Shown here piece by piece: positions 1-45,917 of a stretch of DNA of 45,917 bases (positions are counted from its first letter, which is position 1; each line of letters begins with the position of its first letter). The stretch is taken from the NCBI GenBank assembly GCA_017645585.1, contig JAGCOF010000028.1:1-45917 (forward strand), read 5' to 3'. The notes under the pieces are model-generated. The model saw nothing but the letters and a program-made list of their open reading frames with translations. It was not told where the DNA came from and made no database searches. The translations under genes were made by a program, and so were the position numbers. Source of the DNA: Bacteroidales bacterium (GTDB lineage Bacteria > Bacteroidota > Bacteroidia > Bacteroidales > P3).

Positions 1-1651
<1,651 letters not shown>

Positions 1652-1658
1652 CCTATTG

Positions 1659-1690
1659 AAAAGGGGGCATCCTATTGGGTGCTCCCTTTC
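1659..1690 (+). terminator. Rho-independent terminator after groEL
   Basis: A stem AAGGGGGCA pairs with TGCTCCCTT (one G-U pair) about 20 bp after the groEL stop, followed by a short T-rich stretch. A hairpin of similar design, but different sequence, follows the groEL fragment at 6122-6147. Confidence 0.75.
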
Positions 1691-1756
1691 ATCATGTTAT
1701 AATTGTCTTGAACGGAAACATCTCGACGCTTTATTGCGCAAAAAAACGTTGAATTA

Positions 1757-1969
1757 TTACCTCTCCGAGTCTTCTAAATCTTGACTTTTAGGAGGATATT
1801 TTTTCTTTAAAAACGCATTAAGTGCCGTTCCTGCACCATATGCAAAAACAGCATTGAGTGCCATCCAAAATCCACCTTCCAGTTTTAATGCAACAATGAG
1901 AAGGGACAATAATGCTAGGGTGACGAATGCAGCCACAACGCAAAATGTGATTCTTAAAACTTGGTTCAT
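1757..1969 (-). CDS. Small two-helix membrane protein, unknown function
   Basis: This 70-residue protein starts MNQVLRITFCVV. It has a strongly hydrophobic helix at about residues 4-29 and a second, shorter one at about 33-54, then a charged tail (KKKYPPKSQDLEDSER). I do not recognise a family. It lies 34 bp downstream of the larger membrane protein at 2004-3848 on the same strand, so the two may be co-transcribed. Base composition is AT-rich, unlike groEL, and it is the first gene inside the insert bounded by the groEL end repeats. A role as a partner of the upstream membrane protein is only inference. Confidence 0.6.
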   Translation of the reverse strand: MNQVLRITFCVVAAFVTLALLSLLIVALKLEGGFWMALNAVFAYGAGTALNAFLKKKYPPKSQDLEDSER

Positions 1970-2003
1970 TTTTTCTTTTTTTGATTAATATTTACGTGAA
2001 TGA

Positions 2004-3848
2004 CTATATTTCAGATGGGGAAACCCTTATTGAGCATAATCTTTGCCCACGTTCATTAACATATCTATACACAAAGCCATAACCATATTCCTTCATGACA
2101 TTTAACATGGCTTTTGTACTAGGAGATTCCTGTATTTCTTCTTTTAACCCTTCAACAAAAGCACTCTTTAGTTCTGCAATATCCTCAGCAGAAAAATCAC
2201 TGGAACTCATCCCATTCCATTGAATAGTATAAACCAATGACTGGTTTTCGATTGCGCATCTAATCATCGTCATGCCCAATCCAATATTCTCGGGTAAATC
2301 TTTGTTATAGTTTTGTGCCATGCGAATCATCTCATTGTGAATTTGCCGATTTGCATTGTTCGGCAACAAGGTTGTGTTATTATCTGGTGTTAAATTCTTA
2401 TTAACCTCTGCACAATGTTTTTCTTCATTTGTTTTTATCCATAAACCACACATAATATTATCAGGATAGCTTGTTGAACTTCCTTTTAAATATTCTCCTT
2501 CTGACCCGAAAGTAAAATTAAACAAATAACCATTATGAATCATCAAATATGAAAGCATCTTCACGTGAATAATATCCCCATCTACATATTTATGACAATT
2601 GGACATAATCCTTAAACAGTGTCTTAGACCATTACCTGTTTTTATGGATTCTTTCGAAATATCAACCAGCTCTCCGCCATTAATTGGTATTTGCCTATAG
2701 TACTCGAATATATCATCATCCCATATACTAACATCTTCGTCTATTCCATAATCCCAGTATGAAGCTGTTATAAAATAGTCTTCCGACTCAAGTTTCAGTA
2801 CCATGTGTGGTGCATTTTGGATCGAGGTTGTTTTGAATGTTTTTGGATATTCAAAAGAGAAAAGGCCACAATCAAAAGTTTCCGTAGAAAACGAATCCAC
2901 CTGTTCGATTGACGTTTTTTCTGTATTTGGTTTTGCAAGGAACCATATTCCAAATGATACTACTGCAAATACTAAACCTATTATAACCCAATTCCATTTT
3001 TTATAGATATTGTTTCTATTATGTACATATTTATGCAGATAATCTTTTGCGTTTTGTTCCTTTATTGCCTCATCTTGATTACCATCTCTCCTTGTGTGAA
3101 ATATTGTCTTTGTAGTAATATTCTCATCATTTTGTTCTACTACGGTACAATTTATTGGATGTGATTCTTTCATATCACCAACTTTATCATTGTCTTGAGC
3201 AACAACATGCTCCTCGTTTGTATTGAGAACTTCTATATTTCCATTGTCAAATTGTTGGGTGGAAGTGTAATTACCAAAACCGCCTTCGGTTTTGTATGGC
3301 ATGATATTGTTTGCAAAGGATTTGTCTTTCTTGAATATTAGCGACCATGCAGACACATCGTTTTTCTTGATTTGCAAAACCAAAGCCATAAGACCAATAT
3401 TTGCAATCGCAATAAAAATGTTTGTTGCAAAATCATATTTTGTACTGATTAAACCATTTACAATGCCTGCTGCAAGTCGATAAGCCATCCATATAAACAA
3501 AGCCCATTTCTTTGCTCGTAAGATGAAATACAACGAGACAATGCCAATGATTGACAATGCTAAAGTTAAACAACCAACCCCTGCTGCAAACACCATGTTT
3601 GCAAAACTGGTTATTATTCCACGAATACCAAAGAAAAAGATACTAACCCAAATAAGCCCTATAACAATTCCATTGAATTGATTGTTATTTCCCTCTCCAT
3701 TGAACCTCTCGACCTCCTCTTCATTTGCTATTATGTTTTTTCTATCCGCTTCATTGATTGGATTAGGTGTACCGCAAAAAGGACAGTTGTCAAACTGAAC
3801 ATTGTACTCTTTCCCACAGAGATGATTGTTGCAAAAAACAGTTTTCAT
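2004..3848 (-). CDS. Zinc-ribbon membrane protein with large C-terminal soluble region
   Basis: The protein has 614 residues. Its N-terminus carries a zinc-ribbon pattern, CNNHLC near residues 6-11 and CPFC near 22-25. Four hydrophobic helices follow between about residues 55 and 165. A low-complexity linker comes next, then one more helix near residues 283-302 (WVIIGLVFAVVSFGIWFLA) and a soluble region of about 310 residues that should be outside the cytoplasm. Function is unknown; zinc ribbon plus membrane helices is common in bacterial envelope proteins of unknown role. The gene is clearly AT-rich against its surroundings, which fits acquisition with the insert. A likely promoter lies at 4086-4094. 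Confidence 0.7.
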   Translation of the reverse strand: MKTVFCNNHLCGKEYNVQFDNCPFCGTPNPINEADRKNIIANEEEVERFNGEGNNNQFNGIVIGLIWVSIFFFGIRGIITSFANMVFAAGVGCLTLALSIIGIVSLYFILRAKKWALFIWMAYRLAAGIVNGLISTKYDFATNIFIAIANIGLMALVLQIKKNDVSAWSLIFKKDKSFANNIMPYKTEGGFGNYTSTQQFDNGNIEVLNTNEEHVVAQDNDKVGDMKESHPINCTVVEQNDENITTKTIFHTRRDGNQDEAIKEQNAKDYLHKYVHNRNNIYKKWNWVIIGLVFAVVSFGIWFLAKPNTEKTSIEQVDSFSTETFDCGLFSFEYPKTFKTTSIQNAPHMVLKLESEDYFITASYWDYGIDEDVSIWDDDIFEYYRQIPINGGELVDISKESIKTGNGLRHCLRIMSNCHKYVDGDIIHVKMLSYLMIHNGYLFNFTFGSEGEYLKGSSTSYPDNIMCGLWIKTNEEKHCAEVNKNLTPDNNTTLLPNNANRQIHNEMIRMAQNYNKDLPENIGLGMTMIRCAIENQSLVYTIQWNGMSSSDFSAEDIAELKSAFVEGLKEEIQESPSTKAMLNVMKEYGYGFVYRYVNERGQRLCSIRVSPSEI

Positions 3849-4196
3849 TTTTACAAAAAAGGCGTTAAATTATTCTTATGTTGCCAATACTCTCTATGGG
3901 TTCTGGAATACCTGTCAGCTTATCGACAACGAATAATTCACGCCCTTGCGTGAACATCGCGTTGACTGATTTTGCTGACATTAAATTTTCCAGATTTATA
4001 GAGAGCAATCGGTCACGATATGTTCAATATATGTTTCTATTATTTCTACATTTTATGTCATATTGGTTGTTTTTGAATTCACGGTGCAAAGATACAAATT
4101 CTTAATGAAATGGAATGATTATTTGGGGGGAAGTAGCAAATACTATACCCAAACACTCTCTTGGCTCAAAAGTATAGTGGAAAAAATCCATTGTGT
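3849..4196. other. Non-coding gap, leader of the zinc-ribbon gene
   Basis: These 348 AT-rich bases lie between two minus-strand genes. I see no credible gene. The only signal is the Bacteroidota-type -7 box at 4086-4094 reading toward the zinc-ribbon gene, which would give a 5' leader of about 230 bases. Confidence 0.5.
4086..4094 (-). promoter_or_regulatory. Putative -7 box TATCTTTGC
   Basis: The minus strand reads TATCTTTGC, a full match to the Bacteroidota TAnnTTTGC box. No clear -33 TTTG is visible at the expected distance, so this is a moderate call. It would serve the gene at 2004-3848. Confidence 0.45.
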
Positions 4197-5018
4197 TTAT
4201 TCTTGCTTTATTTTCTTTCGTCCTTTAATGAGATCATTCCCAACCCTTTCTAATTGACGTTGAGCTGCTTCAATGTCCATTTGCATTTGTGAAGGCATAA
4301 TCTCTTCATGATGTTCAATTCCAATTACATCTTCAACCACCTCATCTTTTGTAAAGATATGGACTTCTACCCCTACCATATCTCTGGTTTTATGAACATC
4401 CTCCTTAGTCTCAACTATGATGTAATGGATATCTTCGTATTGAAAGTCAACTCCTATTTCAAGAAGTGATTTCCCATTGTTTTTTTCTTTATAATCTTTA
4501 TAATCTTTTTCTGTCAAATATGGCTTCAGCCCGGCTTTATCTAGTACGGGTTTGTTTGGAATAACTCTCCATTCACGTTCATCATAAAAACGATACTTTT
4601 CAAACAACTGATTTTTAGTCTCTAGAGGTGCCTCAACAAACTTCATTTGAGCGAACATATACATAACCCAATCAACAAGATTTGAAGGGCCATATTTTGT
4701 TGCTATTCTTAACAATCCATTTAATTGTTGTAAAATACGGGAGCCATAACTACAATAGCATACTGGGGAAAAACCTGTTTTTTCGCCCCATTTTTGGTTA
4801 AATCCTATACAGAAATCGCCATAAGTCCATTGATTATTGCCAATCTCAGAGAATGGATAATCGCTAACGCTAATCATGGGAAACGCCACTGGCTTTAACC
4901 CGTTCTCAAGAATAATTCTTTCACGACTATAGGAATAGCATAGTCTCTTTGAATGCAGTATCTCATAGAAACCATTCTTGTCGGTTTGATGCCAAAGGAT
5001 ATTTGAACTTAGTCCCAT
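4197..5018 (-). CDS. AbiGi-family abortive-infection protein
   Basis: The protein has 273 residues. The opening MGLSSNILWHQTDK, the central pattern AFPMISVSDYPFSEI followed by YGDFCIGFNQKWGEKTG and PVCYC, and the later YDEREWRVIP segment match what I know of the AbiGi family (named for the lactococcal AbiG phage-abortive system, where AbiGi is treated as the antitoxin-like half). The fold is thought to be related to DUF2971-type proteins. No AbiGii nucleotidyltransferase partner is visible next to it. The nearest genes are a PIN toxin and its antitoxin, 48 bp upstream, and a membrane protein. Defence is the likely role, but the exact activity is not known. Part of the AT-rich insert next to groEL. 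Confidence 0.6.
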   Translation of the reverse strand: MGLSSNILWHQTDKNGFYEILHSKRLCYSYSRERIILENGLKPVAFPMISVSDYPFSEIGNNQWTYGDFCIGFNQKWGEKTGFSPVCYCSYGSRILQQLNGLLRIATKYGPSNLVDWVMYMFAQMKFVEAPLETKNQLFEKYRFYDEREWRVIPNKPVLDKAGLKPYLTEKDYKDYKEKNNGKSLLEIGVDFQYEDIHYIIVETKEDVHKTRDMVGVEVHIFTKDEVVEDVIGIEHHEEIMPSQMQMDIEAAQRQLERVGNDLIKGRKKIKQE

Positions 5019-5066
5019 ATTATTTTTCGGGCCAAATAATTTTAATACCTGATATGCACGACAGTA

Positions 5067-5486
5067 TTATTCGGCTAATTGTGCCTGCATAAATGCTGTT
5101 GGTGACATCACCGCAATTCCACTCGTGGGGAAATGTTGTTCGTTGCGAGTGATGATATGGCTGCATTTTGCTGTAACAGCTGCGTGGTATTGCAGCATGT
5201 CTTCAAAATCGGGCGCAGTGGCATATAAAGCTTCATGGAGTTGCGCCGCATCCATAGTTGTGATGCGGATATGCCGTTCAAGTATTTTCAATGCCTCCAA
5301 AGTGTTGGTGTATCCCAGTGACTTGCGGGCTACGAAAAGGCAAGTGGTGAAACTGAGTGGTGTGGCATAAAGATCAATTTCTCCCTTGAACCCCATATTC
5401 AACACATGAGCAGAGTTGTTCAAGAAAGGTTCGCGGTGCAGTAGCACATCGAGCAACACATTGGTGTCGAGGAATATGCGATTCAT
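5067..5486 (-). CDS. PIN-domain ribonuclease toxin (VapC-like)
   Basis: The protein has 139 residues. It begins MNRIFLDTNVLLDVLLHREPF, the typical PIN start with a metal-binding Asp in LDTN. It has further acidic residues in DFEDMLQYHAA near 93-102 and ends with an IITRNEQHF segment, the usual PIN C-terminal pattern. PIN toxins cut RNA and are held inactive by a cognate antitoxin. The start codon overlaps the stop of the upstream antitoxin gene by four bases (ATGA), which indicates translational coupling. Family assignment is firm; the RNA target is unknown. Confidence 0.88.
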   Translation of the reverse strand: MNRIFLDTNVLLDVLLHREPFLNNSAHVLNMGFKGEIDLYATPLSFTTCLFVARKSLGYTNTLEALKILERHIRITTMDAAQLHEALYATAPDFEDMLQYHAAVTAKCSHIITRNEQHFPTSGIAVMSPTAFMQAQLAE

Positions 5487-5749
5487 AGGGCGTACTTTTC
5501 TTTATAATAGTCCATACGGGCTTGTTCTCCGTTGATGCCCACATCAACCTTGTCAAGCAATGGCATGGCAAGGATGGCTTCCAAATCAGGAGTGTATTGG
5601 TCGGCTTCGCGTTGAGGAGTGACAGCAAGGCGAATGAGAAGAGCCTCCATCTGCCGTTGCATCCATTGGCTGATGTCGGTGTCGGCACCGATGGCCGGGC
5701 GCGCCCGCTCAACGAGATTGTCGTTTAAAGTTATGTTATATGTGCACAT
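5483..5749 (-). CDS. Antitoxin partner of the PIN toxin
   Basis: This 88-residue protein precedes and overlaps the PIN gene, the standard antitoxin-toxin order. The N-terminal half (MCTYNITLNDNLVERARPAI, then DISQWMQRQMEALL) looks like a ribbon-helix-helix DNA-binding segment. The C-terminal half (about 53-88) is the probable toxin-binding arm. Such antitoxins usually repress their own promoter, which here would be the -7 box at 5772-5780. Assignment rests mainly on context, size and overlap. Confidence 0.75.
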   Translation of the reverse strand: MCTYNITLNDNLVERARPAIGADTDISQWMQRQMEALLIRLAVTPQREADQYTPDLEAILAMPLLDKVDVGINGEQARMDYYKEKYAL

Positions 5750-5771
5750 AATTACATCTAATTTTCAAAAT

Positions 5772-5780
5772 GCAAAAATA
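5772..5780 (-). promoter_or_regulatory. Putative -7 box TATTTTTGC for the toxin-antitoxin pair
   Basis: The minus strand reads TATTTTTGC 23 bp upstream of the antitoxin start. It matches TAnnTTTGC. No clear -33 box was seen. Confidence 0.5.
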
Positions 5781-5917
5781 CACAAATTATTTCACATACA
5801 GAATTTTTTTTCAAGGAAGACTAACTGACGTTTTGTCGAACCATCGCCGAAGGATTGAGCTTACATCGAAGAATGCACATAGGAGGATGGCAGTATTTGA
5901 GCAAAGATTGAGTAAAA

Positions 5918-6043
5918 GGAGAGCAAAAGTTAAAGGCCATCTGACCGCTGCTACATCAGCTTTTGTTCTCCGCTTCGCTATCGAAAGTCCACCTGACTTT
6001 CTTCACATTAAGGAGCCCGTGCTATGGCGTCGGCTCTGCCGAC
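5918..6043. other. Cluster of three inverted repeats beside the groEL fragment
   Basis: Three potential hairpins lie in 126 bp. GGAGAGCAAAAG at 5918-5929 faces CTTTTGTTCTCC at 5960-5971 with one mismatch. GAAAGTC at 5983-5989 pairs with GACTTTC at 5995-6001. GTCGGC at 6029-6034 pairs with GCCGAC at 6038-6043. I see no gene between 5781 and 6048. The cluster ends six bases before the duplicated groEL end, so it may be the end of the inserted DNA, a terminator set or a structured RNA. Confidence 0.4.
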
Positions 6044-6048
6044 ACCCT

Positions 6049-6112
6049 CCGATGCCCGCCGGCAACCCCGGCATGGGTGGCATGGGCGGAATGTACTAAG
6101 CCGTAAGTAACA
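6049..6112 (+). pseudogene. groEL 3'-end fragment (duplicate stub)
   Basis: This 64-bp copy encodes only the final GroEL residues ending [10 protein letters not shown], with stop codon and 13 trailing bases. It matches 1588-1651 except for two synonymous third-position changes. Nothing upstream of 6049 resembles groEL, so it is a stub, not a gene. It is followed by its own strong terminator. It is probably the original chromosomal groEL end, left behind when the insert and a replacement end arrived. Confidence 0.88.
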
Positions 6113-6121
6113 TTAAATAGC

Positions 6122-6147
6122 AAAGGGTGTCCAATCGGACACCCTTT
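6122..6147. terminator. Strong bidirectional terminator
   Basis: A perfect 11-bp stem, AAAGGGTGTCC and GGACACCCTTT, encloses a 4-base loop and is followed by CTTTTATTTT on the plus strand. It sits between the groEL fragment (plus) and the lipoprotein gene ending at 6151 (minus), so it can serve both sides. Confidence 0.85.
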
Positions 6148-6150
6148 CTT

Positions 6151-6915
6151 TTATTTTGCTGGTACATAGGCTGGGAACCAGAGGCTGTCGGCGTGGTAGA
6201 GGCTGAAGCAGGCGGCGGCGATTTCCTCGAGGCCGGAAAGGTAGATGCTGTCGATGCCTGAGAAGCGTTCTTGGAAAAGTGGGTGGAGGGAGAGGCCAGA
6301 GACGGAGTCGTAGCGAAAAAGGGGACGCGCAGGACTTTCACTCAAGAACGAATTCCAGTCATGGAAGTCACTCTCGGCGAAGATATCGCCTAACAGCAGC
6401 AGCTCTTCTTTTTTGTCGTAACCCAAACGGACTAGCAGCTCTGCTATCTGGGCATTGAGCTGCTCTTTCACATCACCTTCTATATAATAGACATCACCGT
6501 TGTGGTCAAACCATCGCGGTAGTGATTCATCTCCCATGCAGTCAATCAGCAGCCTTTTGTCGCTCCACGGCTCGCGTATGTTGTAGTTCAGTGTGTCGCC
6601 ACGATAATAGAGCACATACATAGTGTCGTCGCTTTCAGTCCTGAAGTCGTCAAAATGGCGTTCCAAGAACAGTTTGTCGCACCCCTGTTCGGGCATAATG
6701 CCATAATCGCCATGCAGATACATGATTAGCTCATCAATGCTGTGAGGGCAGCGGAAATAGTTGCTATAAAATCCCTCAACGCACCAATCGTACCAGAATG
6801 CGATGTTTTCCAGCAGTTCTTTTTCGCTGTACTTACGACATTCTTTCGGCATTTGATTGCAGCCCGAAAACAAGACAGCGCCAAAAGCAAAACAAAAAAG
6901 AAGTCTTCTAACCAT
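6151..6915 (-). CDS. Hypothetical lipoprotein
   Basis: The protein has 254 residues. It starts MVRRLLFCFAFGAVLFSGCNQ, a signal peptide with a lipobox (FSGC) and Cys at residue 19, so it is a predicted lipoprotein of the inner or outer membrane. The mature part is rich in Tyr, Asp and Trp and has no motif I recognise. Its start codon touches the stop of alaX at 6915, so it is likely in one transcript with alaX and the genes upstream. Function unknown. Confidence 0.75.
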   Translation of the reverse strand: MVRRLLFCFAFGAVLFSGCNQMPKECRKYSEKELLENIAFWYDWCVEGFYSNYFRCPHSIDELIMYLHGDYGIMPEQGCDKLFLERHFDDFRTESDDTMYVLYYRGDTLNYNIREPWSDKRLLIDCMGDESLPRWFDHNGDVYYIEGDVKEQLNAQIAELLVRLGYDKKEELLLLGDIFAESDFHDWNSFLSESPARPLFRYDSVSGLSLHPLFQERFSGIDSIYLSGLEEIAAACFSLYHADSLWFPAYVPAK

Positions 6916-7385
6916 TATTCCACCAGTTTAAACCGCATGCGCCAGACTTTTGTGTCGGGGTTGTAGTCGTGCGAGATAATCTTGAAAGCGCCCACCTCGG
7001 AGGTGTTCTGCACATGGGTTCCGACGCAGGCGCAAAGGTCGTAGTCGCCGATACGCACCAGGCGCAGCGTCTCGCTGACGTCGTCAGGCAGCTTCCAGAG
7101 GTCCACCTCCGGCGGCACCTCTCCCCTCTTCACGAACTCATAGCTGACAGGCAAATGCTGCGCGATCACCTCGTTCACTCTATGCTCTATCTCCTGCACC
7201 TGCTCCTCGGTGGGACAGGCGTCGAGCAGGTAGTCGCACTTGCTCTTCTTGCGCTCGATATGCGCATTCCGCGACCGCGGACAGCCGAACATCCGCACCA
7301 TCGTCTGGTTTAAAATATGCTCCGCCGTATGCATCGGCGGGTACTCATCCTTGTTATGGGCGTTGAGTATAGGTTCTTGTTCCAT
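6915..7385 (-). CDS. AlaX-type alanyl-tRNA editing protein
   Basis: This is a 156-residue free-standing editing domain of the threonyl/alanyl-tRNA synthetase second additional domain family. It hydrolyses tRNA(Ala) wrongly charged with Ser or Gly. The zinc-binding set is present: HxxxH at His19 and His23 (HTAEH) and CxxxH at Cys120 and His124 (CVGTH). Its first 21 codons are repeated with changes at 8045-8108, on the far side of an inserted gene. The chosen start is the ATG that aligns with that copy. The gene is intact; the stub is the extra one. Confidence 0.88.
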   Translation of the reverse strand: MEQEPILNAHNKDEYPPMHTAEHILNQTMVRMFGCPRSRNAHIERKKSKCDYLLDACPTEEQVQEIEHRVNEVIAQHLPVSYEFVKRGEVPPEVDLWKLPDDVSETLRLVRIGDYDLCACVGTHVQNTSEVGAFKIISHDYNPDTKVWRMRFKLVE

Positions 7386-7386
7386 A
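7323..7386 (-). repeat. Direct repeat, alaX 5' end, intact copy
   Basis: This 64-bp segment covers the first 21 alaX codons plus one base upstream of the ATG. It matches 8045-8108 with nine mismatches. In reading frame, seven codons differ: five synonymously and two conservatively (Ile/Val and Asp/Glu). Confidence 0.9.
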
Positions 7387-7402
7387 ATATTGTAGGCAAT
7401 TA

Positions 7403-8035
7403 TTAATGAACATAAAACACAACAGGCAGGCTTTTAAACACAACTGCCAAAGCAATGATTTCTTCTCGAAGTTGTTCTACTGTCGCATTATCTTTCTTTT
7501 CAACTGCTTCACACAATCGTTCCATTACGCGGACAACCCGACCGCAGTTGGAGTCTTCATAGGGACACCATGCACTTGCAACATTATATATATCAGTCGG
7601 CAGATAAAACAAGTAACTTGTGCCGTCAATCCCATTCTTTCCGGCATCTGGACTTGCAGAACCGATAATTGCAACAAACAACGACTGCAATGAATCCACA
7701 TAGGCTTCGTCGACAGGAAGCCGATAGGTTAACAATCTATTCTTTCTTGCTTTTTTGCTTTCGCCATTCCATATTGCATAACCTATCTTGCTTTTTGACT
7801 TACAAAGCAGAAGTGATTGGTTTATGGAATCGTATGTCAAGCAATACTCTGTCGTAAACGACGGCTCAACAAGGTAGACAAACTTGTATGCAGACTCTAT
7901 TCCAAATCCAAGAGAGAGTCTCTTGTCAAATTTGTTTTCTTTCAAATTGGCTTTAGGAATGGGACACATCCTTCGTTGGGCGGCAGCAGAGTTGGCTAAT
8001 ATTATCAATACGACGCATAAAACAATACGTTTCAT
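7403..8035 (-). CDS. Hypothetical secreted protein (inserted cargo)
   Basis: The start chosen is the ATG at 8035, giving 210 residues beginning MKRIVLCVVLIILANSAAAQ, a clean signal peptide cut after AAA or Q. The frame is open further upstream to 8107, but those 24 codons are the copied alaX start plus a short joint, so a longer product would bury the signal peptide. The mature protein has no motif I recognise. It is more AT-rich than alaX. The gene lies exactly between the two alaX 5' ends, so it is the cargo of that insertion. Function unknown. Confidence 0.65.
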   Translation of the reverse strand: MKRIVLCVVLIILANSAAAQRRMCPIPKANLKENKFDKRLSLGFGIESAYKFVYLVEPSFTTEYCLTYDSINQSLLLCKSKSKIGYAIWNGESKKARKNRLLTYRLPVDEAYVDSLQSLFVAIIGSASPDAGKNGIDGTSYLFYLPTDIYNVASAWCPYEDSNCGRVVRVMERLCEAVEKKDNATVEQLREEIIALAVVFKSLPVVFYVH

Positions 8036-8044
8036 AATTAAGGA

Positions 8045-8108
8045 CGCCGTATGCATCGGCGGATATTCTTCCTTGTTGTGGGCGTTTAAAACCGGTTCTT
8101 GTTCCATA
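8045..8108 (-). pseudogene. alaX 5'-end fragment (duplicate stub)
   Basis: This stub encodes the start of an AlaX protein (MEQEPVLNAHNKEEYPPMHT) and then breaks off into unrelated sequence. It begins 7 bp after the stop of the upstream lipoprotein gene, the place where alaX would start in an uninterrupted operon. Its differences from the intact copy are mostly synonymous, so it descends from a functional alaX of a related strain or species. Confidence 0.88.
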
Positions 8109-8114
8109 TATAGA

Positions 8115-9059
8115 TTAGTTCATTGCTACTATTTCAAAATCCAATACCTTGCGGCAGTGGGTGCAGATGGCGAACCAGCCTTCCTGTCCACTAAGCGACT
8201 GCCAATATTCATCGGGGCTGCTGCCAAATACCACCAAGAGGTTGTGTCCACAGGAAGGACACTTCACCACGGAACAATAGGGCTTGTTTTTATCCGCATA
8301 TTCCTTCCACGAATCGAGCGTTTCCTTGTAAAAGTCACTCTTGAAATCTCCGAATTGATAACCGTCGAACGAGAGACCGGCAATTTCAGCGTCAGACAAA
8401 GTGCGGCTGACCTTATGAATATCATTTCCGAAACGGGAGAACGATGGCTCCGGCGGCTCCGACATATAGGCATTATATAACGAATCATACGACTCGCACC
8501 CATCAGTAACTGCACCAAGGCTTCCATACTGATTGAGAAGTTCATCAAAAGGTATCAGCTGTATCTCGTTTTTATTGACAAACTTCAAATATACTTCATT
8601 CTCCAAACAGGGACATACTCCCTCGTATGTAACAAACGACACCTTTTGTTTTCGTCCCGTTTTCTTGAAATATAGACTGTCTGGAGAGATATAGCACAGG
8701 TGCCCCGCCAACATGCAACAGCCCTCCACATAGTATTGTAGACTGTCTTCATAATAACCATAATAACTATAATGGCGAGTTTTGACCTCAATGTCAAACG
8801 TACCGATAACGGAGTCTTGCATCTTAACACCCCATGTCGCCAAAAGGCCGCAAGGCTCTAAAATGTCAAGATCAAGCGGCACATCTGGCTCTTCCTTGAA
8901 CTGCTCGGCAATCACTGCCTCGAGGCTCCCCTTCAGCGTTTCGTCGACAAAGTCGTATTCGTCGACATAGAACTTGATGTGATGCCCGCCATCGTTTTGG
9001 CCACAGGCGGCCAATACAAGGCACAACAGCCACAGGAGGGGTTTGGCATTTTTACTCAT
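8115..9059 (-). CDS. Hypothetical lipoprotein with C-terminal zinc ribbon
   Basis: The protein has 314 residues. It starts MSKNAKPLLWLLCLVLAACGQ, with lipobox LAAC and Cys at residue 19. The last 60 residues carry CPSCGH and CTHCRK, a four-cysteine zinc-ribbon pattern, unusual in a predicted exported lipoprotein. No enzyme motif is visible. It lies 11 bp downstream of the WG-repeat gene at 9071 and just upstream of the alaX stub, and probably belongs to the same transcript. Function unknown. Confidence 0.72.
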   Translation of the reverse strand: MSKNAKPLLWLLCLVLAACGQNDGGHHIKFYVDEYDFVDETLKGSLEAVIAEQFKEEPDVPLDLDILEPCGLLATWGVKMQDSVIGTFDIEVKTRHYSYYGYYEDSLQYYVEGCCMLAGHLCYISPDSLYFKKTGRKQKVSFVTYEGVCPCLENEVYLKFVNKNEIQLIPFDELLNQYGSLGAVTDGCESYDSLYNAYMSEPPEPSFSRFGNDIHKVSRTLSDAEIAGLSFDGYQFGDFKSDFYKETLDSWKEYADKNKPYCSVVKCPSCGHNLLVVFGSSPDEYWQSLSGQEGWFAICTHCRKVLDFEIVAMN

Positions 9060-9070
9060 ATACTATTGTA

Positions 9071-10492
9071 TCAACGTTTCTTCATCCATTTGTTCATCTT
9101 CTCCAGCTGGGCCCGGGTGGCGGTGGTGTTGCCGTAAAGGTCGACGTAGCCGACGATGATTTCCTCATAGTCGTCAGGGTTGCCGGTGTAGAACTTGAAG
9201 AGTCCGTCCGCCTCAGGGAAGAGCTCCTCGTAGGGGCCGGTAATGAGGGGCTTGCCCTTGAGGTCAATGAACGAGGGCCGCCCGTCGGCACCCACCACAC
9301 GGAAGCAGCCGTTGCCGATGTGGGAGGCCTCCTTATAGCGGCACGGGAGGACGGTCTGGAGGTTGCGGTCCACGATACCCCACAGCGAGTCCTGCATGAC
9401 GGCGAAGTACTCGCCATAGAAATCACTAACCTCTACAGGATCGAATATGATGCCCCTAAACTGTTGGAAGTGCTTCAGCATACGTCCCTGTCGGTCGTAG
9501 ATGTCGCAGCTTTCATCCTCATTGAGCATGGCGAGGTAGGTATCGTTGAGCATGCACCACCACTTGTAGCGACGGGGGGCCAGCTCCTTGCCCGTATGGT
9601 CGATGGCGCCGTATTGGTAATTCCAATCATCCTCCTCATGCCTCACAATCAACACAGAACCCTTCCAGGCCGTACCCTCACAGAACTCCGACGGTCCGAA
9701 GGTGTACTTCACATTGCCTTTCCTGTCGATCAGCACGGGCCTATTGTTCAGTCCAACAATACAGTAGCCCTCCTCAAAGTCCCAAGCATAGTCATATTTG
9801 CAGGGGAGCACCACCTTACCCTTGGTGTCTATGAAGCCCGTCTTGCCGTTCTGCGAGAACGCCGCCAGCCCTTCGTGGAAGCCGTCAATCTGCTCATAGG
9901 GGCCAATCAGCAGGTTGCCATTGAAGTCGGTCATGTATTCCTTCGGGTGTTCCTGATTGGAGTCGTCATAGAATTTCAGCATGCCGAGTTCCTTGTTGAT
10001 GCTGAAGGGCAGGTCGTACTTGAACGGCACGATGACCTTGCCGGTGGTGTCCACCGCGCCGTATTTCCCGTTCTTCTGCAGGACAGCGTAGCCGCCACTG
10101 AAAAAGGCACCCATGTCCAAACACTCCAAGCACTCAATCGGGTTGTCGTACTCCATCGGCACCACCCACCGCATGTGCTTGTCCACCAGGCCCAGTTTGT
10201 CCTCGTTCATCACAAGAAACAGCGAGGTACCGTTCTGGCGGAAGATAAAATACTCGAAGGGCAGCAACACCTTCCCGTCGAGGTCGACGATGCCCTGCCG
10301 ATAGTCCTTGGTGATGATGACAAAGTCGCAATCGGGTACCCGACAGAAATAGTCGTAGCGCGCGTCGTACTGTTGGAGGAGCGGCACGAGCTTGGCGAGG
10401 CGTTGTTTGCTCTGGGCCTCGGTGAGCTTCGGGGTCTGTCCGGCGACCAGGAGAGGCAGCAGGAGCATTGCAAGGGCGAGGGTATGTTTCAT
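9071..10492 (-). CDS. WG-repeat secreted protein
   Basis: The protein has 473 residues. It starts MKHTLALAMLLLPLLVAGQ, a Sec signal peptide. At least six WG-type repeats follow, with the core G(I/A/F)(V/I)D..G...P..Y, for example GIVDLDGKVLLPFEY, GAVDTTGKVIVPFKY, GFIDTKGKVVLPCKY and WGIVDRNLQTVLPCRY. WG repeats are thought to form repeated beta structures; their ligand is generally unknown. It is a paralog of the protein at 10889-12175: the N-terminal TE.QSKQ.L..L and the C-terminal GYVDLYGNTTA.....M..WMK segments match closely. A promoter is visible at 10521-10552. Confidence 0.85.
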   Translation of the reverse strand: MKHTLALAMLLLPLLVAGQTPKLTEAQSKQRLAKLVPLLQQYDARYDYFCRVPDCDFVIITKDYRQGIVDLDGKVLLPFEYFIFRQNGTSLFLVMNEDKLGLVDKHMRWVVPMEYDNPIECLECLDMGAFFSGGYAVLQKNGKYGAVDTTGKVIVPFKYDLPFSINKELGMLKFYDDSNQEHPKEYMTDFNGNLLIGPYEQIDGFHEGLAAFSQNGKTGFIDTKGKVVLPCKYDYAWDFEEGYCIVGLNNRPVLIDRKGNVKYTFGPSEFCEGTAWKGSVLIVRHEEDDWNYQYGAIDHTGKELAPRRYKWWCMLNDTYLAMLNEDESCDIYDRQGRMLKHFQQFRGIIFDPVEVSDFYGEYFAVMQDSLWGIVDRNLQTVLPCRYKEASHIGNGCFRVVGADGRPSFIDLKGKPLITGPYEELFPEADGLFKFYTGNPDDYEEIIVGYVDLYGNTTATRAQLEKMNKWMKKR

Positions 10493-10520
10493 ACTTTGGA
10501 GGGGTATTTGATTATTGAGT

Positions 10521-10552
10521 GCAAAAGTACAAAAATAATTTTACATAGCAAA
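10521..10552 (-). promoter_or_regulatory. Promoter of the WG-repeat gene
   Basis: The minus strand has TTTG at 10552-10549, 19 bp, then TACTTTTGC at 10529-10521, matching both Bacteroidota boxes. The -33 box coincides with the edge of the intergenic repeat element. Confidence 0.7.
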
Positions 10553-10870
10553 ATATATCGTGCACGACCTATCTATAACGACACCGTAGATGCACCGTAT
10601 CATGTCCGACTGCGGTCGGACAAAAGTCGGAGTTGACTCGGACTTGAGTCGGACCACAGTCGGAGGGGGTGCGTAGTGATACGGGGCGTAAAACAGCACC
10701 ATACGCACTCACAATGTGATTGTTAGCTTCTTAAAATACCGCCAATGCCTGTTTTTGTCCGACCGAAGGACGTTTTTGGGGGTACTCGGAGACCGTACCG
10801 ACCACCGGCTACCAGCTACCGACCACCTATTTATATCGTGCACGACCTATTTTTGCGGTCACTTTTTCAA
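10549..10870. repeat. Intergenic repeat element, copy A
   Basis: This non-coding element fills most of the 396-bp gap between two WG-repeat genes. Its ends carry TATCGTGCACGACCTAT at 10556-10572 and 10834-10850. The 10-bp core TCGTGCACGA is a palindrome, so the ends are at once direct and inverted repeats. Inside are two CACCGT units (10580-10601), an 11-bp-period TCGGA array (10605-10665) and five 7-bp units (10791-10825). The flank CTATTTTTGCGGTCACT is close to that of copy C. Mobility is inferred from three copies at unrelated loci, one of them inverted. Confidence 0.75.
10605..10665 (+). repeat. 11-bp-period TCGGA array, copy A
   Basis: Units are TCCGACTGCGG, TCGGACAAAAG, TCGGAGTTGAC, TCGGACTTGAG, TCGGACCACAG and a final TCGGAG. 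The unit ending CATAC, present in copies B and C, is absent. Confidence 0.85.
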
Positions 10871-10888
10871 GGGGATTGTTATTCGAAC

Positions 10889-12175
10889 TCAATATGACTG
10901 ACACGAACTCTGATAAGCCCTGATTACCTTGCGGGTATCAAGGTTGAGGTTGAGATATACCACCGCATCGCAGGCGTCCCACATCCTGCTGAAACCCACA
11001 TATTTATCAAGGTCCAGCTGGATGCACACACACCGCTCCCCCTCCTCGTTATAATAGAAACCGTAGGTTCGGTAATACTTTGTATAATTGTCGGGGTTCC
11101 CGATGTAGCGTTTCCAACGGCCCATCTTCGGGAGCACCTCCGTCTTCATCACTTCGGGCAAAATTTCTTCGGCTAATTGGATATCCGCCAATCCCGCGTC
11201 GTATCTCTTCGGGCTGATGCCTACCGTCTTTCCCCAGAGGTCTGACGACACACAGTTGCTGAACAGCGCCATCGATGCCGAGTCCTCCCTGGAAATCAGC
11301 AAGAACCCAACGGTATCGCTGTCATTTAAACAAACATGCACTGTTGCATACGACTTCTCAGCCTCCGTGTGAGGAACGACGTTTGTAATCCGCAGGGCTT
11401 CAACCTGATAGTCCCTCTTCATCCACATCCTCATCTGCTCCATCTCAGCCTCGCTGGCGGTGGTGTTGCCATAGAGGTCGACATAGCCGAAGATGGATCC
11501 TTTGGCGTAGGGGTTGCCGGTCCAAAAGCTGAAAATATTTTCTGTGAGAGGTGTAAGTTCCTCATAGGGACCGCTGACAACGACATTGCCAGAGAGGTCG
11601 ATATAGGAAGGTTTCCCGTCGGCATCCTCGACGCGGACGTAATTGTAGCCCAGATATCTTGCGTCCTTGTATCGGAATGGGAGCACAGTGTTGAAGTTGC
11701 TGTCCACAACACCCCACAACGAGTCCTTGGCAACAGCGAGATAGGAGATATGGATATCTCTTACGCCATAATATAACCCCATTTCATCGACCCTTTGGTA
11801 ATGAGCGACAAGATGACCCTGACGGTCATAGATATCATACATGATGTAGTTGTCGGGAGTGTAACCGAGCATCGCAATGTATTTGCCATCCACCCTGTAC
11901 CAATCATTGTAGCGAATGGGCACCACCTCTTTGCCTTTCCCGTCCACAATGCCGTAATTGATTATCTGGATGTCTTCATCTGTCTCGATATCCTTTCCTA
12001 CCAAGACGAGGTCACCTTCCCCCAGAGGCAAAACCGCCTCATACTGCCGATTCAACTTGGCCAAACGTTCAAGACACTGCTTGCTCTGCTTCTCCGTGAG
12101 CCTTGTACTCTGCCCCAGAGATACGAATGGCAGCAGCAGAAATGCAACACAAATAATACGGTTAATACGTTTCAT
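10889..12175 (-). CDS. WG-repeat-like secreted protein with different C-terminus
   Basis: The protein has 428 residues. It starts MKRINRIICVAFLLLPFVSLGQ, a signal peptide. Residues 23-255 align with the neighbour at 9071-10492, with WG-type units such as WGVVDSNFNTVLPFRYKDA and FGYVDLYGNTTASEAEM, but with fewer repeats. The last 170 residues have no counterpart in the neighbour and no motif I recognise. The pair looks like a tandem duplication followed by domain change and by entry of a repeat element between them. Function unknown. Confidence 0.8.
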   Translation of the reverse strand: MKRINRIICVAFLLLPFVSLGQSTRLTEKQSKQCLERLAKLNRQYEAVLPLGEGDLVLVGKDIETDEDIQIINYGIVDGKGKEVVPIRYNDWYRVDGKYIAMLGYTPDNYIMYDIYDRQGHLVAHYQRVDEMGLYYGVRDIHISYLAVAKDSLWGVVDSNFNTVLPFRYKDARYLGYNYVRVEDADGKPSYIDLSGNVVVSGPYEELTPLTENIFSFWTGNPYAKGSIFGYVDLYGNTTASEAEMEQMRMWMKRDYQVEALRITNVVPHTEAEKSYATVHVCLNDSDTVGFLLISREDSASMALFSNCVSSDLWGKTVGISPKRYDAGLADIQLAEEILPEVMKTEVLPKMGRWKRYIGNPDNYTKYYRTYGFYYNEEGERCVCIQLDLDKYVGFSRMWDACDAVVYLNLNLDTRKVIRAYQSSCQSY

Positions 12176-12207
12176 AACGCTCTAACAACGAATAATAGGT
12201 GAAAATA

Positions 12208-12240
12208 TTTTGCTATGTGGCCGAAATGTAGTATCTTTGC
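12208..12240 (+). promoter_or_regulatory. Promoter of the helicase gene
   Basis: TTTG at 12208-12211, 20 bp, then TATCTTTGC at 12232-12240, both full matches. Transcription should start shortly after, which rules out a translation start at the in-frame ATG at 12210 and supports 12267. Confidence 0.8.
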
Positions 12241-12266
12241 ATCCGAATCGCTCTAAAAAAGAGTCT

Positions 12267-14369
12267 ATGGAAAACCCACAAATAGAGTTGGCGCGGCGGT
12301 ATGTGGAGCAGACGGGTGTGTCGGTGTTCCTGACCGGCAAGGCGGGGACGGGCAAGACGACCTTCCTGCGCGAGATAGACCGCACCACGACGAAACGCCA
12401 CGTGGTAGTGGCACCCACAGGTGTGGCGGCCATCAATGCCGGCGGCGTGACCATCCACAGCTTCTTCCAGCTGCCCTTCGACCCCTACCTGCCCGACGTG
12501 AAGGAGCTGGTGACGGAATACCAGATGCCCGAACGATACAAGTCGCTCAGCAAGAACAAAATGAATATCATCCGCACGCTGGAGCTGCTCATCATCGACG
12601 AGATTTCGATGGTGCGTGCCGACCTGCTGGATGCCATCGACATGACCCTGCGGCGGGCCCGTCGCAGCAGCCGTCCCTTCGGCGGCGTGCAGTTGCTGAT
12701 GATTGGCGACGTGCACCAGCTGTCGCCCGTGGTCACCGAGGCCGAGCGACCCTACATGGAGCAGGTCTACCCCACCCCTTACTTCTTCGCCAGCAAGGCG
12801 TTGCAGCAGCTGCCCTATGTTACTATTGAGCTCACCACCGTCTACCGCCAGCAGGACGCGGCCTTTGTAGAACTACTGAACCATGTGAGGGATAACAACA
12901 TTGACGCAGCCACGTTGCAGGCCCTCAACGCCCGCGTACAAAATACTCAAGCAATCACACAATCACACAATCAAGCAATCACTTTGGCGACCCACAACCG
13001 GCAGGCCGACGCCATCAACCGCCGCCATATGGAGGCCCTACAGGGCGAACGGCGTCTGTTCGAGGCCGTGCTCAAGGGCAACTACCCCGAGAAGGCGCTG
13101 CCCTGCGACCGCACGCTGGAGGTGAAGGTGGGCGAGCGCGTGATGTTCGTCAAGAACGACACTTCGGGCGCCAAACGCTACTACAACGGCATGCTGGGCA
13201 CTGTCACCGGCTACCTCTACGACAGCGAAGAAGACAAAGAGTATATTGAGGTGATCAACGACGACGGCGACACCATCGCTGTGAGGCGTGAGACGTGGGA
13301 GAGCCTGAAATACATTCTCGACGAGAAGACCAACGAGATTGTGCAGGAGGTGGAGGGCACCTTCAGCCAATACCCCCTGCAGGCGGCCTGGGCGGTGACC
13401 ATCCACAAGGCGCAGGGTTTGACCTTCGACCGTGTGGTGATCGACGCCGCCGACGCCTTCGCTTTCGGGCAGGTATATGTGGCTCTGAGCCGCTGCCGCA
13501 CCCTCGAGGGGCTGACGCTGTCGACACCGTTGAGCGCCGGCGTGGCCTTCGACGACGCGGCGGTGCACCGTTTCGTGGAGGCGCAGCCCTCCTTCGAGCA
13601 GACCGCCGACGCGGCGCCGCGCCACGAGCAACAATACCGCCTAGAGAAGCTGATGGAGCTGTTCAGCACCGACGACCTGCTACACGACGCCGAGCGCTTG
13701 CAGGAGCGCTACGACAAGTTGAAAAGCCTCTACCCCGACAACGTGGAGCGCCTGCGGCAGCTGACCCACTCGCTGGCCGACCTGCAGGGCGTCAGCGAGC
13801 GCTTCAAGGTGCAGCTGATGCAACTCGACGAGGCCGCGCAGCGTGAACGTGCGCAGAAAGGAGCCGCCTACTACCGCAGTCAGCTGCAAGCCGCCAAGCA
13901 TGCCTATGGCGCGCTGCTCGACGTGGAGATTGACAACAAGGAGGTAGCCAAAAGCGTGCGCGAGGCCGGCGAGCAGCTGACCGAAAGTCTGGGGCTGAAG
14001 TTGGCCTGCCTCGAGGCGGTGGAGAAGCATGGCTACAGCGTAGCCACCGTGCAGAAGGCCAAAGCCGACCACCTGATAGAAGGGAAAAAGGAAAAAGGGA
14101 AAGGGAAAAAGAAAAGAGTGGACAAAGAGCCGAAGGCCGACCTCGTCGAACTGCTGCGCCGGTGGCGCGCCGCGAAGGCCAAAGAGGAGGGTATTGCCAC
14201 CTATATGGTGCTGCAACAGAAGGCCGTGCTGGCCATCGCCGCCGCCATGCCGCGGACCCCTGCCGAACTGATGCAGCTGAACGGCATCGGCGACAAGACC
14301 GTAGAGAAATACGGCAAGGAATTGCTCGACCTGGTGGCCGACTTCCGCGAAAGCGGACAGGGGTGGTAG
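12267..14369 (+). CDS. PIF1/RecD-like SF1 helicase with C-terminal HRDC-like domain
   Basis: With the start at 12267 the protein has 700 residues. Walker A GKAGTGKT is at 24-31, Walker B LLIIDEIS near 110-117, the GDVHQLSP motif near 150, and the late SF1 motif TIHKAQGLTFD from residue 378 with VALSRC shortly after. This is the PIF1-like helicase-primase relative widespread in Bacteroidota, an ATP-driven DNA unwinding enzyme. The end (about 630-699) resembles an HRDC nucleic-acid-binding domain. Two in-frame repeat-word tracts interrupt it, at 12947-12982 (QAITQSHNQAIT) and 14079-14120 (Lys-Gly-rich). A promoter precedes it. Confidence 0.88.
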   Translation: MENPQIELARRYVEQTGVSVFLTGKAGTGKTTFLREIDRTTTKRHVVVAPTGVAAINAGGVTIHSFFQLPFDPYLPDVKELVTEYQMPERYKSLSKNKMNIIRTLELLIIDEISMVRADLLDAIDMTLRRARRSSRPFGGVQLLMIGDVHQLSPVVTEAERPYMEQVYPTPYFFASKALQQLPYVTIELTTVYRQQDAAFVELLNHVRDNNIDAATLQALNARVQNTQAITQSHNQAITLATHNRQADAINRRHMEALQGERRLFEAVLKGNYPEKALPCDRTLEVKVGERVMFVKNDTSGAKRYYNGMLGTVTGYLYDSEEDKEYIEVINDDGDTIAVRRETWESLKYILDEKTNEIVQEVEGTFSQYPLQAAWAVTIHKAQGLTFDRVVIDAADAFAFGQVYVALSRCRTLEGLTLSTPLSAGVAFDDAAVHRFVEAQPSFEQTADAAPRHEQQYRLEKLMELFSTDDLLHDAERLQERYDKLKSLYPDNVERLRQLTHSLADLQGVSERFKVQLMQLDEAAQRERAQKGAAYYRSQLQAAKHAYGALLDVEIDNKEVAKSVREAGEQLTESLGLKLACLEAVEKHGYSVATVQKAKADHLIEGKKEKGKGKKKRVDKEPKADLVELLRRWRAAKAKEEGIATYMVLQQKAVLAIAAAMPRTPAELMQLNGIGDKTVEKYGKELLDLVADFRESGQGW
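12947..12982 (+). repeat. In-frame 8-bp word array in the helicase
   Basis: The array is TCAAGCAA, TCACACAA, TCACACAA, TCAAGCAA, TCAC. It encodes Gln/Ile/Thr/Ser/His residues between conserved helicase motifs and keeps the frame. Confidence 0.8.
14079..14120 (+). repeat. In-frame purine tract in the helicase
   Basis: A GGGAAAAA-like run with a roughly 7-bp period encodes a Lys/Gly/Glu-rich linker ahead of the HRDC-like domain. Confidence 0.6.
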
Positions 14370-14376
14370 AAAATAT

Positions 14377-14409
14377 TTTGGCCATGTCGGGAAAAGTGCG
14401 TATCTTTGC
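14377..14409 (+). promoter_or_regulatory. Promoter of the M13 peptidase gene
   Basis: TTTG at 14377-14380, 20 bp, then TATCTTTGC at 14401-14409, a full match. It begins 8 bp after the helicase stop, so the peptidase and the genes after it start a new transcription unit. Confidence 0.85.
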
Positions 14410-14445
14410 ACCTCGTTTTGAAAGTAATTATTAATAAAAAACAAT

Positions 14446-16503
14446 ATGAAGAAAACCCTTTTAACCATTGCTACTATGGCAGTTATCGCTACCGGATGTC
14501 AGCACAAGGCCCAGCTTACCTCGGGCATCAATCCTGACAATTTCGACACTACGGCCCGTCTTGAGGACGATTTTTACCAGTACGCCTGCGGCGGCTGGAT
14601 GGCCAATAACCCGCTGGATGCCGAGCACTCGCGCTACGGCGCCTTCGACGTGCTGGCCGAGAACGCCCTGAAGAACATCAACGGCATCATCGACTCGGTG
14701 AGCAAGAACGAGAACGCAGCCGGCTCGCTGGCCGACAAGATTGCCACCCTGTACAACATCGGCATGGACAGCGCCAAGCTGCAGGAGCAGGGTGCCGCCC
14801 CGCTGATGCCCTACCTGGAGGAAATCAACGCGCTGAAGACCCGCGAAGATGTGTGGGCCGAATTGCTGAAGATGCACCGCCGCGGCTATGGCGTGCTGTT
14901 CGGCGTGATGGGCGAAGCCGACAAGGACGACGCCACCATGTGCATCGCCTGGGCCTGGCAGAGCGGCCTCGGTCTGGGTGACCGCGACTACTACCTGCTC
15001 GACGAGGGCAACAACAAGAACATCCGCAAAGGCTATGTGGAGCTGATGGCCAAGGAGTTCGCCCTGGCCGGCTACGACAAGATGAGCGGCAAGAAGGCCG
15101 ACAAGCTGGCCCAGACCGTGATGGCCTTTGAGACCCGCCTGGCCAAGGCCATGAACACCAAGCTGGAGAACCGCAACCCGCAGGCCACCTTCAACCGCTA
15201 CACCGTGGAGGAGGCTGCCGCTTTTGCCCCCAACATTGATTGGAAAGGCTACTTCGAGGCTATGGGCATCCTGGAGGGCATGAAGAGCTTCAACATTGCC
15301 CAGCCCAAGTACTTCACCGAGGTCAACAAAGTGTTGGCCGACGCCGACGTGGAGACCCTGAAGGCCTACTTCGCCTGGCACGAGATCCTTAGCGCCGCCA
15401 GCTACCTGAGCGACGACTTTGTGGAGGCCAACTTCGACTTCTTCGGCAAGCTGATGAGCGGCCGCGAGGAGAACCGTCCGCGCTGGAAACGCGTCACCAG
15501 CACCGTGGAAGGCGCCATGGGCGAGGCCCTGGGCCAGCTGTATGTGGAGCGCTACTTCCCCGCCGAGGCCAAGGTGCGCATGGAGACGCTGGTGAACAAC
15601 CTCATTGAGGCCTTGGGCCAGCGCATCGACATGGCCGAATGGATGACCGACCAGACCAAGACCAACGCCCACAAGAAACTCAATACCATCTACGTAAAGA
15701 TTGGCTACCCCAACAAATGGCGCGATTACAGCGGTCTGGAAATCAAGGACGACAGCTACTATGCCAATGTGGTGCGCAGCAACGAGTTCGATGTGGCCTA
15801 CATGATGAGCAAAATCAACAAGCCGGTCGACAAGGACGAGTGGCTGATGACCCCGCAGACGGTGAACGCCTACTACAACCCCACCACCAACGAGATTTGC
15901 TTCCCTGCCGCCATCCTGCAGCCGCCGTTCTTCAACATGGAGGCTGACGAGGCCGCCAACTACGGTGCCATCGGCGTGGTCATCGGCCATGAGCTGACCC
16001 ACGGCTTCGACGACCAGGGCCGTCAGTACGACGAGCTGGGCAACCTGAACGATTGGTGGACCGAAGAGGACGCCAAGAACTTCGACAACAACAAGCAGAC
16101 CCTCATCGACGCCTTCAACAACTGCATCGCCCTCGACGACCCCGAGCTGGGCAAGATGAACGGCAACGGTGAGCTGACCCTCGGCGAGAACATTGCCGAC
16201 AACGGCGGCCTCCACGTGAGCTACCTGGCCATGCAGAACGCAATGGCCAAGAAGCAGGTCAACAAGAACGAGATGGACGGCTTCACTCCCGAACAGCGCT
16301 TCTTCCTGGCCTATGCTGCCGTGTGGGCCTCGAACATCCGTCCCGCCGCTGCCCTGCAGCTGACCCAGATGGATGTGCACTCGCTGGGCCGCAACCGCGT
16401 GAACGTGGCCTTGCCGCAGGTGACCGAGTTCATCGACGCCTTCGGTATCAAAGAAGGCGACGGCATGTGGCTTGCTCCCGAGAAACGCGTCGTGCTGTGG
16501 TAA
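14446..16503 (+). CDS. M13-family zinc metallopeptidase lipoprotein (PepO-like)
   Basis: The protein has 685 residues, the normal neprilysin/PepO size. It starts MKKTLLTIATMAVIATGCQ, a lipoprotein signal with Cys18. The zinc site is complete: HExxH at His515-Glu516 to His519 (HELTH), and the third ligand in GENIAD with Glu581 and Asp585. The C-terminus is complete, ending GMWLAPEKRVVLW. M13 enzymes cut short peptides; a periplasmic or surface location follows from the lipobox. It is the first gene of a tight plus-strand run that ends with valS. Confidence 0.95.
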   Translation: MKKTLLTIATMAVIATGCQHKAQLTSGINPDNFDTTARLEDDFYQYACGGWMANNPLDAEHSRYGAFDVLAENALKNINGIIDSVSKNENAAGSLADKIATLYNIGMDSAKLQEQGAAPLMPYLEEINALKTREDVWAELLKMHRRGYGVLFGVMGEADKDDATMCIAWAWQSGLGLGDRDYYLLDEGNNKNIRKGYVELMAKEFALAGYDKMSGKKADKLAQTVMAFETRLAKAMNTKLENRNPQATFNRYTVEEAAAFAPNIDWKGYFEAMGILEGMKSFNIAQPKYFTEVNKVLADADVETLKAYFAWHEILSAASYLSDDFVEANFDFFGKLMSGREENRPRWKRVTSTVEGAMGEALGQLYVERYFPAEAKVRMETLVNNLIEALGQRIDMAEWMTDQTKTNAHKKLNTIYVKIGYPNKWRDYSGLEIKDDSYYANVVRSNEFDVAYMMSKINKPVDKDEWLMTPQTVNAYYNPTTNEICFPAAILQPPFFNMEADEAANYGAIGVVIGHELTHGFDDQGRQYDELGNLNDWWTEEDAKNFDNNKQTLIDAFNNCIALDDPELGKMNGNGELTLGENIADNGGLHVSYLAMQNAMAKKQVNKNEMDGFTPEQRFFLAYAAVWASNIRPAAALQLTQMDVHSLGRNRVNVALPQVTEFIDAFGIKEGDGMWLAPEKRVVLW

Positions 16504-16517
16504 ACACAACAACAAAC

Positions 16518-17930
16518 ATGAAACGCATTGCATCAATCCTACTGACTGTACTGCTTGGCCTCAACTGCATGGGCCAGCAGTACAGTTTCACCTTCAAGCT
16601 CAATGGAGCCACCGACACGATGCTCTACATCGCGCAGCACTATCGCGACGAACTCAAGTTGGTGGACTCGGCACGTCTGGCCTCGGGACAATACGTCTTC
16701 AAGGGCAAACGCACCTGGGACAAGGGCATCTATGCCCTCGTCAAACAAGACCGCAAGAGCCAAGTGGACGACTTCGCCATCGATAACAGTCGCAAGTTCA
16801 CCATCAGCGGTGACGAAAAACTGACCCCCTCGACCGTCAAGGTGCAGGGATGCGCGACGAACCAGGAGATGTTCAGCTACCTGGCCACCCTCCAACAGGG
16901 AGAGAAGGACATCAAGGAGATACGTGAGCGCAAGAAAGACCCCGCCACCAAGGAGAAGGCAGAAGCCGACGAGAAAACTCTCATCGAACGCATGCAAGCC
17001 TACGAGGCCAGCACCCGCAACTCGAGCAGCATCTTCATGCAGCTGGTCAACGCCTGCGACAACCCCATAGTGCCCGACAGCATCGAGAACCCCGCCTACT
17101 ATTACCGTCAGCACTATTGGGACAAGCTGTTCGAGAACAAGAACAGTATCAACCCCTCCTCGCTGCTGCACAGCCCGCAGCTGTTCAAGAAGATGAACTA
17201 CTTCTTCTTCGGCATCCTCTATCATGCCGACAGCGACACCATCATCAAAGACTTGGACCGCCTGATGGAACGCATCGGCGACGACACCGCAATGGCGCGC
17301 TACGTGATGCAGTTCATCGAGCCCCGCTACTACCGGTCGACGCGCAACGTAGGCTGGGATGCCGTGTGGTGCCATATCGCCCACGACTACATGATGGCCG
17401 GCCGCTTCCCCTGGGCCAAGGAGAGCGAGCTCTATCTGGCCAAGAAGAACTACCACCGTATTGTGCAGTCCATCATCGGCGCCCACGGTCAGGAGTTGTG
17501 GATGGCCGACACCAACCAGAGCGACAACCCCGCCGATTGGATCAGCAGCCACCGTTTCCCGCAGAAGTATGTCATCCTCTGGTTCTGGGACCCTGACTGC
17601 CACCACTGCCAGGAGCAGAGTGCGGCCCTGAAGGTGCTCTACGACTCGCTGCAGCACAACCCCAGCCGCAACTTCGAAATCTACGCCATCGGTTATGAGA
17701 GCGACGTGCCGAAGTGGAAGAAATACGTCAAAGAGCACGACTTCCGCTGGATCAACGTGGGCGGCCCCAACGTCAACATCGACTACCAGGAGGCCTACAA
17801 CGTGCACAGCGCCCCCACCATGATCATCCTCAACGAGCGACGCGACATCATCATGAACAAGGTGCTGCCCGCCAAGAACCTGCTGCAGTTCTTCGAGAAC
17901 TACGAAAAACGTCAGAATCAAAAGAGATAA
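16518..17930 (+). CDS. TlpA-like thiol-disulfide protein with N-terminal DUF4369-like domain
   Basis: The start at 16518, 14 bp after the peptidase stop, gives 470 residues with signal peptide MKRIASILLTVLLGLNCMGQ. The first 110 residues after it resemble the DUF4369-type beta domain common in Bacteroidota thioredoxin-like proteins. A helical middle follows, then a thioredoxin fold with the active site CHHC at Cys361 and Cys364 (WFWDPDCHHCQ) and a cis-Pro segment SAPTMIIL. It probably reduces disulfides in exported proteins. Its stop codon abuts the mutL start, so the two are co-translated. Confidence 0.88.
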   Translation: MKRIASILLTVLLGLNCMGQQYSFTFKLNGATDTMLYIAQHYRDELKLVDSARLASGQYVFKGKRTWDKGIYALVKQDRKSQVDDFAIDNSRKFTISGDEKLTPSTVKVQGCATNQEMFSYLATLQQGEKDIKEIRERKKDPATKEKAEADEKTLIERMQAYEASTRNSSSIFMQLVNACDNPIVPDSIENPAYYYRQHYWDKLFENKNSINPSSLLHSPQLFKKMNYFFFGILYHADSDTIIKDLDRLMERIGDDTAMARYVMQFIEPRYYRSTRNVGWDAVWCHIAHDYMMAGRFPWAKESELYLAKKNYHRIVQSIIGAHGQELWMADTNQSDNPADWISSHRFPQKYVILWFWDPDCHHCQEQSAALKVLYDSLQHNPSRNFEIYAIGYESDVPKWKKYVKEHDFRWINVGGPNVNIDYQEAYNVHSAPTMIILNERRDIIMNKVLPAKNLLQFFENYEKRQNQKR

Positions 17931-19688
17931 GTGGACCTGATCAACATACTGCCCGACAATGTAGCCAACCAGATAGCGGCCGGCGAGGTGGTGGACCGTC
18001 CCGCCGGTGCCGTCAAGGAGTTGCTTGAGAACGCTATGGACGCTGAGGCTACGCAGATAGACCTGGTGGTCAAGGATGCGGGCCGTACGTTGATACAGGT
18101 CATCGACAACGGCAAAGGCATGAGCGACGGCGACGCGCGCCTCTGCTTCGAACGGCACGCCACCAGCAAGATACACCACGCCGACGACCTCTTCGCCATC
18201 CACACTATGGGCTTCCGCGGAGAGGCGCTGGCCTCCATCGCCGCCATTGCACAGGTGGAGCTGCGCACCCGCCAGCACGACAACGAGCTGGGGTCGCAGG
18301 TGATCATCGAAGGGTCGCACATCGTCAGCCAGCAACCCACCGCCTGTCCGGCAGGCACCTCGCTGGCCGTGAAGAACCTCTTCTTCAACGTCCCTGCACG
18401 GCGCAACTTCCTGAAGAAAGACAGCGTCGAGCTGAGCCACATCGAGGAGGTCTTCCGCCGCATCACCCTGATACATTACGACATCGGCTTCACCTTCAGC
18501 AGCAACGGCAAGATGCTCTACGACCTCAAGGCGGGCACCCTGCTGCAGCGCATCGCGGGCCTCTACGGCAACGCCTACAAAGAGCGCATGTACAGCGTCG
18601 AGGAGCAAACCGACCTGGTGAAGATACGCGGCTTCGTCAGCCGTCCCGAATACAGCCGCCGTACACGTGGCGAGCAATATCTCTTCGTCAACGGCCGCTT
18701 CATCAAGCACCCCGCCCTCAGCGCCGCGGTGGAGAAAGCCTATGCCGACCTGCTGCCCGACCACTCCTACCCTTCCTACTTCATCGGCCTGCAGGTCGAC
18801 CCCTCGCGCATCGACGTCAACATACACCCCACCAAGACCGAGGTCAAGTTCGTCGACGAGCACGCCCTCTTCGCCATCCTGCGTTCGGCCGTGAAGCGGG
18901 CCCTCGGGCAATTCAGCCTGGCCACCGAGCTGAGCTTCGACACCCCCGAGGAGTTCAACATCGCCCCTGCGCCCAAAGGCTATGTGCCGCAACAGCCCCG
19001 CATCAGCTACAACCCCGACTACAACCCCTTCCGCGCCAGCGGCACCCAGAGCCACCAACGGAAGATAGAGACCTTCGAAGAGCTCGAACCCTTAGAGAAA
19101 CCAGCGCCCATAGAGAAGCCGCAACCTGTGGCTGCGGCTGGTGCCTGCCTGCAGGTGCAGAACCGCTACATCGCCACCCCGCTCAGTTCGGGGCTGGCCC
19201 TCATCGACCAACAGCGGGCCCACGAACGCGTGCTTTACGACAAGCTCACGCAATCAAACAACCTGGCGACCACACAGTCGCAGACGCTGCTCTTCCCCGT
19301 CAACTGCTCCTTCTCGGCCGCCGACGCCGAGATGCTGAGCGAGTTGCTGCCCGACCTCAAGGAATACGGCTTCGAGATAGCGGCGCTCAACCAGACCACC
19401 TTCGTCGTCACCGCCACTCCCACCGACCTCAAGGAGGCCGACCTGCAGCCCTTCTTCGACCAGATGCTGGCCAGCTACAAGAGCGCCACCCTGCAGAAGT
19501 ACTGCAACCGCACCCAGAGCCTCTGCGCCTCGCTGGCGCGCCAGATGGCCGTCAAAAGCGGCACCGTGCTCAGCCAGGAGCAGATGCAGCAACTCGTGGC
19601 CGACCTCTTCGCCTGCCCTATGGCCGACACCTCGCCCTCGGGCAAGAAGATTATCACCATCGTCAAACCTGAAGAACTACTCAAATAA
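17931..19688 (+). CDS. mutL: DNA mismatch repair protein MutL
   Basis: The protein has 585 residues with a GTG start directly after the preceding stop codon. The GHKL ATPase is clear: Glu30 and Asn34 in ELLENAMDAEA, DNGKGM at 59-64, GFRGEAL at 94-100. The middle linker is rich in Pro, Glu and Lys. The C-terminal dimer domain starts at CLQVQNRYI and carries DQQRAHERVLYD in place of the endonuclease motif DQHA(x)2E(x)4E, so the usual His is Gln and the last Glu is Asp. The end, FACPMADTSPSGKKI, replaces the classic CPHGRP. Function in mismatch repair is firm; intrinsic nicking activity is uncertain. Confidence 0.97.
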   Translation: MDLINILPDNVANQIAAGEVVDRPAGAVKELLENAMDAEATQIDLVVKDAGRTLIQVIDNGKGMSDGDARLCFERHATSKIHHADDLFAIHTMGFRGEALASIAAIAQVELRTRQHDNELGSQVIIEGSHIVSQQPTACPAGTSLAVKNLFFNVPARRNFLKKDSVELSHIEEVFRRITLIHYDIGFTFSSNGKMLYDLKAGTLLQRIAGLYGNAYKERMYSVEEQTDLVKIRGFVSRPEYSRRTRGEQYLFVNGRFIKHPALSAAVEKAYADLLPDHSYPSYFIGLQVDPSRIDVNIHPTKTEVKFVDEHALFAILRSAVKRALGQFSLATELSFDTPEEFNIAPAPKGYVPQQPRISYNPDYNPFRASGTQSHQRKIETFEELEPLEKPAPIEKPQPVAAAGACLQVQNRYIATPLSSGLALIDQQRAHERVLYDKLTQSNNLATTQSQTLLFPVNCSFSAADAEMLSELLPDLKEYGFEIAALNQTTFVVTATPTDLKEADLQPFFDQMLASYKSATLQKYCNRTQSLCASLARQMAVKSGTVLSQEQMQQLVADLFACPMADTSPSGKKIITIVKPEELLK

Positions 19689-19689
19689 C

Positions 19690-20424
19690 ATGGCCCCCTA
19701 CCAACCCCAAGGCTACCGCATGCTGCCCACGGCCGTCAAGCACCTGCTCATCATCAACACCATCGCCTATCTGGCCTCCATGGTGCTCGAGATTCAAGGT
19801 ATCTACCTCAACACCTATCTCGGCCTTTGGACACCGTCGACCGGCCATTTCCGCGCCTGGCAGCCGCTGACCTATATGTTCATGCACGGCTCCTTCGACC
19901 ACCTCTTCTTCAACATGTTTGCCCTCTGGATGTTCGGCTCCACGCTGGAGAACTATTGGGGCACACGGCGCTTTGTCTTCTACTACTTCATCTGCGGCAT
20001 CGGCGCCGGACTGCTTCACCTGCTGGTGCCCGGTGTCCACCTCACCGTGGGCGCCTCGGGTGCCGTCTACGGCCTTCTGCTGGCCTTCGGCATGACCTTC
20101 CCCAACGACCGCATCTACATACTGATATGGCTGATTGCCGTTATGGCGCTCACCAGCATCCTGGCGGCCACCCCCATCGGAGCCTTCCTCAACAATTGGT
20201 CCATCATCATCTTCTTGGCCATCTGGATATACAGCTTGCGCACCGGACGCGGCGTGGTGGGCATCAAAGCCAAGTGGATGGTCCTGGGCTATGCCGTCCT
20301 CGAGCTCTTCGAGGGCATCTTCCGCTCCTTCGACGGCATCGCCCACTTCGCCCACCTCGGCGGCATGCTCATCGGCCTGCTGCTTATCCTCTATTGGCGC
20401 AAACACCCCTTTTCAAGAATATAA
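19690..20424 (+). CDS. Rhomboid-family intramembrane serine protease
   Basis: The protein has 244 residues and about six membrane helices. The catalytic serine is in GASGAVYG (Ser123) and the catalytic histidine is in HFAHLGG (about His222). The HGSFDHLFFNM segment (66-76) is the conserved oxyanion-side motif. Rhomboids cut membrane proteins within or near their membrane helix. It begins one base after the mutL stop codon, so translation is likely coupled. Substrate unknown. Confidence 0.95.
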   Translation: MAPYQPQGYRMLPTAVKHLLIINTIAYLASMVLEIQGIYLNTYLGLWTPSTGHFRAWQPLTYMFMHGSFDHLFFNMFALWMFGSTLENYWGTRRFVFYYFICGIGAGLLHLLVPGVHLTVGASGAVYGLLLAFGMTFPNDRIYILIWLIAVMALTSILAATPIGAFLNNWSIIIFLAIWIYSLRTGRGVVGIKAKWMVLGYAVLELFEGIFRSFDGIAHFAHLGGMLIGLLLILYWRKHPFSRI

Positions 20425-20429
20425 CAACC

Positions 20430-20819
20430 ATGAAAGCAAAGTTAATCATATTGGCGGCCGCCCTGTTGGCACTCTGTTCCGGATGTTGGGACCTGACTGA
20501 TTATACCGTCAAAGGGTATCTCTATACCGACAGCACGCTCGAAGTGCCCCTAACCAATGCCACCTTGTGCTTTTTCCGTGACGGCAACTCTATTGGGACA
20601 GCCGAGACCGACAGTATTGGCCGCTGGGGGCTGTGGTACAATTACTACGGCAAGGAATCTTACGATATGTACCACAATTCCAAGCTTTCAATGGCCGAAT
20701 GGAAAATGTTAATCACCTATGAAGGTGACACTCTTTATTGCCATTACGGGCACAATTTTCCAGGGGACACCCTTGTACTTTACCCAGGCATTACATGGCA
20801 TCAAAATAATTGGAAATAA
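20430..20819 (+). CDS. Small hypothetical lipoprotein
   Basis: The start at 20430, 5 bp after the rhomboid stop, gives 129 residues. [20 protein letters not shown] is a lipoprotein signal with lipobox CSGC. The mature part looks like a short beta-sandwich of the carboxypeptidase-regulatory type (VKGYLYTD...[13 protein letters not shown]), a frequent shape for small Bacteroidota lipoproteins. It is more AT-rich than rhomboid and valS on either side, so it may be a later entry into the operon. Function unknown. Confidence 0.7.
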
Positions 20820-20830
20820 AAATTATCATA

Positions 20831-23512
20831 ATGGAAATCGCATCGAAATACGACCCTCGCGCCATCGAGGAGAAATGGTATCAGTTCTGGCTTGACAAGA
20901 AACTCTTCCACTCCGAGCCCGACCACCGCGTGCCCTACACTGTGGTCATCCCGCCGCCCAACGTGACCGGCGTGCTCCACATGGGCCACATGCTCAACAA
21001 CACCATCCAGGACGTCCTCGTCCGTCGCGCCCGCATGCAGGGCAAGAACGCCTGCTGGGTGCCCGGCACCGACCACGCCTCCATCGCCACCGAAGCCAAA
21101 GTGGTGAAAATGCTCGCCGAGAAGGGCATCGACAAGCGCTCGCTCACCCGTGAAGACTTCCTCAAACATGCGTGGGAATGGAAGGAACAGTATGGCGGCA
21201 TCATCCTCAAGCAGCTCCGCAAGCTTGGCGCCAGCTGCGATTGGGACCGCACCGCCTTCACCATGGACGACATCCGCTACGAAAGCGTCATCCGCGTCTT
21301 CAACGACCTCTATAACAAAGGTCTTATCTACCGTGGTGTACGCATGGTGAATTGGGACCCCCAGGCCCTCACCGCCGTCAGCGACGAGGAGGTCATCTAC
21401 AAGGAGAGCCACGGAAAGCTTTTCTACCTGCGCTACTATGTCGAAGGCGAGGATAAGTATATCGTTGTAGCCACCACCCGCCCCGAGACCATCATGGGCG
21501 ACACGGCCGTCTGTGTGCACCCCGAGGACGAGCGCTACTCCTGGCTCAAGGGCAAACGCGTCATCGTCCCCGGTGTAGGCCGCGTGGTGCCCATCATCAT
21601 GGACGAATATGTCGACCGCGAATTCGGCACCGGCGCCCTGAAAATCACCCCTGCCCACGACATCAACGACTACAACCTCGGCATGAAATACGGCCTCGAG
21701 AGCATCGACATCTTCAACGACAACGGCACCCTCAATGACAACGGCGGCAAATACGTCGGCATGGACCGCTTCGCCTGCCGCAAGGCCATCATGAAAGACC
21801 TCGAAGAGGCCGGCCTTGTCGAGAAGACCGAGGACTACACCAACAAGGTGGGCCACAGCGAGCGCACCGACGCCGTCATCGAGCCCAAGCTCAGCGCACA
21901 GTGGTTCCTCAAGATGGAAGGCCTCGCCAAGAAAGCCCTCGAAGTGGTGGAGAACGACACCATACGCTTCCATCCTGCCAAGTTCAAGAACACCTACCGC
22001 CATTGGCTCGAGAACATCAAGGATTGGTGCATCAGCCGCCAGCTCTGGTGGGGCCACCGTATCCCCGCATGGTATCTCGACGTGAACGGCAAGGTGGAGA
22101 CCATCGTGGCCATGAACGAGGAAGAAGCCAGGAAAGTGGCCGCCGAGAAGTATGGCTACACCGGCGCCCTGCGCCAGGACGAGGACGTGCTCGACACCTG
22201 GTTCAGCAGCTGGCTCTGGCCCATCTCGCTCTTCGACGGCATACGCCACCCCGACAACGAGGAAATCAAATACTACTACCCCACCGCCGACCTCATCACC
22301 GCCCCCGACATCATCTTCTTCTGGATTGCCCGCATGATTATGGCTGGCGAGGAGTTCCGCGATGAAATACCGTTCCACAACGTTTACTTCACCGGTATCG
22401 TGCGCGACAAGCTGGGCCGCAAGATGAGCAAACAGCTCGGCAACAGCCCCGACCCCATCGACCTCATCGAGAAATACGGTGCCGACGGCGTCCGCATGGG
22501 CATGCTCCTCACCGCCCCCGCCGGCAACGACCTGCCCTTCGACGAAGCCATCTGCGAGCAAGGACGCAACTTCAGCAACAAGATGTGGAACGCCCTGCGC
22601 CTCGTCAGCGGCTGGCAGGTGACTGGGGATTGTGGTGTGCAGAGCGCAGAGATGGCCGAAACTCCGAACTCCAACGACGTCGCCGTGCAGTGGATGGAGC
22701 AGCGCATGGCCCAGGTCATCGAGGAGATAGAGCACGACTTCGAGCAATACCGCCTCAGCGAGGCCCTCATGGCCACCTACAAGCTTGTCTGGGACGACTT
22801 CTGCTCGTGGTACCTCGAGATGGTCAAGCCCGCCTACGGCACCCCCATTGACCGCGCCACCTACGACGCCACCATCAACATCTTCAGCCGCCTCATGCTC
22901 CTGCTGCACCCCTTCATGCCCTTCGTCACCGAAGAGATCTGGCACACCCTGCAGGGCATCGGCAAGAGCGACGAACAGCAGCAGTTCATCGCGCAGAACT
23001 ACAGCATCATGAACCAGCACATGCCGCAGAGCGTCTTCTACGACCAGCGCATGCTCGACGAATTCGACACCGCCCGCGAGGTCATCGCCGGCGTGCGCAA
23101 CATACGCAACACGCGCAACCTCTCGCCCAAAGAGGTGCTGGAGGTCTCCTACATCACCAACGACGACCGCTACCGCGTCGGCCGCTTCGAGGGCATCATC
23201 CGCAAGCTCGCCAACGTCAGCAAAGTGGAAGCCGTCAGCGAGAAGCCCACAGGCGCATTGAGTTTCATGATAGGTACCGCCGAATACTTCGTGCCCATGA
23301 GCCAGAACGTGGACAAAGAGGCCGAGCTGAAGAAGCTGCAGGAAGACCTGAAGTATGCCGAAGGCTTCCTGGCCAGCGTGCTGAAGAAGCTCAGCAACGA
23401 GAAATTCGTGAGTGGCGCCCCTGCCGCCGTCATCGAGAAAGAGCGCAACAAACAGCGCGACGCCGAGACCAAGATCGCCGCCCTCAAGGCCCAAATCGAG
23501 GCCCTCGGCTAA
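20831..23512 (+). CDS. valS: Valyl-tRNA synthetase
   Basis: With the ATG at 20831 the enzyme has 893 residues, normal for ValS. It charges tRNA(Val) with valine and edits threonine. The class I signatures are HMGH at 50-53 ([13 protein letters not shown]) and KMSKQ at 531-535. The editing domain, anticodon-binding domain and the C-terminal coiled coil (after about 820) are all present. A TTG at 20810 is in frame, but it lies inside the preceding gene and adds residues not expected in the family. A strong terminator follows. Confidence 0.98.
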
Positions 23513-23533
23513 ACACAGAATACCTGAAACAGA

Positions 23534-23557
23534 GGCGCCCGCCGAATGGCGGGCGCC
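23534..23557 (+). terminator. Strong terminator after valS
   Basis: A perfect 10-bp stem GGCGCCCGCC / GGCGGGCGCC with loop GAAT is followed by GCATTTATTTC. It lies between convergent genes and can also serve the minus-strand gene ending at 23576. Confidence 0.9.
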
Positions 23558-23575
23558 GCATTTATTTCATTCACC

Positions 23576-24490
23576 CTATTCAGCCGCAATTGCTTTAAAT
23601 ACGATAGCTTTTTGAAGAAGCCACTCAAAAGCTTTTTTCCATTGGTCTTTTTTCTTTGGATTAATATCTAATGAAACCCAAAAACGACTTGCCTTATCGG
23701 CATCTCGCCACTCAACATCACTATCCAATCGCTTGGAAATCTCCACCTCACAATTCTTAAACCTACGGAACAACTCTTTATCGTTGTCAATATAGATACC
23801 AGCCGTAATATTATGCTTTTTATTATTAATTGTCAATGTAATATGATAGGCGGAACTACCTATACTCAAATCATACCAATGTTGTGGTTGTGCCTTGCGA
23901 GTCCTAAAGTTACGTGTAAATTCAACATTATTATTCATAGCCTCGTTGAAGCCGTTCCAGAACTCGAGTTTAAGTATTTCCGTATCCGATAGTCCATCTA
24001 TCGTCTTCATGGTCTTGGCCCAATCATTAGGCTTTTCCACCACATTGAACCTTGGAGCCAATGGCGAGTCTCCAATCTGCCACAACTCAATTTCCAACAG
24101 AAAGAAACCTATATTGTTATCTGTGTGCTGATTAAGCCATTCTATGGCTTGACGATGCTCATCACGCGCATGCTTCACCACCCACACAATCACCTCGGCT
24201 CCTTTGCCGGAAGCATAGGTAATCAGTTTTCCGAGATGGTCATGATTAGTCTCTTCCAACTGATTTTCAATAATTACACGACGATCTGTACCACTCTCTT
24301 TAGCATAAATATCAACAGTAAATCCACCAACTTTTGATTCGCGTTCTTCTGGCTCCAAATCAATGCCAATCGTTTCACCTAACAGCACCAGGTTCTCCTC
24401 CTGTACCAACCATTTTGTAAAGTCATTCGCTTCGTGGGGCCACACCGATCTGAGGTCCTCCACTTTGGTCATTTTCCCTAATGATTGCAT
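23576..24490 (-). CDS. DUF4268-type protein with PD-(D/E)xK nuclease-like N-terminus
   Basis: The protein has 304 residues. Residues 50-95 carry VGGFTVDIYAKE, then RRVIIENQLEETNHDHLGKLITYA, which fits the D...ExQ pattern of PD-(D/E)xK nucleases. The C-terminal half (about 190-300), with FWNGF....FRTRKAQPQHWYDLSIG and a Trp-rich end, fits DUF4268. Proteins of this layout are found as stand-alone genes and near restriction or defence genes; substrate and partner are unknown. A second possible start is the Met at residue 7. It is AT-rich compared with valS and folC, and has its own promoter next to repeat element B. Confidence 0.75.
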   Translation of the reverse strand: MQSLGKMTKVEDLRSVWPHEANDFTKWLVQEENLVLLGETIGIDLEPEERESKVGGFTVDIYAKESGTDRRVIIENQLEETNHDHLGKLITYASGKGAEVIVWVVKHARDEHRQAIEWLNQHTDNNIGFFLLEIELWQIGDSPLAPRFNVVEKPNDWAKTMKTIDGLSDTEILKLEFWNGFNEAMNNNVEFTRNFRTRKAQPQHWYDLSIGSSAYHITLTINNKKHNITAGIYIDNDKELFRRFKNCEVEISKRLDSDVEWRDADKASRFWVSLDINPKKKDQWKKAFEWLLQKAIVFKAIAAE

Positions 24491-24517
24491 ATCTTTTTCA
24501 AATATTTATGTGACGAT

Positions 24518-24549
24518 GCAAAGTTACGAAGAATAATCAATATGGCAAA
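24518..24549 (-). promoter_or_regulatory. Promoter of the DUF4268-type gene
   Basis: The minus strand has TTTG at 24549-24546, 19 bp, then TAACTTTGC at 24526-24518. Both boxes match. The -33 box lies at the edge of repeat element B, as in copy A. Confidence 0.7.
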
Positions 24550-24877
24550 ATAAATCTCTCCAAAAAATATATCGTGCACGACATAAATGGGTTGTCGATG
24601 GTCGGTTTTCGGTGGTCGGTGGCCGGTGGAGGTGGGAAAAGATGCCGATGGAGGTATTATGGCGTTGAGTATATAACTAATTATCAATCAGTATTATACA
24701 ACTAAACTATATTTAAGTAACTGAAAATCAACACCAACAGTACACCACCTCCGACTGTGGTCCGACTCAAGTCCGAGTATGGTCCGACTTTTGTCCGATT
24801 TTAGTCGGACATGACACGGTGTTGGTACGGTGTATACACGGTGTCGATACGAATAGGTCGTGCACGACCTATTTAGG
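24546..24877. repeat. Intergenic repeat element, copy B (inverted)
   Basis: The element fills the gap between the DUF4268-type gene and folC. End motifs TATCGTGCACGAC (24570-24582) and AGGTCGTGCACGACCTAT (24855-24872) share the palindrome of copy A. Relative to A and C the whole element is inverted: the TCGGA array (24749-24810) and the CACCGT units (about 24811-24846) read on the minus strand, and the 7-bp units (24594-24635, GTCGGTG-like) lie at the opposite end. The inner ATAATACTGATTGA (minus strand) is nearly shared with copy C. No gene is visible inside. Confidence 0.75.
24749..24810 (-). repeat. 11-bp-period TCGGA array, copy B
   Basis: Read on the minus strand the units are TCCGACTAAAA, TCGGACAAAAG, TCGGACCATAC, TCGGACTTGAG, TCGGACCACAG and TCGGAG. 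The TTGAC unit found in A and C is missing. Confidence 0.85.
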
Positions 24878-24882
24878 TTTTA

Positions 24883-26208
24883 TTAAGCGAGGGCGTCGGC
24901 GACGAGGAAGATGCTGCCGGTGACGAGGACGAGGTCCTGCGGGTCGGCGGCGGCACGGGCGGCGGCAATGGCGTCCTTGACATTGGGATAGGCGTCGCCT
25001 TCGATGCCAAGCTCACGGGCGGCAGCCTGCAGGTCGGCCACAGGGAGGCCGCGCGGCACGGAGGGCTGGCTGAAATAAAACGAAAAGTGAAAATTGAAAA
25101 GTGAAAATTGTGAGACGAGGAACTGCAGGATATGGTTATAGTCTTTGTCGTTGACGCAGCCGTAGACGACGTGGAGGTGCGATTGGCCGAGTAACTCCGG
25201 CAGCTTGCCGAGCATGGCGCGGATGCCGGGTTCGTTGTGGGCCGTCTCGCAGATGGTGAGGGGCTCGGTGCCGATGGTCTGCCAGCGGCCCTGCAGGTGG
25301 GTGTTGGTGACGACACGGGCGAGACCAAGCTTGATTGCGTTAGTGTTTAATTGCGTTAATGCGTTAGTGTTTAATGCGTCAGCACTTGCACAATAACGCA
25401 TTAACACATTGACACATTCCAAAACGGTGGCGATGTTTTTCTTCTGGTATTCGCCGGTCAATTGCTCGGTGTAGTCCTCGATGCGGTCGACATGGTAGTG
25501 TTCGTCGGCGAAGGTGATGGGTGCGTGGCGCTCGGCGGCGATGGCGCGGAAGACGGGCGCGGTCTCGGGCTGGGTCTCCCCTATCACGACGGGCACATGG
25601 GGCTTGATGATGCCGGCTTTCTCACGGGCTATCTTCTCCAGCGTGTCGCCGAGGAACTGCGTGTGGTCGAGGCCGATGTTGGTGATGACGCTGAGAAGCG
25701 GCGTGATGACATTGGTGCTGTCGAGGCGGCCACCCATGCCGACCTCGATGACGGCGATGTCGACCTGCTCGCGGGCGAAGTAGTCGAAGGCCAGGCCGAC
25801 GGTCATCTCGAAGAAGGAGAGGTGGGATATTGCGTTATTGTGGGATTGCGTTATTGCGTTAGTGGCTGGCGCGTCAGCATTAACGCAATCAATGAAGCGA
25901 ACCACTTCCGCTTCGGGGATCATCTCGCCGTTTATTCTAATTCTTTCGCGGAAGTCGACAAGGTGGGGCGAGGTGTAGAGGCCCACTTTGTAGCCCGCCT
26001 CCTGGAGGATGGAGGCCAGCATGTGGCTGACGGAGCCCTTGCCATTGGTGCCGGCCACGTGGATGGAGCGGAAGCGGCGCTCGGGATGGCCGAGGGCCTC
26101 CATCAGGTCGAGGGTGGGCTGCAGGTCAGCCTTATAAGCGGCAGCGCCGATGCGGTGGTACATCGGCAGCTGCGCATACATGAAGTCAAGTGTCTCTTGA
26201 TAGGTCAC
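24883..26208 (-). CDS. folC: Folylpolyglutamate synthase / dihydrofolate synthase
   Basis: The protein has 441 residues. It joins glutamate to dihydropteroate or folate in folate biosynthesis, in the cytoplasm. The ATP-binding GTNGKGS is at 53-59, SPHL follows near 81, and VIEVGMGGRLDSTN near 152-166. Three in-frame repeat-word tracts interrupt conserved regions: 25829-25890, 25334-25413 and 25072-25114, encoding runs such as TNAITQSHNNAIS and SLFNFHFSFYF. Even so the frame is open and the catalytic motifs are intact, so I call it functional. It is the last gene of a minus-strand run starting at 32597. Confidence 0.95.
   Translation of the reverse strand: MTYQETLDFMYAQLPMYHRIGAAAYKADLQPTLDLMEALGHPERRFRSIHVAGTNGKGSVSHMLASILQEAGYKVGLYTSPHLVDFRERIRINGEMIPEAEVVRFIDCVNADAPATNAITQSHNNAISHLSFFEMTVGLAFDYFAREQVDIAVIEVGMGGRLDSTNVITPLLSVITNIGLDHTQFLGDTLEKIAREKAGIIKPHVPVVIGETQPETAPVFRAIAAERHAPITFADEHYHVDRIEDYTEQLTGEYQKKNIATVLECVNVLMRYCASADALNTNALTQLNTNAIKLGLARVVTNTHLQGRWQTIGTEPLTICETAHNEPGIRAMLGKLPELLGQSHLHVVYGCVNDKDYNHILQFLVSQFSLFNFHFSFYFSQPSVPRGLPVADLQAAARELGIEGDAYPNVKDAIAAARAAADPQDLVLVTGSIFLVADALA
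25072..25114 (-). repeat. In-frame 7-bp word array in folC (third tract)
   Basis: On the plus strand the units are GAAAAGT, GAAAATT, GAAAAGT, GAAAATT with ragged ends. The minus strand encodes a Phe/Ser-rich run inside the C-terminal domain. Confidence 0.75.
25334..25413 (-). repeat. In-frame 8-bp word array in folC (second tract)
   Basis: Ten consecutive 8-bp steps, read on the plus strand, include ATTGCGTT, AGTGTTTA, AATGCGTT and GCATTAAC. The 17-mer TAACGCATTAACACATT at 25394-25410 also occurs in the non-coding leader at 39525-39541. Confidence 0.82.
25829..25890 (-). repeat. In-frame 8-bp word array in folC (first tract)
   Basis: Units on the plus strand include ATTGCGTT (three times), ATTGTGGG, AGTGGCTG and GCATTAAC in 8-bp register. 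It encodes the region between residues 106 and 126. Confidence 0.8.
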
Positions 26209-26224
26209 GGGAGGGGGGATGGGG

Positions 26225-26320
26225 TTGATAGGTTGATAAGTTAATGGGTTGATAGGTTAAAGGGTTGATAGGTTGATAAGTTAAAGGGTTGATAGGTTGA
26301 TAAGTTAAAGGGTTGATAGG
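26225..26320. repeat. Twelve-unit 8-bp intergenic array
   Basis: Exactly 96 bp made of twelve 8-bp units drawn from four words: TTGATAGG, TTGATAAG, TTAATGGG and TTAAAGGG. The order shows a 24-bp higher-order repeat. It lies between the barrel gene stop and the folC start, so it forms the folC leader in the transcript. Confidence 0.92.
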
Positions 26321-26328
26321 TCTTTTTA

Positions 26329-28083
26329 TTATTTGGTGGGGAGGGTGTAGGTGAGACCGACGAGGAAGAGGCCGCGCTGCGAGGGGTAGTTGGACCAATA
26401 GTAGCGCTGGAAGGCCAGGTTGTCCATGCGGAGGAAGAAGCTGAGGGCGCGGTTGTGGCGGTATTCGACTTCGGCGGCGATGCCGTAGCGCATGGGCAGC
26501 AACTCTTCGTCGTCGCCCAGCATCTGACCCAGCAAGCTGCCTTCGAGGTAGAAGAGCCATTTGTCGCGGTAGTTGACCTTGGCGCTGACGAGGGCGTCCC
26601 AATCGGGGCGGTAGGGCATCCGCTCGATGATCTCGGTCACGAACAGCGGTTCGTCTCTCACGATGTTATAGTTGTGGTAGTAGTGGCCGCCGACGCGGAG
26701 GGTGAGCATCTCGTCGTTGACGAAGGCGATAGTGCCGCCCAGGGTGAGGCGGTCGTCATTGAAGTAGAGGGGGCGATAGACGTTGTGCAGGCCGTAGTCT
26801 TCGTCGAGGGTGAAGGTGAGGTCGTCCTGCAGGAATCTGTAGCCCACCTCGGCGTTGGCCTCGAGCTTGCGGCTGAGCGTCCAGCGGGCGTTGAAGAGGA
26901 AGTCGTAGTGTTTGGTGGTGCGCTGGTCGGCATTGGGTGCTATGTAGGGGTTGACCTGTCGCAGGGTGTTCCAATTGACGGCCTCCATGCCGCCGGTGAT
27001 GGCGAGGCTGAGGGCGATGTTGTCGTTGAAGAGCTTCTTGCTGACCACCAGGTCGGGGAAGAAGTGGACTTTGGCGATGTCGGGTTGGGTGAAGCCGTCC
27101 CAGCCGACGGTGAAGCCGGAGTGGATCTGCAGGCCGCTGAAGAAGAAGTCGACATAGGGGTTGACCTTGACGAGGTTGCGGTAGCCGCGCACGGTGTCGG
27201 TCGTGGGGGCAGGCACGTAGCCCAGGGGCATGGTGCCGTCGGGGCTGACGCTGTGGGTGTAGCCGTCCCACTCGGCGTGGAGGTAGGCCACTCCCTTGTA
27301 TTCGCGCAGGAGCGGGAAGCCGTAGTGCACGTCGCCGCTGAGGTTGAGGTTCAGTTCGTTCTGCCCCCATGTGGCCCAGAGGTCGCTCAGGCGGATGTTG
27401 GCGTCGTAGCCAAACTTATTGACGTCGAGCTCCATGTTCTTGAAGCCGATGTTCCAGGTGACGAGGTTGTAGCCGGCGCGGTATTCGTCGAGCTTCACGC
27501 TGTCGCGCACGCGGCCGAGGACGGCCAGCAGGGTGTCGTCGGTGAAGCCGTAGTAGAGGTTGTGGTCGTGCTCATAGCTGAGGTCGGTGCTGAGCTGCAG
27601 CTTCTCGGCGAAGATGTATTTGCCGAAGAGGGTGACGGCGGTGTTGCCGAAGTGGTTGGGGCCGTAGTCGGGCAGGCGGTCCCACGAGGAGAGGTGGTTG
27701 AGGCTGACGCCGTAGGTCTTCTTCTTGTCGCGCGTGGAGCTCCAATAGAGGTCGGCCAGGGGAGTCCAATAGTTGCCGAAGCCCAGACGCAGGTAGTTGT
27801 TGTAGAGGCGTGTGGCGGGCTCGCCGATGATGCGGGCGGCCTTGATGCGCGTGGGCTCGTAGACGGAGCGCAGGCGGACGGGAGTGATGCCGTAATGGAA
27901 GTCGTGTTCCATGCGGCCGAGCGAGTCGCTGATGACGGCGGGGAAGTTGAGCTTCTCGCGCTGCTCGATGACGGGGCGGTAGGAGCCCTTCACGACGACG
28001 CTCTCGTTGTAGGTGTCTTCCTGCTGTGCCTTCAGGGTGGTGGCGGCGAGCAACAGGGCGGCTATGATGAATGTCTTTTTCAT
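26329..28083 (-). CDS. Outer-membrane beta-barrel protein (TonB-dependent receptor-like)
   Basis: The protein has 584 residues with signal peptide MKKTFIIAALLLAATTLKAQ. A short VVVKGSYRPVIEQ segment after the signal resembles the start of a TonB-receptor plug. The rest is amphipathic beta strands rich in aromatic residues, ending in GLFLVGLTYTLPTK, the terminal strand of a barrel. The length is short for a full TonB receptor, and no complete plug domain is visible. It starts 5 bp after the TPR gene and is co-transcribed with it. The two probably work together in the envelope, by context only. Confidence 0.82.
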   Translation of the reverse strand: MKKTFIIAALLLAATTLKAQQEDTYNESVVVKGSYRPVIEQREKLNFPAVISDSLGRMEHDFHYGITPVRLRSVYEPTRIKAARIIGEPATRLYNNYLRLGFGNYWTPLADLYWSSTRDKKKTYGVSLNHLSSWDRLPDYGPNHFGNTAVTLFGKYIFAEKLQLSTDLSYEHDHNLYYGFTDDTLLAVLGRVRDSVKLDEYRAGYNLVTWNIGFKNMELDVNKFGYDANIRLSDLWATWGQNELNLNLSGDVHYGFPLLREYKGVAYLHAEWDGYTHSVSPDGTMPLGYVPAPTTDTVRGYRNLVKVNPYVDFFFSGLQIHSGFTVGWDGFTQPDIAKVHFFPDLVVSKKLFNDNIALSLAITGGMEAVNWNTLRQVNPYIAPNADQRTTKHYDFLFNARWTLSRKLEANAEVGYRFLQDDLTFTLDEDYGLHNVYRPLYFNDDRLTLGGTIAFVNDEMLTLRVGGHYYHNYNIVRDEPLFVTEIIERMPYRPDWDALVSAKVNYRDKWLFYLEGSLLGQMLGDDEELLPMRYGIAAEVEYRHNRALSFFLRMDNLAFQRYYWSNYPSQRGLFLVGLTYTLPTK

Positions 28084-28088
28084 GGTGA

Positions 28089-31000
28089 TCAGTCGTTAAT
28101 GTCAATAATGATTTCCTCCTCTTCGGGAGCCTGTTGCTGCTGTTCCTCGGCGTTGATGGCGGCCAGCTTCTGGCGCGCCACGTTGACGAGGTCGTCGCCG
28201 TCGTAGTTCTCGATGATGCTCTGGAGTGTCTGCTTGGCCTGCAGGCGGTTGCCGCGAGCGTAGTAGATGTCGGCCCAGAGGATGAAGCTGTAGGCGAGCC
28301 AATAGTCGCTGGAGGCGTCGGCCACGATGCTCTCGATAATCTTCTCGGCCATATCGTAGTGCTGGGTCTGCATGCGCATCTCGGCCATGCGGCAACGGGC
28401 TTCGCCGTTATACTCGCCGTTGGCCGAATGTTCCAGGTCGGCGTAGTGGTTGAAGGACATATCGTATTCTTCCTGGTTGAAGTAGCTGCGGGCCATTGCA
28501 AGCGTGGCTTCCTCCTTCAGCTGTGCATCGGCCTTTTTCTCGGCCAGCAGGCGGTTGCCGGCGGACACGATGTCGTTGTGGCGCTTGAGGGCAACGGCGC
28601 ACCGCAGGGCGCCTGTTTCGCCCTGCAGCAGGCTGGCGTCGCTCTCGGCGTTGGCGCAGAGCCGTTCATAGAGTGTGGCGGCTTTGTCGTAGTTGCCCAG
28701 GTTGTAGGCGATGTTGGCGGCATTGGAGAGCGAGCGCTCGCTGTATTGGCTGGTGCCGGCGGCGGCCACTGCCTCGTAGTGCGGCAGCGCCTTGCTCTCC
28801 TGCTGCATGCGGAGGTAGCTGTCGGCCAGCAGGTAGTGTGCCTTGAGGGCGAAGAGGCCGTTGGGGAAGCGGTTGAGGTAGCCCTCGAGGCCGTTGGCGG
28901 CGGTGGCGAAGTCGCCCTCCTGGTAGCGCCCTTCGGCGGCGAGGAAGGTGGTGCTGTCCTGCTCGACGGTGGAGATGGTCACCTTGGTGGTACGCTTCAC
29001 GTAGGAGAAGTATTCGTCGATGCGGTTCTCGGCGATATAAATGTTCTTCACGGTGCCGAGGGCGTCGCGGGCTTCGTCGGTGCCCGGATACTCGGTGAGC
29101 AGGCGGTCGAAGGTGCGCAGGGCCTGCTCGTTGCGGTCGGTATTATAATAGATGAGTCCCTGGTTGAGGAGGGCCGTCTTCACATAAGCGCTCTTGGGAT
29201 ACTGCTTGATGAAGTTGTTGTAGTAGGTCATTGCCATCTCGTTGTTGTCGCACATCATGTAGGTGTTGGCAATCTCGAGCATGGCCTTCGACTTGAGCGG
29301 CGAGTTGTCGTAGCGCTCGAAGATGTAGTTGAGGTAGGTGAGCTTGTCGCTGTTCTTGCCCTGAGCGCCATAGGCGAGGGCTTTCTGGTAGGTGGCGTAG
29401 TCGGCATCGCGGCCGTTGGCCTTGATGACCTTGTTGTATTGCACGATGCTCTCCTCGAAGCGGCTCTGCACATAGAGGCAGTCGCCCAGACGGTTGTTCA
29501 CATCGTTGCGCATGGCCGTCGTCTTGGTGTCGTTGCCCGTGAGGCGGGTGGACAGCTCGCTGAAGGTCTCGTAGGCGTCGGCGTAGTGTTTACGCTTCAT
29601 CTGGAGGTAGCCGTAGACGTAGCGGGCATCGTTGGCGTAGGCGGAGCTGTTGGCGTAGGACGAGAGGAGGAACTTGTTGAGGTTGCGCTCGGCCTCGGTG
29701 CCCTTGCCGTTGCGATACTGCCACTCGCCGAGCAGGTAGTGGGCGTCGGCGGTGATCTTGGGCACCGCGTTAATCTTGACGGCTTTCTCATAGAGCTTCA
29801 CACCCTCCTCTTCCTTGCCGCTGTTGCAGAGCTCGATGCCGCGATTGAGCAGGGCGCGCTGATAGGCCTGTTCCAGCCGCGCATTGCGTTGCGGCACCTG
29901 TTCCAGCAGGCGGATGGCCTCCTTGTAGTTGTTGGTGGAGCAGTAGAGCTCGGTCAGTATCTCTTCGGCTTCGGTCTTGTGGCTGCTTCTGGGATATTTC
30001 TTCAGGTAGTTCTCGAACGACTTGATGCTCTCGCCCATCGCGTTCTGGTTCAGCTCGCAGCTCAGCTTGGCGTAGTTGAAGAGGGCATCCTCCTTGACCT
30101 TCGCGTTGAAGTCCATCTTCGAGGCCTGGAGGAACATGCTGCGTGCATCCATCTTGCGATCCAGCTTCACGTAGCAGTCACCCAGCACGTAGAGGGCGTT
30201 CTGCGCCACGCTGTCGTTGCACGAGGTCTTCTTCGAGAGGTATTTCGCCGCCTCGCCGTAGTTGCCCAGCATGTAGTAGCAATAGCCCATCTGGTAGTCG
30301 TTGTCCTGCGGTGTGCAGCCCTGTGCGGCGGTGGCTTCACCCACCTTTTGGTATTGCTCCAGGGCTTTCGAGTATTCGCCGCGGTTGAAGTAGACCTCGC
30401 CCACCATCTGGTGTATCTCCTCACCCTTGTATACGTTGGGGTCTTTCAGCAGGGCGGGCGCCATCTCGAGCAGCTCGTCCTCGCGACCCAGGTAGTAGTA
30501 GATGCGGACGATATAGCTCTTGGCGATGTCCACAAACTTCTTGTCCTTCTGCAGTTCGCGGAAGTTGCGCAGCGCCAACTCGTACTGCCCGCTCATGTAT
30601 TGTATGTGGGCATAGTAGTAGAGGCTCGAGGTGCGGTATTTCGACTTGCCCTCCACCTGCTGCGAGAAGAGCTTGGAGGCTTTCACCACCTCGCCCTTGG
30701 TGAAGTAGCAGTAGCCCGTCTTGAAGTTGTATTCGCTGCGATGGTCGAACTCCACCTCGGCGGCGTCCACCTGGCGGTAGTAGGTCAGCGCCCGATCATA
30801 GTCCTTGCGGGCATAGTAGAAGTTGCCCAGGTAGAAGCGAGCCATATTGCAGTGGCCGCTCTGCGGATAGAGGCGCAGGAACTCCTCAAGGCGGTAGAAA
30901 GCATCATCGTTGTCGAGCTTCTCCGAGCAGACGGCGGCATAGTAGGTGGCGTCGGCCGTACCCACGCGGTCGTATACCTGCTGGGCAGCGGCATACTTCT

Positions 31001-31145
31001 GTTTCTGGTAGAGGTCTGACGCCTCGCGCATCAGGTCGCGTCCGCGGTCCGCCTCGGTGCTTTTCTGCGCCGACAGAGGTCCGGCGAGGAGCAGGCACAA
31101 GGCGGCCAACCCCCAACGTCTTACATTCATGTGTTTCTTGCTCAT
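28089..31145 (-). CDS. Large secreted tetratricopeptide-repeat protein
   Basis: The protein has 1018 residues. The N-terminus has a signal peptide ending GPLSAQ; Met1 and Met6 are both possible starts. The rest is helical repeats of the TPR type, rich in Tyr, Ala and Leu, for example ALTYYRQVDAAEVEFDHRSEYNFKTGYCYF and many similar 34-residue units through to about residue 990. The tail is acidic (EEEEIIIDIND). Such proteins are periplasmic or membrane-attached scaffolds. It lies between a thioredoxin-fold protein and a beta-barrel in one transcript. Confidence 0.88.
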   Translation of the reverse strand: MSKKHMNVRRWGLAALCLLLAGPLSAQKSTEADRGRDLMREASDLYQKQKYAAAQQVYDRVGTADATYYAAVCSEKLDNDDAFYRLEEFLRLYPQSGHCNMARFYLGNFYYARKDYDRALTYYRQVDAAEVEFDHRSEYNFKTGYCYFTKGEVVKASKLFSQQVEGKSKYRTSSLYYYAHIQYMSGQYELALRNFRELQKDKKFVDIAKSYIVRIYYYLGREDELLEMAPALLKDPNVYKGEEIHQMVGEVYFNRGEYSKALEQYQKVGEATAAQGCTPQDNDYQMGYCYYMLGNYGEAAKYLSKKTSCNDSVAQNALYVLGDCYVKLDRKMDARSMFLQASKMDFNAKVKEDALFNYAKLSCELNQNAMGESIKSFENYLKKYPRSSHKTEAEEILTELYCSTNNYKEAIRLLEQVPQRNARLEQAYQRALLNRGIELCNSGKEEEGVKLYEKAVKINAVPKITADAHYLLGEWQYRNGKGTEAERNLNKFLLSSYANSSAYANDARYVYGYLQMKRKHYADAYETFSELSTRLTGNDTKTTAMRNDVNNRLGDCLYVQSRFEESIVQYNKVIKANGRDADYATYQKALAYGAQGKNSDKLTYLNYIFERYDNSPLKSKAMLEIANTYMMCDNNEMAMTYYNNFIKQYPKSAYVKTALLNQGLIYYNTDRNEQALRTFDRLLTEYPGTDEARDALGTVKNIYIAENRIDEYFSYVKRTTKVTISTVEQDSTTFLAAEGRYQEGDFATAANGLEGYLNRFPNGLFALKAHYLLADSYLRMQQESKALPHYEAVAAAGTSQYSERSLSNAANIAYNLGNYDKAATLYERLCANAESDASLLQGETGALRCAVALKRHNDIVSAGNRLLAEKKADAQLKEEATLAMARSYFNQEEYDMSFNHYADLEHSANGEYNGEARCRMAEMRMQTQHYDMAEKIIESIVADASSDYWLAYSFILWADIYYARGNRLQAKQTLQSIIENYDGDDLVNVARQKLAAINAEEQQQQAPEEEEIIIDIND

Positions 31146-31160
31146 ATTGTGTATGTGTTA

Positions 31161-32597
31161 TTATTCGTTACCATCTTTGTCCCACGGCGCATGCAGCAGG
31201 ATGCCGCTCTCGGGCGACGGGGCCAGCTCGTAGGGCCGACGGCCCTCGGGGTCGAACAGCACAAAGGTGGGATAGCTCACCACCCCCAGCCGCTCGAGCA
31301 TGCGATAGTCGCCGTCGAAGTGCAGCCAGATCCAATTGTAGCGTGCGCCACGCTTGCTATTGCGCAGGAAATGATACATCTTCTGGAACTCGCGGTCGCA
31401 GCAGATGCTGACGAAGCGCACGTCGGGGTGCTTGGCGTAGACGCTGTCGCGGAAGTGCGCCATTGTCTCTATCTCGCGCTGCGAGTGGGGGTCGTTGACG
31501 CGCACGAAGCTAAGGTAGAGCCAATTGCCTCGCAGCGAGTCGAGCGACACGCGGTTGCCGTCCACATCGGGCAGCACTATATCGAACACGCCCTTCTCGG
31601 TGCTCTGCTCCCCTTTCTCGGCGCTCCACCTATCCAGCAGTCGCCGGGCCAATTTGCCGTGTTCGGGGAACTTGCTCCGGGCGCCCAGCAACTCCACCAT
31701 GCGGCGCACTCCCTCGCGGTCGTAGCGCGCGTCGTAGTAGCTCTCCTTCAGCGCTACCAGCACCGCCACCTCGCGCAGCTGCTCGTCGTAGAGCATGGGC
31801 TCGGTGCCCACCGAGTCCATATATGCCGCCAGGTCGCCATGCGCCACCCAATCGGTTAGTCGGTGCAACGGCACCTTGCGCATCCCTTGGCTGATGAGGT
31901 CGGCATAGAGGTCGAACAGGAGCAGCATGTAGTTCTCGTCGTGGTAGAGCACGGGCTGGTCCTTGACGTAGCGGGCCGCCACCTGGCTGCGTGTGGCGAA
32001 GCCCAGAGCCAGCTGCAGACGCGCAAGGGTATAGTCCTTGTAGCGGTTCATGAAGGTATTCTCCCCGTTGGGCACGCGGGCGTTCACCGCTGCCGTCAGG
32101 GTGTCGAAATAGCGTTTGTCGCGATGGAAACGGAAATCGAAATGCACACGGTGGGTGTCCAGCACGCTGTCCACCGACCGCTCCAGGGCCAGCACCTGCA
32201 GGTTCAGCTCGTCGGGCGGCAGGTTCATAAACTCCAGCGGCAGCGCCACAGGGGCCAGATAGACATTCTGCTGCTCGTTGATGTCCCAATCAAATTCGGG
32301 AAGATAGACCTCGTAGCGGCGGCCCGGCTCGACGTAGAACGACTGACTGTAGGTCTCCACCTCGACATACACCAGGCGGGGGTAATTGACATAGCAACCA
32401 AGGCGGAAGTTGCCCGTGCTGTCGACCACCTCTTCGGCCAGCAGCTGTTCGGTCTGCGTCAGCATGTCCTCGTAGCAGTAGAGCGCGATGCGCTTGCCCG
32501 CGGCATTGGCCGAAGAGCCCACGAGCTCCACATTCACCTGTGCCGCCAACGCCCCACCCATCAGCAGGGCCATGAGTATCGCTACGAGTCGCTTCAT
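31161..32597 (-). CDS. Secreted thioredoxin-fold protein lacking the CxxC site
   Basis: The protein has 478 residues with signal peptide MKRLVAILMALLMGGALAAQ. The C-terminal 140 residues have a TlpA/redoxin fold: FDIVLPDVDGNRVSLDSLRGNWLYLSF, then VRFVSICCD and a cis-Pro strand VVSYPTFVLFDPEG. Where the active-site CxxC should lie (after LYLSF) it reads VRVNDPHSQRE, with no cysteine. So a redox role is unlikely, and a binding or structural role is more likely. A 7-bp-like word tract at about 31586-31630 encodes SAEKGEQSTEKG in the linker. It is the first gene of the run to folC. Confidence 0.85.
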   Translation of the reverse strand: MKRLVAILMALLMGGALAAQVNVELVGSSANAAGKRIALYCYEDMLTQTEQLLAEEVVDSTGNFRLGCYVNYPRLVYVEVETYSQSFYVEPGRRYEVYLPEFDWDINEQQNVYLAPVALPLEFMNLPPDELNLQVLALERSVDSVLDTHRVHFDFRFHRDKRYFDTLTAAVNARVPNGENTFMNRYKDYTLARLQLALGFATRSQVAARYVKDQPVLYHDENYMLLLFDLYADLISQGMRKVPLHRLTDWVAHGDLAAYMDSVGTEPMLYDEQLREVAVLVALKESYYDARYDREGVRRMVELLGARSKFPEHGKLARRLLDRWSAEKGEQSTEKGVFDIVLPDVDGNRVSLDSLRGNWLYLSFVRVNDPHSQREIETMAHFRDSVYAKHPDVRFVSICCDREFQKMYHFLRNSKRGARYNWIWLHFDGDYRMLERLGVVSYPTFVLFDPEGRRPYELAPSPESGILLHAPWDKDGNE

Positions 32598-32666
32598 TCT
32601 TACAACTTTTATTAACGAACCGCGCGCGCATATATTGTATTGCGCTCAAAAAAAATGTCCACCAAA

Positions 32667-33016
32667 GCAAAATACATCGTGCACGATATAATTCGCCAGC
32701 CACCTGACAACATCGTGATGACACCGTATCGACACCGTATCATCTCCGACCAAAATCGGACAAAAGTCGGACCATACTCGGAGTTGACTCGGACTTGAGT
32801 CGGACATGATGGGTATTTGAGATTGATTTTCAAAGACTTAAACATTATTTAATTATATAACACTGATTGACTGCACCTTATAAAACATAAGTATTGAGAC
32901 GTGAGACATTAGAGAATTTTCCGTCATACCTCTCACGTCTCACCTCTCACATCTAAAACAACCACCGATTTCTTATTTATATCGTGCACGACCTATTTTT
33001 CGGACACTATTTTTCA
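32667..33016. repeat. Intergenic repeat element, copy C
   Basis: The element lies between divergent genes, the thioredoxin-fold gene and aspA. Ends carry ATCGTGCACGAT (32676-32687) and TATCGTGCACGACCTAT (about 32980-32996), with flank TTTTTCGGACACTATTTTTC close to that of copy A. It holds two GACACCGTATC units (about 32719-32741), the 11-bp TCGGA array (32745-32805) and 7-bp words (TGAGACG near 32895, ACCTCTC/ACGTCTC near 32928-32948) that can pair as a hairpin. No gene is visible. Confidence 0.75.
32745..32805 (+). repeat. 11-bp-period TCGGA array, copy C
   Basis: Units are TCCGACCAAAA, TCGGACAAAAG, TCGGACCATAC, TCGGAGTTGAC, TCGGACTTGAG and TCGGAC. The CACAG unit seen in copies A and B is missing. 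Confidence 0.85.
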
Positions 33017-33056
33017 ACCGAAGAAGGATTTCTTTCCACGTGTTGGATTTTTTTCG

Positions 33057-33065
33057 TATTTTTGC
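33057..33065 (+). promoter_or_regulatory. Putative -7 box TATTTTTGC for aspA
   Basis: TATTTTTGC matches TAnnTTTGC and lies 29 bp before the aspA start. No strong -33 box is seen. It probably drives aspA and the nqr genes. Confidence 0.6.
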
Positions 33066-33094
33066 AAAATTATTAAAGAATTCAAATTGTAATA

Positions 33095-34507
33095 ATGGAA
33101 ACACCTAAATACCGCACCGAGAGCGACCTGCTGGGCCAGCGCGAGGTGCCCGAAGAGGCCTATTTCGGCGTGCAGACGGTCCGCGCGATGGAAAACTTCG
33201 CCATCAGCGGCCACCAACTGAGTGCCTACCCCAACTTCATCAAGGGGCTGGCGATGACCAAGAAGGCTGCCGCAATGGCCAACATCGAGGTGGGGATGAT
33301 CACCCCGCAACAGGGCGAGGCCATTCTGTGGGCCTGCGACGAGCTGCTGGCCGGACGCCACCACGACCAATTCCCCATCGACATGATACAAGGCGGTGCC
33401 GGCACCAGCACCAACATGGCCGCCAACGAGGTGATTGCCAATCTGACGCTGGAGCACCTGGGCCACCGGAAGGGCGAATACCAATACTGCTCGCCCAACG
33501 ATGTGGTCAACGCCAGCCAGAGCACCAACGACGCCTACCCCTGCGCCATCCACTTGGCCATGTTCCTTGAGCACGAGGGCTTCCTGCCTCACCTGGAGCA
33601 GATGATTGCGGCGCTGAAATACAAGAGCCTGGAGTTCGCCCACGTCATCAAGATGGGCCGCACCCAGCTGCAGGACGCCGTGCCCATGACCCTGGGGCAG
33701 ACCTTCGGCGGCTTCGCGGCGAGCCTGCGGGGCGAGGTGAACAACCTCAACCTCTCGGCCCGCGAGTTCCTGACGGTCAACATGGGCGCCACCGCCATCG
33801 GCACCGGCATCTGCTCGAAGCCGGGCTACAGCGAGGCCTGCATCAAGGCGCTGCGCAAGGTGACCGGCTGGAACATACGGCTGGCCGACAACCTTATCGA
33901 GGCCACCTCGGCCACCAGCTGCATGATACAGTACAGCAGCGCGCTGAAGCGGCTGGCCATCAAGGTGAACAAGATGTGCAACGACCTGCGTCTGCTCAGC
34001 AGCGGTCCGCGCTGCGGACTGAACGAGATACACCTGCCCGAGCGGCAACCCGGCAGCAGCATCATGCCCGGCAAGGTGAACCCCGTCATCCCCGAGGTGA
34101 TGAACCAGGTGTGCTACAAGGTGATAGGCAACGACATGTGCATCAGCCTGGCCAGCGACAACGGACAGCTGGAGCTCAACGTGATGGAGCCCGTCATCGC
34201 CTACACGCTCTTCGAGAGCATCCACCTGATTGAGAACGGCCTCGACACGCTGCGCCGCTTCTGCATCGACGGTATCGTGGCCAACGAGGAGCGCTGCCGC
34301 CAGCTGGTGGAGCACTCCATCGGCATCGTCACCATGCTCAACCCCATCATCGGCTACAAGAAGAGCACCGAGATTGCCAAAGAGGCCGCCGAGACAGGCC
34401 GCGGCGTCTATGAGCTGGTGCTGGAGCACGGCCTGCTGACCAAAGAGCAGCTGGACGAGATACTGAAACCCGAAAACATGCTGCAGCCTGTGGAACTGAA
34501 GATATGA
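33095..34507 (+). CDS. aspA: Aspartate ammonia-lyase
   Basis: The protein has 470 residues and belongs to the fumarase/aspartase superfamily. It turns L-aspartate into fumarate and ammonia in the cytoplasm. The superfamily signature SSIMPGKVNP starts at residue 321 and holds the catalytic Ser on the flexible loop. TNMAANEV and the NASQSTNDAYP segment (near 135-147) are the substrate-binding parts. Its stop overlaps the nqrA start (ATGA), so it is translationally coupled to the NQR genes. With fumarate reductase downstream, its fumarate can serve as electron acceptor. Confidence 0.95.
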   Translation: METPKYRTESDLLGQREVPEEAYFGVQTVRAMENFAISGHQLSAYPNFIKGLAMTKKAAAMANIEVGMITPQQGEAILWACDELLAGRHHDQFPIDMIQGGAGTSTNMAANEVIANLTLEHLGHRKGEYQYCSPNDVVNASQSTNDAYPCAIHLAMFLEHEGFLPHLEQMIAALKYKSLEFAHVIKMGRTQLQDAVPMTLGQTFGGFAASLRGEVNNLNLSAREFLTVNMGATAIGTGICSKPGYSEACIKALRKVTGWNIRLADNLIEATSATSCMIQYSSALKRLAIKVNKMCNDLRLLSSGPRCGLNEIHLPERQPGSSIMPGKVNPVIPEVMNQVCYKVIGNDMCISLASDNGQLELNVMEPVIAYTLFESIHLIENGLDTLRRFCIDGIVANEERCRQLVEHSIGIVTMLNPIIGYKKSTEIAKEAAETGRGVYELVLEHGLLTKEQLDEILKPENMLQPVELKI

Positions 34508-35847
34508 CAGAGACAATCAAGATAAAGAAGGGCCTGGACATACCGCTGGACGGCGCTGCCGAACGGCACATTGTCGACGCCCGCACGATAGAGCGCTACG
34601 CGGTGAAGCCTCCGGATGTGGTGGGCTTCATGCCGCGGTTGCTCGTTGCCGAGGGCGACACGGTCACGGCCGGTCAGCCCCTGGTGGCCGACAAGCACGA
34701 CCCACGCCTCACCCTCCCCTCACCCGTCAGCGGCACCGTGGAGGCCATTGTCCGCGGCGAGAAACGCAAGCTGATGGAGGTGGTGGTGGTAGGTGAAAGG
34801 TTAAAGGTTAAAGGTGAGACAACGCAAGTTTCACCTCTCACCTCTCACCTCTCACCTCAAAGTCCTGTTTGGTGGATGCTCAAAGAGCGCCCCTTCGGCA
34901 CCATCGCCAACCCCGACCATCAGCCCAAGGGCATCTATATCAGCCTGCGCGACACCAACCCGCTGGCGCCGGATTTGGAGTTTGCGTTGCAAGGACGCGA
35001 GCACGAGTTCGAGGCCGGCGTGAAGGCGCTGGAGGCGTTTGCTCCCGTGCACTGCGTGAGGGCCGAGGGCCCCCACCCTGCCGGCAACATCGGCACCATC
35101 GTCGCCGCCCTCGACCCCATCAACAAGGGCGAGTGTGTGTGGACGGTCAACGCGCAGGATGTGGCCAACATCGGCCGCTGGTGCCTCACGGGCGAATACC
35201 GACCCGAGCGCGTCGTGGCCGTCGGCGGCCCTGCAGCCAAAGCACCGCACTACTACCGCCTGCTCTGCGGTGCCTGCCTGCAACGCATCTGCGACACGCA
35301 GCTAATAGATACTAGTTATCCTAGCCTGGCTAGCCCGACTATCCTGACTAGTCCCATTCGTATCATCTCCGGCAGCGTGCTCTCTGGCACACAGATAACT
35401 GCCAACGGCTTCCTGGGCATGTATGACCAGCAGGTGTGCCTCATCGAGGAAGGCGACCAATACGACTTCATGGGCTGGCTGATGCCCGGCTTGAAGAAGT
35501 ACAGCTTCAGCTATACTTTCCTCAGCGGGATGTTGAGGCCGTTCAAGGCTCTTGAGCCCATGATGCCAATAAAGCCCACCTACTCCTTCAACACCAACGT
35601 GCACGGGTCGGTGAGACCGTTCCTGTTTACGGGCTCGTTCGAGCGGGTGTTCCCATTCGACATCTATCCGCTGCAACTCATCAAGGCCTGCATTGTGGGC
35701 GACGTGGAACTGCAGGAGAAATTGGGCATCTACGAGGTTGAGCCGGAAGATTTCGCGTTGTGCGAGTTCATCGACCCCTCGAAGACCGAGATACAGACCA
35801 TCATCCGCGAGGCCCTCGAGGTCCTCAGAAAGGAGGCTACCGCATGA
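34504..35847 (+). CDS. nqrA: Na+-translocating NADH:quinone reductase subunit A
   Basis: The protein has 447 residues. NqrA is the soluble cytoplasmic subunit of the Na+-NQR complex and lies close to the quinone site. The start IKIKKGLDIPLDGAAERHI is typical, and LTLPSPVSGTVEAIVRGEKR is the biotinyl-lipoyl-like fold segment. Two in-frame repeat-word tracts are present: 34791-34859 (7-bp words, residues about 96-119) and 35297-35350 (9-bp words, residues about 265-283). It overlaps aspA and nqrB by four bases each. Confidence 0.95.
   Translation: MTETIKIKKGLDIPLDGAAERHIVDARTIERYAVKPPDVVGFMPRLLVAEGDTVTAGQPLVADKHDPRLTLPSPVSGTVEAIVRGEKRKLMEVVVVGERLKVKGETTQVSPLTSHLSPQSPVWWMLKERPFGTIANPDHQPKGIYISLRDTNPLAPDLEFALQGREHEFEAGVKALEAFAPVHCVRAEGPHPAGNIGTIVAALDPINKGECVWTVNAQDVANIGRWCLTGEYRPERVVAVGGPAAKAPHYYRLLCGACLQRICDTQLIDTSYPSLASPTILTSPIRIISGSVLSGTQITANGFLGMYDQQVCLIEEGDQYDFMGWLMPGLKKYSFSYTFLSGMLRPFKALEPMMPIKPTYSFNTNVHGSVRPFLFTGSFERVFPFDIYPLQLIKACIVGDVELQEKLGIYEVEPEDFALCEFIDPSKTEIQTIIREALEVLRKEATA
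34791..34859 (+). repeat. In-frame paired 7-bp word arrays in nqrA
   Basis: Four units (AGGTGAA, AGGTTAA twice, AGGTGAG) are followed by 13 bases and four units of CACCTCT or CACCTCA. The two halves are complementary, so the mRNA could fold here. Confidence 0.85.
35297..35350 (+). repeat. In-frame 9-bp word array in nqrA
   Basis: Six 9-bp units all end in CTA, for example TAGATACTA, GTTATCCTA, GCCTGGCTA and GCCCGACTA. They encode a Ser/Pro/Thr-rich run. Confidence 0.85.
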
Positions 35848-37007
35848 ACATGAAATGGTTAGAAGATTGGTTTGAGAAGATTGAGCCCAAGGGCAAGTGG
35901 AGTTGGTTGGGAAGCACCTACGAGGCGTTCCACACCTTCGCCTTCACGCCCAAGACAGTGACCAAGAGCGGAAGCCATATCCGCGACGCGGTGGACATGA
36001 AACGATCCATAATCATCGTGGTCATTGCGCTAATGCCCGCCTTGCTGTTCGGCATGTGGAACATCGGCTACCAGCACTATATGTCCGTCGGAACACTTTC
36101 CACTTTCAGCTTTCCACTTTTCACTTGCTTCTGGTTCGGCTTCCTGCGGATGCTGCCACTCATCGTGGTGAGTTATGCCGTGGGCCTGTTCATTGAGTTT
36201 GCTTTCGCCCAGGTACGACACCATGAAGTCAATGAGGGCTTTCTTGCCACAGGTCTGTTGATACCGATGATTGTGCCTGTCACCACACCGCTGTGGCAGC
36301 TGGCGCTGGCCGTGGCCTTCGCCGTTATTATCGGCAAGGAAGTCTTCGGTGGCAGCGGAATGAACTTCCTCAACCCCGCCTTGGTGGCGCGCGCCGTCCT
36401 CTTCTTCGCCTACCCCACCCACATGAGTGGCGACAAGGTGTGGATTGCCGCCGACCTCTGGGGCAGCGACGCCATCGCCGGCGCCACACCCATGGGCGAT
36501 CTGGCCGCAGGCATGCGCCCATCGGCTTCAGCATTGGATATGCTTATCGGCACCATCCCCGGCAGCACCTGCGAAACTTCGTTTATTGCCATCGCACTTG
36601 GTGCAATACTCTTACTAATGACCGGCATCGCCTCATGGCGCATCATGCTGAGCGTGTTCCTCGGCGGCGGCGCGATGGGTCTACTTTTCAATTTACTTTA
36701 CACTATCAACTTTCCACTTTCGACTTATCTAGAGTTGACGTTCTACTATCATTTCCTGATGGGCGGCTTCGCCTTCGGCGCGGTCTTCATGGCCACCGAC
36801 CCCGTCACCGCCGCTCAGACCAACACCGGCAAGTGGATATACGGCCTGCTGATAGGCGCCTTCGCCGTGCTGCTGCGCGTCTGCAACCCCGCCTACCCCG
36901 AGGGCATGATGCTCAGCATCCTCTTCATGAACTGCATGGCCCCGCTGATTGACCACTGCGTGGTGGCCCGTAACATCAAGATGAGAGAAAGGAGGGCCGT
37001 GAAATGA
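35844..37007 (+). CDS. nqrB: Na+-NQR subunit B
   Basis: The ATG at 35844 overlaps the nqrA stop and is preceded by AGGAGG at 35830-35835, so this start is well supported; 387 residues. NqrB is a membrane subunit with a covalently bound FMN. The attachment threonine is Thr215 in AGATPMGD. About ten membrane helices are visible. Two Phe/Ser/Thr-rich stretches, at 36092-36128 and 36681-36730, are made of CTTTCCA-like words and lie in loops or helix ends. Confidence 0.95.
   Translation: MNMKWLEDWFEKIEPKGKWSWLGSTYEAFHTFAFTPKTVTKSGSHIRDAVDMKRSIIIVVIALMPALLFGMWNIGYQHYMSVGTLSTFSFPLFTCFWFGFLRMLPLIVVSYAVGLFIEFAFAQVRHHEVNEGFLATGLLIPMIVPVTTPLWQLALAVAFAVIIGKEVFGGSGMNFLNPALVARAVLFFAYPTHMSGDKVWIAADLWGSDAIAGATPMGDLAAGMRPSASALDMLIGTIPGSTCETSFIAIALGAILLLMTGIASWRIMLSVFLGGGAMGLLFNLLYTINFPLSTYLELTFYYHFLMGGFAFGAVFMATDPVTAAQTNTGKWIYGLLIGAFAVLLRVCNPAYPEGMMLSILFMNCMAPLIDHCVVARNIKMRERRAVK
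36092..36128 (+). repeat. In-frame 7-bp word array in nqrB
   Basis: Words ACTTTCC, ACTTTCA, GCTTTCC and ACTTTTC in 7-bp register encode TLSTFSFPLFT. A similar but looser tract is at 36681-36730. Confidence 0.7.
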
Positions 37008-37627
37008 AAAAGACCTTCAGCAACACCTATATCTTCATCTACTCGGCGGTGCTCGTCGTGGTGGCAGCCTTGATACTCACGGTTGTCAGCGTGAGCCTCA
37101 AACCCCTGCAGACCAAGAACCAGCAGGCCGAGCAGAAGCAGATGATACTGAAGACCATCGGCGTCGACGCCACACGCGACAACGCCGCGGAGCTCTACGC
37201 CAAGCATATCACCGAAGCCGACGGCTACTACACCTTCGACGGCGGCGTCATCATCCCCCTGAAAGGCACCGGCCTCTGGGGGCCCATCTGGGGCTATCTG
37301 GCGCTGGACGAGAGTAGCACCGTCGTCGGTGCCGTCTTTGACCACAAGGGTGAGACCCCTGGCCTCGGCGGCGAGATTGCCACCGACAAGTTCGCCCAGC
37401 GCTTCATCGGCAAGAAGATGGACACCCAAGCTATCCACCTGGCCAAGAACGCCGACCACAGCAACCCCTACGAGGTGGACGCCATCAGCGGCGGCACCAT
37501 GACCAGCAACGGTGTCACCGCCATGTTGGCCAAAGCCTTCGAGGACTACAAAGGATTATCTAGTAACTCTAGAATATCTAGTTCATCTAGAGATACTAGC
37601 AATACCAGAGAGGAGGTCCAACTATGA
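37004..37627 (+). CDS. nqrC: Na+-NQR subunit C
   Basis: The protein has 207 residues with one N-terminal membrane helix. NqrC carries a covalent FMN on a threonine; here Thr165 in SGGTMTSNGV fits the (S)GxTxT pattern. It overlaps nqrB and nqrD by four bases each. The C-terminal 20 residues (about 184-203, SSNSRISSSSRDTSNTR) come from a 9-bp word array and look like an added tail. Confidence 0.95.
   Translation: MKKTFSNTYIFIYSAVLVVVAALILTVVSVSLKPLQTKNQQAEQKQMILKTIGVDATRDNAAELYAKHITEADGYYTFDGGVIIPLKGTGLWGPIWGYLALDESSTVVGAVFDHKGETPGLGGEIATDKFAQRFIGKKMDTQAIHLAKNADHSNPYEVDAISGGTMTSNGVTAMLAKAFEDYKGLSSNSRISSSSRDTSNTREEVQL
37554..37607 (+). repeat. In-frame 9-bp word array at the nqrC end
   Basis: Six 9-bp units, nearly all of the form GnnnnnCTA (GATTATCTA, GTAACTCTA, GAATATCTA, GTTCATCTA, GAGATACTA, GCAATACCA). 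It has the same length and style as the array in nqrA. Confidence 0.85.
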
Positions 37628-38241
37628 AAAACTTTGACCTCATAAAACTCCCCTTCAGCAAGAACAACCCCATACTGGTGCAGGTGCTGGGCGTATGCTC
37701 TTGCCTGGCGGTGACGGCGCAGCTCAAGCCCGCTGTGGTGATGGCCCTGAGCGTCACCGTCGTGGTGACGCTGGCCAACCTCATCGTATCGCTGCTGCGC
37801 AACACCATCCCGCCGCGCATCCGCATCATCGTGCAGCTCGTCGTCGTCTCCACCCTCGTGGTGCTCGTCGACCAGGTGCTGAAAGCCTACGTCTACGACG
37901 TCAGCAAGCAGCTCTCGGTCTTCGTGGGCCTCATCATCACCAACTGCATCGTCATGGGCCGTCTCGAGGCTTTCGCCATGGTGCAGAAACCATGGGCGAG
38001 CTTCCTCGACGGACTCGGCAACGGACTCGGCTACAGCGTCATCCTTATAGTCCTCGGCTTCGTCCGCGAACTCTTCGGCAGCGGCACCCTCTGGGGCTAC
38101 CCCGTCATGGAGAAGCTCGGCCTCTACAGCATTGGCTACGAGAACAACGGCCTGATGATCATGCCCCCCATGGCCCTCATCCTTGTCGGCCTCATCATCT
38201 GGGCACATAGAAGTAAAAACAAAGACCTTTGCGAGCAATGA
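37624..38241 (+). CDS. nqrD: Na+-NQR subunit D
   Basis: The protein has 205 residues with six membrane helices. NqrD pairs with NqrE and they share an iron site within the membrane, held by cysteines such as that in GVCSCLAVTAQL (near residue 25) and that in TNCIVMGRLEAF. It overlaps nqrC, and its stop overlaps the start of the following thioredoxin-like gene rather than nqrE, which is displaced 2.8 kb. Confidence 0.95.
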   Translation: MKNFDLIKLPFSKNNPILVQVLGVCSCLAVTAQLKPAVVMALSVTVVVTLANLIVSLLRNTIPPRIRIIVQLVVVSTLVVLVDQVLKAYVYDVSKQLSVFVGLIITNCIVMGRLEAFAMVQKPWASFLDGLGNGLGYSVILIVLGFVRELFGSGTLWGYPVMEKLGLYSIGYENNGLMIMPPMALILVGLIIWAHRSKNKDLCEQ

Positions 38242-39515
38242 AACAGTCCAAAAACATATTCTGCCTTCTTCGATCCTTCTATGATCCTTCGGCGATCCTT
38301 CGGCGAACACCACTCCTCGCATTTCTCGTGGTGAGCACCTTCACCGTCCACGCCCAAAACGGTGACGAGGCCAGAAGTGTCATCCGCCTCTCGCGTGATA
38401 AATGCCAGTCCATCGAGAGCGGGCATTATGTGGTGGAGTGGAAGCAGAAGTTCATGTCGGGCAACGATACAAGCTTCACACGCCAGACCTGCGATTTCCG
38501 CAAAGCACCGGCAGACACCATCTTCGGTATGCACTTTGCCATGCATGAGGTGTGGCCCGATGATGGCGAGACTTCCCACGCTCTGTACACGGGCGACGAA
38601 TTAGTGTATTCCTACGACGACAGCACAGGCACCGTCATGTCCTGTAGCCAATGGACCGACAAGATAATCCGCATCTGCCACAACTTTCAGTTCTACAACG
38701 CATTGACCAACCCGAGTTGCTATCCGCTGCCGAAAGAGGAGCAACTCGCCGACAGTGCCTACACTTTCACTCTCACGGAAACCATGCTCGGCAAGAGGCC
38801 GTGCTACCTTGTGGACATGCTGCAGGTGCCAAACGAGGAGGTGATGGGCATGCGCTTCATCCGCTATGAAGTGCGCCTGTGGATTGACAAGCAGGATTAC
38901 CTTCCCATGCGCTACACAATAGCATACGACGCTGTGCAGGGCCGCGACACGCTATGTCAGTTTGATGACTGCCTGCTGGTGGATTTCAGTCCGGATGTGG
39001 ACAGCGCCAACTTGACCATTCAGTCGTTCCCCAGCAAGGTGGCGCTGATTGACTACACACCGGATGAGCCTACGGAACCGCTGGCCGAGGGGACGCTGGC
39101 ACCCGAGTGGTCACTGCCCTCGCTGACGGGCGATACCGTGCGCCTTGCCGACCTTCGGGGCATAGTGGTGCTGCTCGACTTCTTCTACAAAAGCTGTGCC
39201 CCCTGTTGCGCCGCGTTGCCAGGGCTGCAAAGCCTGCACGAAAAGTACAAAGACCGCGGCTTCGTGATGATTGGCATCGACCCCTACGACGACCCCGAGA
39301 AGGCAGCGATGGCCGACTTCCTTGCCAAGCGCGACATCACCTACACGGTGCTCTTCTCCGACCGCGACCTGCCGGCAGCCTACCATGTACGAGCCTTCCC
39401 CACCCTATTCTTCATCGACCGCGATGGCAAGATTGCCAAAGTGCAACGAGGCTACCTCAAAACTCTCGAGGAATCCGTCGAAGAACAACTACAAAAAATG
39501 CTTCAATCCAAATAA
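38238..39515 (+). CDS. TlpA-like secreted thiol-disulfide protein inside the nqr operon
   Basis: The start at 38238 overlaps the nqrD stop (ATGA), giving 425 residues. The hydrophobic signal segment LLAFLVVSTFTVHAQ is preceded by an unusually long N-region (residues 12-23) made from three 11-bp repeats of GATCCTTC at 38272, 38283 and 38294. The first 270 residues are a beta-rich domain. The end is a thioredoxin fold with CAPC at Cys320 and Cys323 and a cis-Pro FPTLFF. It is not a usual nqr gene, so it is cargo, yet it is translationally coupled to nqrD. Confidence 0.88.
   Translation: MKQSKNIFCLLRSFYDPSAILRRTPLLAFLVVSTFTVHAQNGDEARSVIRLSRDKCQSIESGHYVVEWKQKFMSGNDTSFTRQTCDFRKAPADTIFGMHFAMHEVWPDDGETSHALYTGDELVYSYDDSTGTVMSCSQWTDKIIRICHNFQFYNALTNPSCYPLPKEEQLADSAYTFTLTETMLGKRPCYLVDMLQVPNEEVMGMRFIRYEVRLWIDKQDYLPMRYTIAYDAVQGRDTLCQFDDCLLVDFSPDVDSANLTIQSFPSKVALIDYTPDEPTEPLAEGTLAPEWSLPSLTGDTVRLADLRGIVVLLDFFYKSCAPCCAALPGLQSLHEKYKDRGFVMIGIDPYDDPEKAAMADFLAKRDITYTVLFSDRDLPAAYHVRAFPTLFFIDRDGKIAKVQRGYLKTLEESVEEQLQKMLQSK
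38272..38304 (+). repeat. Three 11-bp repeats in a signal-peptide region
   Basis: GATCCTTCTAT, GATCCTTCGGC, GATCCTTCGGC in exact 11-bp steps; 33 bp, hence in frame. Confidence 0.85.
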
Positions 39516-39526
39516 CCGCCACACTA

Positions 39527-39602
39527 ACGCATTAACACATTCACGCATTATAGATTATGTACTACATTAACATATTCATCAAGTTGATATTCGTCGACAA
39601 CA
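39527..39602 (+). pseudogene. nqrE 5'-end fragment (duplicate stub) with leader
   Basis: These 76 bp match 41006-41081 with two mismatches. They contain 30 bp of leader, an ATG at 39557 and 15 nqrE codons with two amino-acid changes (Asp to Tyr, Ser to Leu). After 39602 the match stops, and the frame runs into unrelated sequence to a stop at 39667. The stub sits where nqrE would begin if the ATPase gene had not been inserted. Confidence 0.9.
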
Positions 39603-39656
39603 CAAACAATATGCTGTCACAAACTATGAGCACATCAGTATACACTCGTACCATTC

Positions 39657-39690
39657 ATAATGGATAAAAAGAAGAAATTTTATCCATTAT
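39657..39690. promoter_or_regulatory. 13-bp inverted repeat upstream of the ATPase promoter
   Basis: ATAATGGATAAAA at 39657-39669 and TTTTATCCATTAT at 39678-39690 are perfect inverted repeats with an 8-base loop. They end three bases before the -33 box of the ATPase promoter. This fits an operator, or a terminator for upstream transcription; the sequence alone does not decide. Confidence 0.6.
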
Positions 39691-39693
39691 ACA

Positions 39694-39724
39694 TTGTCGA
39701 AATGAATAAAAATCGTATATTTGC
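39694..39724 (+). promoter_or_regulatory. Promoter of the ATPase gene
   Basis: TTG at 39694-39696, 19 bp, then TATATTTGC at 39716-39724. Both boxes fit, so the inserted ATPase has its own promoter. Confidence 0.75.
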
Positions 39725-39742
39725 AGTCAAAGTATTATCGCC

Positions 39743-40984
39743 ATGAAGAATGTAATATTGACACAACGCGCTGAACGAGACACTATTGTGTCTCGTCCAT
39801 ACATCGACCGCAAGACGAAATATCAGACTGCTGAGATACTGAAGAGTCCTCTGATAAAGCTGATTACCGGGCCGCGCAGGGCTGGAAAATCGGTGTTTGC
39901 ATTGCTTATGCTCAAAAACCACAATTTTGCCTATCTCAATTTCGACGACAAACAACTGCTCGAAAAATGGGATGACGAACTTGTGGAAAAAACACTCGAA
40001 GAAGTATATCCGAGCTATGAATACTTGATGCTTGATGAGGTGCAGAACTTACCGGGCTGGGATTTATGGGTAAGCAAACTGTACCGCAACGGCAAGAATA
40101 TTGTCATCACAGGCAGTAACGCCAACATGCTGTCGAGCGAGATGGCCACAGTACTCACTGGCCGATATCTGCAAATCGAGATGTTGCCTTTCAGCTTGGC
40201 CGAAGTGCTGGCAACAAACAAAATCGACATAGCCTCCATCGAAAAAGAGCAGCAAACTCGTGCAAACCTTCTCGTGGATGACTATCTACGCAACGGAGGA
40301 TTCCCAGAATCGGTGTTGGCTCGCGGCATCACAAAGAACTACCTCTCTACACTCTTCGACTCCATTCTACTGAAAGATGTGGCCCAAAGACACCACATCA
40401 GAAAAACCACCGACCTTTACAGCCTGGCCACCTATCTGCTTTCCAACTTTTGCAATCCTTTTTCGGCCAACGACCTCGCCGAGGAGTTGAACATTGCAAG
40501 TGTCACCACAACAAAAAAGTACTGCGACTACCTCAACGAGCCGTACCTCTTCTTCTTTTTGCCACGATTCAACAACAAACTGAAACTGATGGCCAAAGCT
40601 GACCGCAAAGCCTACATTGTCGACAACGGCTTCGTCCAATCGTCAGCATTCAATCTGAGCGACAACCTGGGTCGTCTGTTGGAGAACCAAGTGTTTGTGG
40701 AGCTGCTGCGGAAGGGGTATGTGCCTGGGCAGACACTGTTTTACTATCGTTCTCGCAACAACCGCGAAGTCGACTTCGTCACCCGGAAAGGGCCAAAAGT
40801 CGAACGTCTGATACAAGTGTCGTACAGTCTCGATTCGGCAAAAACTCGCAAACGTGAAATAAGCGCCCTTGTCGAGTGTGGTGACGAGTTGAAATGCGAC
40901 GACCTGAGTATTGTGACCTTCTCTGAGAAAGAAACGTTAACCGACCCCATCCCCATTACGGTCATCCCTATTACCGAATTATGA
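39743..40984 (+). CDS. AAA+ ATPase with DUF4143 domain (inserted cargo)
   Basis: The protein has 413 residues. Walker A GPRRAGKS is at 43-50 and Walker B LMLDEVQN at 95-102; GSNANML (sensor) follows. The C-terminal part, including NNREVDFVTRKG with a D-x-V nuclease-like strand, is DUF4143. These stand-alone ATPases are abundant in Bacteroidota; their function is not established. The gene lies between the two nqrE 5' ends, so it is the cargo of that insertion. It has its own promoter and probably reads through into nqrE. Confidence 0.88.
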   Translation: MKNVILTQRAERDTIVSRPYIDRKTKYQTAEILKSPLIKLITGPRRAGKSVFALLMLKNHNFAYLNFDDKQLLEKWDDELVEKTLEEVYPSYEYLMLDEVQNLPGWDLWVSKLYRNGKNIVITGSNANMLSSEMATVLTGRYLQIEMLPFSLAEVLATNKIDIASIEKEQQTRANLLVDDYLRNGGFPESVLARGITKNYLSTLFDSILLKDVAQRHHIRKTTDLYSLATYLLSNFCNPFSANDLAEELNIASVTTTKKYCDYLNEPYLFFFLPRFNNKLKLMAKADRKAYIVDNGFVQSSAFNLSDNLGRLLENQVFVELLRKGYVPGQTLFYYRSRNNREVDFVTRKGPKVERLIQVSYSLDSAKTRKREISALVECGDELKCDDLSIVTFSEKETLTDPIPITVIPITEL

Positions 40985-41005
40985 TAATAACACACTAACA
41001 CATTC

Positions 41006-41081
41006 ACGCATTAACACATTCACGCATTATAGATTATGGACTACATTAACATATTCATCAAGTCGATATTCGTCGACAACA
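41006..41081 (+). repeat. Direct repeat, nqrE 5' end, intact copy
   Basis: This is the partner of 39527-39602. The leader part belongs to an 8-bp word array at 40989-41028 (AACACACT, AACACATT, CACGCATT, AACACATT, CACGCATT) that ends 7 bp before the nqrE ATG. Confidence 0.9.
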
Positions 41082-41650
41082 TGATCTTCGCCTTCTTCCT
41101 CGGCATGTGCTCCTACTTAGCCGTGAGCAAGACGGTGAAGACCTCGGCGGGCCTCGGCATCGCGGTCACCTTTGTGCTGCTTATCACCGTGCCCATCAAC
41201 TACCTGCTGAACAAATACTTCCTCGCCGAAGGTGCATTGGCATGGATTTCGCCCTCGCTGGCCGAGGTGGACCTCAGCTTCCTGAGCCTCATCATGTTCA
41301 TCGCCGTCATTGCGGCCATCGTGCAGATGGTGGAGATGATTGTGGAGAAGTTCAGCCCCGCGCTCTACAACTCACTGGGCATCTTCCTTCCGCTCATCGC
41401 CGTCAACTGCGCCGTCATGTCGGGCTCGCTCTTCATGCAGGAGCGCGGCTACGCCAATATCGGCGAGGCGACGGTCTTCGCCCTCGGCAGCGGCATCGGC
41501 TGGTTCCTGGCCATCGTGGCCATCGCCGCCATAAGGGAAAAACTGCGCTACAGCCACATCCCCCCGGCCCTGCGCGGCGTGGGCATCACCTTCATCATCA
41601 CCGGCCTCATGGGCCTGGCATTCATGTCATTTATGGGCTTCAAGTTATAA
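41036..41650 (+). CDS. nqrE: Na+-NQR subunit E
   Basis: The protein has 204 residues with six membrane helices and is the partner of NqrD. The cysteine of [12 protein letters not shown] and that of [11 protein letters not shown] fit the iron-binding positions. The start [15 protein letters not shown] aligns with the stub at 39557. It is separated from nqrD by the thioredoxin-like and ATPase genes, so its expression may depend on read-through or on the ATPase promoter. Confidence 0.95.
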
Positions 41651-41680
41651 TTGAAAATTGAGAAGGGAACCGGCGAAATA

Positions 41681-42526
41681 ATGAACACGGAAACAATAAA
41701 CATGGAGAACACTACCGAACAGAAACTCTGCAAGACAACCTTCAAGGTGAGGGAAATGGACTGCCCGAGCGAGGAGAATATCATCCGGATGAAACTCGGC
41801 GAACTGGGGAGGGCTGTGGTCGCGCTCGATTTCGACTTGCGCCGCCGCACACTTGCCATTACTCACGAGGCTGACGCACTCGACGCCATCAAGGCCACGA
41901 TGGGCGGCCTCGGCATGGGTGCCAAGATGACCTCGACAGGCGATGCCGCCGATGCCCCGGCTGCCGACGGCGACGAGCGTCAGCGCAAGGTGCTGGTGAG
42001 AGTGCTGTCGGTGAACGCGGCGTTCTTCGTGTTCGAGATGGCCGTGGGACTTGTGAGCCGCTCGATGGGCTTGGTGGCCGACAGCCTCGACATGCTGGCC
42101 GACGCGTCGGTGTACGGCATGAGCCTGATGGTGGTCGGTGCCGCCGTCGCCAGCAAGAAGCGGGTGGCGCTGTGGAGCGGCATCCTGCAGACGCTGCTGG
42201 CCGTGGTGGGCCTGGTCGAGGTGGTGCGCCGCTTCCTCTCGCCCGAACTGCCGCCGGAATTCTCGGCCATGATTTGGATGTCGGCCCTCGCGCTGCTGGC
42301 CAACGCCTACTGCCTCTGGCAGCTGGAACGCAGCAAGAGCAACGACGCCCACATGCGGGCAAGCGTCATCTTCTCGGCAAACGACGTGATAATAAACCTC
42401 GGCGTGATACTTTCGGGCGTGGCCGTATGGTATTTCGAGAGCCGCCTGCCCGACCTCATCATCGGCACCATCGTGTTCGCCATCGTCATCCGCGGCGCGA
42501 TACGGATACTGAAACTGTCGAAATAA
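41681..42526 (+). CDS. Cation transporter of the CDF-like type with N-terminal HMA-like domain
   Basis: The start at 41681 gives 281 residues; an alternative is 41702. The first 75 residues, with CKTTFKVREMDCPSEENIIRM, resemble a heavy-metal-associated domain whose second metal Cys is Ser-Glu instead (MDCPSEE). Helices follow, with ADSLDMLADASVYG near 135 and NDVIINLGVILSG near 237, matching the Asp-rich metal sites of cation diffusion facilitators. It is likely a divalent-metal exporter. It sits between nqrE and nqrF, which are normally adjacent, so it is cargo in the operon. Confidence 0.82.
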   Translation: MNTETINMENTTEQKLCKTTFKVREMDCPSEENIIRMKLGELGRAVVALDFDLRRRTLAITHEADALDAIKATMGGLGMGAKMTSTGDAADAPAADGDERQRKVLVRVLSVNAAFFVFEMAVGLVSRSMGLVADSLDMLADASVYGMSLMVVGAAVASKKRVALWSGILQTLLAVVGLVEVVRRFLSPELPPEFSAMIWMSALALLANAYCLWQLERSKSNDAHMRASVIFSANDVIINLGVILSGVAVWYFESRLPDLIIGTIVFAIVIRGAIRILKLSK

Positions 42527-42562
42527 CACCATTGCCATATTAAAATTGAAATTCAAAGACCC

Positions 42563-43852
42563 ATGTCTACAACACTTATATCAGCCATAGCAATCATCCT
42601 CGTCGTCATCCTGCTGCTGGTGGCGGCATTGCTCATCCTGCGCGCCAAGCTCATCCCGCAGGGCAATGTGAAGATTACCATCAACGACGACAAAGAAATG
42701 ACCGTCCCCACGGGCGGCACCCTCATCAGCACCCTCGGCGAGGCCGGCGTCCACCTGCCCTCGGCCTGCGGCGGCAAAGGCTCCTGCGGCCAATGCAAAT
42801 GCCGCGTCGTCAAGGGCGGCGGCAGCATCCTCCCCACCGAGACGCCCCATTTCAGCCGCAAACAGATACAGGAAGGCTGGCGCCTCGGATGCCAGGTGAA
42901 GGTGAAGGAAGACCTCAGCCTGAAGCTCCCCGAGAGCATCCTCAGCATCAAGGAATACGAGTGCACCGTGGTCAGCAACCGCAACGTGGCCACCTTCATC
43001 AAGGAGTTCAAGGTGCAGCTGCCCGCCGGCGAACACATGGACTTCGTGCCCGGCAGCTACGCACAGATTAAGATACCCACCTTCCGTATCAAGTACAGCG
43101 ACTTTGATAAGAACCTCATCGGCGACGAGTACCTGCCCGCCTGGGAGAAGTTCAAGATGTTCGACCTCGTCTGCGTCAACACCGAGCCCACCGTCCGCGC
43201 CTACTCCATGGCCAACTACCCTGCCGAAGGCGACGTCTTCATGCTCACCGTACGTATCGCCACACCTCCCTTCACGGCCGACCGCAGTGGATTCCAGAAT
43301 GTCAACCCCGGTATAGCCTCGAGCTACATCTTCTCGCTGAAACCCGGCGACAAGGTCATCATGAGCGGCCCCTACGGCGAATTCCGCGTACGCGGCACCG
43401 AGGACGGCACCTGGAGCGACGACCCGCAGGGTAACGAGATGATATGGGTGGGCGGCGGCGCCGGCATGGCTCCCCTCCGCGCTCAGATCATGCACCTCAC
43501 ACGCACCCTCCATTGCACCCACCGCCCCATGCACTACTTCTACGGCGCCCGCGCCCTCAACGAGGTGTTCTACCTCAATGACTTCCACCAGTTGGAGAAG
43601 GATTTCCCCAACTTCCACTTCCACCTGGCCCTCGACCGTCCCGACCCCGCCGCTGACGCAGCAGGAGTGCCCTACACCCCCGGCTTCATCCACCAGGTCA
43701 TGTACGACACTTACCTCAAGGACCACCCCGCCCCCGAGGACATCGAGTACTACATGTGTGGCCCTGGCCCGATGAGCAGCGCCGTTGTAAATATGCTTGA
43801 CAACCTTGGCGTCCAGCCCGAGAACATCGCCTACGACGACTTCGGTGGATAA
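42563..43852 (+). CDS. nqrF: Na+-NQR subunit F (NADH-oxidising, 2Fe-2S and FAD)
   Basis: The protein has 429 residues with one N-terminal membrane helix. It takes electrons from NADH. The 2Fe-2S cluster is held by Cys69, Cys75, Cys78 and Cys110 (CGGKGSCGQC and later LGCQ). The FAD-binding RAYSMANYP segment and the NADH-binding GGGAGMAPLRAQ segment follow, with the terminal CGPGPM and YDDFGG. It completes the nqr gene set. Confidence 0.96.
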   Translation: MSTTLISAIAIILVVILLLVAALLILRAKLIPQGNVKITINDDKEMTVPTGGTLISTLGEAGVHLPSACGGKGSCGQCKCRVVKGGGSILPTETPHFSRKQIQEGWRLGCQVKVKEDLSLKLPESILSIKEYECTVVSNRNVATFIKEFKVQLPAGEHMDFVPGSYAQIKIPTFRIKYSDFDKNLIGDEYLPAWEKFKMFDLVCVNTEPTVRAYSMANYPAEGDVFMLTVRIATPPFTADRSGFQNVNPGIASSYIFSLKPGDKVIMSGPYGEFRVRGTEDGTWSDDPQGNEMIWVGGGAGMAPLRAQIMHLTRTLHCTHRPMHYFYGARALNEVFYLNDFHQLEKDFPNFHFHLALDRPDPAADAAGVPYTPGFIHQVMYDTYLKDHPAPEDIEYYMCGPGPMSSAVVNMLDNLGVQPENIAYDDFGG

Positions 43853-43945
43853 CACCGACATAATAACTACAACAATAGTAGTTAAACAGAAAAAGAACGA
43901 CAGTTAAAGAGTAGAAACCAATACGGATAACATATACAACATATT
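43853..43945. other. Short gap before the fumarate reductase genes
   Basis: An AT-rich 93-bp gap with a weak 6-bp inverted repeat AACTAC / GTAGTT at 43865-43883. No matching -7 box is seen, so a separate promoter is not supported by sequence. Confidence 0.35.
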
Positions 43946-44905
43946 ATGAACTTACCGAAAATTCACTCCATCACAAAAAAGATCTGCGTGGCACTGCTGG
44001 GCGGCTTCCTGCTGGTGTTCCTGCTGTTCCACGCCACGGCCAACCTCTTCATCCTGCGACATGACGAGGGCGCATGGTACTCGGCTTTCTGCCACTTTAT
44101 GGGCACCAATTGGATTGTCAAGGCCTTTGAGATTGTGCTGCTCGGTGCCATCGTGCTGCACATCCTGCTGACGCTCTGGCTGGCGCTGACCAACCGGCTG
44201 GCACGTCCCACCCGCTATCATGAGCCGCAGAAGAGCAAGACCCACAGCACCTCGAAGCTGATGGTGTGGTCGGGCATCCTCATTTTCGTATGCCTCATCA
44301 TCCACTTCTGCGACTTCTACTTTGTCAAGCTCGGCTGGGTGAAGGGCGAATACATGGTGAAGACCGAAAAATTGCAGAGCGAGGAGGTGATGGGGCTGGT
44401 GCAGTTTGCCCAGCAGATGGAGATGACCCCTGAGGAGCTGGTCGACCAGCTGGAGGCCGAATCGGCCATGTATGCCGATGAAAACGGCGACGCCGAGGAG
44501 GTGGCCGAATATATTGGCAAGATGCGCGACCAACTGGCGGTAATCAACATCGTGCAACGCGCACAGATGGAGGGCAATATCACCGAGGACATGCAGTGGG
44601 TGCGCCATCTGACCTACGAGGAACGTCAGACGCTGAAGCGCGTGCTGCCCGAGAGCGATTCGGAACCCGACTTCTACTATATGGCACGCGAGAAGTTCAG
44701 CCACCTGCATATCGTCATCGGCTACCTCTTCTTCTTCTTCGTCATCTTTATGCACCTGCGCCATGCCTTCCCCTCGGCCTTCCAGACCCTGGGCCTCAAC
44801 AACTACAAGTACAACAACATCATCGAGGTGCTGGGCAAGATATACACGTGGCTCGTGGTGCTGATGTTCGCCATAGTGCCGATACTCGTTTACCTTGGCC
44901 TATAA
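43946..44905 (+). CDS. Fumarate reductase / succinate dehydrogenase cytochrome b subunit, enlarged
   Basis: The protein has 319 residues, longer than the roughly 230 usual for this Bacteroidota b-type subunit. It anchors the enzyme in the membrane, carries heme b and exchanges electrons with menaquinone. Heme ligands are among His28 (FLLFHATANL), the His in HILLTLWLAL, the His of LIIHFCDFYF and the His of MHLRHAFPSAFQ. The extra length is an acidic helical stretch between about residues 132 and 246 (YMVKTEKLQSEEVMGLVQF onward) between two helices. The next gene starts 35 bp on. Confidence 0.88.
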   Translation: MNLPKIHSITKKICVALLGGFLLVFLLFHATANLFILRHDEGAWYSAFCHFMGTNWIVKAFEIVLLGAIVLHILLTLWLALTNRLARPTRYHEPQKSKTHSTSKLMVWSGILIFVCLIIHFCDFYFVKLGWVKGEYMVKTEKLQSEEVMGLVQFAQQMEMTPEELVDQLEAESAMYADENGDAEEVAEYIGKMRDQLAVINIVQRAQMEGNITEDMQWVRHLTYEERQTLKRVLPESDSEPDFYYMAREKFSHLHIVIGYLFFFFVIFMHLRHAFPSAFQTLGLNNYKYNNIIEVLGKIYTWLVVLMFAIVPILVYLGL

Positions 44906-44911
44906 CCCATT

Positions 44912-44943
44912 ACGCATTAACGCAATAACACACTAACGCAATG
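44912..44943 (+). repeat. 8-bp word array running into the flavoprotein start codon
   Basis: ACGCATTA, ACGCAATA, ACACACTA, ACGCAATG in exact 8-bp register. The last unit contains the ATG start codon of the flavoprotein at 44941, so the word array takes the place of a ribosome-binding site. Confidence 0.85.
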
Positions 44944-45917
44944 AAATTAGACTCCAAGATACCCGAAGGTCCGCTTTCACAAAAATGGACCAATTACAAA
45001 GCCAGTCAAAAGCTGGTGAACCCCGCCAACAAGCGCAAACTCGACATCATCGTGGTGGGCACCGGCTTGGCCGGTGCCTCGGCCGCCGCCTCGCTCGGCG
45101 CCCTGGGATTCCATGTGGACATCTTCTGCATCCAGGACTCGCCGCGCCGTGCTCACAGTATCGCCGCACAAGGCGGTATCAATGCCGCCAAAAACTACCA
45201 GAACGATGGCGACAGCGTGGAGCGTCTGTTCAAGGATACTATCAAAGGCGGCGACTATCGTGCCCGTGAGGCCAACGTCTATCGTCTGGCCGAGGTCAGC
45301 GGCGACATTATCGACCAGTGTGTGGCACAGGGCGTGCCATTCGCTCGCGACTACAGCGGCCTGTTGGACAACCGTTCTTTCGGCGGCGCACAGGTGAGTA
45401 GAACCTTCTACGCCCGTGGACAAACGGGACAGCAGCTGCTGCTGGGTGCCTACGGTGCCCTGAGCCGCGAGATTGCACGCGGCACCGTGGTGCTGCACGA
45501 GCGCCACGAGATGATGGATCTCGTCATCAAAGATGGTCGCGCCCGTGGCATCATCGTCCGCAACCTTGTCACCGGCGAGTTGGAGCGCTACGCCGCCCAC
45601 GCCGTGGTGGTAGCCACCGGTGGCTACGGAAACGTCTACTACCTCAGCACCAACGCCATGAACAGCAACGGCAGCGCGGCCTGGGTCTGCCACCGTCGCG
45701 GTGCAGCCTTCGCCAACCCCTGCTACGTGCAGATACACCCCACTTGCATCCCCGTCCACGGCGACTACCAGTCGAAGCTCACCCTCATGAGCGAGTCGCT
45801 GCGTAACGACGGCCGCATCTGGGTGCCCAAGAAAAAAGAGGATGCCGAAGCCATCCGTGCGGGCAAACTACGCCCCATCGATATCCCCGAGGAGGAGCGC
45901 GACTACTATCTGGAGCG
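44941..45917 (+). CDS. Fumarate reductase / succinate dehydrogenase flavoprotein, partial
   Basis: The first 325 codons are visible and the gene runs off the window. The start [20 protein letters not shown] is typical of the Bacteroidota enzyme. The FAD-binding GTGLAGAS is at 40-47, and His72 in [13 protein letters not shown] is the residue that binds FAD covalently. The catalytic centre lies mostly beyond the edge. With the cytochrome b subunit upstream, this is the fumarate-reducing complex at the end of the electron chain that starts with NQR. Confidence 0.93.

What the first reader, a model, noticed from the sequence alone, without database searches (positions are those of the whole stretch)
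12947..44943. A vocabulary of fixed-period word arrays in coding and non-coding DNA
Many tracts are built from degenerate words of one fixed length: 8 bp (helicase, folC twice, 26225, nqrE leader, flavoprotein start), 7 bp (folC, nqrA, nqrB, elements), 9 bp (nqrA, nqrC) and 11 bp (thioredoxin-like gene, elements). They lie in frame inside conserved enzymes, in leaders and between genes. The 17-mer TAACGCATTAACACATT is in folC coding (25394) and in a leader (39525). Plain slippage makes uniform repeats; here words vary but length is kept.
Basis: seen in the sequence. Interest (0 to 1): 0.9.

Follow-up and report, generated by a model that had tools for sequence, protein, structure and literature searches.

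The report
Two-ruler DNA word arrays in Bacteroidales
The genome of an uncultured gut bacterium is full of short DNA 'words' repeated at fixed spacings, chiefly seven letters (often inside spare parts of ordinary genes) and eleven letters (in mobile-looking hairpins upstream of genes); both resemble known kinds of bacterial repeats, but seven-letter words standing in place of protein-coding sequence, often with little change in length, are unusual.

Summary
The tracts are real: arrays far exceed shuffles. But lengths are not spread evenly over 7-11. In window plus 19 unbiased stretches (364 kb) two rulers dominate: 7 bp, in and between genes, and 11 bp, mostly between genes; 8 is minor, 9 and 10 weak. 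In samples of five congeners 11 bp is in all five, 7 bp in three; ten other families of the order have almost none.

They are two kinds. The 11-bp words build dispersed, species-specific hairpin/MITE-like elements: GTTCTTCAACAGTTCTTCAA occurs 57 times here and in 0 of 58 congeners; closest known is BrickBuilt of Porphyromonas gingivalis. The 7-bp words form a dictionary shared between loci and species, recur at the same loops of FolC and NqrA with different words, and often replace rather than lengthen: net change zero in 18 of 63 arrays, near-full insertion in 9. Twelve of the 18 are FolC, and array-free variable segments behave alike, so slippage plus selection for length is not excluded.

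Best reading: known heptamer repeats in a dense, gene-invading form, probably written by template-switch copying, plus an 11-bp-word MITE-like family. Some tracts of the finding (nqrC, several leaders) are weak.

The parts
12941..12984 (+). 8-bp word tract (CAATCACA) in the PIF1-like/HRDC helicase ORF 12210-14369
   Evidence: lag score 16, 0/200 local shuffles; Pfam
25076..25113 (-). 7-bp word tract in folC; encodes FLVSQFSLFNFHFS where the L007 orthologue has HLHAEFARLGKPFD, same length
25336..25418 (-). 8-bp word tract pair (TGCGTTAA words / inverted CACATTAA words around GCGTCAGC) in folC variable site A; contains the 17-mer at 25394
25828..25895 (-). 8-bp word tract (TATTGCGT) with a short inverted partner around GCTGGCGCGTCAGC in folC, residues about 105-127; weak alone
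   Evidence: 18/200 local shuffles; octamer; pLDDT below 50 at 113-117 and 120-122
26222..26321 (.). 8-bp word tract (GGTTGATA/AGTTAAAG) upstream of the folC start
34782..34865 (+). 7-bp words AGGTGAA/AGGTTAA and inverted CTCTCAC words in the NqrA linker; several other species carry other words here
35315..35360 (+). 9-bp words with CTAG in a second NqrA linker; weak alone, but the same linker shows CTAG 9-bp words in relatives L208, L214, L221 and L226
   Evidence: 10/200; read by eye
36094..36126 (+). 7-bp tract (CACTTTC) in nqrB
   Evidence: 3/200 local shuffles
36691..36727 (+). 7-bp tract (ACTTTCC) in nqrB
   Evidence: 6/200 local shuffles
38264..38309 (+). 11-bp words at the 5' end of the thioredoxin-like ORF (start codon TTG at 38229 uncertain)
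39518..39552 (.). 8-bp words in the leader of the DUF4143 ATPase gene, second window copy of the 17-mer at 39525; weak alone
   Evidence: 26/200
40988..41029 (.). 8-bp words (TAACACAT/TCACGCAT) in the leader of the 204-aa ORF 41036-41650 (nqrE by size and position only)
44908..44943 (.). 8-bp words (ACGCAATA) before the last ORF of the window; weak alone
   Evidence: 9/200
10558..10845 (.). MITE-like element between two TCGTGCACGA palindromes; 11-bp TCGGAC words and 7-bp ACCGACC words
24572..24867 (.). second element of the same kind (7-bp GGTGGTC end, 11-bp TCCGACTATGG and GGTGTNNNTAC words)
32677..32991 (.). third element of the same kind, in a divergent intergenic region

Best explanation
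Two independent repeat processes share this genome. (1) 7-bp words (8 and 9 bp as minor kin) are degenerate heptamer repeats of the long-simple-sequence-repeat kind. SHOWN: words are shared between loci and species of the genus; tracts recur with different words at the same tolerant loops of FolC and NqrA and in leaders; at FolC site A they stand in place of other sequence at unchanged length in most species seen. INFERRED: they are written as patches of several words by DNA-synthesis template switching (same strand at a 7-nt register; opposite strand where words form inverted pairs), not by step-by-step gain of one unit, which would shift the reading frame; selection keeps patches that are stop-free and fit the protein. 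They need no function. (2) 11-bp words are the arms of hairpin/MITE-like elements that multiply within a species and lie upstream of genes. SHOWN: dispersal with differing flanks, inverted ends, species-specific words, location. INFERRED: mobilisation in trans by an enzyme that recognises the repeated core.
For: Two rulers (fundamental periods): own unbiased 364 kb, noncoding 7:11, 8:4, 9:2, 10:4, 11:43; coding 7:18, 8:2, 9:3, 11:5, 6:3, 12:4; five congeners noncoding 7:19, 11:22, coding 7:20, 11:0. Dictionary. Replacement: L092 against L073 and L009 against L007 align through a folC heptamer tract with no gap (both are site A); FolC site A is 21 residues in 8 of 10 array-bearing and 9 of 13 array-free proteins; 63 arrays (antisense duplicates removed) against the nearest array-free orthologue: net 0 in 18, |d|<=2 in 28, insertion of at least 0.8 array in 9, summed net/array length 0.32. 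Stops per 100 bp in 40 coding 7/8-bp arrays: 0.81 and 0.98 in the two other sense frames, 2.8-2.9 antisense; 33 intergenic arrays 1.9-3.7 (the in-frame 0 is true by definition of an ORF). 11-bp: 57 copies of the 20-mer in G000, 0 in 58 congeners; 24 aligned copies with differing flanks; G029, G012 and G016 carry the GTTCTTC half-word with their own 4-nt spacers; inverted partner in 63 of 102 arrays against 8 in the control; 94 of 102 arrays intergenic; 52 of 125 gaps of 150-700 bp hold an element, convergent 2 of 16 (Fisher p=0.013).
Against: Length neutrality is not special: 33 array-free variable segments in the same protein pairs have net 0 in 11, arrays 18 of 63 (Fisher p=0.65); arrays are if anything longer (mean +3.44 against +1.15 residues, p=0.09). 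Zero cases are 12 of 27 in FolC, 5 of 22 in NqrA but 1 of 14 in all other genes (mean +3.93). FolC and NqrA loci were fetched because they bear arrays; some arrays share one segment and are not independent. L086 shows a plain expansion of +14 residues. Only 11 of 82 own 7/8-bp arrays have an inverted partner. Two of five congeners (G016, G029) show no 7-bp array in 80 kb each. More distant NqrA linkers without arrays are 31-40 residues, so that linker is not of fixed length. No transposase, target duplication or empty site was shown for the 11-bp elements. No close strains were available.
Confidence: 0.45

Rival explanations
1. Plain slipped-strand expansion of short seeds followed by point mutation, with selection keeping frame and protein length; no special writing step.
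For: Heptamers are reported as the most abundant class in most genomes rich in long simple repeats and ascribed to polymerase slippage (Mrazek et al. 2007 as summarised in PMC4679880, section read). L086 against L081 in folC shows a plain heptamer expansion, net +14 residues. Net length change of arrays is statistically like that of array-free variable segments, and outside FolC and NqrA 13 of 14 arrays change length.
Against: 7-bp units dominate inside genes (18 against 3 of period 9 in the unbiased own set), where single-unit steps shift the frame; at FolC site A tracts stand in place of unrelated sequence of equal length; identical words recur between loci about ten-fold and between species about five-fold over letter-shuffled words.
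Confidence: 0.33
2. In-frame mobile palindromic elements of the Rickettsia palindromic element type, inserted as units into loops of proteins.
For: NqrA and FolC tracts include inverted word pairs around a GC-rich core; two relatives carry other palindromic inserts in the same NqrA linker, 43 and 45 residues long (L218, L222).
Against: 71 of 82 own 7/8-bp arrays have no inverted partner at the threshold used; insertion of at least 0.8 array length in 9 of 63.
Confidence: 0.08
3. The arrays are binding sites: 7-, 8- and 11-bp tandem sites are what ribbon-helix-helix proteins use (recalled: omega heptads, MetJ boxes, ParR iterons), and the 11-bp cores upstream of genes are operators.
For: 11-bp elements are upstream of genes and scarce in convergent gaps; in 46 arms of 23 copies some positions are 93-100% conserved and others about 40%, and outer arms pair no better within a copy than when dealt among copies (0.657 against 0.656), as for sequence rather than structure recognition.
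Against: Conservation does not follow the 11-bp phase significantly (p=0.108); spacers and copy numbers are species-specific as for amplification; the tens of different 7-bp words in coding DNA do not suit one protein.
Confidence: 0.07
4. Reverse-transcriptase or hypermutation device (diversity-generating retroelement or telomerase-like repeat synthesis).
For: Length-keeping replacement and repeat addition at a fixed register would fit in form (inference; no call supports it).
Against: No RVT_1 match in G000 (83% complete), nor in G001, G002 and G023 (each 98% complete); 35 of 59 genomes lack one. G002 and G023 have 7-bp arrays; for G001 only the 11-bp half-word count is known.
Confidence: 0.02

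Closest known systems
Heptamer long simple sequence repeats (TAACTGA repeats of Beggiatoaceae, Cyanobacteria and some Bacteroidetes, PMC4679880; GGGNATC repeats of Xanthomonas and Nostoc, PMC4692102; degenerate heptamers of Nostoc, recalled)
   Same: tandem 7-bp units, genome-wide, sporadic by lineage; PMC4679880 also reports TAACTGA arrays inside ORFs, mostly hypothetical proteins (passage)
   Different: here 7-bp tracts sit in conserved enzymes such as FolC and NqrA, use tens of different words, and change words between species at the same loop
BrickBuilt, a minisatellite inside a MITE of Porphyromonas gingivalis (PMC4596501)
   Same: Bacteroidales, intergenic, species-restricted, dispersed, imperfect tandem units with conserved and variable positions, inverted-repeat ends
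   Different: 23-bp unit at 19 places there; 11-bp units in facing inverted arms here, several word families per genome
Rickettsia palindromic elements (known here from passages of PMC2996958 and recall)
   Same: palindromic coding sequence in loops of housekeeping proteins
   Different: most tracts here have no inverted partner and few are full-length insertions
Short template-switch mutations between inverted repeats (PMC8604942, yeast coding genes, abstract read; PMC8794818, start of abstract in a listing)
   Same: multi-nucleotide, in-place rewriting of coding DNA and homogenising of inverted arms
   Different: the yeast events replace up to five neighbouring residues; tracts here are about 25-40 bases or more with a tandem register

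Membership tests
Heptamer long simple sequence repeats | tandem units of 5-11 nt beyond chance | tested here: met
Heptamer long simple sequence repeats | heptamers the commonest class | tested here: inconclusive
   met in coding DNA of the unbiased own set (18, next 11 bp with 5); in noncoding DNA 11 bp leads (43 against 11)
Heptamer long simple sequence repeats | within genes, units that are multiples of 3 are the likeliest | tested here: not met
   coding 7:18 against 6:3, 9:3, 12:4
Heptamer long simple sequence repeats | unit number varies between strains | not testable with these tools
   one genome per species; the pair L081/L086 (90% identity over 6193 aligned bases) shows an expansion
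MITE (11-bp-word elements) | short, non-coding, many dispersed copies | tested here: met
   24 aligned copies with differing flanks, picked by their inner arms; 57 matches of the 20-mer genome-wide
MITE (11-bp-word elements) | terminal inverted repeats | tested here: met
   plurality consensus TGACTCC...GGAGTCA, not in every copy: left G and C at 14 and 12 of 23
MITE (11-bp-word elements) | target-site duplication and parent transposase | not tested
   no systematic test made
REP/RAYT | Y1 transposase in the genome | tested here: not met
   0 matches of PF01797 in G000 (83% complete); rings in 5 of 14 control genomes
Rickettsia palindromic elements | in-frame insertion of a palindromic unit | tested here: not met
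   11 of 82 own 7/8-bp arrays with inverted partner; insertion of at least 0.8 array length in 9 of 63
Diversity-generating retroelement | reverse transcriptase in the genome | tested here: not met

The most novel reading that the evidence does not exclude
A bacterial lineage in which a mutational process with a 7-nucleotide register prints patches of a fixed heptamer dictionary over existing coding and leader DNA in single, length-neutral steps, so that unrelated enzymes repeatedly acquire new loops written in the same words.
Probability: 0.2. Interest if true: 0.75.

Novelty: new variant of a known kind. Interest (0 to 1): 0.5.

Why it matters
Heptamer repeats are known in scattered bacteria and are ascribed to polymerase slippage. 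A genus where they enter conserved enzymes and change words between species at the same loop gives many natural replicates to ask how such repeats are written and why the unit is seven. The 11-bp elements separate by location and by species-specific vocabulary, and widen the minisatellite-in-MITE type beyond Porphyromonas.

Tried and rejected
Hairpin RNA or cruciform as the function of the 11-bp elements: outer arms pair no better within a copy than when dealt among 23 copies (0.657 against 0.656, max of 1000 deals 0.708); the inner arms were fixed by my own search pattern, so they say nothing. Terminator role: convergent gaps hold an element in only 2 of 16 cases. Core-plus-spacer phase test on 46 arms: p=0.108. 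GCGTCAGC as a general core of 7/8-bp tracts: 6 of 96 sites have an array on at least one side, 4 on both. Reverse transcriptase and RAYT: absent from this genome. Periods 9 and 10 as equal members: weak. My first net-length count (67 arrays, 19 zero) held four arrays read twice through antisense or other-frame ORFs; removes them (63, 18 zero) and is used here. First literature search was badly worded.

Papers: PMC4679880 introduction and passages; PMC4596501 abstract and one results section; PMC4692102 and PMC8604942 abstracts; PMC2996958 passages; others as search listings. Searches behind 'not found in print' for 7-bp tracts that replace enzyme loops or 11-bp-word hairpins in Bacteroidales: (open-access library only, top rows seen). 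No gene caller was at hand: coding labels come from my own codon-score ORF picker, which missed some window genes (nqrB among them) and fits foreign genomes poorly (coding fraction 0.64 and 0.41).
Full report
Setting. The window is contig C31 of a 1.93 Mb, 62-contig, 83% complete assembly. The best-matching named FolC records are Bacteroidales or Bacteroidetes assemblies, many from ruminant guts by their titles; no genus name was obtained. Of ten ORFs scanned against Pfam, nine match: PIF1/HRDC helicase, valyl-type tRNA synthetase, Mur-ligase domains (FolC), fumarase-type lyase, NqrA, NqrB, thioredoxin-like, AAA_14/DUF4143, and an Fer2/FAD/NAD flavoprotein (NqrF-like); one has none. nqrC, nqrD and nqrE are named by size and position only.

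The observation. A lag scan finds arrays of period 7 (7), 8 (2), 9 (1) and 11 (4) in the window and none in 40 shuffles. Of 17 tracts tested one by one, ten are never reached in 200 local shuffles, six are reached 3 to 26 times and the nqrC tract 188 times. The 17-mer occurs four times in the genome, reversed-order control 0. The tracts are real, some individual claims are weak, one fails.

Which lengths. In the unbiased own sample (window plus 19 stretches, 364 kb) the fundamental periods are, noncoding and coding: 6 (0, 3), 7 (11, 18), 8 (4, 2), 9 (2, 3), 10 (4, 0), 11 (43, 5), 12 (2, 4), and none at 4, 5 and 13. The coding fraction is 0.88, so 7-bp arrays are still denser outside genes. Five congeners (337 kb) give 7 (19, 20), 8 (10, 2), 9 (7, 6), 10 (3, 3), 11 (22, 0). 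By genome: 7-bp arrays in G002 (25), G036 (10), G023 (4), none in G016 and G029; 11-bp arrays in all five (4, 2, 5, 2, 9). Forty-one folC loci of related species, eight of them identical to loci fetched, give 7 (13, 18) and 11 (14, 1). Ten other families of the order (377 kb) give 7 (1, 0), 11 (0, 0) and five noncoding 10-bp arrays, all in G060; 39 folC loci of more distant organisms give 7 (5, 0) and 11 (0, 0). Two rulers, 7 and 11, thus mark this genus and its neighbours, with 8 and 9 as minor kin.

Two vocabularies. In the unbiased own sample 25 seven-bp arrays reduce to 16 words with 12 identical pairs against 1.16 for letter-shuffled words, and 36 eleven-bp arrays to 25 words with 15 against 0.08. 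With the biased stretches included, own 7-bp words are shared between species about as often as within (0.0125 to 0.041 of pairs against 0.032; letter-shuffled own x G002 0.0047), while 11-bp words are not shared outside the genome (0 of 1694 pairs). The comparison samples for 11 bp are small (4, 6 and 12 arrays).

The 11-bp elements. Of 102 own arrays of period 11, 94 are intergenic. Merged with other long hairpins they make 89 elements in divergent (29), tandem (24 and 19) and convergent (6) gaps, 8 called coding and 3 at edges; among gaps of 150-700 bp they occupy 21 of 42 divergent, 29 of 67 tandem and 2 of 16 convergent (Fisher p=0.013; biased stretches included). The unbiased sample has 22 long inverted repeats, 16 of them by my reading with arms of 11-bp words, one with 8-bp and one with 7-bp words; six of the sequences gave 4 real and 0 shuffled. 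One family is a hairpin of about 113 bp with plurality ends TGACTCC...GGAGTCA and differing flanks in 24 aligned copies. Its 20-mer core occurs 57 times here and in none of 58 congeners, yet the half-word GTTCTTC is kept with other 4-nt spacers elsewhere: GATT in G029, GGTT and GGCT in G012, AGTT and AGTC in G016. Every listed row but one of these three and of G000 has a 4-nt spacer (period 11); the listing was cut, and many of the 36 of 59 genomes with a match have only one to three, as the reversed control does. A second type lies between two TCGTGCACGA palindromes; in the samples ten pairs are 277-418 bp apart and three sites are single; the 18-bp palindrome pattern has 105 places here, 5 in G012 and 0 in 57 others. 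Three pairs are in the window. Outer arms of the first family do not covary. I read both as MITE-like; BrickBuilt of P. gingivalis is the nearest described in kind. Parent transposase, target duplications and empty sites were not shown.

The 7-bp tracts in genes. FolC has three tract-bearing places in the window; a predicted structure (mean pLDDT 86.1) puts two at low-confidence loops (near residues 113-122 and 277-281) and the third (about 367-376) at a helix-strand turn of high confidence. At FolC site A, 10 of 23 distinct proteins caught by my pattern carry an array, with about eight different words; 8 of the 10 and 9 of the 13 array-free proteins have 21 residues there. The encoded peptides (NSTFKIQNSEL, SKFKIQHSAL, SSFLIPHSSL, TSDFSIQTSDL) keep the spacing of hydrophobic residues of array-free FolC. 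In the NqrA linker, read by eye, species with 9-bp words have 27-39 residues, array-free close congeners 28-31, 7-bp tracts 30-38 (three are clear inverted pairs: 34, 37, 38), two other palindromic inserts 43 and 45, and more distant array-free members 31-40. DNA alignments of L092 with L073 and of L009 with L007 run through the site A tract without a gap; L086 against L081 shows a plain expansion. Over 63 arrays in 46 ORFs the net change against the nearest array-free orthologue is 0 in 18, within 2 residues in 28, negative in 10, and at least 0.8 of the array in 9. By gene: FolC 12 zero of 27, NqrA 5 of 22, others 1 of 14.

Control on that claim. Thirty-three variable segments without arrays in the same pairs have zero change in 11 and a mean of +1.15; arrays have a mean of +3.44 (p=0.09; zero share p=0.65). 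Arrays thus behave nearly like ordinary diverging segments in length, with a modest gain. This fits replacement, and also insertion or expansion followed by loss under selection for length.

Mechanism. Seven is not a multiple of three, so a tract in an essential gene cannot grow by single units without passing through frameshifts. I therefore prefer writing of several words at once by template switching, with selection removing stops (sense frames 0.8-1.0 stops per 100 bp off frame against 2.8-2.9 antisense in 40 coding arrays) and misfits. Shown: recurrence at the same loops, shared dictionary, replacement at equal length at FolC site A. Inferred: the copying mechanism, its 7-nt register, its template. 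The published idea for the heptamer preference (length contacted by the polymerase, Mrazek 2007 as summarised in PMC4679880) fits a polymerase origin. Reverse transcription is unlikely: no RVT_1 in this genome or in G001, G002 and G023.

Verdict. A real and dense phenomenon, a new variant of known kinds: gene-invading heptamer repeats plus 11-bp-word MITE-like elements. The most novel reading, one-step length-neutral printing of a heptamer dictionary, is not excluded and is testable with close strains.

Noticed in passing
window 10558-10845, 24572-24867, 32677-32991: Elements bounded by near-identical palindromes (TANNTCGTGCACGANNTA, 105 places in the genome), carrying 7-bp words near one end and 11-bp words near the other; could be cassettes of a site-specific recombinase.
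   Followed up: partly
L218 and L222 (nqrA linker): Different palindromic inserts (CCTCTCC...GGAGAGG type) in the same NqrA linker that holds word tracts in other species.
   Followed up: no
L145:16568-16874 (G002): A long tract of CCCTTAAA-like words whose period switches between 8 and 9 bp along its length, telomere-like in look.
   Followed up: no
L054:18866-18990 and L043:1055-1155: Long GGGGAGTGA-type 11-bp arrays (125 and 101 bp); the first runs to the contig end and may have broken the assembly.
   Followed up: no
folC 25376 and 25871; L044:19681; L054:2157; L200:7300; L190:4854: A GCGTCAGC/GCTGACGC octamer lies beside or between 7- or 8-bp word arrays at these six of 96 sites.
   Followed up: partly
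window 37624-41650: A thioredoxin-like gene and a DUF4143 ATPase gene lie between the presumed nqrD and nqrE, splitting the nqr cluster.
   Followed up: no
G060 sample (L183, L184): Five 10-bp arrays in 40 kb of a genome from another family that has one 7-bp and no 11-bp array there.
   Followed up: no
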